Positions 1-64,000 of a stretch of DNA of 64,000 nucleotides are shown here, one piece after another; the first letter of the stretch is position 1, and every line of letters starts with the position of its first letter. This stretch comes from Sclerodactyla briareus (Eukaryota > Echinodermata > Holothuroidea > Dendrochirotida > Sclerodactylidae), in assembly GCA_026419785.1 (NCBI GenBank), contig JAODTK010003499.1, forward strand, positions 62,001 to 126,000, given 5' to 3'. A program made the position numbers and the translations under genes. Below the pieces are notes generated by a model. That model made no database searches. It worked only from the letters and a program-made list of their open reading frames with translations, and had not been told where the DNA came from.

Positions 1-2280
1 TGCTCGGCATTGTTAAAACAAAGTGTATATCTCAAGGCTTGTTGTTTATTATTTTTTAAATTTCTAAATTCGGACCCCTTCTCCATATCCCCAGCACCAA
101 ATTTCGGCCGAAAATGAACGAATCGCCCATTTCTAGGGGTCGGGATCAACATAAGGATGGGGCACAAGTGTGGGTAAAGTGTCAAAATGTTGAAAATAAC
201 CTGTTCTTCCATTTCTGGGGTTTCAACAATTTTGACCCCTTTCTATATCCCAAAATTGATTCAGCACAAAGAATGGTTAAGGTCACATTGAAGTCAAGTT
301 TTACAACAGAGAGGGTCAACGAGTGGATCAACAATGGGCGGGCCTTCCCCCCTTCTTGCAAACATTATTCCATGTCCTGGCCACAATAGTTGTTTACCCC
401 TAATTGCCTTTGATGACCTTGGTGACATATCCGTTGTTATGACAGAATGCTACCCTAGATGAGATACCCCCTGTCCTGAAAAAAAAAAAAAAAAAAAGAA
501 CCACAATACTATTTTGCGTTTTATGCCCTACGTGACTTTTATTGACCTTCATTGACATTACGGTTTTTATGAAAAGTTACTCTCAATAGATGGCAACATC
601 CTACAGGCATTATCATATCCCCAAATATACGGCCGATGCTATTGCCAAAAGGTATAAAAACCAACTTTGATCCCTTGTAACTTTAGAACCGAGTGCCCGA
701 TTGAAGCGGATTTTGTTTCGTCTATCAGCACACGGCAGCTCTGTCCATATCCAACATTGCGGTTTTTAATTTTATTTGCCCTGTAACTCCTAAAAATAAG
801 CACATCCCTTCGAGATTGCACCTTTGACCTTTGACTCATACAGCAAGGTCAGTGACCCATTGATCTAAAAACGGCATGACAAATCACTATGAACATCCTA
901 ACTGCAGTAAATTTCAATGAAAAACTTTGAACCTCTAATATCTTCGACGCAAGGTGCCACATGAGGTCAATTTATGGCCATTTGATCGGAAGGTAACCGT
1001 TGAATCCGAAATACCACCAAAATTTGATTCGGCCCACAACCACGTACGGTCCAAATTGAGTCAAAGGTCCCCGATGGGGTCAACGAGTGGAATCATCATT
1101 GGGCCGCCCTCCCCACCTCGGCATACATTTGGTTTCCAATATTATGAACCAAAAACCTATTTTTTGACCCTAATTGACCTTTGTAACCCTTGGGTGACAT
1201 GACGTTTTTATGAAAAATGTTACCCATATGAGATACACCCTGTCCCTGAATAGAACCACATCAAGGAAATTTCACTGAAGTTGTTGCAGACCACATACTA
1301 TTTGACAGTTTTATGCCCTTAGTGACCTTTGAATGACCTTCGATGACATTACGGTTTTTATTAAAAATGAAACTCTCGAAGGATACACCCTGTCCGAATT
1401 CCAATACCATCAGGAAAGGCCTGAATTGTTGCAGAACACTACATTTCCATTTATGCCATAACGGACCTGTATGACCCTTTGATGACATACGTTTTATGAA
1501 AAATGTTCTCCCCCAGGAGTCACCCTTCCTGAAATTTCACATTGTCAAGCAATGTCACTGTAGTTGTTCCAAAAATAATTATTTTTTTTGTCCCTGAGTT
1601 ACCTTTGAATGAACCTTTGATGACATGACGTTTTTATGAAAACTGTTACTCCGATGAGATGCACACAGTCCTACAAGCATTATATATCCCAAAGTATACT
1701 GCCGAGCTATTGCCCAAAAGTACAACCCAACCTTGATCCCTTGTTACGTGAGAACCGAGTGCCCGACTGAAGCGGGGGGTGTTTCGGCTATTCAGCTGCA
1801 CAGGTCTCTGTCACATATCCAAAATTGACGGTTTTAATTTCTTTGCCCTTTAACTCTACGACGAGGCACTCCATTCGATAGTTGACCTTGACCTTTCGAC
1901 CTCATCATCAGAGGTCGTTTTTGCCCACTGATTCAAACACCCATACAATCACTTGGCATCTTACTGCACTAAATCTCAATGAAAAAACCTTTGGACCTCT
2001 ATATCTCGGCACACAAAGGTCACATGGGGTCAATGTATGGTCCATTTCGATCGGAGGTAACTTGAGATCCGAAATTGCCACAAAAATTTGATTCGCCCAA
2101 ACATGTAAGGTCAATTGAGGTCAAAGGTCACATAGATGGGGGTCAACGAGTGGATCACAAGGAGCCCCTCCTCACCTCGGGCAGACATTTCGTTCCATGT
2201 TATGGCCGACAAACTAGGTTTGACCCTATTGACCTTTGATGACCTTGTATGACATGACCATTATGTTTGCATTGATCCCT
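1..2280. repeat. Tandem array of ~1.06-kb units, rich in TGACCT half sites
   Basis: Two long units line up: about 610-1200 with about 1680-2250, sharing 'gaaccgagtgcccga' at about 686 and 1752, and the anchor 'gtcaacgagtgg' at 1079 and 2142. A third anchor at 317 marks the end of an incomplete first unit. Inside each unit a subrepeat of about 130-150 bp, centred on 'tgacatgacgtttttatga', recurs near 430, 560, 1200, 1350, 1490 and 1625. Copies differ by many substitutions and 1-base indels. TGACCT and AGGTCA half sites are frequent, and 2118-2130 is two perfect half sites one base apart. No coding sequence is supported; the open frames here are short and not conserved between units. An inverted fragment of the same repeat lies at about 18055-18370. 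Confidence 0.8.
2118..2130 (+). promoter_or_regulatory. Perfect DR1 nuclear-receptor-like site
   Basis: AGGTCA-A-AGGTCA is present exactly. DR1 elements are bound by RXR, HNF4 and COUP-type receptors in animals. It lies in the 1-2280 tandem array, whose units carry weaker versions of the same element, so it may simply be a property of the repeat and not a working enhancer. The sequence match is certain; the function is inference. Confidence 0.3.
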
Positions 2281-2501
2281 CTCATCAATCGCAACTATCC
2301 CAAAAAGGTCAGCGATGTAGGACCTTGCTAACAGGAGGTATTGCCCTTTTCAATATGTCAGATTTTGGCCTCTCCTTGACCTTTGTGACCTTGACAGGCC
2401 ACAGGAAAATAGGGATCAACTACACCCATGACGAACCTACATGCGACTATGGACGTCATATCATGCGTGCGTTCTCATATATCGTCCCGGACAAATGTTC
2501 A

Positions 2502-2576
2502 CTACACACACAAAACACACACACACACCACGCACACGCCACACACACACACACACCCGGACCACACACACACATA
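2502..2576. repeat. (CA)n microsatellite
   Basis: An interrupted CA dinucleotide run. It creates a spurious His/Thr-rich open frame on the plus strand and is not a gene. It separates the 1-2280 tandem array from the first HYR array. Confidence 0.9.
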
Positions 2577-2579
2577 TTT

Positions 2580-3978
2580 GCTGACCGCATAGATTCCTGT
2601 GCCGTTGGCAAGGAAGAAAAAACTAAATTATCGGTCCGACCCCTGCGTTCATACCAGTTTTTCCTGTGTATTGCTCAACGTCGAATAACATCCCACCATG
2701 CATTACTAAATGATATCATCTGAATAACCCTGCCACATGTTCTCTGTTTTTTCATACAATGTAACTCATTATATTTCACTGTGAAACGTGATAGTCTTAA
2801 AAGAGATGATGCTGTGTTGAGTTCAAGACTCTTACATGCATTAGAGACGATATCTTGAGATTTGAGTCAATGATTTTGAGTCTTCGTGATATGATATTTT
2901 CGTACCTCCGACTGTCGTGGTTATAATTTATGCAGATGAAACAACTCAAACCACAAAACACAACGAATAAATTAAAAATATTATCTGTGTTGTATCTTAT
3001 GGCATCTTCTCTTCATTACCGTTCTTTAAATCATGTTGTAACTAGGGCCTCGGGTAAGATAGCTTATTAGCTAACCGAGTCCTTCAACCTTATGATGCAT
3101 CACTGCGCAATATTGCGCATGCCTTGTTTGTGACGATTGATATTTCTTACATACTTATTACTGACACAACTAAATATCATCAGTCATACTCCGGCGTTCT
3201 CACGGCTGTTTATCTATTTATAGGCATTTGGGAGTTTGTGAGTGTGTATCGCGCAACACGAGAGGCTCCCCCAGCACAACTGAATTATCATACTGAATAA
3301 CCGCTGCAACTATTCGTTGTTTTAATTACAGTTTTATGTTTGTTAGTTTCACAAAAAAAAATCCTGCAATCCTGTGTTGAGCTTTTACTATGAACAAGCA
3401 AGTGGAGTGGGCCTTAAACTTGAGACACAGTTTTTTTGTGACAACTTGGCCAGGGCCCCTGTTGTGTGCTAGCTTCACTTGTTGGCATCACTCACGTAGT
3501 CACACTACATTAGGCAAGGAGTCAACACATAATAGGTCTGTGGGAGTCAGAAGCCTGGTAAATAGTTTAATTTGTTGCTTCACTTCAAGACTACCTGTAT
3601 TTGACAGTGGATATATACTCGGGGGGCATTAGCCAATCAAATTGCTCCAATGATTGTTACTTATCCGTCAACCGGATATATCCGTGGCATCCCAAGTTTC
3701 CAGCTGAATTGTTAGGCTATTCAGCCTAATGTGATCAACCATGCATTACTGCCTCATTTGTCCAATGCTTTGTTAAGGCAAGTGATATTTCTCAGTGTGT
3801 TCCGGTTAATTATTAGGAATAACACTTTGACGGTCGACGAGACTTCAGGTTGGAAAGGAGACAACCGTCCGACTAATTTACAAACGCCGGTTTGAGATTT
3901 GCATTCACAATTTTTATATTGTCTTCAGTGATTTGAATATTCTCGTGCCTCTATCTGTTTTTGCATTATCATCACGCG
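2580..3978 (+). repeat. Start of HYR array 1: intron-like sequence and a truncated HYR exon
   Basis: The stretch resembles the introns between the HYR exons further on, for example 'catcccaccatgca' followed by 'taaatgatatcat'. At 2929-2950 it has the array's acceptor and exon start ('ttatgcag' then 'atgaaaca'), but the sequence leaves HYR similarity within about 15 bases and rejoins intron-type sequence, so this exon copy is truncated. About 2999-3110, with 'cctcgggtaagat' and 'accgagtc', matches about 24110-24220 at the start of the second array. That shows both arrays share the same 5' side. Confidence 0.6.
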
Positions 3979-4212
3979 ATGAAACACCCCGAGATCCAAT
4001 GCCCACTAAACATAGTGAAGAATCACACCAGCAGATGCCACGAGGTGAGGCTCGATTTGAAGCAACTTGTTCGTAATAACTCCGACGACCACTTACCATA
4101 TTGTGCGACAGATCCTCGGATCAATGTTCCGATTTGTACAGAGTACTATTATGCAAATGACCGACCCTGCCAATCTCTACTACCATGCCCCTTCTCGGTA
4201 ACCAGTTCAATG
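3979..4212 (+). pseudogene. HYR (hyalin repeat) domain exon 1, broken
   Basis: HYR domains are extracellular adhesion modules of about 80 residues with an immunoglobulin-like fold, expanded in echinoderm hyalin and related matrix proteins. Conceptual reading gives the hallmarks in order: D-E-T-P-x-I-x-C-P near the start, TDNSDD in the middle, and a C-x-C-TDP-A-N-L-Y-x-x-C segment before the exon end. The donor follows AAT-G as 'gtgcgt'. The usual acceptor 'acgcag' reads 'acgcg' here, so the AG is missing, and the frame shifts within the exon. Exons of this array begin and end in phase 1, as is normal for HYR modules. Confidence 0.7.
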
Positions 4213-4949
4213 GTGCGTATGTTTATTTGACCGTAATTAACTGCAGTGTTTTTTGATTTTAAAGTGAGCAGGAATCCATTCAAGGTCGGACTCAATCAAT
4301 TAGACAGAAGCTATATAATACGTGACGAATGACTAAATGTATCAGTCGAACCGCGCGTTCGTGCTACTTTTTTTGTTACTAAATTTTATTATTTAAAGTT
4401 TGTGCATGTGTATTACTTAACATCGGAGCGCATCCCACCATTCATACTATGTAGCGTACTTGAATGACCCGGCAAATATTCTTTGTTTTTAAATGAGGGT
4501 TTGATGTGTTCAGTTTCACTGTAATTAGTTTGAGATAGGATCGCTGACTGCTTTGGCAAGTATCGATGGTTACTTCCGGGGATAAGGATGTAGAATTTCA
4601 GCGGAATTGAGTGTAATTAACCCATGAAACATTAACTCCTTAGACTTTCTTCGGTTGTTCAACGTGACGCCAGGTAGTCCTGCCCTATATTGCCACATGC
4701 TTTGCTAAGGCAATGCATTTTCACAGTGTCTACTGTCAATTATTAGGGATAGCAATTTTGACGGTAGACGAGACTGTTCGCTGGAAAAGAGGCATCCGTC
4801 ACGACTAATTTCAAACGACCGAGTTCGAATCTTGTGCAGAACATACTTACCGATATCTTTAAGATTTTAGTCACAATTTTTATATTGTCTTCAGTGATTT
4901 AAATATTCTCGTGCCTGCCTACTTTTTTTTTGCATTATCATTTACGCAG

Positions 4950-5180
4950 ATGAAACCCTCCAACGATCCAATGTCCGCTAACATAGTGAAATCGGCACCA
5001 GCTATGACCAGAGGTTAGGCCGATTTGAAGCAACTTGTTTGGATAACTCCGACGGCCACTTACCATATTGTGCGAGAGATCCTCAAAATCAATGTTTCCA
5101 ATTGGTACAGAGAACGTATTATGCAAATGTACCGACCCGCCCATCTCTACGCCCGTGCAACTTCTCGGTAACAGTCAATG
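4950..5180 (+). pseudogene. HYR domain exon 2, frameshifted
   Basis: Preceded by a pyrimidine-rich acceptor ending 'tttacgcag' and followed by the donor 'gtgagt' after AAT-G. Both are intact and phase 1. The HYR signature is clear by eye: P-x-I-Q-C-P early, then the DNSD core, then the C-K-C-TDP-A motif and a terminal T-V-N-G. Several single-base shifts keep it from reading through in one frame. Its introns are nearly the same sequence as those of exons 1 and 3, so the repeat unit is exon plus intron (about 1 kb), not the exon alone. Confidence 0.75.
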
Positions 5181-6097
5181 GTGAGTAATATTTTATTTGA
5201 CCGTAGTGTAACGCAAATGTTTTGATTTTAAAGTGAGAGGATTCCATTCCCATGTCGACTATCATTAGACATAGGCAATATAATCCTGAATATGACTAAT
5301 GTATCCGTCGAAACCCGCGTCATACGACTTTTTTATATTTTAATTAATTAAAGTTTGTGCATGTGTATTACGTAACATCGGAGAGCATCCCACCATGCAT
5401 CTAAATGATATCATCTTATAAACCCGGCAACATCTTTGTTTTAATGCCTTGTTGTGAAAGGTGATATTTCCTTTACGACTATTCTCTGACAAAACTAAAT
5501 CTACAGTCATACTCCGGCGTTCTCACGAGGTTCTTTTACGGATTTAAGGCAGTTTGAAGTTGTGGTGTGTAGTGCGCAACAACGAGAGCATCCCACCATG
5601 CAATACATATTTATATCAACTTGAATAACTCTCAAACTTTCTTGTTTTAAATGATAGTTGATTTGTTGGTTTCACTGTGCTTATTCCATGATATAGGACC
5701 GCTGTACTGCGTTTTCGAGTAATCGTGGTTACATTCACTGGATAAGCAGTAGAATTTCAGCGTAACTTGAGGTATTATACAATGGATCGTAAAAACTCCT
5801 AAGACTTTCCTTCCGTGTTGTTCACTGTGACGCAATGCATTACTGCCCATATTGCCAATCTTGTTATGGCAATGATATTTCTCAGATGTGTACTTTTAAT
5901 TATTATGGTACATGACGGTAGACAGTTTCGGCTTGGAAAGAGACATCCGTCACGACCAATTTTTCAAACGATCGAGTTCGAATCTTTGCGGAATATACTT
6001 ACCTATATCTTTAAGATTTAGTCACAATTTTCATATTGTCATTCAGTGATTTTAATATTCTCGTGCCTCCTACTGGTTTTGCATTATCATTTACCAG

Positions 6098-6336
6098 ATG
6101 AAACACCTCCAACGATCCAATGTCCAGCTAACATAGTAGAATCAGCACCAGCTGATGGCCACGAGGTAAGGGCTCGTTTCGAAGCAACTGTTCGATAACT
6201 CCGACACCACTACCATATTGTGCGGAAAATCCTCAGGATCAAGCTTCCGAATTGGTACAGAGAACGTAATATGCAAATGTAACCGACCCGCCAATCTCTA
6301 CCAACCATGCACTTTTTCTTCTCGGTAACAGTCATG
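6098..6336 (+). pseudogene. HYR domain exon 3, best conserved of array 1
   Basis: Acceptor 'tttaccag' and donor 'gtgagt' are present. The reading DETPPTIQCPANIVESAPA opens the exon. Later come a GSSFRIGTENVICKC-like stretch and TDPPNLY before the final Cys and the V-T-V strand, which is the standard HYR order. Small indels interrupt the frame. It sits about 1.15 kb after exon 2 with homologous introns on both sides. Confidence 0.75.
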
Positions 6337-6897
6337 GTGAGTCATGTTTATTGTACCGTAGTGTAACTGCAAATGTTGTTGATTTTAAAGTGAGAAGGAA
6401 TTCATCAAGGCGATAAGCCAATTAGACAGAGGATATTATACTGAAGAATGACTTAAATGTATCAGTCGAACCGCGGCGTTCATACTATTTTGTTACGAAA
6501 TTATATTAATTAAAGTTTGTGCATGTGAGTACGTAACACCGGAGAGCATCCCACATGCAATATGAGATGATATCCTACTTGATAAACACGGAAAACATTC
6601 TTTTTTTTTTTAATATAGTTGATTTGTTAGTTACTGTAATTAGTCTATGAGATAGGATTGCTGTACTGCGTGACAAAGTAATCGATGGTTACTCACGGAG
6701 ATAAGACAGTTAGAATTTAAGGGAAATGAGTTAACTATCACAATGGAACAATTTAAACTCTAAGACTTTCTTGTGTTGTTCAAGTATTGTGACCCATTCA
6801 TACTGCCCGATATTGCTAATGCTTTGTTATGGCAAGTGATATTTCTCAGATGTGTACTGTTAAATAGTAGGTAGCAATTGACGGTAGACAGACTCGG

Positions 6898-7081
6898 TGA
6901 TGGCCACCAGGGTGAGGGCTCGATTTGAAGCCAACTTGTTCGGATACCTCCGACGGAACACTCACCATAGTGTGCGAGAGATCCTAAAGGTCAGGTGGGA
7001 TGGGGTACAGAGAACCTAATATGCAAATGTAATCGACCCTGTCTATATCTACGACTAGTGCAACTTCGGGTGACATCAATT
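6898..7081 (+). pseudogene. HYR domain exon 4, 5' truncated
   Basis: The sequence jumps from intron-type sequence ('gacggtagacagactcgg') straight into the middle of an HYR exon ('tgatggccac'). An upstream intron piece, the acceptor and the first third of the module are therefore missing. The second half is recognisable: DNSD-like core, Cys motif, and the end before 'gtgagt'. It is the last HYR exon before the transposon insertion at 7450. Confidence 0.65.
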
Positions 7082-7447
7082 GTGAGTAATGTTTTATTAC
7101 ACTCGTAGTGTAACCGCACCATGTTGTGAAAAAAGTGAGAAGGGAATTCATTCAAGGGACAAACTAATAAGTGGACCGAGGCTTATATAATACCTAAAAA
7201 ATACTAAAATGTATCAGTCAAACCAGCGGTGTCATACTATTTTTGTACGGAGTTGGAGGCCATTTGGCGTTGGTGACATGCGTATTGCGAAATCGAAAGA
7301 GCTCCTACAAATGCATTATACTGATATCATACGTGAATAACCCTGCAAATATTCTTCGTTGCGAATGGACATTTATTTGTTAGTTTCACTGTGAAAAGTA
7401 ATTATTCTATGACTATGAGATAGGATTGCTGTAGTGCGTGGCAAGTG

Positions 7448-7449
7448 TT
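7448..7449. other. Left target duplication (TT) of the CACTA-like element
   Basis: TT precedes the element's CACTG end at 7450 and recurs after its right end at 16711-16712. Removing the element joins 'ggcaagtg' to 'ttgatggtacattc', which matches the uninterrupted array sequence around 25630-25650. Confidence 0.6.
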
Positions 7450-7469
7450 CACTGACAAAATAAATGGTT

Positions 7470-7755
7470 CGCTCGACTAACGTAGGTTAGTCTATCCGGT
7501 GCCTCGTTCGACTAACTTTTGACTAACAGGTTGTTATCTAGCTAGACTAACCTATGTTAGTCAAGCACATTAGTCAATCTAGATAGACTAACTATGGTTA
7601 GTCAGGATGTTAGTCCAGTAGCTAGAATAACTTTACTAAGGCTAGACTAAGTACGGACTAAGTTTTGGTTAGTTCTAGCTGGTGCCCTTTCGCGACTAAC
7701 TTAAGGCTCAAAGTTAGTACAGGTAGCTTGACTAATCCGCTTGACTAAACTCAGG
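7470..7755. repeat. Left subterminal GACTAAC/GTTAGTC repeats
   Basis: More than a dozen copies of GACTAAC or its complement occur in about 285 bp, several arranged as short palindromes such as 'gactaacgtaggttagtc'. In CACTA elements the transposase binds arrays of this kind. The same motif fills 16430-16700 at the other end. Confidence 0.75.
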
Positions 7756-7879
7756 ATAGGTTTCGAGCAATATAAATTTGGGATTGTGGAAATAACCTTT
7801 TTCAGTTGAAGCATGCCGGTAGCTGCGTGGCAGTTCAGGATAGATCGTCCAAACCAAAAGGTTCAAATTGAAAGATATT

Positions 7880-7900
7880 TATTCAACAGGAGATAGTTCA
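7880..7900 (-). promoter_or_regulatory. Possible poly(A) signal for minus-strand transposon gene
   Basis: The minus strand reads AATAAA ('tttatt' on the plus strand) just inside the left subterminal block. Its position would suit the 3' end of a minus-strand gene filling the element. The motif is short and could occur by chance. Confidence 0.2.
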
Positions 7901-10644
7901 CGGACAAAATGTATATGTACATGGAAGATGTTGATGCAAACTCCTAGGAAAATTGGATGAAAAACTACACAGAAACGAACTATTATAAAAAACTGTGAAA
8001 AGACCAAAAGCATGTCATGGACCTGGAATGTTATATAGCACACTTCCAGAAAAGATTATAAAACACCAAAAATAAAACAACTAAATATATAAAACTATGT
8101 GGAAGCCAAAATGGGCAAAATATAAATCTTATTTTCAAATCCATTATGTAAAGACAATGAGTTAATAATGCAACTGGTTCCATAAAGCACTATGTAGGGA
8201 GATATTATTTCTTAACACCCATTGCTTAAAAACCCTTTAAACAATCCTCTCATCTAGTGAAGGATAATGGAGCGTACGTGCCATCACAAAGACAAGGTGA
8301 AAAGCATTGAACTCATGAGGAGAGGAATGTTTCTTGTAACAGCCGGAAAACTTCATGGGAAGAGTGGACGGTTTACAAATAAAAAAGTGAACAATGCATA
8401 CCAGGTTTTAATAAAAGTAGATCTAATGTTATGAAATACCGTAATATGGAAAGAACTGGAGTGAAAACTTATAAATGAAGTAAGTATGGAATGATCATGT
8501 GCAGAAAGGTGCCAGACACAATGACAACAACTCGGGCACCAGATGACGAACCAGGAAAATTTTATGCAGTTGAACAATCTTGTGTCAACTGCGTCAACTA
8601 ACAAAAATGCCAACAATAATGTAAACAAAAAAGCACAGACTCTGTTCTTTCGATCTGATCAAACACACAGGAAGATTCAAGTAATCAATCAGGAGCTCTT
8701 TAGGCAAAATGAATGAAACTGTAGAGAATCAGAAAGACATTCCGACCTGACATCCTCATTATAGGCAGATATTGTCATGTGTGGTTTTATTGCAATGGTG
8801 TAACTGTTCTAAACAAAATTATTTCATCTTTAACGCTCTAGGGTCTGTGACTGAATAATGAGTCACATTGAAATGGTTTAAAGCAAGTTAGACTGATGCG
8901 GATTCCAAACAATCGAAAATTTTGCTGGAATAATAAACTAGGTGCAAACACATTGAGTATCTGATCAGACTATTCTGATCAGGAACAATTGAGGAAATTT
9001 AAATAGTTAAGTGAACTTTGATGACGTCTTCTCATTAGGGACCTATACCCAAACACTAGATAGGGACCTTGTGGCATATATACATTGAAGTTACCTGAGG
9101 AGGTGTGTACCCTACATGTCAACCTGATCTCTTGCCAATCACACTGAAGCAAATTTGGGTAAAATACAACATTGTGCCGAAACAATTAACATTTAAAAAA
9201 AAATTCCAAGCCTTGTTCACCCAATGACTAGTTAGAGTATTGTCACGAAAAAACAACATAGAACCATCTTCTCATTATGGGCTGTCTTACCACCAACTAT
9301 TGATCAATAAGACTATGCATCTCACTTTGTGATTTCCCAAGGAAGCATTTCCTGAGTACCCTCCCCAAGTATTCTAATTTATGGTAAAAAAAATCATTTG
9401 GCGGCCAAAGGACTAGATAGCAAGTCGAAAGGGGGTTAGAGAGTCAGGATTCCATCTACTGCAGGTTAGGACTTTAAGCTTATCGCTAAAGATCACAATG
9501 GCGTCAAAGGGGGGCAGTTGAATAATCCACGTCAAAATCACCTCTGTAGAAGGTCAGGGTCGGCCCAGTCCCGGGTCATTCAAAATTGAATACATAGAAT
9601 GATGCTACCCACATAGCGACAGCCTTTCAAAAAGAGTGAAGATGCCACAGCCGTGCATCCGCGACCAGGGTATATCTTGCAGTTTCTCAGTAGTCTGAAT
9701 GGAGGTCCGGCAATTGAACAACAGGTATGGACTCTACAGTATAGGAGAGAGAAAAAAGAAAGTTGAATAATTATCAAAGGAGCAGCAAAAACAATGATAC
9801 AGAGAAAACAAATTCAGGTTCTATGGCACATTTCGCATATCTATTGTTTCATCCCTTCACAGACCAATCAGCCAGTTTTAGGGATCATGGAGGGGGGGGG
9901 GGGGGGGGGGAAGGAATCCTTGCAGAGAGGGGGAGTGGAATTGTCTGGCAACTTCAGCGTTTATGCTAAAGTGAAGATTCGCACGATCTGTGAAAAAGGA
10001 TCGTAATCCCACAAAAAAAATTTCAAGTGGGGGAATTCCTGCACTGGTTCACGATAGGAATAGCAAATTCTGCACCGTTCAACCAGTACCCCTCTTGGTC
10101 CGTTGGGCATAATGTGAGCATACTCATAATACGGGTGTCGCATCAAACACACGCGGACATGAGAGGAAACACTAGTCATATGTTCACTAGCGAACCCGCA
10201 CAACGACAACTTTGATTAAACATGATTTTGCACAACTGGTGCAAGTACAGATTCTTGATAACCATGAAGAGGGGACCAAAAATTCACTGTGAATAATGTT
10301 GTAAATGCAATCTGAAAACATGTAAAAATTCATCAAATTAATGGAACAGGCAGGTAGATGTATTGGTTATTTTCTGAGAAAACCCCCACACCCCCCATAG
10401 ATTCTAACATTCTTTTTGAAAATTGTCATGGAGGAAATTCCCACCCCCCCCCCAGTGAGACCTAGCCCGTAAACACTGGAACCTGCGACAATAGAGACAA
10501 CACCTCAACAAAAGTGGAAATTTTATTGAAAATTCTTTCTGCCAGTGTAACAGCATTAAGGTGAAATCTGGATATCAATAAACAAAACCGACATCGGTGT
10601 TTGTCAGTTGGCAAACTTGCGATCATTTATCACACATCTGTTAC

Positions 10645-10790
10645 ATACATTGGCGTCAACCGGGGGGACGGGGGACAGTGTCCCCCCCCACATTTTGAGG
10701 ATACTCCCATTGACTGTTCATTTTCACACAGTAATTTTTTGGCGGCGCGTTCATGTCCCCCCACTTATGAAGATGGATATTGACCAGCCT
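10645..10790 (+). repeat. G-rich hairpin repeat (ggcgtcaa...ggggga / tcccccc family)
   Basis: A short dispersed element starts 'ggcgtcaaccgggggg', forms a G-run/C-run hairpin, continues 'actcccattgactgttcat' and ends with 'ttttggcggcgcg' and 'catgtcccccca'. The same segments occur in reverse orientation at about 60140-60345, and fragments lie near 23750-23830 and 62690-62760. It is nested in the CACTA-like element. There is no coding capacity. Confidence 0.6.
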
Positions 10791-11499
10791 AGGTTAACAT
10801 AATACAGTACTTCCGGTTCTCTGAACACCCATGAAACAACAGTGAATTTATCCCTCACATGCCGTGTATACAGGGTATGTTGGGACCAAGAGACCAAAGG
10901 CATGTCACAATGTAACTTACAGAACATCCGAACCACTACAGTCCCAAGCAGGCGGAGTCACCGGCCACCTACCTGCCCAGGAGCACGAGAGCCAAGTTGC
11001 GAGTAGATAAATTGACTCAGTAAGTTCTCAAGAATGCTAATGGGTAGGAATGTGACCCCTGTCTCTCCTCCTCTTTCGCTTGGAAGTAATCCACCATGAC
11101 GGTCAGTCTAGAATGTCCCAAATACAGCAAAGGCAGTGGACACAGAACCCTACGCCATACCTCATTGTCAGGCTTCCAAAAATTCGTTGACAACCCTTCC
11201 AGAAGTCTTGAGTGGTGAATAATCTGCCGGCACATGCATCTGAGGAGATGAACAAAATAATGACCATAACAGGTGTTTGTCAAATGTCTGAACAGTAATT
11301 GGAGTTTTTGATGCTAGACTAGTATAACCAAAATCATTTAGTTGTCATTGAAGGACTCAGAACAGTTAAAACTCAAATGATTACAATGACATCTGACACA
11401 AATTTGGGTCAGCGGTCAACGCTAGGTTTCAAAATGTTGAAAGTGGTGAGCTGACACATTGCCAGTTTTCACCAAGGGAAGGGTTGTGATAAGGGGTTT

Positions 11500-12060
11500 T
11501 CAAGTACGCCAGCCTCCATCTGGCCAATTTTGTCTACATGACCTCCTCTCTCCAATGAACAGCATTGCAAACTATTGTTACACAAGTTACACGAAGGAGT
11601 AGCGTACATGGGATTTAATACCACCCTGGCCATACCGTTACGCTTCAATCCCATAGCTACATGACTGTCGCCTAAGGGCAATCCGTAAACAGAAAATTTT
11701 TCTGGGCCCATGTGGCGGTTCTTCCGGCAAACTTGATTTTGTGTGATTAAATGAGAATGAGAAGACAAAAATGATAATTTTCAATGGCTCACTAATTCCA
11801 CAAGTAGCCAGCAGTAGGCCTAAGCTACTGAATTTGAACATATGAAGACACCTGCGTCGAACAATCTCTTCGAAATGGGTTTGTATCAACCCAGCTACAG
11901 TCTGTTCATCACTGGAATTTTTAATGTTTCCGGGTGTGAAGTTGTATATATTTACAGCGAATTCTCCATGGTCAAAACATGGAATGGTACATGCACCAGT
12001 TATGCCCGAAGAAATCATGTTAATTCGATAGTTATCGATGAGCTGGCTTCGTAGTAAACA
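11500..12060 (-). CDS. Unrecognised minus-strand open frames inside the transposon
   Basis: Two overlapping minus-strand frames stay open across this stretch: one of about 140 codons (12063 down to 11638) and one of about 100 codons (11768 down to 11469). The first contains ITGACTIPCFDHGEFAVN and an EEIVRRRC segment; the second has a Cys cluster CNLCNNSLQCC. Their relation (frameshift, or exon junction near 11770) cannot be settled by eye. Orientation agrees with the exon candidate at 13173-13565, so they may belong to one intron-containing gene of the element. No domain is recognised. Confidence 0.25.
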
Positions 12061-13172
12061 CAAAAATCGTGTTTCACTGCAGTGTTACAATTGTCGACAC
12101 ACAAGAATCCGAGTATGCCTACATTGGCATGACGTACCAACATAGGACTGATTGTAAACAGTGACCAATTTGTATGCTGTTATGGGAAAATCAGTGGCAG
12201 GAAATATCCTGCATCTAAATTATTTTAGGCAGGATTTTTGTTTGTGGCGCGATTCACAAAACGCACCAGTGTAATAATGGAGTGAGTTGTTGAAAAAAAA
12301 TAAAAAATAAAGCTAATTATGGGCTTAATTAGCAGTACCATGATTGTATTGTGGCATGATACTCACCCAGGTATATCTGTTTTTGAACGTTTGGTGCATC
12401 TAAAAATGTTTATGCAATTTTGATTACTGCTACGTTTACAATCAATGGGGTTGTTTGTCCATCGTCTGTAACCGCGTTGCAGATGTCCGTCTACTGCCTA
12501 CTGAAAATACGAAGAATGATTCTTCTGGGCTTCCATCTGATCACAAGGCCGCGCATTACTTCTTGAGACCAGTAATAATTATGGTGACGAGTGGTAAATC
12601 CCCGCCCTGAATTCGCAGCATCTCCACTGACAACTGGATTTGATAAAGCAAGCAATATGTAATCATGGTGAGTGTGTTGCTCATCAACCAGAAAAAAAAT
12701 CCTTGAATGCAACTGTGTTTGTTTGGTTTTTTTTGTAACCACAACCGTCGAATGACACAAAAAACAGCTAGGCACCACACCAATCACTTTAAAAATTGAT
12801 CAGAAGAGGGGTATTAAGTGATTCATACACCTATAATTACATGAACTTGTACTGTAAAAAATATGTTGTCCGGACAGTAGTTTAATGGCAAAAAATGCTT
12901 TGTAAATACAGTCAATTTCTGTACTATATACAACAATTACCAGCAATTCCAAATTAATTTGGCATTCATCAATGCGCGGGAAATGAAACCATTAACCATA
13001 GAATGTTTGTAAGGGAAGAATAGTAGTGACTAGTCAAACAACGTCATAGTCTACATCAACACAATATGGGTGGTCGGATCAATTGGAAATAAAAAATGAT
13101 GCTGATGGAATGTCCCACCAATGGCAAGTAGCTACGGAAGAGTTATATTAGGCATGTTCAGTGATGCCTTAC

Positions 13173-13565
13173 CTGGTATCAATCGACGAGCCAGGGAGCT
13201 TCATCCCTGACTGTACTGAGAGGGGGCTGTGGCACTGGTTAACACCATCCCCTTTCCGTCTCTGTCAGCAAGCGTCTTCTCCATGGCAAATGAAACCCAC
13301 TGTAGTCTGGCTGCTTTCTTCCTTCGCTCCATCTTCATCCATATTCTTATGTTGCTCAATCGAGGCATCATCTTCATTTCCTGGACTGTCTGCAGGTAGT
13401 AGGGGGCCCCCCCACTGTGGACTTCACTGTTTTTTTTTTGAGGATTTTGTCTTTCTGCCCCGGCCACTTGCGACGCTCGTTATCCCAACAGCCTCTAGTC
13501 CTGGTCCCTTCCTTCCGCCGGTTGTTTCTAACTTGTTTTTTAGCCGTTTCTTCTTCCAAGGTTCT
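13173..13565 (-). CDS. Charged-residue-rich minus-strand exon candidate in the transposon
   Basis: Read on the minus strand the region is rich in Glu, Lys, Arg and Asp: 'EEETAKKQVRNNRRKEG' near its start and 'NEDDASIEQHKNMDEDG' later. It ends at a good donor, AG|GTAAGG, at 13172-13171. At least one frame change is needed to read it through. The composition is that of a nuclear, linker-rich protein segment, not of random intron. It could be the N-terminal part of the element's transposase, but no catalytic motif is visible. Confidence 0.3.
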
Positions 13566-14726
13566 CGGTAAATAATTTGTGTACTAGTATTTAATTTCTA
13601 TTGGGATAGTTAAGCTTGAAAAAATTTTCAAGTGGAGAAAGCCAGGAGCCTACTCGATATGGCTTGACTTTGACATTAGGTTACCATGCTAATTCCAGCA
13701 TGTATGGCTTCGCAAGCCACTGAGCTAGTGACCTTGAGACACATTAGCCACCAGCTGAATAATCCATGCATGAAAATGGTTATGGGTTCTACAGAAACAG
13801 GCTCGACTCTTCTCGGGGTTTCCATACTGTTCTTCATCAACGCAATCATTTGCCACTACAATAGTACATTGGGAGAAAATTCCAGATCCGTATTTTTGAT
13901 AATTTTTGATTGCTACTGTATGAGTTTAGGAACTAATAATGTTCATATAAAACCCTGGTCCATTTTGATCGTGGTCGCACCACACAATCCACCCTCCTCT
14001 TTTCGACTGTGCTCAGATAGTTGTTCTAGGCCTATGCGTGTTTTTCCTATGCAACTGACGGGTTTAAATACCAGGCCCGATTGATACATTGAGGATACAC
14101 CTTCATTTTCTCGTATATATTTGTCTAGTCTAGTTAATAATTTCAATAATGTATCTTTACTATATGAATACTATATACGCGTCGTGTAGCTGGTTTCCGC
14201 TCAGCAAAAATGCCTCCATCAAAACAATGAGCAACATTGCTACACACTTCAGGACCTCATAGCAGTCCAGTCTGTACCAAACTATAGACGCATACAAGTT
14301 CCTGCAATTCCTCTCACAATTGTACGCAAGTGTCCGCCACTTTTTCAAACGATGAAACCAATTCTAGCCTATATGGCCGATAGCATAACGTCAGCTACAC
14401 CTTAAACTGGGCCTAGCCTACTGACAGTAATTTAGTCTAGGCCTATACTAGGCCCTAAACTGATTCTGCACGGTTTGCAGTCTGATTTTAAACAGATTAA
14501 ATTCCACTCTCGCTGGAACAGGCCGTGAAACTTACTTGATTAACATTGAACACTAGCCTACGCTGTGGAAAAATTGAGGGTGACCCCTAACCTGCGTTCG
14601 TCCATCTTTGAAGTTCGACTTCGAGGTGGCGGTTGTAGAACACTGTAGGGCAAACTGCTTCCGGACTGGATTCGTCCGTTGCTGCTTCACATCCAAGTAT
14701 AAAGTGTTGCTTGTGTCACACTGTTA

Positions 14727-16169
14727 AGGGCCTGTTCCCCTTGTGCGATACGGTACGATACGCTACCCAGAATAACTGTATCGGACGTCGAGTTAAAATT
14801 ATTCACTTTTTCGTACTATAAATTTATCGGATGCGATAACGTTTGCGCAATGCGTGATAACTTGCGCCCTACCGCAAAGAGTATGGAACGCCACAGGCTA
14901 TTGGGTTAATTTTGCGTTAAAAGTGGGGTTTTAGTGGCTAAATCAGGGGTTTTGATGATGTTTTTGGGTAGTGACGTATCCGGGGGAAGACATTGGCCTC
15001 TGAATGGCTCTCTTACCCTATTTTGGCCGCCATGCACTGAACCTACGAACCAGTATTTCAGTTCGAATCCATGACAGCCCTCCTCCCCATATGCATAGTA
15101 GCGTGACAGGAAAAAGGTAATTGGGAGGGTCATGTTGCGCCGTCGCTCACGACTATAATGTGACTGCAAGCATAGATATACGGATGGTAGTGAGTGGCCG
15201 GGGGAGGGGGGTTGTGGCTGTTTGAGAGGAGCATGGTAATGGGTTTTCCAAGGTCTCGATCACAGCCTGACGTATTGAAGGAACTTCACCCTTACCCTCA
15301 CGTGAAGAAGAGGCGGGATAAACGGAGAAGGCAACGGATAAGCTATGGAGGGGGCGTGGTAGAATGTCGATTTCCGACAGGCCGAGTTAAATTATGTCTT
15401 GGTAGATCATGAGGAAGTAGTATAAGTACACGGTGGACCGTGGCATTATTTTTTTACAATGCATGCTCTGAGCATTATAATCAAGCTCCAATTTTTCAGC
15501 TCAATTGGCTGTATTGACTCAATTGACTGAATGCTTCTTGGCTACCCTCACTCTTTACCTTTATCTTATTCTTGATATCCGGGTTAATTACTTCTGGGGG
15601 GTCTGGGTGTCCAACGGAAAGGTAGGCGGGGATGGCGATGTCAGCTGCCTTATTCGTGATCGTCAATTGCGCATCTTTGGGCATCCGGTGGACGATAACC
15701 GCGTTCTGTCTCCACGAGACCCCTTTGGGTTCGGCCGTCTGCCGGGGGCGACAGTAACTCATGGTTGGCGGCCGCTTCGCGGGTACCTCGGAGAGTTGGG
15801 GGGGGTTGGGGCATGCTCCGACAGGCTCGAAGACTAGAGAATAGGCTGTAACTGTTGTTGTTTCCTTTCAAAATGGTCGATAAACACTATTTCATGCCTA
15901 CTACAAGTTACTGAACAAAGACACAAGTTTCGATTGCTTTGAAATTTTTGGCATTCTTGTATTCAACAATTTTGCGACTAGGCTATTCACCGTCTGAAGG
16001 GAAACTTGTGCTTTTCCCAACTATCATCCCACACATTCTCCGCCAGGTTAGGCACCGAGACATACGATAAATTCATCGTACGACATTTTTATCGCACAAG
16101 TGTGAACACTCCATCCGATAATTTATCGTATCCGGTACGGTATCGTATCGCACAAGTGTGAACAGCGCT
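14727..16169. mobile_element. Nested 1.44-kb TIR element with TTA target duplication (PIF/Harbinger-like)
   Basis: The left end AGGGCCTGTTCCCCTTGTGC and the reverse complement of the right end, AGCGCTGTTCACACTTGTGC, form terminal inverted repeats. These extend as a diverged palindrome of 'cgatacggtacgatac' type for over 100 bp on both sides. TTA lies directly outside each end (14724-14726 and 16170-16172), as in PIF/Harbinger elements. It carries no recognised transposase and looks non-autonomous. It lies inside the CACTA-like element and so is the younger of the two. Confidence 0.65.
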
Positions 16170-16429
16170 TTAGTGTTATGTTTCGTGTTGGAATGTTGTG
16201 TATAAATTTATTAGTCAGAATTCGTACACAGTGTTACGCACCTGCGTATCGGAAAAAATGATGCGATTTTATTTTTGTATTCAGAATGTTTCTGAGACTT
16301 CTTAGATCAGGTCAAATGTTCACGTGGAAGTAAAGAGGGTTCCGTAAAGAGTGGGCCACAAGTCACAAACCATGGTAAATACATCGATCCAGAAACAAAG
16401 GGATTTCATTTTGTGGTGGAATTGGGCTA

Positions 16430-16700
16430 AAGGTTAGTCTGGGTTATGGGGTTAGTCAGAAATTGGGCCACTATCCCGTGCACCGGCATGACTGGCTTCA
16501 GCAGACGAAAGTAGTCTATCGAAAATCCGTGGTTAGTCTAGCTCGGGAACTGGTCCAAAAGTTAGTCTATCTCTCCTCTAGGTTAGTCAGGCTCCCATGG
16601 TGGAAAAGCGGAAGAGTATCCTAGTCGAAGTTTATCCGGATAGCTTGACTACTTGCTATACTAACTTTGTCTCTCCAACGCTTGTTTTTGACTAACTTAT
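16430..16700. repeat. Right subterminal GACTAAC/GTTAGTC repeats
   Basis: Repeated GTTAGTC and GACTAAC motifs ('ggttagtctggg', 'ggttagtctagc', 'gttagtctatc', 'ttgactaactt') mirror the block at 7470-7755 and mark the right end of the CACTA-like element. Confidence 0.75.
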
Positions 16701-16710
16701 GTTTTCTGTG

Positions 16711-16980
16711 TTGATGGTACATTCCGCAAGGGTAATCAGTAAAAAGTGCGGAATTTGAGTTATTTAATTAACACAATTAACCCAATAAATTCATATACAT
16801 TCTCTGTGTTGCTCATCTTTTGGCGCCATGCATGATAATTCTCAGTTACGTACTTTCTATCTTAGTGATACAGTTTGAACGGAGACAAACTTCAATTTAA
16901 AAAGAATTTCCGCCCGACTATTTCCTAAACGAGCCAATTTGCAAACTCCTACTGCCGTTATTAGTCACTGTCTTTAATAT
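16711..16980 (+). repeat. HYR-array intron continued after the transposon
   Basis: From 'ttgatggtacattc' through 'cattctctgtgttg', 'gccatgcatgat' and 'gacaaacttcaa' this follows the HYR-array intron order seen at 25635-25760 and 26930-27070. Similarity stops near 'gtctttaatatttt', before the next expected exon, so the last unit of array 1 is truncated. Confidence 0.65.
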
Positions 16981-16999
16981 TTTATTAATATTTATTATA

Positions 17000-18050
17000 T
17001 GGTCTTTATGGTAGATAAAGTAAGTTAATACGCTAACTTCTACTTCTTTTTTGTCTCGCCTGAAGTTTTGTTCAAGAGCGACATAGTATCACTTTTTGTT
17101 TTGTGTCTGTCTGTCTGTCTGTCCGTCCGTATGTGGCTGTGTTTCGATATCTCCTTAACGCGTGAAAGCTGTCTTGCTGAACGAGTGTAAATGTTGTACA
17201 ATGAAAAGTTTCGATGTACACCTACTTTTCGTCCCGTAAAACTCATTTGCATAATTTGCCATATTTCATGAAAATTTGGCCTCCTGGAAGCTGTGTTGTA
17301 CGGGTATCTTCTTGATTCAGTAGAGTAGATGCATTGGTGTGATGAGGTTCAGGCCTATATAACAACTATGAAGTGTAGATGAACGGATAGATTTCCAGCA
17401 TTATATGGTGCTAATTAAGTAGTCTAACTTGCATAATGTATGCGATGTCTGGAAGTTAGATTTCATGAAAAATTGGTGGGAGATGGCTTTATTTATATCC
17501 TGATGACATTATACCGCAGGGACGAGAGGTAAGAGGTCATTTAATGTGACAATTTGCATTGAAGAAGTCCAATTTGCCTAATTTATGCCGATTTTAAAGT
17601 TGGTTGCTTTCTATTGAAACTTGGGAGATGGAACACCTTCAATCCTGATCAATTTAACAGTGTCAAGGTCACTGACGGTAATTTAATGTGACTAACTTGC
17701 ATAAAATTATTCCATTTTTCATAGTTCATTAAAAAAACAAAATGATCGAAAATTGAGTTGGCAGTTAGGGGTTCGTTAGAGGTTTTAGCGGTTTGTCATG
17801 GTCATTTCTGGATTCAGTGAGACAAACATCATCTAATGATATTGTCGAAAGGTCAAAGGTAGAAGTCTTTTAGTCTTTAGAAAATGTGCTTCATTTTAGG
17901 AGTGGTTTATAGGGCAAAGAAATAAAAAAACGGTTATTTTTGGGAATGTGAATAGCTAGGTGTTGCTTACATAGACGAAGCCAGCCCCGCTTCAAGGGGT
18001 CAAGGCTCGGTTTTGATACCTTTCGGGCCGGAGAGCATATGGTGTGTGTA
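17000..18050. repeat. Dispersed repeat with (TCTG)n and 'aatttgcataa' modules
   Basis: It begins 'tttgtctcgcctgaag', a start also seen at about 53755 ('ttttgtttcgcctgaac'). It passes a (TCTG)n run at about 17105-17130, then repeats a loose module containing 'catttgcataat', 'catgaaaa' and 'ttgg' about every 130-170 bp to about 17720. A related set lies at 22030-22480. No coding is supported. Confidence 0.5.
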
Positions 18051-18054
18051 TCTG

Positions 18055-18370
18055 ATTATGTAAAGCTATTGCGGCTTGGTACATTAAACATCGAGGCAAA
18101 GCATTTTTCATAAAAACCGTCATTGTCATCAAAGGTCATGCATTCCGAATCATAACATTTTCTGCAAAAAAAAACTTCTAGTGACGGGGTGCGATATGGC
18201 TGAAAGGGGGACAGCTGCATATTATTCAGGGTAACATTTTTCAAACTGTTATGTCATCAAAGGCTCATTCAAGGTCACTTAGGGACCAAAAACTGCCAAA
18301 TAATAACATTTCCGTGTAAAACCTCTTACCTATTTAAGGTCACAAAACTTCCAGCTAATAAACATTCTCT
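18055..18370 (-). repeat. Inverted fragment of the 1-2280 tandem repeat
   Basis: 'ttttcataaaaaccgtcat' followed by 'gtcatcaaaggtcat' is the reverse complement of the ~140-bp subrepeat of the first array, and a second copy follows at about 18229-18275. The repeat is thus dispersed as well as tandem. Confidence 0.6.
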
Positions 18371-18449
18371 CAACCAAACTCTAGTGACCTGCATGCGACA
18401 CGGATCTGATGTTATTGAGACCATACATGGGATTATTTGGGACTATCGG

Positions 18450-21400
18450 AACATTATACTGTTCTACGGACTTTTCATCAACAATGTTGCTTTCGACTTC
18501 TGTTACACAGCATTGTTGCCTTCGTAATTCGCAGGACGCTACTGTTCTGCCATCAAAATGTTGCGAGTTCCACTAACTCTCTGAACATTATTATTTGGGT
18601 TCGTCGGACCGGCTCCCCTATAATGAGTTAGATTTTGAGAAAGACGATTTGTTCACCAAAGTCGAGAGGGGAAATCGTCATCGGTAACCTAATCCGTGTA
18701 CATTTGCGTGAGCAAATGCTAGCCTAGATTTTGACCGACAAGCCCGCGAGGGGGCTGAAACCTGTTGGCTTTAGATATAGCCAGGCTAGGAGTAAATTTG
18801 GTTTACGCTCACAATTAAGGCTATGCGGGACACTCGCCGTTCAACAGTTGTGAAATTAGCTCGGACCAAATTGTGACTGCTTTGTTTTGTAACGGTTTTT
18901 ACTTGTTCAAGTCTTGTAATGACTAAAGACTAGAGCAAAACCACATGGTCTACAGGTATAGGTCAACGTTACACGGCCCCTGTGGAGTGAACACAGCTTG
19001 TGTAGGATCCTCATTTGAACACCTTGCTGGGACTGTGTCACTAGAATTTAGCAAGTAATGTCAGCCATTTTATTTCAGCTTTTTTGCGAGTAGCAACATT
19101 TTTCATAGATCAGGCTGAGCCTATAGAAGCTAACAAACTTGGGTACCACCTTCATATTTAATAACTAAAAATATTAGGAACAGCATGCGGAATTCGGAGA
19201 GAAATAAGGGCAATAATTGATTAACACAATTCCCCCCCCCCCCAAACATGCTAATGCAAAAAACAGAACCCCGTTTTTGTCACAGATGTTTCCCACGATG
19301 AGCAGCTACCTGTACTTGCAAAAAGGAGCGCAGGCAACTCTTCACGAACTGACTGGTTGTTAGGCTAGCACAGTTAATGTAGTAGAGGGTTAGGCCACTA
19401 CCCGAGATTGGAACCTGGTCAGGTCATATCTGATGATCATGGATCCTGTGCTTTTCCGCCGGGCGCTCAGAACAGAGGAGTGAGTTAGGCAGGCAATTAG
19501 CAAAATGATGTCTGTTGGTTTACTCCCACCCTATACATATAAAGGTATTATCGAAGAGGCATGCCTTATCAGGTACATGATGAACAGGGCAGGAACTGAT
19601 AATTGGCTCGCAAGCTTTTTCTTGTTGACAAAATGTTTTTCTATGGAGAGAGTCTATTCTACACGAACTGGTATCTGAGTTCAACACTGTGACCCCACTT
19701 TTGGGGGATATTTTGCGGGTATGAGGGCTAGGGGGATATTTCAATGGTATAAAAAATATAGGATTTCATTGGAGTCGAGACAATAAGATTGAGTCATCGA
19801 GAATCACAAATAGTGAAAATATATGGTTGGCAGGTGTTGGAATTTTTTTTCTTTTACTATTACTTCGTCCCAGATTCGAACTTATGTGAGGACCGTGATG
19901 CTTATGGTTCTTATCATCTGCCCAATGAGCAACGGCATAGCGAATACTCGAGTAGCCTGTTCTATGAATTCTGTGAATTAGATAGGCATAATACAGTCTC
20001 AAGAGAGTGAAACTGACTTTTGAGCCAGATGGCCTTGAATGAAATTCTTATGTGGTGGCCCGCCCTTGCAGGGTGGAAGGGCTGAAAGACATTGAGTTGG
20101 TGGAGTTAGTTTATTTATTCATATAATTATTGTCTTAGCTCATTTGAGTGTTACATGCGAATTTTGAAGACAATCTGGTTTTCATGAAACTTGGTGGATA
20201 TTATCTACTATCACTATCAGTCTGAAGAGTTATAATAGTGGAGCTGAGGTAACTAGAGTAATTTTCGTCTAATCATCATAACCTTGTGGATGTTCTGGCG
20301 AAGAGTAGCAAGACTAATCCGAGAACCAAAGTGTTTGGAGAAGGGCCAGTCCTCATTTCGCCGAAATGATGCATCCACAAGCATTCAAGCAGGGATGAGT
20401 AGACACTGGTGGTTTCTTGCCTTCTTCTTCTGGAAACGTATCCAGTCTTCTACCAGTATCAGCTTCTACCAGCTGGGAAGAAAGGGTTCAATCCCCAGTC
20501 GGGTCATACCAGGGAAGAATAGTACAGCGCCTTCTTGTCAAACGCTCAGGCCCAAAAGAAACTGGAGGAAGTTGCCAATTGGCTAATCACTGTATGCATG
20601 TTAAGCCCACCTGCACGTCAAGGCACTATATACCGGAGAGGCTGATATACCTGTGGGGAGAATTCGCAGCTGACCAATAAGTGCAGTTTCTATCTATTTG
20701 TATGCCTATTCTATCCACAATCCATCATCCATCCCAGCCATCAGCCTCAAGCCATCCATCCACTATAATTCAGATTTTGCTACTGACACATTCTTTGTTG
20801 GTCATTATGAAACTTCTATCACACTGAAGACCAAATGGAAGAACATCTATGGTGTTCAAATATCACAGTCGAAGGTCATTAGGGTGAATCCTGTCATTTT
20901 TGGTGTGGTCATCATTATCTTAGGCCTAATCTAATGACATTCGGATTGAAATAGTAAGGTCTGGTTTCATGTGTATGAAATGGAACGTGAACGTGGTGGA
21001 CCTGCTCTGATTAGAATTGGAGTATAATAAAGGGGTCAATTCGGTAGCGAGGGGGTTACTGTACTAGCTCCCATATTTTTAGCTCTTTCCCCTGCAACCA
21101 GTGATTATTGAACAGCGGGTAGTTTCAGGGTTCGAATTCCCGGACTTTTGAAACCTGTTGTCTTCTCGTTGGCACTCGGTGCACAGGACCAGGGCAGGGA
21201 AGGGAACTGCTGTTCTGGCGTACGGCCCGCGTCTTACATCAAGAAGGAGGGGTCCGGACCTCATCAGCCCCCTCTCCCCTCCTACCTGCTTGCACTCTAC
21301 ACCATGAAAATATGTGTTATGCTGTGGTCCTGTTACCCCCACAAAAAATATAGAGGTAGATAGGGCTATACAAAAAACTGAATCTTCCTCCCACTCCGAA

Positions 21401-21695
21401 AAATCCCACCCAGTTCCGAGTGCTCTATCAACTTATTAACATTGTCCAGTGATAAATTGTGTGTAATGATGATTAAGACACTACATAGGACGGGATGGAC
21501 ACGAGTGGGGACACGAGTGTGGGACACAAGGAGGATACTGCAGACAACCTTCAAGTAGGAATATGAGACGAGAGGTTGCCCGAATGAAATGACCCTCCCA
21601 CAATATCATCACAATATGATAAGGGCACAAGAAGATTTAAAAAGTGGGCACAGAATAATGTAGGTGACATTACGCCAGTAAAAGAAATTGCCCAT
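18450..21695. repeat. Duplicated segment D1 (partner of 28156-31565)
   Basis: It aligns along its length with 28156-31565 in the same orientation. Shared landmarks include 'gttgccttcgtaattcgcag', 'cctagattttgaccgacaag', 'ggatcctcatttgaacacc', 'tttccgccgggcgctcag', 'gtctattctacacgaactgg' and 'cagaataatgtaggtga'. Differences are scattered substitutions, 1-base indels and a few larger gaps. D1 lacks about 95 bp covering the middle of the open frame found in D2, and a stop follows the aligned ATG. Each D block follows an HYR array. Confidence 0.85.
21050..21330 (+). repeat. Possible tRNA-derived SINE-like segment (D1 copy)
   Basis: 'cagggttcgaattcc' resembles an RNA polymerase III B box, and 'gcaaccagtga' lies at about the right distance upstream for a weak A box. 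The D2 copy at about 30980-31260 keeps the same order. The A box is poor, so this is only a possibility. Confidence 0.25.
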
Positions 21696-22029
21696 TGTTC
21701 CAGGTATCCATGGGTATACATTACAGTATGGAAATAATGCCGTTTGTGTTTCGCCCTGAACAAACTTTTTTTTTAAAAGGATTACTCCGAAACAGTGAGG
21801 CAAATTTTGACGAAATTTTTATGTAGTATCAGGGTTGGGTGAACACGATGGACTAGGTCTTGGGCGTCGGTAAAACCCACTATAAAGGAGGGTGGTAATT
21901 AGCCTTATTCGGATTATCCATTGTTTAGCTCGTTCGCAGAGGGATTACAGATGACTGTGATTGCTATGGTTGGGGCTTGGTTTGGAACTAGGTTAAGGAT
22001 ATGAGGATGAGGAACTGATTAGATGTTAC

Positions 22030-22480
22030 AGCGTTAAAATATGCTAATTGAGATGCTTAATTTGGCATTTATGTGGACATTTAAAGCTCGTGCTATTTTC
22101 CCGGAACTTGACAGTGAATATGGTTCCGAATCCAGTCCTGAATTTTTTTAAAGAGATTCAGGGTCAAGGCATTAATTCAATGTGTCTACTAATTTGCGTA
22201 ATTCAGGCCAAAAATCATGAATCAGTTTGGTGGCTTTAATGAACCTGATGGGTATGTTTACCTTCAGTTTAATTTTTTTTTTTTTCATGGAATCCGGTCA
22301 CTGGAGGTCATTCAAAAAACATACTTTCTAATTTGCATAAAATTTATGCGTAATGCTAAAGTTGCAGATTCCCATGAAATTTGTAGGTGGACTTACCCTA
22401 CCTTCCAAATTCTTAAACTTGACTGGAAAGTTATCAGTTAGTCTATTTTGCATAGACCATTCCAAATTTCAAATGTTCAA
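22030..22480. repeat. Second set of 'aatttgcataa' modules
   Basis: Units containing 'taatttgc', 'catgaaat' and 'gattcccatgaaat' recur about every 130-170 bp, as in 17230-17720. The rest of the gap between D1 and the second HYR array (22480-23880) shows no gene I can support, only a G-run fragment of the hairpin repeat at 23750-23830. Confidence 0.5.
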
Positions 22481-24449
22481 GTTGGTTGGATTCCCATGAA
22501 ATGTGAGAGTGTGGTCTACAATGTCCTGAAATATATTTGAAAGATGTGAAAGATATATATTTGGAATGAAGTCAGACAATTTCAGTCATATATCTACAAA
22601 ACTTATACTCCTTCGGTGGATATGGTCACCCAGTCCTATGAATGTAATGTTCATGGTTTTTACGCTGGTTCTGTTGAATGCTAATACAAAATTCTGGGAG
22701 CGAGACATGGAATGCCTGTAATGTTTGTACTGTGACTAATAGAAAAACCATCAATCGTGCAACCAGGTGAGACACTGGGCGTGATCGCCTTGGGACGATC
22801 AAATGTTCATTAGTTTTCTTTGCCTAAGTAGGCCTGGCCTCGGAAGCTAAAGTTGAACTAAATGAGAAACTGGTACAGTTAAACTACAATAGTCAGTGAC
22901 AGTTCAGTCCCCAATGACTGGACTGTGTGTTCAGTGGGTTACACACACTGCCAAGAACAGACATTGTTTACATTGGGCGTATCATTCCTTTGTGAGGATA
23001 GTAGTTAGGCCTCAGGACGAAAGGGCATTACTGTTATGGGCCAAGTTATTTCTTCGGTCGACATATAGGGTATGCCGAAAAGTTCGACCCACTGACTTCC
23101 TACAAATGTTTTGGCCAACAACCGTTTCAGCCAAGTACTTGTTCAGCTAACCCGTATCAATGGATGTTCGGCCTACCACGGCTGGATGGTTTGGCCGCCT
23201 GCCTTAAATATAAGCAACATATTCCTATTATTCATTCCATTATACCGGCGCTAATGCAGTACTGTGTGACCTGTTTTAACCATAGAACGCTCAAAGATTT
23301 CGATAAAACACCATCTTAATAAGAAGGCCAAGCAGTGAAAATTTGGGCATTGGAGAAGGTTCAAAGGTTTTTAAAGACCACATTTTTTTTTTTATATAAA
23401 CTCAAGTGTGTATGAGCTGAGGTGCTGAAACTAACAACATTGAAACATCGAGGAAGGTCAAAAGATCTAAAGAAACAAAACAGCCTTCCACATGAAAAGT
23501 TCCCGTAAGTCATTAATGCTCCTTGTTGATCATTCTGAAGTGAAAATATTAGAGCATTTATTTGGGTTTGAGTTACAGCTCCATTGGTGTTTCTTGTTGG
23601 CTCTTAACTCGGGAATTCGATGAAAAATTGAGAGTTTTGGCCTTATTGGCCCATCATCTGGTATTGCCTAAATGCTTCAATTCTCGACCTGAATGGAGAG
23701 ATCACAAAACCCAGAGGCAATTTATGCGAGCTCATGTCCCTCATACGCCAAAACGTGGTGGGTGGGGGGGGGGCATTTGATAATGTGTCCCCAACCATCG
23801 AAATGTGGGGGGTGGAGACGTGTCTCCCGTACAAGGATTGAACGGCCCATGACACCATGCACGACTTAAGGATATCATTACTGAATAAACCCTGCAAATT
23901 TCTCAGTTTTTTCAATAGCAATGTACATCATTATTTTTCACTGTGAAGAGTGATCAGTCTATAAGAGAGGAAGTGTATGGATTTGCCTTGTTATGGACAG
24001 TTGGTATTTCTCAGATACATTCTTTCTATCATTAGTGATAACAGTTGAACGATAGACAAGACTTCAAATTTCAAAAAGGATTTCCGCACACGACTAATTT
24101 ACATAACATATTCTTTATAACATCTTTATTTCATGACCGTTCTTTAATCTGTTTGTAACCAGGCCTCGGGTAAGATAGGCTTATAGCTACCGAGTCTTTT
24201 ACCCCTTGATGAAATGCATCATTTACCTAGATATGAGTTTCTATTATTAGTGAAAACACTTCGAATGATAGACAAGACTGTTGAATGACCAACAGTTGAC
24301 AAGTTCCAAAAAAATTATTTTGAACGACGAATTCCCTGAACGAGTTCAAACCGATATCTTTTAGTTTGAGTATGATTTTTACATAGTTTCAGTGATTCTA
24401 ATATATTCTGGTCGGGAGTGGGATCGTGCGTGCGTTATCATTTATGTGG

Positions 24450-24654
24450 ATGAGAGAGCTCCAACGATCAATATCCAGCGACATAGCGGAGCCAGCACAA
24501 GCTAATAGAAATGAGGTGGAAGCTTATTTTAGAGAAAATGTTCAGATAACTCAGGCGGTCCACTGAAAACCCCCAAAGGGGGGAGTGGCGAAAGGAAAAA
24601 CCCTCATGATCCTGCTTCAAAATTGGTACATAGAACGTAATCTGCAAATGTACC
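24450..24654 (+). pseudogene. HYR domain exon 5 (array 2), degenerate and 3' truncated
   Basis: It starts 'atgagagagctccaacgatc' after a decayed acceptor region ('tttatgtgg'). It keeps 'ccagcgacatag', 'gataactc' and a 'ttggtacatagaacgtaat' stretch typical of the module, then breaks off after 'tgcaaatgtacc', losing the last Cys strand and the donor. A 40-bp G/A-rich insertion sits in the middle. Confidence 0.6.
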
Positions 24655-25043
24655 TAGAAAAGAATAAACTAAATATCAGTCAACCGGCATTCATACTACT
24701 TTCTGTTTACGGTGAGCGTAGAGGCATTTAAAGTCTGTGAATGTGTATACGCAAAATCGAAGGAAAAGAAGAGCAACCAACCATGCATACTAAATGATAT
24801 CATACTTGAATAACCAGCAATATTCTTTGGTTTTTTATATGACGTTTGGATTGGTATAGTTTCCCTGTGAAAGAAATAGTGTATGAGAAACATCCCTACC
24901 GAATAATTTTCAAACGGACCGAGTTCAAACCTCTTACGTAGTTATATAGCCATCTATCTTTAATATTTTAATTCATTATTTTAAAGGTCTTCAGTATCTA
25001 AGTATTCTCGTGCTTCCTACTGGTTTTGTACATCGGTCACCAG

Positions 25044-25272
25044 ATGAAACACCTCCGACGATCCAATGTCCAGTTAACATAGTGGAACCACACCATTGCT
25101 AGCAACGAGGCGATAAGCTCGTTTCGAGCACATGTGCAGATACTCCGACGACCACTTGACGTAGTTGCGGGAATCTTCCGGATCAAGCTTCCAAATTAGT
25201 ACAGAGAACGTAACAGGCAATTGTACCGATCCGTGGTCTCCACAGGAGTGCACTTCCAATTACCAGTCAATG
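25044..25272 (+). pseudogene. HYR domain exon 6 (array 2), frameshifted
   Basis: Acceptor 'ggtcaccag' and donor 'gtgagt' are intact. It opens ETPPTIQCPVNIVEP, the canonical start of an HYR module, and ends with the C-T-DP segment and a T-V-N-like strand. Single-base shifts interrupt the middle. Flanking introns match the rest of the array. Confidence 0.7.
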
Positions 25273-25901
25273 GTGAGTAAGTTTTATTTACCCATAGTGT
25301 GACCAAAAAGGGGTGTGATTCTAAATGACAGAAGGGGATTCATTCAACTACAACTGGTCAATTAATACGAGACTATTATAACAGCTAAATCTGAAGGTAT
25401 TGGTCCACCCGGCGTTCATACGAGTTTTTGGGGGATATTTTTTCGTAGAGACATTCGAAGTTTGTGGTGTGTATTGGGCAACATCGAAGCACATCCCAAA
25501 TGCAATACTAAATGGTATCACACTTGAATAACCCCTGCTAATTTCTCGTTTTCGAATGACATTTATTTGTTGTTCCACAGGGGGGGGGGGAGGTGAAGTG
25601 ATTAGTCTATGCACATGAGATGGATCGCTGGCTAGTATTGATGGTTAAATTCGCAAGGGTAATTCAGTAGGATTTTGGTTGCGGATTTGAGGTTATTTCA
25701 ATCAACACAATGAAACTAATCAATTCATAAGACATTCTCTGTGTGTTCAGCTGTGACGCATGCATTACTGCGTGATTGGCCAATTGCCTATTTACATATA
25801 TACCACTTCTTTAATATGTGAGTCATGATTTTTAATATGGTCTTTCAGGTGAATTTCAATATTTCGTGCCTCCTAGTGGTTTTACGTTATCATTTATGCA
25901 T

Positions 25902-26141
25902 ATGACCCACCCCCGATGATTCAATGTCAGTTAACATAGTGAAATCAGCACGTGCTGAGCGACGAGGGTTACAGGGCTCGTTTTGACGCAAGACCTGTTC
26001 AGCTAACTACCGACGACAAACTTTCAATAGTGTGCGATAAATCTCAGGTCAGGTTCCCAATTGGTACCAAGCCACGAACATGCAGTTGTACTGATCCTGC
26101 CGGTCTCTACATGGAGTGCACCTTTCAAGTTACAGTCAATG
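25902..26141 (+). pseudogene. HYR domain exon 7 (array 2), long open core
   Basis: From 25952 the frame stays open for 66 codons and ends RTCSCTDPAGLYMECTFQV then TVNA, a textbook HYR C-terminal half (paired Cys, TDPAG, aromatic, Cys, V-T-V). The region upstream encodes PMIQC-like sequence after a shift. The acceptor reads 'atgcat' and the donor 'gcgctgagt', so both splice sites are damaged although the core is the best preserved of array 2. Confidence 0.7.
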
Positions 26142-26235
26142 CGCTGAGTTAATTGTCATTTCACTGTAGTGTAACTCAAAAGTGTTGATTCTAGAGTGAG
26201 AAGGAAATTCCTTCGGGACAAAACTGGTCAATTAG

Positions 26236-26562
26236 AATGAGGCTAATAATAATAATAATAATGTCAGTTTCTTATTATGAGCGCTTTACCACCGAAGTGC
26301 TCAAAGCGCTGTACAAACATTACCCCGATCACAGGAACCAGTCACGCATCAGACAATCTCGGATGAGTATATAGCGGCAGCTAATCAGAGCCAGTTGTGT
26401 TCTGATACTTCACGTTCCCCCATTTGCTACACCTGGGTGAAGAGAAAGCAAGCGGGATAAAGGACCTTGCTCGAGGGTACAACGTGGGCCGGGCTCGAAC
26501 CCCCAAAACCTATGGGTTAAAAGCTCGACGCCTTAGCCAATTAGGCCACCACGGCTCTAATC
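26236..26562 (-). mobile_element. tRNA-derived SINE with (ATT)n tail
   Basis: On the minus strand the head reads 'tggcctaattggctaaggc' (A box), then 'gggttcgagcccg' (B box) about 35 bases on. The body ends with 'gtacagcgctttgagc' and 'gtaaagcgctcataataag', and the tail is (ATT)n, on the plus strand (AAT)n at 26242-26262. This is a complete tRNA-type SINE. It interrupts an HYR-array intron: the flanks 'caattagaatgaggct' and 'aatctaacagctaaa' join to match 25358-25390. 'ggctaat' and 'ggctctaat' at the borders are a possible target duplication. Confidence 0.85.
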
Positions 26563-27207
26563 TAACAGCTAAAAAAGTATCGGTCCGACTCCGGCGTTCA
26601 TACGACTTCTTCTTCTGTTTACACAAGGGCATTCGAAAAGTTTGTTACATGTGTATTGTGCAACATCGAAGAGCATCAGAACATGCATAGCTTGAATGAT
26701 TTCATACTGAATAAAACCCTGCAAAAATCTTTGCTTTTGAATGGCACTTTATGTGTTAGTTGTCACTCTGAAAAAGTAATTAGTCTTTGAGACTCTAATA
26801 GTCTATGAGATAGGATGGCTGTAGTGGGGTGGCCAGAGTGTTGCTGGTTAATCAGCAAGGTAATCAGTACACACATTTCCTACGGAATTTGAGTATCGAA
26901 CCCTTTGTGACAACCAATAAATTAAAAGCATTCTCTGTGTTGTTCCAGCTGTGACGCCATGCATTACTGCGCGATAGTGCTAATGCTCGCTACAACACGT
27001 ACTATTTCTCAGGTACGTACTTTCTATCATGAGTGAGAGTTTGAAATCGAGAAGGATTTCCGTCACGACTGAATTCCTAAACGACCAAGTTCCAAGCTCT
27101 TACGTCGTTATATGCTATCTTGGGATTTGAGTCATGGTTTTTAAATGGTCTTGAGTGATTCAAATAATACCGTGCCTCTCACTGGCTTTGCATTATCATT
27201 TACGCAG

Positions 27208-27444
27208 AGAAACAGCTCCATCGATTCAATGTCCAGCTAGCATAGTGAAATCGGCACCAGCTAATAGCACGAGGTAGAAGCTCAATTTTGATGGCAACTG
27301 TTTCAGATAACTCCGACGGACACTAATATATTGTGCGGGAAATCGTCAGGATCAAGCTTCCAAATCGGCACACAGACCGTGACCTGCAAATGTACCGATC
27401 CTACTGATCTCTACAACAGTTGCACTTCCAAGTTACTGTCATTG
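27208..27444 (+). pseudogene. HYR domain exon 8 (array 2, last)
   Basis: The acceptor 'tttacgcag' is intact and the donor region reads 'gtgggagt'. The exon encodes SIQCP-like sequence, a DNSDG core ('gataactccgacgga') and the CKCTDPTDLY-like segment before the final Cys. Frame interruptions are present. After it, array similarity fades by about 27500 and the D2 block begins some 650 bases later. Confidence 0.7.
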
Positions 27445-27645
27445 GTGGGAGTAATATTTCATTTCACTGTAGGTGCTGCAAATGTCGATTATTGAGTTAG
27501 TAGAAAATTCATTAAAGAGCTCATAAAATGGGCAGATGAAAATATCAAAACTAATGCATTAGTAGTTCCAAAACACCATTGCACGGTTTGCTTTCCCAAA
27601 ATCACCGCCGTTTCAACATGGTTAGCGTGATCTTTCAGTGGTCAC

Positions 27646-27840
27646 GTGGACCAAACACGGTCCCGATCCGAAAACACTAGTACTGGCTGTGAAGTCGGGG
27701 TTTTTGTTGAAGGACACATATTAAAAAAAAGCCGAAAAATACTACGATCAACCATATGGATTGTACTCAAAACTGATGATGGTGAAAGCCAGCAGCCGAA
27801 ATATTATGTCATTAACGTTTACCTAAATTCTGATTCCTGA
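27646..27840 (+). CDS. Unrecognised 64-codon open frame
   Basis: Open frame between HYR exon 8 and the D2 block, including GCEVGVFVEGHILKK and a KYYVINVYL end before a stop. It has no neighbour-conserved copy (D1 lacks this part) and no domain I recognise. It could be chance; it is recorded because its composition is protein-like. Confidence 0.15.
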   Translation: MDQTRSRSENTSTGCEVGVFVEGHILKKSRKILRSTIWIVLKTDDGESQQPKYYVINVYLNSDS

Positions 27841-28155
27841 TAAGATTGCTTGAAACATCCAACCGATTCTGGGCAAGATCGGCAAGATGATCAGCTATGG
27901 AACAATGTTCATCAATGGAAAACAATGATGACACGCAGAAGGTTTAATTGAGTTTTTCTGTCTGTTTCTCTGTGAGGCTTTTGTCATTTGCCTGGACCAA
28001 CGCTAATGGAAATGGTAATGTATTAATACAAAACACAACAAAAGTCGCCCATCATTGGATAACCTAATGAACAGATGCAGCGGCACGTTACCCAACTGCA
28101 GTAGGTATCTACATTCGCAATGCAAGAACCGCTTTAGTGATGACAGGAAAAATAT

Positions 28156-31100
28156 GGCACATTATATTGTTTCCGGACTTTCATCAACAATGATGCTTCG
28201 ATTGTACATAGATCGTTGCCTTCGTAATTCGCAGACGCCACTGTTCTTCATTCAAAATGTTGCGAGTTCCGCTAACTTGAACATTATTCTATTTGTGCCT
28301 GATCGGGGTTCCACCGATAATGGTTGCGAGAAAAGACGATGGTGAGCCAAATCGAGAGGAGGAAATCGTCATCAGTAACCTTCTCAGTGTAACATTTGCT
28401 TGTGATGCAGCTGCTGGCCTAGATTTTGACCGACAAGCTCGAGCGACGAAACCGTGGCTGTCACCAGAGATGAAAAATATTGATTCGCGTGAATTTGCCA
28501 GTGGGTTAGTCAAAATGAAATATAATTTTGGGTCCCGTTTTAATTTAGCTATAGCCAGGAAGGAGGTAAAATTTGTTTACGTTCAACAAGATAATGGCTA
28601 GTCGATCACGTTCAACAGCTGTGACTAGCTCGACCAAATAGTGATGCAAACCGTGCACTTGTTCAAGTCTTTGGAATGAACTGAGACTAGAGCAAACACG
28701 GGTTCCATCCCCCCCCACGTTACAAGCCCTGTGGAGTGAGAGTGAACACAGCTTGTGAAGGATCCTCATTTGAACACCTTGCTGGGACTGTGTCACTGGA
28801 ATTTAGCAAGTAATGTCAGCCATTCTATTTTAGCCTGTTTCGAGTCGCAAATATTTTCAACATTAGGCTAGGCCTAAGCTAACAAACTTGGGTACCCATC
28901 ATATTTCAATACTACAAATATTAGGAACAGCCATGCGGATTTTTCGGAGAGTATAAAGGGCAATAATTTGATTACACATTCCCCCCAAACCACATGCTAA
29001 TGCAAACAGAAACCCCTGTTGGTGTCAGGCATATTCCCACGTTTATTTTTTTCAGTACCGGCTATTTGCAAAAATTGCAAAGGCAGGCAGCTCTTCCATC
29101 CCCCTGAATGAGGATTGGTTAGGCTAGCAGTTACTGTGGAGAAGGGTCATGCACTCCGAGGTTGGAATCTGTCAGGTCCTATCTGAGACTTGAAAGGGTT
29201 CACCTGGTCATGGATCCTGATTGCCTTTCCGCCGGGCGCTCAGAACAGGAGGAAATGGGTTAGGCAGGCAATTAGCAAAATGATGTCTGGTACTTACGCC
29301 CACCCCATATATAGAAGGTCTTGCCGAAGAGGGTGCGTCATTCTGTGTACATGATGGTCAGGGCAGGAACTGATAAGTGGCTCGCAAGTTTTTCTCTGTT
29401 GACAAATTGGTGGAAATTGTCTCCTATGGAGAGAGTCTATTCTACACGAACTGGTATCTGAGTTCAACACTGTGACCCCACTTTTGGGGGTATTTTGCGG
29501 GGTACTGCGGGCTAGGGGGATATTTCAATGGTATCAAAGGTATAGGATTCATTAGAGTCGGGACAATAAGATTGTGTCATCGAGTCATGGTCGTAGTTAT
29601 AGATGCCGCAAACTACACAATCCATTATATAAGAGTAGCATACTGTAAGTCCTAGACTTGCAAATGAGAAATCACAGTTAGGGAAAATATATGGTTTTCA
29701 GGTGTTGGAAGAGATTTTTTTTACTATTACTTCGTTCCAGATTTGAAACGTATGTGAGGACGCTATGCTGATGGTTCTTATCATCTGTCCAATGAGCAAG
29801 GGTCGCTCTGTGCTGTCGATTTCAATTTGTAGCAATACTATATGGCTAGAATACTCGAGTAGCCTGTTCTATGAATTCTGTGAATTGGAGAGGTAAATAG
29901 CAATCTCAAGAAAGTGCAACTGACTTATGAGCCAGATGGTCTAAATTGGACTTCTTATGTAGTCCTGCAGGGTGGAAGGTTGAGGCATGAGTGTTGGTGA
30001 GTAGCCTATTTCATATAAATTAGTGTCTCATTTGATAAATTATTGTCTCATTGCCCGAAGTGCTTCATGACACCATGTGAAGACATCTGGTTTTTATAGA
30101 CTTGGGGCTATGAATCGACTCTCACTATCAGTCTCGGTAAAGGAATATCACAGTGGAGCTGAGGTCACTAGAGTAATGTCGTTCTATCTCATAACCTTGG
30201 GGATTGTTATGGCAAAAATTGCAAGACTAATCGAGAACCAAAGTGTTTGGAGAAAGGGTCATGCCCTCATCTCTTGTATTGACTAAATCGCCTTGTATGC
30301 CAATTCACGGCAGTTCTGTTTAGCCGGAAATGCTGCATCCACAAGCATTCACGCAGGGATGGGTAGACAATGTGGATTCTTGCCCCTCCTTTTCTGGAAA
30401 CGTCTCCAGTCCTTCAACCAGCATCAGCTTCTACCAGCTGGGGTTCAAATCCAGTCGGGTCATATCTAGGACGAAATAGTACCAGTAGCCTACTTGTCAC
30501 ACGCTCAGGCAAAAGAAACTGGAGGAAGTTGGCAATTGGCTCATTCCTGTCTGCATGTTGAAAACCCACCAGCACGTCAAGGCCACTATATGAGGAGAGG
30601 CTGTTATACCTGGTGGAGTATTCGCAGTGACAATAGTGCAGTTTCCTATCTATTGTATAGCCTATTCCATTCATCCATCCATCCTCCAAGCCATCCAAAA
30701 TCCACATATTAATTCAGATGTGATACTCCTAACCTTCTTTGTGGTCCATTATGAAACTTTATCACATTGAAGACCAAATGGAAGATCATCAATGGTGTTC
30801 AAATATTGCAGTCGAAGGTCATCTAGTGTGAATTCCTGTCATTTTGTGTGTGGTCATCATTATCTTATGCTAATCTGATGACCTTCGGATTGAAATAGTA
30901 ATGTTCTGGTGTCATGGAACATGTGGAACTGCTCTAGAATTTAGTATAATCTAGGGGTCAATTCGGTAGCGAGGTACTAGCTCCCATATTTGTAGCTCTT
31001 TCCCCTGCAACCAAGTGGTTGACACAGCTGGTATTTCAGGGTTTGAATCCCAGACTTGTTGTCTTCCCGCTAGGCACTCGGCACAAGAGACCAAGGCAGG

Positions 31101-31565
31101 GAATGGAACTGCTGTTCTGCTGCTGCCCCTGTCGTCTTACATTCATAGCAGGAGGGTGTCCGGACCATCATTAGCCCCCTCTCCCCTCCTACCCTGCTTT
31201 CCCTACCACCAAGAAAATATGTGTTATGCTGTGGTCCTGTTACTCCCACAGAGAATAATGGGTAAGCTAGGGCCTATACAAAACTGCTTTTTCTACCACC
31301 TTCTGAAAAATCCTCCCCACCCCCAGTCCCGAGTGCCCTATCAACTTTTTTAAAATTGTTCCCAGTGATATTGTGATACTGATCATTAAGACACTACATA
31401 TTACGAGGGTGGACACAAGTGGGACAAAGAGAGCTGCAAACAACCTTCACGTAGGCATATGAGACGGGAGGCTGCGCGAATAATTACTTCACAATATTAC
31501 GGCACCGAAGAAACAAGTGGGACAGAATAATGTAGGTGAATTTACGCCAGTGAAGAAATTGTTCA
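28156..31565. repeat. Duplicated segment D2 (partner of 18450-21695)
   Basis: Same-orientation copy of D1, offset by about 9.7 kb. It is slightly longer because it keeps the middle of an open frame (28320-28601) and a few other pieces. Both copies end in the same sequence ('cagaataatgtaggtga' then 'ttacgccagt'). Apart from that frame the block looks like non-coding or UTR sequence, with a possible SINE-like segment near 30980-31260. Confidence 0.85.
28320..28601 (+). CDS. Hypothetical protein, 93 codons, in D2
   Basis: Starts MVARKDDGEPNREEEIVISN and ends EVKFVYVQQDNG before TAG. Highly charged N-terminal third; no signal peptide or membrane segment. An overlapping frame just upstream is also open, reading 'FIQNVASSANLNIILFVPD', so the two may be one coding exon split by a shift near 28310. 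In D1 the ATG is followed at once by a stop and about 95 bp of the middle is missing, so if this is a gene only D2 keeps it. Its place after HYR exons would suit a C-terminal or cytoplasmic part of the same protein, but that is inference. Confidence 0.3.
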   Translation: MVARKDDGEPNREEEIVISNLLSVTFACDAAAGLDFDRQARATKPWLSPEMKNIDSREFASGLVKMKYNFGSRFNLAIARKEVKFVYVQQDNG

Positions 31566-31860
31566 ATTGGCTTCGAACCTGTGAATCTGCACGGAAGAGG
31601 TGGTATGATTTACTCGGGATTGAAATTATATCCACTTCTCTGCCAATTCTGGCTGAAAATGTTATTCCTGTCCCCAACTTGCAGTGGCGCCAACCGCACG
31701 CGGGGGGGGCAGACCCCCATGACCCACGTGATCTGTTCAGATCTGATAAGTTTTTTTCAACTCATGAAAGTAAATAATAAAAGTGTTAGTACTTGGAATG
31801 ATTTTGTATCAAGTTTTTACCCGGGGGGGGGGGGGAGGGGTTCTGCCTCCAGTGCTGCAG

Positions 31861-31945
31861 CGAGTCACACAACAGGGAAATCCGAGTCCGAGTCCAGAGC
31901 AGTGAGTCCGAGTCCGAGTCCGAGTCCGAGTCCAGTGCCCGAGTG
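31861..31945. repeat. (GAGTCC)n minisatellite, left copy
   Basis: Runs of 'gagtccgagtccgagtcc' preceded by a G-run at about 31821-31836. A related but more diverged block lies at 36626-36775, on the far side of the LINE. Confidence 0.8.
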
Positions 31946-33299
31946 TTAGCCCGAGTCCGATATATGTCCGAAATAGGAGCCCAACACCGATTCCAATACC
32001 AACACCCGACAGTCACCAGCTCTAAAACCATGTTTAGGATTCTATACCGATTTCCATCACTTTCAAAAAACGTTCAAAGGATGAACACAGTGCTGAACGT
32101 AATGTGTTCATTTGCTCCCTGTAGTGTTTAGCATATGTTCATTTGGTAAACATGTTTAGAGTATGGGCATACTGGCGAGTGATTGCATACAGATTCATAC
32201 GCATACCATTTAGCACTTTCGGCAATTATCAGAAGTTGACGATCATTACCACTTCCATATCAGGTTACATGCACACTAGGGCCTAGGCTAACCCGGATTT
32301 ACTGCCTATTAGCTCTGAACCCTGTCCCTACCCTGGCCCAACTTCCAAGTTCTGTCTGTACTGTATCAAAAGGCCTATTCATCTATGCTATGAACCCGAC
32401 AGCGCCTTTCTTCCTACGGAAGAGTGTGTAAAGATGTATAATGATAGGCAAATGTGATGCTCAGCAATTTGTTAAAATAAAAGTTGTGCTCCGCTCTAGT
32501 TTGAGTTTTAAGTTAATTAGCTTTATCTCGCCCCGTATTTCACACCAGATACAATCATTACAAACAATTATTTGTTATTGATATAATATATGGTTTATAT
32601 ACTGTACTTCCTATGACTGAGCATGTTTTTTGTCAAATTTACAGTTATAGTAACACTGACGTAGTTGTTTTCTAACTGTCGGCACAATTTGACCAGCCTA
32701 TACTATAGGACACACCTCCGCAGCAGACGATCCTCTCCATGTGTCCCGTCAGTTTAGGACCTAGTGGTTTGGGGCCACTCGCAGGGTCACCCATGTAGCT
32801 CTTAGGTATAGCCTATTCATCCGGCCACACTCCATAGCGGGCTACATAGTCTCCTTCGTCTTCTTCTTCTTCGGGGTGATACTGCCCAACATCTCGCGAG
32901 AGACAAAACGAGCAGGGATGGGGTGTGCGTGGAGAAAAATAGGTATATCAGTCCAAATGGTGTCTCGTATTGTCCCAGACAGCATCTTTGAAGAGACCTC
33001 GGTCTTCTAATGCTGTAATTCTTGATGGGAGGTTGTTCCACTTCTTGGTTCGCGGGATGAATGAGTATTTGTAACAGTCCCGACGTGTATGATCGTTTTG
33101 ATATCAACACCAAAGTAGGTATGAGAATTTGTGTTCTCTAGACTAAAATGGTACCACTTAGAGTATAATTGGTATTCACAGGAATACGTCCAGCAGGTAT
33201 ACGGAGCACATAACACTTTTGGTGTAAATTTCATTTGCCATGTTTGAAGTTCCATGTTTGGAGTTCAGGTCGCTTTGTAAGGGATTGGCGTCCTGTGCT

Positions 33300-34170
33300 G
33301 ATTGAATATTCTATAAAGGACACAGTCATCACAAAAAGTCGAACTGTCGAGTGTAGATGGTCTGGCAAGTCATTGATGTAGGTGTTAGACAGTCCCAGAA
33401 CTGTTCCCTGTGGAACACCAGAGTCAACGTCCGCAATTGGAAAACTACCACTAAAACAACCCGTTGCTTACGATTCTGAACAGTGCTTGAGGAAGTTGAA
33501 ATCCACATGTTTAGTCTCCCATCCACACCATAATGAGTTAGTTTGGAAAAGAGCCGTTTATGGGGGACCGTGTCAAAGGCCTTCGAAAGTCCATCATGAT
33601 GGCATCAGTCCAGCTTACTGTTATTTAGGGAGAAAGTCAAGTCGTGAATGGTTGGATCAGTTGGGTCTCACAAGAATGTTTAGCTCTAAAACCATGCTGC
33701 TGTAGTGTCAAGATATTACGTGTTTCGTAATGCCCATTAGGTGCGAATGAATTATGTGTTCTAAACTTTTACTAATAACAAAGGTTAAAGAGATTGGTCG
33801 ATAATTACGTGCCTTCAGGCGTGGCCCGTCTTATGTATAGGCGAAATATTGGCCACTTTCCAGTCATAAGGCAGGCGCCCAGTGTCCAACGAGACTTGGA
33901 AGATGATGGTCAGTATCGGGGCAATTTCAGTTGCAAACTCATTGAGGATTCAGGGGGGAATGCCATCTGGACCAGTGGCTTTGTTTGGGTTCAAGTTTTG
34001 GAGCAGTTTCTCCACTCCTTTAGCAGTAACTTCGATATCCGGTATCGATGGAGATTTGAAACCCCTAGGCGTAGGCAGGGTTCCCATGTTTTCCCCAGTG
34101 AAAACAGACTTGAACTGCATGTTGAGCAACTCGGACTTTTTGATATTATCAGATATCAATACCCCCTGGT
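33300..34170 (-). pseudogene. LINE reverse transcriptase region
   Basis: The minus strand encodes SELLNMQFKSVFTGENMG, then EKLLQNLNPNKATGPDGIPP, the standard entry to non-LTR reverse transcriptase. A DFRKAFDTVPH-like palm segment follows near 33590-33560, then a G-V-P-Q-G-x-x-L-G-like motif. Frames change several times. The long plus-strand open frame over the same bases (33794-34483) is its antisense shadow. Confidence 0.85.
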
Positions 34171-34879
34171 CACTAAGGGTAGGAATTCAGTTGTGTCTTT
34201 TTTGAGTCTGCTCACGAAAGACGAGAATTTCTTCTTTGAGTCCATCCACATTTTTCTGATGTATCTTCTATGTGCTTATCTAGTGATTTTGTGGGAGGTC
34301 TTCCTTGAGTTCCCCGAGATGTTCCCAGTCCTCTACCCACTGACTAGCCATGCCTTCAAAAAAAAAATTGTAGTCCCTTTGTTGGGCCTCCATGAACCAT
34401 TGCAACCAGGGGGTAATTTGTTCTTACTGGTGATCAACTTTGTAGGGATGTGCCAATTCATCACCCCCTGGAGTGTATTTTAAAGTCGTTCCAGAAGTTT
34501 CCAACATCCCTTGGCTGGCATTGTTTTCAAGAAAGAACCTGTTTCTGAAAACGGACAATTCAGTCCGGATGTTTTTTGTATCAGCCCCCCCCCCTTTTTA
34601 TATATAGGTACACTTTGTGGGGATTGATAGCGAGCATGGGGATGCCGTCGTGGTCACTCAGACCAGGGATTAGGGTTGACCTCTCAATAAGGGAAGGGCT
34701 ATTTGTAAAAAAAAAAAAAGTTTTCTTTCCTGGTGGGTCACACGCCTTCCTCCAAACAGCCCTTGGACGAGTTTTTGGCGAAGATGTGGCCATTGGGGGG
34801 AGGAGGGGGGATTAATGTGAGCATCATCATAGGTTTCGTCCAAACTACTGAAACTATTTGAGGTTTCAATTGACCATTA

Positions 34880-35075
34880 GGAGAAAAACGAGGTGCGGAA
34901 ATTGGGCAAACCACAATTACAACAAAACCAGGAAATGCTAGAGCCTCCCAACACTTCAGAGTAATAGTGTTCATACCCATGCAGGCTGTGTGGTACCACC
35001 CATCAAATTCGTCACATTGTATTGCCTTCTGGTCCCAAGTGCAGGGGTCATGGCAGATAAAACAGAGAAATTTGG
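34880..35075 (-). pseudogene. PHD-type zinc finger of the LINE
   Basis: Reads FLCFICHDPCTWDQKAIQC, DEFDGWYHTACMGM and, after a decayed stretch, VVC-P and PRFSPN. The Cys4-His-Cys3 spacing of a PHD finger is visible: C-x2-C, C-D-x2-D-G-W-Y-H-x2-C, final C; one late Cys is lost. PHD fingers are common at the start of the endonuclease-RT polyprotein of CR1-like LINEs in marine invertebrates. Confidence 0.8.
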
Positions 35076-35082
35076 TAGAATC

Positions 35083-35127
35083 TGGACCCGGGTTGGTTTC
35101 ACAATCACCAGCCTGCTTGAGTAGAAA
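35083..35127 (-). other. 2A-like translational recoding motif at the LINE N-terminus
   Basis: The minus strand reads FLLKQAGDCETNPGP. It fits the 2A consensus D-x-E-x-N-P-G-P and also the LLKQAGD stretch of the well-known teschovirus-type 2A. In 2A peptides the ribosome skips the bond between G and P, releasing an upstream product. Some APE-type LINEs of sea urchin and amphioxus are known to carry 2A at the N-terminus. An in-frame TAA at 35130-35128 precedes it here, so nothing upstream is translated in this copy. Confidence 0.8.
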
Positions 35128-35130
35128 TTA

Positions 35131-36625
35131 AAAGTATAGTATGGTTCTCCTTTTGTTTCCTACTGTGTGCTTATTCGGAGAACCGACTTTCAACAAAGTG
35201 GTAGTCATAGGTATAAAGCCATGATGTGTGTAAGTCATTCTATAATTTCAGTATTGGCCTATTTGGGTCTGCATTAGCGCAGGCAGTGCAATTCGCCGAA
35301 TTCGTGATAACAGGAATGCCATGCCTAATATTGGGCCGTGTAGAATAGAACGGGCCAATGGTGTCCAGCAAATGGTGTTTGGCAACTTTGTGTATTGGTC
35401 AGCCTAGTAACATAGTTTATGTGCCTGGCTCTATAAACAACACGCACACCACTGGTGGGAGCAAAGGCTAGGCTCGGCCTATTTTGTGAGTGGTAATCCT
35501 GGGTAGGCCTGTAGGGGCCATTGCATTGGTTGTTCTGTAAGTGTAAAATACAGAGCAGTGCTGCCGTAATGAGCACTTTAGACAGACAAGGAAGAGGTAG
35601 ACTAGCCATAAAGGCAGTGCCCTATTACCAATACCAAAAACAAACAACCCCGCACGACCGTAGAAGTCCAAGTATAGAAACGAATTCACCAGTATATCCA
35701 GCTTCAGTCCATCAGTAACGACAGCGGTCCTGGCCTAATTTACGGCTGGCTGTAACAGCGTAAGTCAAAACTTGGTAGGCCGCTACAAACGTTGTGCAGA
35801 GTATCAAAGTAGCGGAAAATCCTCTAAAATAGACCCGTGACGCGGGAGCAAAACCGCAAATAATGTGGGACGAAAACACTACAGGATGGATGGTGTAGTG
35901 TGTGATATTTAACGATAACTAAGGATTTTTGAAGGCAGGAAACGCGAGGATGGAAAGGCGAACTTCACTGCTGCACATCACGCACACTCTTTCTTCATGG
36001 GCGATGTCCGTAATTCATCAAGCTTGATCTGCGTCAAGAGAATAACAATTGCAGTCAACGTAGGCTAGGGTGATAGACAAACATTATCTATGTAATACTT
36101 CCAGGTCAATGTCCCCACCAACCATGGGTGAACATTCGAAATGTCCGAATCAGTTGCTTGTTCAATATCGCGTAACAGGTACCACGACACTACCATAGGA
36201 CAAGAGTTCTCGCCACAGAAGTTTCCCTGCAGAAAACAGTTTTTTTTTTCATTCAATTTTACACCACCTAATGAAAATATGCTATGCGCATTGATACCTG
36301 TTTCACTGATTTGCCGATTCAGTGTTGAGGACTGCAATATCTTGACATATCGGTAATGGAAATCGTGGAGACTTGTATCCAGTGAGTGTAAACATTGTTG
36401 TAGTGTGTATCTACATTTTGTACTCCTCTGCCTCGTGGAGCAACATCTTTTAGTCCATTTCATGGCGCGCCGTCTGATGAACTATACCTGAGAGCCTGTA
36501 AAACTCAATGATTGAATAGGCTGCAATGAAGAAATTGCACAATTCATATACAACTCTATATCCTCTGAATTGTCAAAAATGAAGAAAAAATATTGAAGGA
36601 CTCATCAAGAGGACTATGCTGAAAA
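35131..36625. other. No gene supported; one 132-codon minus open frame
   Basis: Upstream of the LINE there is no clear repeat boundary. On the minus strand 36463-36065 is open for 132 codons, including QGNFCGENSCPMVVSWYLL, and ends at a stop. It has no recognised domain, no second copy in the window and no convincing splice sites, so I do not call it a gene. Confidence 0.35.
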
Positions 36626-36775
36626 AGCCTGAGTCCTGAGTCCGGACAGGTGAGTCCCGAGTCCGTGAGTCCGAGCCCTTGAAGGTGAGTCCGAGTCTAT
36701 TGAGCCTCAGGTCACGAGTCCGGAGTATGAATCTTTGAGTCCGGACTTGATTCCGAGTCCGGACTTGAGTAATAC
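36626..36775. repeat. Diverged (GAGTCCG)n minisatellite, right copy
   Basis: Repeated 'gagtccg' and 'gagtccgga' with interruptions. It resembles 31861-31945 and lies 4.7 kb away across the LINE. Confidence 0.7.
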
Positions 36776-37489
36776 AGCACTGTTACCGGGAACCTGCCGA
36801 ATTCCTGTTATGACTGCCGTACCATGGATAGGCAACATAACCGCGGGCTCTCTTTGTTAACGTCAGGTGAATTAGGATTCAACAAATAATCGACACTGTG
36901 CTGCTGTGTCGGTGACTTAGGGACAAAGGGCGACGTTGTGCCGAGGAGATTCGCAGGTCCTCGTGAAAATACTGTTATGAATAAGGGAGGGATGGACTGG
37001 CTTGTAAAAGATCTCGAGGGTCAAATGGGACTCTAGACCACCAATTCGTGCAAATCCTTTAATGATATCGAGAAGTCAGAGCGGAACTTTTTCGATAGTT
37101 CGTCCCAAATGGTGACATATGCGTCACTTGGGGGCACTTGGCACAATGCCAGTGGCGTCTCCTAAATCGTAAATAAAACTTTTTTTTTTTTTCGTGGTAA
37201 ATTTAGGATTATTCGAACATTGTATCTGTACCATCTATAACATTTTTCGCTTGAATTAAGTGATTTTTTCGTACTCTTCATCGGTGATCACATAATCTTG
37301 CTATTCACTATTACGTTGTTTTGGGTAAACGTGCGTGACTCGTCGGTCCGTTGTGACTCCGTTTCTACACATCTCTAGTCGTCAGATATCCAAGCATTCG
37401 ATGCTAAAACTGTACACTCGAAAATACTTACCGGCCAAATGGCTCCATCGCTTCTTTTCATGCAACATTTGTCTTCTACTTTCATGCAG

Positions 37490-37588
37490 AACGATGTGTA
37501 CCGAAATGTCATAACGGCGCACAATGTGTCGCGGGGAGCTAGATGTGCATGCCTTGGATTGGTTATCGGGGCCGCAGCTTGCCAATCA
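37490..37588 (+). CDS. EGF-like module exon 1 (one frame slip)
   Basis: After the acceptor 'ctactttcatgcag' the exon reads RCVPKCHNGAQCVAGS and, one base on, RCACLGLVIGAAACQS. That is the complete six-Cys EGF pattern C-x3-C-x5-C-x5-C-x-C-x8-C. It begins in phase 1, usual for EGF exons; 'gtgagt' follows at 37589. The single slip near 37540 could be an assembly error. EGF modules mediate extracellular protein contacts. Two more such exons follow within 1.5 kb, so this is probably one multi-EGF gene. Confidence 0.6.
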
Positions 37589-38118
37589 GTGAGTCCCCGA
37601 AAATGTCCTGAGATAAATACGGGGTGCCGATGCCTTTCATGGTATTTAAGATCAATGACGAAGTCATCGTAGAGGATCAGCAACCTCGACCCGATGTTTT
37701 TGTAGTTTGGGTGTTCGCCAGAGAATCAGATGCTATTTCTCGGGCTGATCTATCCGCCTCTTACCTATTATCAATCTCAATTAGTTACTAGACTGTACGG
37801 GGGGATGTTGGTCCACCGTGACTGATCACCCGATTATAGTACCCGGGATATCTGTCGTGCCTTTGTCAATACCCAAGCTATGAAATCTGTGTTCCAAGAT
37901 ATACCGATACACGAATATTTATTGATTCTCACTCTCCAAAAAAAAAAGAAGAAAAAGGGAAAACAAATCGTGGACATTTAATTCATAACTAGAAGGAAGT
38001 ACATCTTATTTATTTTCCCCTTCATCATTCTCATACATGGCCGAGGTGGGGCATAAGATAAGTCTGGATAACATTGAATTGTTGTGTCCGTGGGCCTTTT
38101 CTTCTACTCCTCCACAAT

Positions 38119-38223
38119 CTGCAATAACGTGTCAAATGACGGACGATGTATTGCTCCCGATAAATGTCGGTGCCCGAACGGTACGGCGGAGCTACTGCAG
38201 TCATCGTATGGCGAATCTTGCTT
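38119..38223 (+). CDS. Probable EGF-like module exon 2
   Basis: Reads NDGRCIAPDKCRCPNGTA, which fits the EGF core G-x-C-I-A-P-x-x-C-x-C-P-x-G seen in MEGF, EGFL and WIF-type modules. An upstream Cys (CNNV) is present, the second Cys is replaced by Ser or shifted, and a possible sixth Cys (GESC) comes later than usual. A pyrimidine-rich tract precedes it ('cttttcttctactcctcc'), but no clean AG lies at the expected place. Its identity as a module is likely; the exon borders are not certain. Confidence 0.45.
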
Positions 38224-38925
38224 TGACGAGTAACACATACGTGAGCAAGAAAATTGCGCTATTGGAAAAAAACAGCAAATGAACTATGAAATGAGGATTC
38301 CCGAATGAAATTTGCGTGTTCGGTTTTAAGGGACACTTGCATGGATTCAATACGAAGGTCACTGTTAACACTCTGCCTAGTAGTCATTCCCTCCGCACAA
38401 TTTTGCAATGTGTAGGTCTCCAAGTACAAACGAGCTTGAATTGTATACTCCACAAAATCTTAGCTCGCCAAAGGGGTTGGTGAGTCGTATCCACGATTGA
38501 CTGCGAAAACGGACAGTGGCCTAAACCCTAAAAGTACAGGTAATAACGTCTTAAGGATAGCTAGTGGGGCTCTATGTGTGAGAATTGCGGTTGGAAAGAC
38601 GATATTCCAAAAATAACACAAGGAAAACACGACGAATGATTCCTAAAATAAAATATATGTATTAGCCAAATGGTAATCCGGAAGCGATACAAATAGGGCT
38701 ACGGACAGAAGTACAATAAAATAATAGAAAGACACTGATGAATATAATAAATCGTAAGCAGTATTCTCCCAACCTGCGGCGATCGTGCTTTTCTGGCAAG
38801 AATCCCGTGCGAGCATATGACACCTCCAACTGTTGTCGACCTCACACATGGTAAAAATTGGTTCTCATTAGCATTGTGAGGTACGAACGAGAATATATTT
38901 TTTATTTACATATTTTCTGTTTCAG

Positions 38926-39020
38926 CTCAATGTTTCTCGGATGTGAAAATGGTGGAGAATGCATACGGCCAGAGTATTGTAGATGCCCTCCCGCGTACAG
39001 AGGCAGCCGGTGTGAAATAG
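38926..39020 (+). CDS. EGF-like module exon 3 (one frame slip)
   Basis: Acceptor 'tattttctgtttcag' then AQCFS (with G from the previous exon), and one base out of step GCENGGECIRPEYCRCPPAY and RGSRCEI. All six Cys of an EGF module are present, including C-x-N-G-G-x-C and C-x-C. The start is phase 1 and the donor G|GTAGGT gives phase 1 at the end, the classic exchangeable EGF exon. Only one inserted base near 38940 would be needed for an intact frame. A donor four bases later (AG|GTATTA) is an alternative. Confidence 0.65.
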
Positions 39021-39994
39021 GTAGGTATTATTCCTTGCATGTGTGGGAGGAATGTGTGAACGTTTTTAGGAAGAATTATGCATGTGGGTTGCCTGCCTCA
39101 ATATACACAAAACATAAACCCGGTTGGTGAATATTCGCATGATATCACAGTACTGCACGCTTCTTGTCGATAAGAAAACAAAACCCAGATGTCAAATGAG
39201 GATAAACTTGCTTTAAACGAGTCGATACACCAGGAACAATTAATTTTAGGTGATTTTTTTTACACAATTGCATGTTAGCTAGGTATTCTAAGTCTTTTTC
39301 ACCATGTCATCGGTTGTTCCCAGCAGTAGGTCAAATGCAATCAGAAAGAACGGGTATATAAAACCCATTACTCGGTGGCAATTGTGACTTATTATTGCAC
39401 ATTCGCGACTTTTCAGTCGATATTGTAACTGTAGATATGACAAGGCACGCCGTCATTTTTTTTTTTGGCGCTCACTCCATTACTATAACAAATGCGAGTA
39501 CGAACCCGTCATATCAACCATTTTCAACTGCCGGGACAATTTACATTTCATAAGGTGTTTAGGTGAGTGTTACGTACGCATGTATACGGCTAACGCATTC
39601 TCCGTGCACTTGCTAATATGGCTGTACTCTGGCATAATTACATTACAAAGTTCAATATACGTTGTATTTCATTCAATTATATATAGGCTAGGAGTAGTTG
39701 CGATTGCGATGTTCATGAAGAAAAAATATTAAAAAAAATCGTGTAAGGCAGCAGCATATATTAGCGGATTCCCTCTATCGTCAATATCAAGTTTTGTAAT
39801 AAAACGGAACTATTTGAAATTGAATATACAAAACACACAGGCGATTTGACCATCAACAACTAGATTCATGCTACAGCTGTAGTTATGGAGCTGGCACGGT
39901 TTCAATTAACCATCAATGTCCATTTCACCATACATACGAAGGTATCGACGCAATTGCAATGTGGTCAGGTGGGCGATGTAGTGTGCAAAGTTAT
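39021..39994. other. Intron-like sequence, nothing recognised
   Basis: AT-rich, with short homopolymers; no repeat relation to the rest of the window and no credible exon seen. Confidence 0.4.
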
Positions 39995-39995
39995 A

Positions 39996-40427
39996 GTCTT
40001 GTGTTAAGACGTGATATTTCCTGATTTTCCGCTGGATTTATCCGGCACGCACCGCATCATTGCATTTCTGCAGTGCGCCACCATTTCTTCAGTCCGTCTA
40101 CTCGGTATCAACGTCTTGTTCAGATTTTAATTTGGCTTCCATATGGACTGCCCACCTACCACCAATGGATAGAGAACCCCTGCTTGAATATTTATATTGT
40201 GTCAATTGATGTTAGAACATAACAGCGTGGTTAACATAATCGACATCGAGGACTTACCGTTTAGGGCGTTTGACAATTTAAACATGGCTGAGAATAATAT
40301 CTTAAAAGAATCTTTACAACTTGAACAAGACGTTGATACAGAAGACTAATGGTGGCGCAGTGCAAAATGTAATGCAAGATAAAAGGCAGCAGGAAAATCG
40401 GAATATATCGACGTCTTAACACAAGAC
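39996..40427. mobile_element. Long-TIR MITE copy 1 (Tc1/mariner-like)
   Basis: Starts GTCTTGTGTTAAGACGTG and ends with its reverse complement CGTCTTAACACAAGAC. The inverted repeats extend about 130 bp per side ('ctgcagtgcgccaccatttc' on the left, 'aatggtggcgcagtg' on the right), so the element folds on itself. TA lies outside the left end; the right flank reads TC, so the TA duplication is not kept there. A second copy at 44424-44832 settles the borders. Confidence 0.75.
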
Positions 40428-40428
40428 T

Positions 40429-41764
40429 CGTAAATTTTATGGCGTTCAAAGCTACACAACCATTTTCCCCCATGGTTAGTGGATTCACCCATTTATGTAG
40501 GCCTAAACCTAACAGATGCAAGGGGGGGGCAGTATAATTCAGGAAGTGCTAATGATCGAAACACACATTATCATTCTATTCCTGGAGCACTTGAATAACA
40601 CGACTCAAAGAGCCGTACACAGGAGCAGGGCGAGTTGAGATAATTGACGCCTAATTTGAGGCTCAAGAACACCAATTATTGAAAGAAATTCACCCCATGG
40701 AGGAACAACTATTAGGTTTGAAGCATTCTCGTCTTGCAACCCCCAACGAATGGTGGAAAAATAGTTCACATGACGCCAAACGAAGAAAAAAAAACGACTC
40801 CTCGCCTATATCGGAGACTTATTTAGAATAAATCATCATCGTTGTAACGGTATACGTATCGATATCGATTCGTACTGGGATAATGGTTGATTTCGACTCA
40901 ATGCAAACGTCGCTGTTGCTTCTCGCTGGTCGCTCATTCCTCCTCTGGGTCGATTGCATTCTTAAGAAATGCCGATGTATTACTGTCTTCTATGAACACT
41001 CTAACACGTTTTTGTGTATCCCTTGGGCACGGAAGTCGTTGATTGTCCAATGGTTCCTTGCAGTGATTACGTTGCCTGCTGTGGGATGGAGTCGCTATAT
41101 CAGCCTTTTGCATGCAAAGGGTGAAAGCGATCACGTATGCATGATGTTATCTACTGTCGTCAAACACCTTCTTGCAAATAATATATATGAAATCCCACCC
41201 ATAAACTCAAATCGCCCTAAGTCCTCCATATTCCAAGCTAATCATTGATGTCTTACAAAAAAAAAAGTAACAGCATAGAGTTGCTTGGCGTGTTGGTTGT
41301 ATTGGGAACAGAAATGATTGCAACAACATGGATGGATTGAAACCATTCGGAGCCTAAGGTTCGACCGGCATATTTCCTCCTCAGTAAAATAACATCACAG
41401 GTATAATATAGCAACGAATATAAATAACTGTTGTGATCAAAGTCATAATACGTATATGTACAGACGAGGTGAATTAAGAGCATAATTGTCATTTCTTCTA
41501 AGAACCCATGCAAAATACCAATCTGTATTTTGGCGATCATTAGAACTCATCCACGCATGTTTCACTAAATGTTTCCTCTTCCTCTTTAAAATCATAATCG
41601 CTCGTCGTCCTACAGAGATAACACATTCCTCTGCAAATTCATTCTTGCGTGATACGTATCTCAAAGTTTTGTTTGATCCTCAATTGTTTCAGTCAGGTCT
41701 TTGACGTTAACGCCCTTGTAATATACCTTACTGCCCATACCCTTGCATTGACTTTGTGTTCCAG
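40429..41764. other. No supported gene; overlapping open frames on both strands
   Basis: A 121-codon plus frame (40883-41248) and a minus frame over 41134-40934 (RVFIEDSNTSAFLKNAIDP) cover the same bases. The minus frame is the more protein-like but has no recognised domain. Further minus frames over 41664-41253 are Lys/Arg-rich and likewise unassigned. Confidence 0.3.
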
Positions 41765-41932
41765 GATGGGCTGCCGAGCATGGGAACTCGTCCATCCATC
41801 CAAGCTCATCTGTTACAATTGACGCTGGATGACAACGTTCGAGGATCCTCGCATCTTCCTATTCATTACATTTTCCCCTCGGGAATAACGACGTCATCAG
41901 AGGGTCTCATGCATATTTCATTCGATGTTTAA
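41765..41932 (+). CDS. Candidate exon after a strong acceptor, unrecognised
   Basis: The acceptor 'gactttgtgttccag' is followed by an open frame DGLPSMGTRPSIQAHLLQLT, then LDDNVRGSSHLPIHYIFPSG and on to a stop after SFDV, about 55 codons. A second frame over the first 60 bases is also open. No donor is evident inside. It could be a terminal exon or a damaged internal exon of the plus-strand gene with the EGF modules. No domain recognised. Confidence 0.3.
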   Translation, partial: DGLPSMGTRPSIQAHLLQLTLDDNVRGSSHLPIHYIFPSGITTSSEGLMHISFDV

Positions 41933-42628
41933 CTCATTCCTGTACATTCTCGTGTACTGAGTGGCATCTGCTACGTTGTTTTTGGTATTGGTGTGTGTGC
42001 ACTTGTACATTTCAGTCACTGCATGCACTGAATGCCCATTTTCATTATAATTTCCTTCCATCGTGGCTAGAGCATACCCGACAGGTTTATGCAACAGAGA
42101 GTAACCAACGTTCGAGCGTGGCTCATCAACAGGTTCGTCTACGATCGGGGCCGAATTTGTGCGTGTGATTGATTGATTAACTCATTCAATGTTTACATTT
42201 CAACTCTGATATCAAAACATGACGGCAGTAGGTTAAACGCGGATAAACCTGGTCAGCTCACTCACTCAGCAAATCACCTTCAGGATGTCACCACGTATGA
42301 ATAACTGTGTGATACATTTCAATACTGAAACGATATAAAATACAATTACTTGTATATAGTGTCATAATGCTTCTGCTTGAGTAGAGTTAAGTTATGAGTG
42401 GAGTGCACACAATATGCATACTATCAGTGAAAATGTCTTCACGGTGTCAAGGTGGCTTCAAATATTCATCGTAATTCCTGCTTATCACTCCGTACTGCAG
42501 CAACTCATGTCTTAGAGGCTGGAGGGACATGGTCCTCATGCCAAAATGAAATAAAATGAAATGCGACATGCCATCTGCTGAGAACAGCCATTCTGAAAGT
42601 GATATGGGTCATTCGTAAACATTCCACG

Positions 42629-43386
42629 CCCTAAGTATGCAAACAAGTAGGTATTCTTGATAAAGTTTTCTACCCGACATATCACATGTATGATCTCGCT
42701 TCCGATTATTCCAATATTTGCAATTACAGTGTTCAACTTACTGGACACTAATTCAATCCAGTAGTCGAAAACTGTCTTTATCGTATACACATTGTTGTTA
42801 TTTGTGTGAAGGCACTGACAACACTTCATCAGGTGGTAGTATCCCTTGTTTCGTTCTGGAATTGAAATGTTACTCTCGTCTGGTTGAGGGTGGGATGCTG
42901 ACGAAACAGTGAGTTGATATAGCATCAATTGTGTAAGAAAAACACAGCCCATACATGATCTTCAGAACGTTAAATGTCACACCCAAAAGTTGCACGATAG
43001 GGTCGCCCTTAGTATGCAAACAACTAGGTATTCTTGATAAAGTTTCCTACCCGACATATTACATGTACGATCTCTGCTTCCGATTAATCCAATATTTAAT
43101 ATTATAGTGTTTAACATACAGGACACTATATTAAAGCAATTCAATCCAGTATTCGAAAACTGTCTTTATCGTATACACATTGTTGTTATTTGTGTGAAGG
43201 CAACAACACTTTACCAGGTGGTAGTATCCCTTGTTTTGTTCCGTAATTGGAATATCTCTCTCGTCAGGTTGTGGGATGCTGATGAAGCAGTTAGTTGACA
43301 TATCATTTAATTGTGTAAGAAAAACACAGCCCATACATGATCTTCAGAACGTTAAATGTCACACCCAAAAATTGCACGATAGGGTC
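42629..43386 (-). repeat. Tandem duplication, two units of ~377-381 bp
   Basis: Units begin at 'ccctaagtatgcaaacaag' (42629) and 'cccttagtatgcaaacaac' (43006). Both contain 'ttcgaaaactgtctttatcg'-type sequence, 'gtggtagtatcccttgttt' and 'gtgtaagaaaaacacagccc', and the second runs to about 43386. On the minus strand both hold open frames with the shared peptide LHTNNNNVYTIKTVF, preceded by MGCVFLTQL. Retention of one readable frame in both copies suggests, but does not prove, coding. No domain recognised. Confidence 0.7.
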
Positions 43387-44200
43387 GCTTATAATATTAG
43401 TTCCTTCAACTGAAACGATAGTAAATGGTTCCAATAGATTTAATATTATTCTCTGACTAAATGATACTCGCGTACAGGTGTACATTTTGATTATACAACG
43501 TGGTATGCAGGAGATTCGTCCCACTATTATTTGATACAATATAAACTATATTTCTCGATTGGTAATTCCTAACCGGTCTACAACAATGGTTATCCTGAAT
43601 GATGCAAAAAAAAGGGACATTATACGAAAGTCACCAACTCGCGATTAACACAATAAAGTTATGATCACCGTTGAAAAACTCCTATTCTTCATATAAAAGG
43701 TTGGGATTCTCTCGCATTGGCATCTTCGCAGTCCGACCGAGTTTTCTGAGTCATTGAAAGAATCTTACGCATTCTCACAAGGCACTGACATCAACCACGA
43801 TAATCGCCTGCATAGAGTCCCCTGACATACTGTTCATGAGGAATGATAATGTTCTTATCGATTAAGATATTCAAATCCACGTTTTACCTGACTGTTAAAT
43901 AGACATTATATAGTTTGTACCGCTTCTCAATTTGACTAATTTTCAATTTCTTCTCATTGACTGCCCAGTTCTGTTAAAATAATATATTTGACATATTGCC
44001 TTTGATGACATCAAACATTCACGATCCATCGTTCCTCTTATCATTTCAAGCAGGCCATATTAATTAACTGAAATAGGGGCAAATCGTGTTGTTCCACGTC
44101 ACAGATATGCATTTTCGTCAACTTTACCATACTCCGTCGGGATATGAAACAGACCTGCATACCCATCAACTCATGCACATTTCATTCTGGTCCCCTTCAG

Positions 44201-44319
44201 CGAAATGTCCTCGTGGATGCCCTTCTTCCATGACATGCGTCCGTGTGAACAGATGTGTTCCTATCTCTTTCGCCGGAGGTCATAATGGCCGCCAAGGGCA
44301 ATGGTCGTGGATCAGAAAG
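44201..44319 (+). CDS. Cys-rich exon of an unidentified gene
   Basis: Strong acceptor 'attctggtccccttcag' and strong donor AAAG|GTGAGT. The frame between them is open: KCPRGCPSSMTCVRVNRCVP, then ISFAGGHNGRQGQWSWIRK. Five Cys in the first 20 residues suggest a small disulfide-rich extracellular module, EGF-like in flavour but lacking a full pattern. It enters in phase 1 and leaves in phase 0, which matches the next exon at 45298. No frameshift is needed. Confidence 0.55.
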
Positions 44320-44423
44320 GTGAGTACAAAGTATCAGATATTGCTCTCTTGGGGAGGAGGAAGTGTCATCACGATTAACGACATCGGTATCAGAAATTGG
44401 AGCTCGACTCCGACACCGGAATA

Positions 44424-44832
44424 GTCTGTGTTAAGACGTTGATATATTCCTGATTTCCCGCTGGCTTTTATCCATCACGCACAGCCATTAATACATTTCT
44501 GCAGTGCGCCACCATTTCTGGAGTCCGTCTACTCTGTATCAACGTCTTGTCCAAATTGTAATTTCGCTTCCAATATTGAAAGCGGCCAACTACAGCAACG
44601 ATAGACAATAATGATTAGACCATACATCTTGGTCTACTTAACGACAATCGAGGCTCCCCCCATTTAGCTGTTTGACAATTTAAACATGGCGGAAAATAAT
44701 ATCTTTAAAGAATCCTTACAATTTGAACAAGACGTTGATGCAGAAGACTACTGGTGTCGGCAGTGTCCATGTAAATGCCGGATAAGATGCAGCAGGAAAA
44801 ATCGGGAATATATCGACGTCTTAACACAAGAC
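44424..44832. mobile_element. Long-TIR MITE copy 2 (Tc1/mariner-like), perfect TA flanks
   Basis: Starts GTCTGTGTTAAGACG and ends CGTCTTAACACAAGAC, with TA directly outside both ends (44422-44423, 44833-44834). Internal arms match copy 1 at 39996-40427, including 'gacaatttaaacatggc' and 'gaacaagacgttgat'. It lies within the intron between the exons at 44319 and 45298 and interrupts a GACACC-type repeat. Confidence 0.85.
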
Positions 44833-45297
44833 TAACAGCGGAATGGTCCGACACCAACACCCGATGTCCAGAAAACACTATTCGTTCCTATAACTGAACA
44901 TTTTTTTTTTTTAAGTGAAATTCCAATAACAGTATACTCTCTCTAGTAGGGTATCCCAAATTGAAGACTGAAAGATCAGATCATATGGCTCATATTTTGA
45001 TCCTCTGACACCAAGCTTATTGAACAGATCCATATGCTCAAATTGGAAAAAGAACATTTCCAACACCAACACCGCAGGACTTCGGTACCAACACCGACAC
45101 CAGGTCTATAATTGGGGCGACTCGAGCTCCAAGCTGCTCGTCCGGTCTTGGCAATCCGTCGTTAACAAATAACAGCAGTCTTCTTTTTTCAGCAGCGCCT
45201 ACTCATTTATAATACAATAGATCAGAAGTAACATTTCTGTTACCTCATTATGGACACAAGCTCAAATCTAAATACTCTTATACGTTTCCTTCCACAG

Positions 45298-45427
45298 GCG
45301 GAAAACCTGCTTTTCCCTATGGTACCATATAATCAACGAATACAAACGAGTTACATCAAACCAGTTAATACGAAACATTCAGATGAGCTGCGGGACCACT
45401 TGGCCGTCAAACTTGCAATTCCCAAAG
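45298..45427 (+). CDS. Second exon of the unidentified gene
   Basis: Acceptor 'tacgtttccttccacag' and donor CAAAG|GTATGT are both near consensus. The frame between is open: AENLLFPMVPYNQRIQTSYI, then KPVNTKHSDELRDHLAVKL and AIPK. It begins in phase 0, matching the end of 44201-44319, and ends in phase 1, matching the next exon. No domain recognised; the composition is that of a soluble, globular segment. Confidence 0.55.
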
Positions 45428-45522
45428 GTATGTATGTATTGTAGGTTCCCGGAGGGCGCATGTGACACAGACTAGAGCTTTATGCTGAATTTACCAGAAC
45501 AGTTGATCATTTTTTTTTTTAG

Positions 45523-45641
45523 GACTCAACATGTATTGGACGGAGTGGTTAGTTTGCTATCTGGGAGACTCGGTTCCATTCTTGGTCATCTCATACGCAT
45601 ACCGTGAATATGGTACCTGTTGCTTTCAAGCTGGCGATTAG
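45523..45641 (+). CDS. Third, possibly last, exon of the unidentified gene
   Basis: The acceptor 'gatcattttttttttag' joins the preceding exon in phase 1 to give a Gly codon, then LNMYWTEWLVCYLGDSVPFL, VISYAYREYGTCCFQAGD and TAG at 45639-45641. A different frame continues SMKKRCHGKQEYRHIWN to about 45705, so the stop could result from a 1-base error and the exon might run on. Aromatic- and Cys-rich; the LVCYLGDSVPFLVI stretch is hydrophobic. Identity unknown. Confidence 0.45.
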
Positions 45642-45788
45642 CATGAAAAAGCGGTGCCATGGAAAGCAGGAGTATAGGCACATTTGGAATTTGCACCAGC
45701 ACATTGAGGTACCACAAAGAGGCATTTATTTATTCCGGGTCACCCGCTGTCGGATACGCAGATAACGCGTATGCAGCATTTCGGGCCT

Positions 45789-46100
45789 TCACCCCGGCAG
45801 GCCTCGTTCACCTATAGAATCGATAACATCTTTCCAACAACACTCTCTTGTGGTCCAACATTTGATATCTAGTGTTTTTTGATTTGATAAACTCGATCCA
45901 TCAATAATGCTAAAACACCACATCGGCTGCGTCTTATCTGTTCGTATACATACTTCATTACATACATACATTGACCTATGATATGATGTACCTCCATGAG
46001 TTAATTTCTTTTCATCACTACCAGGCTTCGCGCCACAACATGTTTTTTTTTTTCTGGAGATAGGTACAAGTTCTATTTGGTATGCCTCACGTCGAACCAA
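45789..46100 (-). CDS. Unassigned Cys-rich minus-strand open frame
   Basis: About 100 codons ending CWTTRECCWKDVIDSIGERG before a stop, with further Cys in YVCNEVCIRTDK and KTCCGAKPGSDEKK. The Cys spacing fits no family I can name. It lies antisense between plus-strand exons and may be chance. Confidence 0.2.
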   Translation of the reverse strand: MVRREAYQIELVPISRKKKTCCGAKPGSDEKKLTHGGTSYHRSMYVCNEVCIRTDKTQPMWCFSIIDGSSLSNQKTLDIKCWTTRECCWKDVIDSIGERGLPG

Positions 46101-46255
46101 TCGAAATACAGATGGTTAACTTCAGTATTGCGATTTGCCTCTCATAATCAAGTGTTAAACAGCAAGTATATGTCCCTTGATGAATACTGTTTTCCCTGAA
46201 ATGTGAAGAGACCAAACATGACAAATCATCCTGTCTTTCTCTTTATCCTCCACAG

Positions 46256-46353
46256 GCTAGGTTACACGGTAGCTTACAGGACAGTTTACAAAACTTCATA
46301 CCGATGCGGACGTCCTGGGTTATCTTGGTGGACGATGGTCTTTGACATCGGAG
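46256..46353 (+). CDS. EMI-domain-like exon candidate
   Basis: The acceptor 'tttctctttatcctccacag' is excellent. The following frame reads LGYTVAYRTVYKTSYRCGRP, then GLSWWTMVFDIGG before a stop. The V-x-YRTVY-x-T-x-YRC run matches the C-terminal half of EMI domains (EMILIN, MEGF, EGFL7 families), which normally ends YRCCPG. The domain's N-terminal half is not seen. EMI and EGF modules often share a protein, but here the EMI-like exon lies downstream of the EGF exons, opposite to the usual order, so a separate gene is possible. Confidence 0.4.
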
Positions 46354-46674
46354 GATAGTGGATAACCTTTAGTGTAGGCTGCACTACATTTATATTTTTC
46401 CAGATCTGACTTTTTCTCATATCAGCTTACAATTCGAAAATAATCGATTGTCTGCTCACACCGATGCACGATTAGTTGAATTGAAGGAACTCAAATGCGT
46501 GATCAAAAGGTATAGGTCATTTTGTAACAGTTGCTGCAACCCGCTCTGTTGAATATCGACAATCCAGACGAGTAAAAAAAAAAGGGGGGGTTGGATATTT
46601 ATGTTGTGTTCACCCTTTGGCAACCAAACCACGTATCATACTCTCTAATGACCCTCTCGCCCTAGCCGATATGG

Positions 46675-46989
46675 TTACTCAATGAATGAATACAAATATA
46701 GAAGATGGAGTTGTAGAATGTGAGTGATGAAGGCGATTTGTAGGAGGCAGGTAGATGTGAGTACCGGGGTTGTGATACCTCTGTCGCCCATCAGACATTG
46801 ATCCCCTTGACAGACAACATCGCCCGCGCTCTGGTAACGCCACAGAGCAATAACTTCATGCAAGCACTTCTTCAACCAAGTATGGTCGTGCATACAGACT
46901 GTTTGATGATCAGAGAATAATCTCTTGACGCTGAGTCCACAGGTACGCACCACTGACTTTGGGTGATGAAAACTTCCGAGAAACGCCAA
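46675..46989 (-). CDS. Ly6/uPAR-like C-terminal exon with GPI-type tail (candidate)
   Basis: The minus strand is open for 104 codons to a stop at 46675. Cys occur in VRTCGLS, HQTVCMHD, WLKKCLHE and DVVCQGDQC. The last 35 residues, starting ITTPVLTSTCLLQIAFI, are hydrophobic to the end with no charged residue until the final Glu, as in a GPI-anchor signal. The pattern suits a three-finger Ly6/uPAR protein, though the last Cys pair is CQGDQC and not the usual CC-x-x-D-x-CN. An acceptor ('ttcatcacccaaag') lies a little inside the frame. Confidence 0.35.
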   Translation of the reverse strand: MAFLGSFHHPKSVVRTCGLSVKRLFSDHQTVCMHDHTWLKKCLHEVIALWRYQSAGDVVCQGDQCLMGDRGITTPVLTSTCLLQIAFITHILQLHLLYLYSFIE

Positions 46990-47104
46990 AAGAGATGAAT
47001 CGTTTCGGTTGTCTTATCGGGAAACTAGCTGTTACGTGAGCCTGACTGGATACAGCAATATTCGATCATGTCGAAATAATGTTTGACGTTTGTTTCTCTT
47101 GAAG

Positions 47105-47239
47105 CATTGGCGTCATGTGAATATGATCGACCTCTGTACTCCTATCTGTATGGACAACCAACTACGATCTGAATTCAGTGGATCCGAGTGCTGCCAGACT
47201 GACAAGCGAAATAGGCTATTGCACATTTTTCATCTTTCC
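47105..47239 (+). CDS. Three-finger (Ly6-like) exon fragment candidate
   Basis: After the acceptor 'gtttgtttctcttgaag' the plus frame reads DLCTPICMDNQLRSEFSG then SECCQTDKRN. The final C-C-x-T-D-x-x-N is the hallmark of Ly6/uPAR three-finger domains (CCxTDxCN) with the last Cys replaced by Arg. Two more Cys lie upstream at sensible spacing. No N-terminal part of the domain is seen and the end is open. It is 116 bases from the minus-strand candidate, on the opposite strand. Confidence 0.3.
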
Positions 47240-47299
47240 CCCCCCGCTTATGACAGGGGAACGCGCGAATCTCGCGATCAAATAAACAACTAAATGCGA

Positions 47300-50200
47300 T
47301 TTGAATAACACGAATTGTTTTTTTTTCTCACACGCTAAGAAGGATATTCCATTCCATTTTAATTTTTTAGGTGCTAGTACGTTACACAGTTTATGTTTCA
47401 AGTTTCTGTTCAAGTAGTTCGGGCAGCTAAGTAGTACTCCCACCTATGCAGTTACTGAATTAAACTATTTTATTCGATCGCTAATTTATATTCATTTGCT
47501 TGATTCATGCCCTTCAAATAAAATGAAGGTGTATACAAAGACGATTGTAAAATAGACCGAAAATGTTAGATTAGATAACTAGATCGACCAGTCAGGATTT
47601 AATATCTCGTTATTGCAAAGTTAAGTGACACAGCAGCGTAGGGATGCATGGTCAAGATACCATATAGCACTGACAGACTGAGACATCACAGCCTTCGATG
47701 CCCTACAAAAATAATCAGCAACAATTTCGTTGGGAATTTTGTCGTTCAAAACTGAACTGATATATGTCTGATATGCATGTTTGAAGGTGCCAAAGGAAGG
47801 GTCTAGAGTTACAGTTGCATCTGTTGAATCTTATATCTTAAATCGAAGCTACCGCCATTGAATTATAAGCTTCCGACTATTCGCCCTACAATACCATTCT
47901 AAAACGATAAAAAGCTTACTAGATGTAGGAAAAATAATGATGGGAAGGTAGAAATATGGTAGAGTTTTTTCTCTCACCCTGACTTGGGTTTGTGGAGCCA
48001 CGGTGCCTGGTCAGTGGTCTTGCTATATAGTGTGGCAGACTCAACTATGCACTGACGACGGCCAACTCATTGTACCCATTGAGTAACCCAGCCAATTTCT
48101 GTCATGCCGTGGTTAACTGGCTTGAAAGTATCTATGCTTTTCACAGCTCCACAAGTGATGAGTACTTGGTCTCTATTGTTGAGGGTTTGCTCATTTGTTT
48201 GTATTATCAGCTACCAGTTTTATATATAGGATATTTATACAAGAAGGAGTAGAAATAGAAATTTCAAACTAAAAGAATATGAAAACACAATTCAGTCATG
48301 ATATATAGGATGTTCAAAAGATTGCACATGGAGGGACGTTTTGAAACATGTACCTTACTAGAACTAGCTGAATGATAGTAAAATCAAATGAGAGGCTCCA
48401 AATTGCCTCATGTCATTGCAGCTCGGCTTAGATGAAGAGCATCTTATAAAGAGTGAATTAATATTTTGGCGAGACACGAGGATGCCTAGATTCCTGGTAG
48501 CTTCACCAACAGGACTATTGAGTGGTCCATGTAGTGGGTGATTTGTCATCCTTAGGAATTCATTATTTGCAGCTGTGTTTACCCGATTCTCACAGCAGTT
48601 CAATGATGAGACCGTGCTTACGTTCAATATGCGCGGAGTATATTGAGGAATTTAATCAGTATATCCTTGTCAGCGATGATAAGAAAAGTACCGCTACAGA
48701 AAAGCATAAATACGTGAGGCAAAATAAAGCGAGCTGAAAACAATTTTCTGTCCCTTCATTTCTGGGATAATGAACGAAACGAGCCTGCGATTGCAGATAA
48801 ACCGGGATGACGTCAGATAGGAGGTTTGAATATTCGAGGCGGAGCCGAGGGATGCCATAAATACAACGAAGTTCTAAAATGCTTTAATGCCATTGGAGTC
48901 TAGGAAACAAAATTCTAATGCCTCCGGATTACAATAGCGTGGGCGATCCCTAATAGCGATTATCACATTGTCTGTCCAACGCCGAATTTTGAAGACAAAA
49001 ATTGAACCCCTGACGAAAAAGTACATTTAGTTTCGGACTGAGTTGGAAGAAACTGAATTATCCAGATTAAAACCATGAGAACAGACCTAACATTCCTAAG
49101 TTGGAATGTATCTCGCCATACTGGACATCTGCAGTAATACATCGCTATAGTTAAACTATTCTCAACATAGCGACCCTCGTCAATGCTGTGTCATGTATAC
49201 TAGAAGAAGAGTTTTGCGGATTTGAACAATATCCCACCCTATTTATCAACCCAGGTTGGTAATCGTCACATATGGTTATGGGTCTCCTACATGAAAACGA
49301 TTACATATATAAATAAATATGGGATAACTAAATAATTATATGTAGAGGACAGGGAGAGGAACATTTGAAAACACTCTTCGACCATATATTTGTGTTCGGC
49401 CATAATATCGAAGACATTCAACTATCAACCATTGAACCTTCGACTGTATTTTTTTTAGGCAGTCTCGCATTCAATAGTTCGAGAAGATTTTGACACCATT
49501 TCTTGTAATGCAACGTCACCAAGATCGATCTATTCACTGAGAATGCCACTATGGGGTGATGCGGAGCGCATTAGAATTATATGGTTTCCTCTACCCCATC
49601 CCACTAAACTTGACAGTTCATGACCTAAAATAAACATATAAATACATCTTAGAGCGAATTCAGAGAAAGTGTTCATGCGTGTGCCTACATTGAAAGGAAG
49701 AACAAACAGGTGTGATTCAAGAATCGCACGGAAGATGTGAACAGTTAGCGCGGTTTTACATGAAGCAAAGGAGTGCGGTCCAGACCGAGCCGCCGAACAA
49801 AACGCTGTCATCACCGAGTTAGCAGCGAATTGAGAAGCGAGCGATAGGCCGGTGAAATGGAGGAGTTTGAATGCGTTGCTCAAAATGCTAGCCAGCGGAG
49901 AATTTCAAAACGAATGACATAATGAGAGTCGGGCCACAGACTTCTGCTACCCGATGAGTATATTATAAAAGTATGATAAAGGAATCGGAAAGTAGAGTGT
50001 TGACAGTAGTCAAATCGGGAGCAAATCAGTGTGACAAAGCTATGTGAGAATTGCGAAGTATTATGATTTCTTTCATTACAGTAAGTTCGGAGTGAAAGTA
50101 AGCCGATCTGCATACGGAATTCACTTGACTCTCCAGGCCTCAGATGTCTAAGTAGCCGACACATTGATCACGGAATAATCGACCCTCCCAAGGAAAACAA

Positions 50201-51380
50201 ACGGCAATTAGAATGCCTAGAGAGACAAATTGTAGGTGTTGATGCGAGGTTCGCTGAGTTGACGTTCGCTATGCAGAAGACGATGTGAGAGCTGTCTTGA
50301 TTTTGACGATTCATCACCCCTCTTCCCAAGCCGATATCACGGGGCATCGCTCGTAGTAGTGTAACGAGGCGTCCGGGTAGGGTAAGGTAATGTCGGCTGA
50401 TGAGCGAATGTGCGGGTGTCATCCGCCACAGGAGTGCGTAACTCATATTGTAGCTACGGATATAGAATAAAAGATGGGGCGGTAGAGATGTAGTTAAAGG
50501 AACGGACGAAGACACCGGCCTCTGAGGAACACCATAATAGACTCGCTCCAAGGCTGAGCACGTGTCATCTAAACGAAAACAACCAGACTTTGGTATCTGT
50601 CCAGAGTTTTCAGTGAACCCGTCACGGTATTGCGAACGTTTCCAGGATTCGTTCCCCCATCCGGTGTGCGGTCGGCTGTATAAGTGGAGCGTAACTATAG
50701 AGTAACGTGAAGCGTACAAGAAATATTGTTCTATGTTGCGACCTTCAGATCACTGGAAATGCCAATTAGGCCTACTAGCATGAAAATGAACAACAACGTT
50801 CGCCTGGAACATTTACATTACATTAACGTTGGCTAACATTTGGCTAACGTTCTGGGGTAACATTTGGGAAGATTGTACCCTGGTGTGTCCAAAATTCTTG
50901 AACCTGTTACCGTACTATTCGGTGGAAATCACGGAAATCAGTGAATCAGTTCTTTACCAAAACTATCTTACACCACTACGCCCTTCGTAAGGTCCTCAAA
51001 CATATATAATATAATATATATAATATCATAATCATATAATATATAATCAATGAATTTACACTGACTACCCTCGGAAAAATATGGTCGGCAAATTTTAATT
51101 TTATACACCCAAAAGACAGGAAAGGGTCGATGATGAAACATGGCAATTGTCGAATTGTAACGTCTATAACTATATTCCATATAGTTATATGAAAAAGCCA
51201 GGCTGGATTCGTCAAATTGGGAAGGGGAGCTTTCCAAAATGGCGACGACACTCAACGGAACAGTAACCTCAATAGAACAGGTACCCTCAAACCAAAACGT
51301 GTAGATCGCACATAATTTATAGGTTTCACATTTCAATCTCAGATCCAGTATCAAGGGAACACCTATTAAAACGTGGTAAC
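47300..51380. other. No gene supported
   Basis: Mixed unique sequence without clear repeats until an AT run near 51000-51050. The longest open frame is 183 codons on the minus strand (50719-50168), with no recognised domain. On the plus strand 50190-50290 reads PPKENKRQLECLERQIVGV, then DARFAELTFAMQKTM, an amphipathic helix-like segment that soon meets stops. I assign neither. Confidence 0.35.
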
Positions 51381-51884
51381 TTACTTTCCAAAAAAATAGG
51401 TGCAGGATCCCATTTCATCTATATGGAATGTGAAATTTCTTACAAGTTGCAAACAGTGAATATTCAGGAAAAGGAAAAATAAGGAAACAACAGTTTTTTC
51501 AACCAAAATCATATTCATAGAGATTCCATGAAATTTCAGCATAAATAGTGGGAGACCCCGTTGTTTCGATACTGTGTATTGTTTTGAACTTGCAATCCAT
51601 TCAGTCCTTCCAATTTTTAAGCATATTGACGACATTGCTAGCGTAACCCAAAACGGTATATTTAGGCGAAATTGCGAACTTAATACAATATCTCCTCCGG
51701 CCCTTCGAGACCATTTTTCTCTGTGTGGGCGCTCTTCCAGCATGGAATCTGGAATCCAATGGCAGAGAGGACAATGAGAACATTGTTGTGTGAAGAACAG
51801 TAACAAACGAGAAAGTCAAAAGGCTCAGTGATCCTTGACTCAATTCCTGACCTAAAAACCTAGGCATTTTCAACGGTGTTTACA

Positions 51885-52175
51885 CGGTTTACAGACTTCG
51901 ACCTTAGACGGGCTCACCGAAAACAAATGGGTTCTTGAACTCCCCATAGGAGAGCTGCATACTAAATTTAACCTTAATTGACCAAGCATTTGAATTATCG
52001 TGTTCACAAAGATGTTGCCTTCGACCTCTGTTGACCTCAGACGACCTTTGACCTGTTCCCAAAGCAATTGGGCTCATGTACTCAATACGGGGAACCTACA
52101 TGGTGTTTTTCAAGTAGTATAAGCTTGATCCATCCAGGTGAGGTAGGGTTATTATGTTCACAAGGGGGCCAAGCG
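51885..52175. repeat. TGACCT-rich dispersed repeat, two half-similar ~140-bp units
   Basis: The two halves share 'gttcacaa', 'ttgacct', 'gggttcttgaactcccca' versus 'gggctcatgtactcaata', and 'gacctcagacgacctttgacc'. It is the same style of half-site-rich repeat as 1-2280 but a different sequence. The rest of 51381-53470 has only poly(T)/poly(G) stretches (52970-53003, 53127-53160) and no gene. Confidence 0.45.
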
Positions 52176-53554
52176 TTCTCATAATGATGTCAAAGCTCAC
52201 TGCCTTGGTCCCCTCATTCATTTGCCACTAGCGTCGCACGCTCTGATGAGCTCGGGCACCTGAATTCACAAACAATGCATTCTTTGTGAAGTATAAGGCG
52301 GTGGCAGTTCCGCTTTGCATTTGTTCTTTCGTCGCGATTCACACTTTGTATCTACACTGATGAGCCATGAAAGAGCGGAGTAGGACTGTCTGCAGACTGA
52401 GTTAATTACTCTTCTAGCACTGTGCTACCATGGTAATTACTCTGTTCTGTTGAGCACTCGTTTCGTGCCGGTGTAAAAGAAATACAGTGTGCCAGAGGAT
52501 AACGCGCCCTCGTCGATACCCTGTCGATACGGTTTATTATAACGTGACTACAATATGTCAATGCAAGATTAGTATCAATACAGTCGGACGGTTTTGTATC
52601 GTGGCTTCGTGCAAATGGCGTCGTCCCTTATTTGCCAGGGGTTATGAGCCATGACAGTGCCTCTTTTGAAGCATCCCCGTGAAAATGGGAACTTATGCAT
52701 TATGGTCAGAATAGATTATGGATGACATCAAGCCAAACATTGATCGCTATGGCAGTTTACCATAGTCTTTCACTACTCATTGTGTAATAGAGCCAGGGGA
52801 GCGTAATCCATCATGATTAATTGCATTTGGGGTGGAGGGGTGGAAGTACTTGCCAGATTCCCTGCGATATCACTAAGCGCCCTTTGATCCATTGTTTTAG
52901 AAACTAAAGTATGAATATGTCACTGAAAACTGGGTCTGGAGTCACGCATAGCCGTAGGGGACCCTTGAATTTTTTTTTTTTTTTTTTTTTTTGGGGGGGG
53001 GGGGCGAACGTTTTTGCCCGAATCTTAAAAGTCATTTAGCCTATTGGGAAAATTCTACTATTACTACTAATATAGATGGGTTTTTTTGTTCGGGCATCTG
53101 ATAAAAAAATTGTACCCAGTCAGTAGGGTTTTTTTTTTTTGGGGGGGGGGAGGGGGAGAGGGGGTGACCGAATTTTTCATCTTAAACATTTTCGGGGGCC
53201 AGTCTGCCCCATGTTCTCAACTCCGCACGCATATGGATTCGTGTCTTTTTTTTTGTCGGCATTTGGCAGCGGCGGTGTAAGAAAGGCTTCTCTGAGTGGG
53301 GGAAAAGTTTTTTGAAATTTATTTGTGGACCTTCGAAAGAGGTCTAAAAGGGTTTTAATTGAACGTAATTTATGGGGCAATGTAGTACCCACAGCGTTGT
53401 TGAAATAATTGAATTTGACATGTTTCCAGAATGTGATGATCACCATTTCCATAGGGTTGATTCCTTTCATGGAACTGTTAACGGTTATATCAGTTGAGGT
53501 CAGGGGCGAGGGTTAGGCCATTTAGTCTAATCTAGAGAACCCTGATCATAGATT

Positions 53555-53705
53555 TCGCTTGACCAAGAGCTCTTTTTACCTGAACATCACAAACATCACA
53601 AGTGGCGAGATTCGTTACAAGCTGAGAAAGAAAAACACGCCAAAAGCCAACAGGCGCTTCTGCGCGCGGAGCACAAAATTGCTTTTGCACATTTTTACGG
53701 CATTT
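53555..53705 (+). CDS. Short Glu/Lys-rich open segment, uncertain
   Basis: Reads DQELFLPEHHKHHKWRDSLQ and AEKEKHAKSQQALLRAEHK before a stop; a second frame is open across it. The composition suggests a coiled-coil exon fragment. No splice sites are convincing, and the 'tttcgcctgaac' dispersed repeat starts right after it. Low confidence. Confidence 0.15.
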
Positions 53706-53988
53706 GAATTAATAAAAAGGGTTGTTACAGTTGTTCATCGTTGCCCGAATTTTACAGTTTTGTTTCGCCTGAACCAAGTTCAGGAAGTAACATAGCGATT
53801 ACTTGTCGAGCGTGTTGTGTATGCCTGTAACGTTGTGTGTGCGTGCGTCTATGTGTATGCAGGATATCTCTCGGACGGTATGTGCGATTGCCAAGGAAAA
53901 TTTCGCGGTTCGGTTTTCGGTAGCATCGAGGTTGCATCACTAGAATAAATTTTGCGGGAAGGACCCAAAACGTATGGATGAGTATGTA

Positions 53989-54093
53989 TGGATGTATGTA
54001 TGTATGTATGTATGTATGTATGTATGTATGTATGTATGTATGTATGTATGTATGTATGTATGTATGTATGTATGTATGTATGTATGTATGTAC
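53989..54093. repeat. (ATGT)n microsatellite
   Basis: About 26 uninterrupted copies of a 4-base unit. It opens all minus frames and yields repeating YIHT peptides, which are an artefact. Confidence 0.95.
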
Positions 54094-54099
54094 ATGTAC

Positions 54100-56457
54100 G
54101 TACGTTGATGTAGGACAGTAGGGGATGCACAGTGTTGCTGCAGTTGTTGTAACAAGAATGGTATGGCTTCTAATGCCTTGCACGATGGATTAGATCAAGT
54201 GTTTTAAGCTGTGGACTGAGTTGGATTATTATAGACGATCAAGATTTTTCAGCAGGCTATGCTTTTAGGCGAGGCACAATTGGTGACTGCACCCATGCGA
54301 ATGATTGGATCTAAGCATGACCTGTTGCGAATCACCCAAAAGCATGTTTGAGCAAAATCATGCAAACGGTTGTCAAGAATTTACAATTTTTTTTAGAAAT
54401 TTATACTAAGGCAGACCCACTCATGAGAAAGGCACTACAGACTAATAGGGACCAAATCAGCATGGGTCGTCAGATCCACCCAAGGATAATATCAATGGAT
54501 ATCATCCTTGCGTCTTCCAATTCACGAGTTCACGAGCAAAGTGAGGGAAGCTTACGAACAGGCCCAACAATCATGAAAGTAATTAAGCTGGTTCAACGTG
54601 CACAGGAGGCGACGCCACGGAAGGGGGGGGGGGAGGGGGGCAGAAGGGTTTCCGTCGGGGGTGGGGTTAAGTGTCAAAACTCTTTCCACCTTTAATTATT
54701 TTTTATATATATGTTATTTCCTATTCCCCTGTTCTCATCGAGACGCAAAATCGGAGACTCAAACTGTTGCTGTAATATAGCGTTCGCAAAAATGTACGTT
54801 TGTTTACGTTTTAACACTGTGGTCATTATGAGCCACCGTTGGTTAATATTATGTGAAAGGACTCATGTTAACTTTTCCGCCTCATTTGTGACCCCGTGGC
54901 ATGCGTGATCCCTCCGACCCATGCCGAGTTTACGCCATTAGATATCTTCGTAATTGTGTAGAAATTTACAACAGGGATTAGACTTTTATGAAATATTTTC
55001 GAAACTGTCGGAGGTTGACTCGGAGTTTCGAACTATATAAATTTGAAATTGTCATGACGAGAGTCTAGAAATGAAATTTCGCAGCATATCACTTTGTTAT
55101 TTCGGGAATGGCTTACATCTAGGGGCTACACAGGCACCTTGGTCTCACGTGCTTGATGCTTGAGAAAAACAGAGAACCGAGGCTCATACGATTGATTGTC
55201 TCTATACGTTACGTTCATCTGAACGTTGTCAATGTGTGAGTATAGTATTAAAGGCCTATAGATACAAATTAGTACCGGTAGCCGGCGGTAGGCCCTGATT
55301 GTCGTTGAGTTCAGTTCGAATATCAACATGATTCTTTACTAATTACCTCCCATTTCTTTACGGACTTCAAGGAGTAAAATATCAGTTGTTTTTGTAGCTG
55401 GATATCATGTGAATATCCTGGATTGAGAACGCTTCTAGTTGCTTTCTAAGTGATTCTATTTGGGAATTACGAAATTACTACAACTGGGTCAATGTTGTGC
55501 TTTTATATTTTATTTGACACACCATCTTTAAACTACAATACATGCATTTTATCTAAAAAAAGTCAGCTGCCTACCTGTACAGAACGTAGGTACGGTTTCA
55601 TCGGGGTTTTTTTTTGGTCAGGTGTATCGAATTCATGATGACTGCCTGAAAATTGTCAGGCTTTTAAATTTTTTCCACAAATTTATGGATTTTTTTCCAA
55701 ACTCGTTGACGTAGTATACACTTACAAAGTGTACTCCCATGTGGGCAACCATTTGCATCTAAGCATTATTAATGACTCAAGAATCGCAAAGGGGAGGGGG
55801 ACCCCTCCCCCATGTCAGACATCCATGCCAAATCTTCCCCCCTATCGTACAACCCTGGCGCCGCCCCTGATAGCAACCTTCACATAAAAACTGTTCCAAA
55901 CACATCAAAGCAAGTCCTGAGCAAAATGGACATTCTGGGTTGAGATATCAAACATTTTGAGGAAGAGAATATATAAAGCCATGTTGCAGGAAATGACCAT
56001 TTTCAGCCTCTGTGAGTTTTTTCGTTTATGAAAATCTTGATGGGCTTTTTTTTTTGTTTCGATATTCGATACAGAATATTTTTATGATCTTTCATGCATC
56101 AACTAAGACTATGCAGCGAGCGATTGTGCTGGAGATAAAAGCGAATACTATCTAAGCGGAGTATCAAGGTTGGCGCGGACAATAGCCTAACAAGAAAAAT
56201 TTTCTCTTGTCAGACACCCCCCCCCCCTCCCCCCCCCCCCCCTCCCCCACACACACACCGATTGCAGAAATGGCACTTTCGTGGTTTGGGAGTCAGTAAG
56301 CAACATTCCTAAATTGAGATATTATATTGTTTCGGAACTGTTCATTTAGGGAGAAGTTCTCTGAGGAACTGTTCGCCTCTTGGTCCGACGTGCAGAAGGG
56401 TCCCAATTAAATGGAAAACAAAATTGGGTTGGTGGTTTTCACACTTCCTTGTTGCAG
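54100..56457. other. No gene supported
   Basis: Holds G-runs (54625-54645), C-runs (56216-56260) and ordinary AT-rich sequence. A 115-codon plus frame (54348-54695) includes KALQTNRDQISMGRQIHP but runs into a G-rich tract and has no recognised domain. Confidence 0.35.
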
Positions 56458-56586
56458 GCTATGGGTACCGGAGTAATGAAGATAACAACCGAAATCGTCA
56501 AACAGGCTCTACGGCGCGCGAGAATTTACAGAGTATTGATGACACGTCGGTTAGCTTGACTCAATTACAGCATTGCATGGACATCG
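56458..56586 (+). CDS. Well-bounded exon candidate, unrecognised
   Basis: The acceptor 'ttttcacacttccttgttgcag' is very strong. The frame reads GYGYRSNEDNNRNRQTGSTA, then RENLQSIDDTSVSLTQLQHC and MDI, and a donor-like GTTATAAG follows at 56587. The exon is 129 bases, phase 1 to phase 1. It is polar, rich in Asn, Ser and Thr, with no membrane segment, and resembles a linker or cytoplasmic-tail exon. The donor is weak, and a (GT)n run downstream (56684-56706) makes the longer frame unreliable. Confidence 0.4.
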
Positions 56587-56749
56587 GTTATAAGTTATTC
56601 TATTCAAGGACACGCCCGTGTTTTTATTCTTGGCGAGTCACAGGGAACTATGCAGTCATGACAGTGTGGTGTGTAATGTGTGTGGTGTGTGTGTGTGTGT
56701 GTGTGTGGACGTCCAGCTGGTTAACACACGAAACGCGACCCCACCTGGA

Positions 56750-57330
56750 GGTATTGAAGTCGCTCATTCTTGGTAAGTTGGTATATGGGTTCCCCATAAC
56801 GAGTAAGATCTTTTGTTTGGGGTCAGGTCAAGTCATCAGAGGTCCAAGAGAGATCAAAGTCGAAATTTGGTATATATCCTCTTATGGGGAGTAAGGAACA
56901 CTATTGTTTGCTGGGAACGGGGTTCAGTTTTGGGGAAAAAATGAAAATGCTGGAAAAACTGATAATTGGCAAAATTTTAGGCCTTCGTTTAGCAGGATAA
57001 ATCGAACCACTGGAGGATGGAGGTCATACTTATGTGGGTTCTCTAGATTAGTACATGATCCCTGATGTTTTAGGGTCAGATCAACGGTAATCTGAGGTCA
57101 AGAGAGTCAAAGTCGAAAATCTTGTTAACGTGATAAGTCCAGAGTGCCTGGTCCGATAAGGTTGAAATTTGGTATGCCTCAAACATCTCACGGGGTGAGA
57201 AGTTAAAACTTTAGTATGTGAGTTCCCCATAATGAGCACACATGACCCTATCGTGAACCATGGAAGTTGACAAATGATAGCTTGATCGATGTCAGGACAG
57301 TCAAGAATCACGAGGCACTTTTGGCTTCTC
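56750..57330. repeat. Two diverged ~300-bp repeats with 'gaggtcaagagagtcaaag'
   Basis: 'agaggtccaagagagatcaa' at about 56838 and 'tgaggtcaagagagtcaaag' at about 57092 head similar blocks that continue with 'gtcgaaa', 'ttggtat' and 'gttccccata'. This is another dispersed repeat of the window, non-coding. Confidence 0.5.
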
Positions 57331-60140
57331 TCGTTTACTTTGATGCGTATTTGATAGGTGCATGGGACATTTCTAGTTTGAAGGCAGACATTGTTAGCTG
57401 AAATCTCCGAAAAGGTTGCCAGAATACTTTAGATTCCTGTGCACAACGTGGAGGCCAAAAGTCCAAAACACCACAGAGCAGAAAGCACGCGAAAATGTTT
57501 ACGCCTTTCCAGGCACTGATTTGTTGGCCACGTTGGCCGCCTTAGATCCGCCAGTAGATAGTAGGCTAAGAACAGGGCGGTATGCAGGATTTGTCAACCA
57601 CGGGGGCGCGGAGTAACTATCTAAGCGGAGCGCCAGCTTCAGTTGGCGCGGCGCGTAGACGAAATTTTGAGGGTTTAAACACCTCCCATATCGCCGACAT
57701 GCCCCTCGGGCGCACGAGAGAGATCGTTTTAATATACTCACACTAGCGCTAAAAACAAAGTGCCTCTTCGTGGTGGAAAGACACTGAGAACAGAAAGATG
57801 TTTGCACTCATACTGAAATATATGAATCTAAATGTAAGGGTTGGGTTTTCTTCTCCACATACATAATCACACATAGAAACCAACGCCATACGAGTGACCA
57901 GCATGATTCCTCGCCCGTCAACCATACCGTACTGCCCCGACACTAAACAAACTCTCATTTATGGTCCCTGATATGATACAGTGCCGTATATGTTACATTG
58001 TGTAAACTTTAAGAACCGGTCTGGAGAAAAATGAACGTGACCATCGGTTCATGCATGAATAACTGATGTGTAAGTGTATGACAGCATCTTCTCCTTTTTC
58101 ATAAAACGTACTATTCAGTCAGGCTGAGATCACTGATGGACATTCAAAAAATAGGCCTTTTCCTGTCCGGAATGAGGCAAACTGCATCGGGCTCCTGGCG
58201 CTACCATGCATGAGAAACGAACCATCGCTGGAAAATGAGCAGATTTCCATGCCAGGAGCAGTGGCACCGTTCGCAAACGCCCCACCTCCATGATTTGATA
58301 GATAAGGGTTTATAATCGACTGTTGCTTGGTGCCTTGTGCAGAAGTTTCGAATACCGGGTTATTTAGCCCATTCTCTCTGTTCTTTTTCTTCCTCCAGGT
58401 CCTCTGGATGCAAAATCAGGGGCGTTAATCTGTTTTCGGAAATTGGTGGGTGGGGGGCTTATGGAGTGCCAATATCTGAGCACTATGGTTGGCACGTAGC
58501 GACTAGAACTTTTGGTTTTGTGTTTCGTTTTGTTTTTTGGTTGGGGGGGTTTTTTATACCTCCAAGATCGCTGGAAATGGCACTCGCCAGGCCTAATTGC
58601 AAAAAATGGATGTGCAATTTCAGTAAGGAAAGAATGTTGAGAGGTTTCACTCTGCAGGATATAGGCAGATTAAAGAATAGAAACACAGCATCTCGCCTCT
58701 CTATGTGTTTTATTGTTTTTATGTTATGAAAGAGACGTCACAAGGAGTTCAAAAATAATACCAAGAACCTATTGCAAGTTTACAATTACGTAAACAGGTG
58801 GGGCAGGAGTTGAAACCAACCCCATGCTTTTAGCCATAAATATATGATCAGCAAAGTGACAATATGTGGAATAACGGTGATTACACACCCGTTAATGAAA
58901 TGTGGGAGATTTGATGTTGCTGGCTATCTAAACTTAGCCCAATCATTGCTTGGCGTGAATCGTTGAGAAAATAGTTTCGCAAGGCAATAGATCCACTCAG
59001 ATTGCAGGAAAAAAAAACAGTATAGACTACTTTCCGTAATTGACTTCGGTGGCCACAAGGGGGGGGCTAGTATTTTTTCAGTGGGGAGGCGCTGGAGAGA
59101 GGGGGAGCAGAGCAAAGTAGCGTTGCCCGACTTCGTCTGGCGAGGGGGGTACAGGGGGAACGAGAATACTATCTGAGCGGAGCGGCCACCATGTGTTGGC
59201 GCGAAGTGGACACGAAAAGTGTTGATTGTTGCAAGCCCCAGCGGCCGAAAGGCCTTTCCCGGGCGTTTGATGATCATTTTATGATCACAAATTTTTTACC
59301 GGTGGTGGAAAATTGTGACATTATGCTAGACCTCGGGCCTATCGTGGCCCCGACTTTAACTTTTCAGTCAGAATGTTCAACCATTGCTGCGCCAGACTAC
59401 TATCCACCAGTGCACGCGAAAGCGCGCCAATTTTGTCAATATTTCCAGAGCACATATGAGAAAAATCATAATCCCAGCAGAAATTTAGGCATGTAGCAAC
59501 TTAGCTCTACTGTCCAGATATAACGTTATGCCATGAGAGAGCAGGCAACTTCCGAGTAGTAGTTCCCTGGAGAAAGCACGGCTGAAAATCAAGCAGCTGA
59601 TAGCTTAGGATACTGCAGTTCAGAGAGGGGAGAAAAGGACAAGGGGCTGAAGGGTTCAGTAATCAAAGAGGTTGAGGGTAGTTGTCAAGTTCAATGGAGA
59701 AGTTGCTGTATATATCTTTCACTCACATTGATATGTATAAGCTAGGGGACAATGAGGAAGAAGTTTCCAATATAGAGCTTGCTCGTTGTTGAGAGAGGAA
59801 GAAAACGGACAAGAGGGATAAAGGGTTTAGTAAGCCAAGGGAGGGGTTGTTAGTTGTCAGTCAAGAGAATGTTGCTGTTATTATTTCACCAGCTGGCGGC
59901 CAATGAGTAGACATTTCCCTTATAGAGCTTGCAGCGATGTCGGGAGACGGGGGAGCAACGGGACGATTGACCCCTAGTACCACGCGCGAAGCACACGAAC
60001 GTAGTGCAATGAGGCAAATTTGGCACAATTAGGCTATTGCCTTTCTTGTCACGAAAACAACAATAGCTAGGGTCTGATTGAAACGGTCGGCGAATACTGA
60101 CTACAGAATTTTTTCTGCGAAAATTACAAATTTCATGAGG
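57330..60140. other. No gene supported; dispersed motif copies
   Basis: Contains two of the three copies of the 'actatctaagcggagcg' motif (57611 and 59163; the first copy is at 56143). An acceptor-like 'ttctttttcttcctccag' at 58381-58398 is followed by a G-rich frame that I do not trust. No domains recognised. Confidence 0.35.
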
Positions 60141-60345
60141 GGGGGGGGGGACATTAGGCGTCAATCCACTTCAGAGTGGGGGACGGGGGGGGGGGGAGGA
60201 CATGACCAATGTGGGGGGGACATGACTCACCGCCCAAAAAAAATACGGTGAAAAATGAAAGTCAATGGGAGAATCCTAAAAAAGGTGGGGGGGGACAAGT
60301 CCCCCCACCCCCCACAGGATTGACGCCCGGGGGGGGGACACGGGA
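60140..60345 (-). repeat. G-rich hairpin repeat, reverse copy
   Basis: Reverse-orientation relative of 10645-10790: 'catgactcaccgcccaaaa', 'gaaagtcaatgggagaatcc', then G-run, 'acaagtccccccacc' and 'gattgacgccc'. Partial duplication of the G-run block precedes it. Confidence 0.6.
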
Positions 60346-60346
60346 G

Positions 60347-61095
60347 AGGGGAAAAATGGGTTTTTGCGCTACGGCTAGAGTATTCCATGGTCGTTGATTC
60401 AATTATCTGATCGGAGAGAGACAGCTTCGGTTGGTGAGTGTTAACACAGAAATTTCGGGATAGGGCGTCCAGTGTTAGAAAAGGCACTTCCAAATCTTCC
60501 CTGATCTTTCACAGCCTTAGTTTCTGTAGAGGCGCTGGACATTGAATTGGTGAGCTTGTTGTATTATCCGAATATACAATACGAAATCTCAAAGTGTTGC
60601 TTAATTCCATTGGAGGTTGAAGACGATGACAACCACATGTTTTCGTGGGCACTCAGTAGTTATTTTGTAAACATTTCAATTTTGCTTCACCCCGCTCTTA
60701 CTCTTCTCCCATTCTTCGCCCAGTTTGCGCTACTCGATCTCAACTTTACTATATGCAACTGCCTCGGATGCTGTGATAATGGCGTTTGCCCTAGCAGATT
60801 ATGGTAATCTTTTGACAAGGATGTCAACATAAATTTATGTCGAATTCAGTTCAACCACGCCTTATAGCGTGTATGTGGCGATCACTTAAATCATTGTTTA
60901 TCAAGAACGTTTCCCCCTGATCAGCCTGTATGGGTGGTGGAGAAGGAGGATTCCGGCCCAATCCGATTTTTATCATCCGGAATACCGGAAGCTGATGATG
61001 TACACTGATTAGACCAGCCGAGGAGGGGGGGGGGGGGGTCTAGTGCTGAAATTGTGGGAACATTCTTCGACCGGTTTATATGACCCACAATAGCC
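60347..61095. other. No gene supported
   Basis: An 86-codon plus frame at 60547-60807 has a Cys cluster near its end (ICNCLGCCDNGVCPSRLW) but no splice sites or recognisable domain. A G-run lies at 61024-61037. Confidence 0.3.
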
Positions 61096-61097
61096 AC

Positions 61098-61320
61098 GTC
61101 ACTTTTCTTTTTTTGGTTTCTCTCGTATTTTTTTTTAATACACCCCTTCCTTTCTCTTATTCCTCCTTCCTCTCCCCTTCCATCTTTCCTGGCTCCCTTC
61201 TCCTTTCCTCTTTTTTCTCTCTCTTCCTCTCTTTTCTTTTCTCCTCCTCCCTTTTTCTTCTTTTCCCCTTTTTCCCTTTTTCCTCCCTTCTCTTCCTCGG
61301 GGGCGCGCGCCCCCAAGCCC
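61098..61320. repeat. Long polypyrimidine/polypurine tract
   Basis: More than 200 bases are almost purely C and T on the plus strand (a few interruptions), ending in C-rich sequence. It makes spurious Phe/Ser/Leu or Glu/Lys/Arg-rich frames on the two strands. Confidence 0.9.
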
Positions 61321-61349
61321 CCCCCCGCCCCCGGATACGCGCCTGAAGA

Positions 61350-64000
61350 ATCTATATAATCGGCAATGAGCTGAATGGATGAGGTGCACGAGTGGACATT
61401 GTCAAAAAGATCTTCAAACAGTTCAGCATATGATTTCTTGTATCATTATGGTCTTGAATACAGGCCGGTCGCAAGCGGGGCGGCTGGGCGGCCATGGCCG
61501 CCTCACTTTTTCTTTCAGCAGCCATACAACGAAATAAATTGGGAAATGGAAGAGCGCATGTGAGCACGGCCGTTGAGTGAAAAAAAATGTGACATGGAAA
61601 TAGAAAAATATACGAAATAAAAAACCGTGGCTAGTCGAATGACAAATTTTTTTCGGTTTGACTACTTCTACTTCCTTTCTGCGTAGGCCAATTGATTAGT
61701 CGCACACATACAGCCCTACCGTCCTCATGCATTTTCAATATTACGTATGCTCGTTTTAGCATTTTCAACGTTCCCGTTAATTCAGCCTGTTCCTCAATTT
61801 TGCACACGCTCCGCGTTCGGTTCCGGTTATTTAGACCCGGCGTCCAGGGAACTATACATCCAGTCCCCCCAATTTCCCCGAGATGAAACTTCGTTGAGAT
61901 CCTGACGGGAATTCAGATTCCACAACAAAGATCAGGATACGAGGTGTAGCATCACACATGCGGAAGGAAAACGGATGGGCGGGATGACTTTGAACCTGTT
62001 TGAAAGGTTCGAAACGCTTCCAGGGCTTTTGGATCAGCGTCACTGCAGAAACGCTTTAAGACTAGGGGGACCTCGTACGCCCAGGCGAAGAAACATCCCA
62101 AAACGCCTGGACAAAGGAACGACACCCAACCGGCCTATCAAACCCATAAGATGTGGAGTCATAACCGTCCGATATATATAGATGCCGTGTAAGCATCATC
62201 AGTTGTATCTATGATCGCTTCAACCAATCGGATACAGATATACCGGAAGCTCCAGGATCTTCTGCTTCCTGCAGTGAATGGACAAGAGTGTCGAAACCCT
62301 ACCACAAGAGGTAAAGAATTCTAAGCGGATCGGAAAAATTTCGACTCCAAATCCGACTTATAGGGTTGCATCTGATGACACTGAGGGCAAAATTCCAGAC
62401 AGATGGAGCCGGACAGACTCACACCTTCGCAGGTATCAATGCCAGTTCTGAATAGGACCTCCACTTGCGGAACGATCCTTGATGTGAAACGCTATTACGG
62501 TTGTAAATTGATATTTGAGAGCACTATGCGACAGGGGGATCGCTTAAACAGATGGCATGACCTTCATGTTCATATCATGGCGAAACTAACGTCGATTAAC
62601 TTAGTCGAAGCTTGCCAATGATTTGTAAGGAGTAGAGGCTGACATCGACTGATTGTTGGGGGACATTCAGAATTCAGAAACATGGGAAAACACTGGGCTG
62701 CGATCATGGGGGACGGTGGCGGTACGGTGTCCCCCCAATATTTTGCCCAATATAATGACACGATATCGACATATCCAGCAGCAACCGTGTTTGAAACAAA
62801 TGCATAATGACCTAAATGATCACGTTTGTTGAACGCTGCTGCTACATTTTCGAAATTTTTCGCGCGCGATTATGTATGTACCTGTATGTTCGGAAACCAT
62901 ATACGGCTCTTTATGTAGAAAAAAGGTGTTCCTCAACAAAGAAATGCCCGGTTTATTACTCTGGGTTGTTCTTCATAATTATTCATGAAAGAAGGGTTCT
63001 CCTCCAAACCACGTCGTTTGAGACTGGGCTCTACCACTTAGTGTGTTGCTCATTGACTTGTCGATTACCAGCTAGAGGACCCTTATTCAATAAATAAACA
63101 AACAAACAAACCAACTAACATACAAGTCGCTCTCATTCTTGAGGGAAGGAGTTGTGGGGACGGGTTCCACCACCTGGTGGGTCTAGATTTTTTTTTTAGG
63201 CAATTCATGGGTGCGAACCACCTTTTGAAAGTTGGGTACACGTGCACATATTAATAACTTTTGAGGTCAAACACCGTGGGGCATCGAAAATGCGGAAAGG
63301 GAACGCCACCAATTGCGTTGTCAAATATTGCCTGAATTTTCGATGGAATGCTGCAAAAGTGTAAACTTGGTTGTTTTCAAAGGAACGGAGGTTTAGGCGA
63401 CGGGGGCAAGTCTACCACCTGGCGGGAACCTTGTGAATTTTTTTTTGGCATACACTCTCTTTGCAAATTTGAAATATATTCTCAGCATCAGCAATCAATT
63501 GTATGGTGCGACCACTTGTTGCAGAGTTTGGTGTGTGCATGGTGGCACAATGCTAAGGCGGCACCTGTTTGTGTAGAGCCCCCCTAAAATAACTCGAAGA
63601 TTCGGCCAGGCGGACGCCAAATTCCGTGCAGACAATGATTAAAATCAAGTTAAGATAATTTCCATCCAGATTGCCGACTTTTCGTGAAATATCCAAAGTG
63701 TGAATTTTTTGCGAGCGCTCGCGCTCAGTTGGCGGTACTCCGCTAATACCCGCCCATCGCGAAAATATACATATAACATTCTAAAATCACTAACCCTGTT
63801 CACGCATGCAGTATCACATACCATCAACTAATGACCACACCATGTGTTATCAAAAGCTTTGCTCCAAGCTACAAAATCTCTTGTAGTTTTACTGTATTTG
63901 ATTGACTCACGTGACACACCATATACGTCATCACGCACAACGTCAATAAACCAACGATTGTAACTATAAGAAAATAAATTGTGGGACAGAATGACTCGTG
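61350..64000. other. No gene supported; diverged tandem repeat near the end
   Basis: About 63130-63330 and 63360-63590 share 'ggttccaccacctggtggg' / 'gtctaccacctggcgggaa', a T-run, 'catgggtgcgaaccacc' / 'tatggtgcgaccact' and 'gttgggtacacg' / 'gtttggtgtgtgc', so they look like two old copies of one ~230-bp unit. At 62690-62760 a fragment of the G-rich hairpin repeat occurs ('gggggacggtgg', 'gtgtccccccaata'). The short open frames show no domain. Confidence 0.4.

Follow-up and report, generated by a model that had tools for sequence, protein, structure and literature searches.

Tandem HYR exons and their introns in Sclerodactyla briareus: probably an ordinary repeat-protein gene seen through a patchily indel-damaged assembly

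Introduction

When a tandem series of adhesion-type exons carries frame breaks in most of its copies, is it a gene in decay, a module of quickly changing copy number, or a working gene read through a faulty draft? The question is raised by a stretch of the Sclerodactyla briareus assembly, here called the window (64,000 bases, 62001-126000 of contig C2268). Judged from sequence, the third answer is the probable one: an ordinary gene of HYR/EGF type with tandem phase 1-1 exons, viewed through an assembly with patchy indel damage.

Results

HYR exons and introns recur as units

An nhmmer search with a profile built from three units (seeds 3891-4775, 4858-5465 and 6010-6894) found two arrays in the window, at 2855-7448 and 24373-27538. 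Introns included, they hold eight HYR exons and one truncated exon start (Table 1), which is what the initial annotation had counted. Its assignment of these exons to HYR was also confirmed: a hand-made consensus exon matches the Pfam HYR family (PF02494) over residues 1-79 of 81 at E = 5e-16, with 59.2 bits against a cut-off of 21.7. Among single open pieces of the window copies, the first of A3, the best preserved copy in the window, falls slightly below that cut-off (E 5e-4, 20.9 bits) and another has no match. When one HYR exon was used to query solved structures, the sole match was a G-protein beta subunit (E 0.013), which is not meaningful. A protein search gave 35 hits with identities of 28-47%, and the named ones were from bacteria apart from a single Symbiodinium sequence. 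Scanning the window for Rfam families and tRNAs gave no matches.

Successive exons of the first array lie 0.97 and 1.15 kb apart, with about 0.8 kb to the truncated A4; in the second array the distances are about 0.6, 0.86 and 1.3 kb. These values correct the unit length of about 0.9-1.15 kb proposed earlier. Likewise, the tandem order of exon and intron does repeat across units, as had been claimed for every pair, with exceptions at the doubled intron after A2, at the truncated A4 and B0, and at B3, where little of the intron that comes next is kept. The doubled block is consistent with the loss of an exon by intron-intron exchange.

Table 1. Features of the window. Frame-break and stop counts vary with the penalty used, and both values are given where they differ.
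Feature	Position	Strand	Content and evidence	Frame breaks	In-frame stops	Splice sites as assembled
Scraps of HYR unit	2613..3844	+	nhmmer			
Intron scraps of HYR unit	2613-2755, 3171-3346, 3737-3844	+	nhmmer E 1e-11, 4e-10, 3e-12			
Truncated HYR exon start	2855-2951	+	nhmmer E 2e-5			
A1	3891..4775	+	HYR exon ~3976-4215, flanking and following intron	6 or 12	0	acceptor AG absent
A2	4858..5465	+	HYR exon ~4947-5184 and intron	6 or 7	0	acceptor CAG and donor GTGAGT present
Second intron-block copy, exonless	5493..5925	+	model positions 444-872 again, nhmmer E 6e-49			
A3	6010..6894	+	HYR exon ~6098-6337 and intron	1 or 3	0	both present
A4	6900..7448	+	match begins at model position 145; exon lacks ~first 19 codons	4	2 or 1	exon lacks acceptor
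B0	24373..24868	+	two nhmmer pieces, E 7e-26 and 2e-17; exon lacks ~last 17 codons	4 or 3	2	acceptor AG absent; exon lacks donor
B1	24960..25782	+	HYR exon ~25042-25275 and intron, nhmmer E 2e-90	10 or 5	0 or 1	present
B2	25811..27036	+	HYR exon ~25902-26144; pieces 25811-26251 and 26532-27036	6 or 4	0	AG acceptor and GT donor both absent at expected places
B3	27120..27538	+	HYR exon ~27206-27447, short flanks	4	0	AG and GT present
EGF-like exon	38078..38228	+	weak EGF-type matches, best E 0.0016, under Pfam cut-offs			
Second EGF-like exon	38855..39127	+	EGF_2 E 7e-4, EGF E 0.0014, slightly under Pfam cut-offs			

The HYR series extends past the window, with two further members upstream on C2268 at 31.5 and 58.0 kb. 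The latter is an intact sister exon, some 4 kb away from the window on its upstream side; intact sister exons match PF02494 at E 2.6e-13 and 1.9e-17. Phase 1-1 borders could be read in A2, A3, B1 and the upstream sister, and those of A2, A3 and B1 have AG and GT. Candidate exons at 31.07 kb on C2268 and 66.9 kb on contig C3006 (scores 23 and 28) do not read as HYR and were dropped. The EGF-like exon at 38078..38228 is probably part of the same gene as the arrays, and the second would belong to it as well.

Copies have diverged in exons and introns alike

We measured divergence in the six copies other than A4 and B0, taking about 480 bases around each exon and a gap-tolerant alignment instead of MAFFT. 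Exon substitutions were 8.7% between A copies, 18.2% between A and B copies and 17.6% between B copies; the corresponding values for the upstream and downstream introns were 6.8% and 12.2%, 18.9% and 20.0%, and 21.2% and 21.6%. Introns adjoining the exons are therefore about as alike between copies as the exons are, as the initial annotation had proposed.

Such joint repetition invites the idea that the HYR units are a module of variable copy number in a gene for recognition or adhesion, where unequal exchange at a dispersed repeat in the introns would leave individuals with different numbers of HYR domains. The doubled intron and truncated exons resemble products of exchange, six copies on contig C3131 form one clade (support 100), and HYR unit matches lie at both ends of C3006, so the arrays may extend further than the assembly shows. 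But substitutions of about 7-12% within the A array and 18-22% within the B array indicate that the copies are not freshly homogenised. Moreover, the clade that contains the A units (support 97) also takes in two units of C3006, and the B units stand apart from the A units, with low support. We regard a module of this kind as quite improbable, and the quick change in copy number once suggested for these arrays finds no support in their divergence of about 7 to 22% or in the tree. Concerted evolution would bring copies of one array closer to each other than to copies elsewhere; the six C3131 copies show this pattern, but the tree gives no support to concerted evolution across both arrays of the window, or to concerted duplication within it. 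Satellite DNA consists of long arrays of many near-identical units; the window holds about eight units that differ by 7-22% substitutions, and the description of the locus as a satellite does not fit.

Frame breaks are widespread and stops are few

Of 21 HYR exon copies read across three contigs, 18 have frame breaks; the break-free copies lie at 58.0 kb on C2268, 68.1 kb on C3006 and 122.7 kb on C3131. Copies on the two other contigs show the same kind of breakage and few stops: the six exons of C3131 have 0, 3, 4, 3, 5 and 2 frame breaks and no stops, and two copies on C3006 have one and two stops. Within the window, one or both splice sites are missing as assembled in A1, A4, B0 and B2. At one position A1, A2 and B1 all have a one-base gap; a single inherited frame shift was considered and rejected, as the neighbouring bases, judged by eye, suggest that different bases were lost.

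One explanation is a dying array, in which formerly live exons have lost constraint and decay by real indels, the intact upstream sister being a surviving part of the gene. A4 and B0, which are truncated, carry stops and are probably dead, fit this account, as does B2 with its missing splice sites. The pooled dN/dS over the HYR exons, 0.56, also indicates that constraint is not strong, and two pairs involving A4 have dN/dS above 1 (3.05 and 1.13). The same pooled value, together with differences that are most frequent at third codon positions (0.343 vs 0.261 and 0.249 at the other two), is nevertheless a coding signature and speaks for a working gene. In a simulation of neutral decay (40 runs for each of the six full exons, with a reference partly built from those same copies), stops as few as those observed were common (P 0.40 to 0.68), so stop counts by themselves are compatible with neutral decay. 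Amino-acid identity exceeded all simulated runs for A1, A2 and B1 and was not clearly higher for A3 (0.075), B3 (0.10) and B2 (0.175). Substitutions alone do not decide the matter.

One-base indels are in excess, and not only in HYR exons

We compared examples of two classes of repeat pair that we picked ourselves. Six pairs from damaged C2268 stretches have 529 one-base indels to 647 substitutions, a ratio of 0.82, and four clean pairs, of which three lie within C2268 and one joins C2268 to C3006, have 25 to 199, a ratio of 0.13. The damaged ratio is thus about six times the clean one in the same genome, which argues against decay by real indels. The aligner is not the source of the excess, since simulated pairs with 10-25% substitutions and no indels yielded 0.1-0.8 gaps per 100. 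The one-base indels do not favour homopolymers (0.47 and 0.44 vs a background of 0.476). Homopolymer density was also tried as a map of error and dropped as too noisy.

The damage is patchy, as a clean tandem pair within the window itself (42.6-43.4 kb) has 8.4% substitutions and 1.4 indel events per 100; one C3006 pair has 3.6% substitutions yet 7.9 indel events per 100. The split between clean and damaged is imperfect: a short-period array on contig C2986 is intermediate, with about 4-5 indel events per 100 and ratios of 0.1-0.4. B0 and E6 have low fitted indel excess, an estimate for which 40 of 210 pairs were dropped for short alignments, yet carry 3 and 2 frame breaks.

Two further observations count against a dying array. 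Duplicates that lie in the same damaged stretches but not in the HYR units have 7.1, 7.7 and 11.1 indel events per 100, and an HSC70-like exon on contig C2424, our single control gene, is broken in like manner, with 3 frame breaks and no stops in 91 codons. Set against mammalian HSC70, its reading has 8 differences among 86 comparable residues, counted from the alignment. The indel pattern of this assembly resembles that of PacBio CLR reads.

Discussion

The initial annotation had left the choice between a dying array and an indel-damaged assembly of a live one. The indel/substitution ratio and the HSC70-like control favour assembly error, with the truncated A4 and B0 as exceptions; a dying array is unlikely, though less so than a copy-number-variable module. 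We counted against assembly error the truncation and stops of A4 and B0, the stops on C3006, the missing splice sites (both in B2, the acceptor in A1 and B0), the two high dN/dS values with A4, the gap common to A1, A2 and B1, and the intermediate indel values.

Under the preferred reading, an ordinary gene behind a damaged assembly, the arrays would be part of an animal gene, presumably expressed, whose product, secreted or on the cell surface, contains HYR and EGF-like repeats. One symmetric phase 1-1 exon corresponds to each HYR domain, so that copying an exon with its intron adds one domain and keeps the frame. The arrays would have been built by duplicating genomic units about 1 kb long. 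A dispersed repeat is present in most of the introns, and exchange inside them has probably deleted exons and produced the truncated copies. The majority of frame breaks would then be random single-base errors in patches of a draft assembly, taken from its error pattern to be of long reads. A passage in PMC8812927 describes short-read polishing as unreliable in repeat regions.

The locus serves as a warning rather than as a new find: what looks like a pseudogene or a frame break in this assembly can be an error, and other broken frames in this genome therefore need an indel/substitution check first. It can also serve as an example of how an adhesion-type protein grows one exon at a time, and the doubled intron and the truncated exons may be intermediates that are still visible. 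Our literature search returned no paper joining HYR domain, tandem duplication, exon and intron; no HYR exon arrays appeared by title among the matches listed, which does not prove their absence.

Several known systems offer comparison. As in uncorrected long-read assemblies, one-base indels are in excess here, a conserved gene included, and we infer the read type of this assembly from that likeness. As in HYR (hyalin repeat) proteins, the consensus exon matches nearly the whole length of the family and EGF-like exons lie on the same strand, a likeness drawn to the PF02494 profile rather than to hyalin itself. Duplication of exons with their introns is an ordinary route by which repeat proteins grow, and human OBSCN, with tandem exon duplication and repeat-bearing introns, is a known case; here, in contrast to OBSCN, the domain is HYR and most copies have apparent frame breaks.

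HYR exons recur together with their introns

The window, which spans bases 62001-126000 of contig C2268, was searched with a profile made from three units. We found two groups of HYR exons, eight in total: A (copies A1-A4) and B (B0-B3). From 2613 onward there are also scraps of intron and one truncated exon start. A hand-made exon consensus matches a full-length HYR domain. Successive exons lie ~0.6 to 1.3 kb apart and the order within the introns is identical from unit to unit, an exception to single introns being a doubled piece at 5493-5925. The proposal of the initial annotation that HYR exons are repeated together with their introns is confirmed. Its second proposal, that the introns are about as similar as the exons, is borne out by a gap-tolerant alignment of ~480 bases around each exon of the six full copies (A1-A3 and B1-B3, with A4 and B0 left out). 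Exons differ by 8.7% in A-A pairs (flanking introns 6.8% and 12.2%), by 18.2% in A-B pairs (18.9% and 20.0%) and by 17.6% in B-B pairs (21.2% and 21.6%). An earlier MAFFT estimate, which gave higher values, was replaced by this alignment.

The exon starts at the second base of a codon, directly 3' of AG, and ends in a G followed by GTGAGT, so that the introns are phase 1 on both sides and the exon is symmetric. These borders are readable in A2, A3, B1 and a sister exon at contig 58.0 kb; as assembled, A1, B0 and B2 miss one or both splice sites. The shortened copies are A4, without an acceptor and ~19 first codons, and B0, without a donor and approximately the last 17 codons.

When one unit was compared with the genome assembly (319 Mb, 3171 contigs), 32 of the 53 listed matches, a lower bound with 39 of 91 candidates scored, lay outside the three contigs with HYR copies (C2268, which holds the window, C3006 and C3131). 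These covered the intron part alone (query 411-663), so an interspersed repeat sits inside the introns. In profile coordinates the repeat is at least partly present in seven of eight units and absent from B3. The repeat-bearing block lies at window ~6420-6672, and most other units have it at the corresponding place. EGF-like exons nearby may belong to the same gene as the HYR exons. Intron-split HYR, EGF-like and HSC70-like exons, along with LINE-like fragments, point to an animal.

Features in and near the HYR arrays (window coordinates unless the contig is named)
Feature	Position	Strand	Basis
HYR exon group A	3891-7448		profile of three units
HYR exon group B	24373-27538		profile of three units
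EGF-like exons	contig 33.9 kb; window 38.1 and 38.9 kb	same as HYR exons	below Pfam cut-offs
LINE-like reverse-transcriptase piece	33332-33604	minus	weak Pfam match, below cut-off
LINE-like fragment, PHD-finger-like piece	34741-35127	minus	weak Pfam match, below cut-off

In a tree of 21 HYR exon copies from the three contigs, the six C3131 copies form one clade (100) and the A units another with two C3006 units (97), A1 standing weakly beside one of the latter (51). The B units do not cluster with the A units. The long terminal branches are what errors would be expected to produce. Unit matches occur near both ends of C3006 (18-272 and 257065-257320 of 257341), so the arrays may be longer than in the assembly.

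Substitutions suggest past constraint

Read against the consensus, the eight window exons contain 33 breaks and 4 stops at a frameshift penalty of 12 (A4 and B0 account for three stops), and 50 breaks and 4 stops at a penalty of 9 (all four in A4 and B0). Such breaks could mark a dying array or an indel-damaged assembly. Pooled dN/dS is 0.56 over 28 non-independent pairs, in which third codon positions hold most change; it exceeds 1 in two pairs, both with A4. In neutral simulations of the six full exons (40 runs per exon), the low stop count was not unusual (P 0.40-0.68). Amino-acid identity lay above every neutral run for A1, A2 and B1, and not clearly above for A3, B2 and B3. Substitutions thus suggest past constraint and do not decide the matter, since the stop count is usual under neutrality and the identity excess is clear in only three exons.

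Indels point to patchy assembly damage

The cause of the frame breaks is better decided by indels. Among 15 repeat pairs in the window, including duplicates outside HYR units, 14 have between 6.6 and 11.1 indel events in every 100 columns, with substitutions at 7-19%. For simulated indel-free pairs the value was 0.1-0.8 per 100 when substitutions stood at 10-25%, and 2.2 when they reached 30%. The fifteenth pair, a tandem at 42627-43388, has 1.4 per 100 at 8.4% substitutions, and its presence inside the same window indicates that the damage is patchy; its two clean copies are ~382 bases each. A direct duplication of ~3 kb on either side of array B (18444-21585 / 28153-31481, roughly 77-81% identity) carries the same one-base indel excess. 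Upstream of the window, a ~3 kb tandem pair at C2268 12745-15803 / 16538-19703 (8.8% substitutions, 9.2 indel events per 100) is a further damaged patch.

In an all-against-all comparison of loci, other contigs were high too among the pairs listed. C3006 146684-146986 versus 145936-146232, with 7.9 indel events per 100 but substitutions at 3.6%, bears the mark of uncorrected reads. Also among the pairs listed, several between little-broken HYR copies gave 1.1-2.3 per 100 at 8-27%, and a short-period array on contig C2986 gave intermediate values of ~3-6. Pooling examples that we picked, we counted 529 one-base indels to 647 substitutions in six damaged pairs and 25 to 199 in four clean pairs, with no homopolymer preference of one-base indels in either pool.

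At least one break occurs in 18 of the 21 copies and none in 3 (65 breaks and 7 stops together). Short-indel excess per copy, estimated from 170 of the 210 pairs after 40 with short alignments were removed and with substitutions unweighted, correlates with frame-break rate (Spearman 0.70). Values run from 1.5 to 2.3 per 100 in the four copies, apart from A3, that hold no break or a single one (C2268 at 58.0 and 31.5 kb, C3006 copy D68.1 and C3131 copy E1), and from 3.3 to 5.5 in 15 others, including A3 (1 break, 3.8). Exceptions with low excess that are nevertheless broken are B0 (1.7, 3 breaks) and the C3131 copy E6 (2.3, 2 breaks).

HSC70-like exons served as a control, 13 of 14 HSP70 matches falling on contig C2424. 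Against a paralogous open exon, one exon there has 3 breaks and 0 stops in 91 codons; a second has 1 break in 46 codons. By our count from the alignment, 8 of the 86 residues that can be compared between the former and mammalian HSC70 are different. Several HSP70 copies on C2424 make a pseudogene conceivable, though so few residue changes alongside three breaks make it an unlikely reading of the sequence.

Comparison with a known exon array

Ordinary tandem exon duplication in a HYR/EGF-type gene, with frame breaks that are mostly assembly error, is the most likely reading; two of the copies are probably dead. OBSCN offers a published parallel in which repeats occupy introns that separate homologous exons (PMC9013439).
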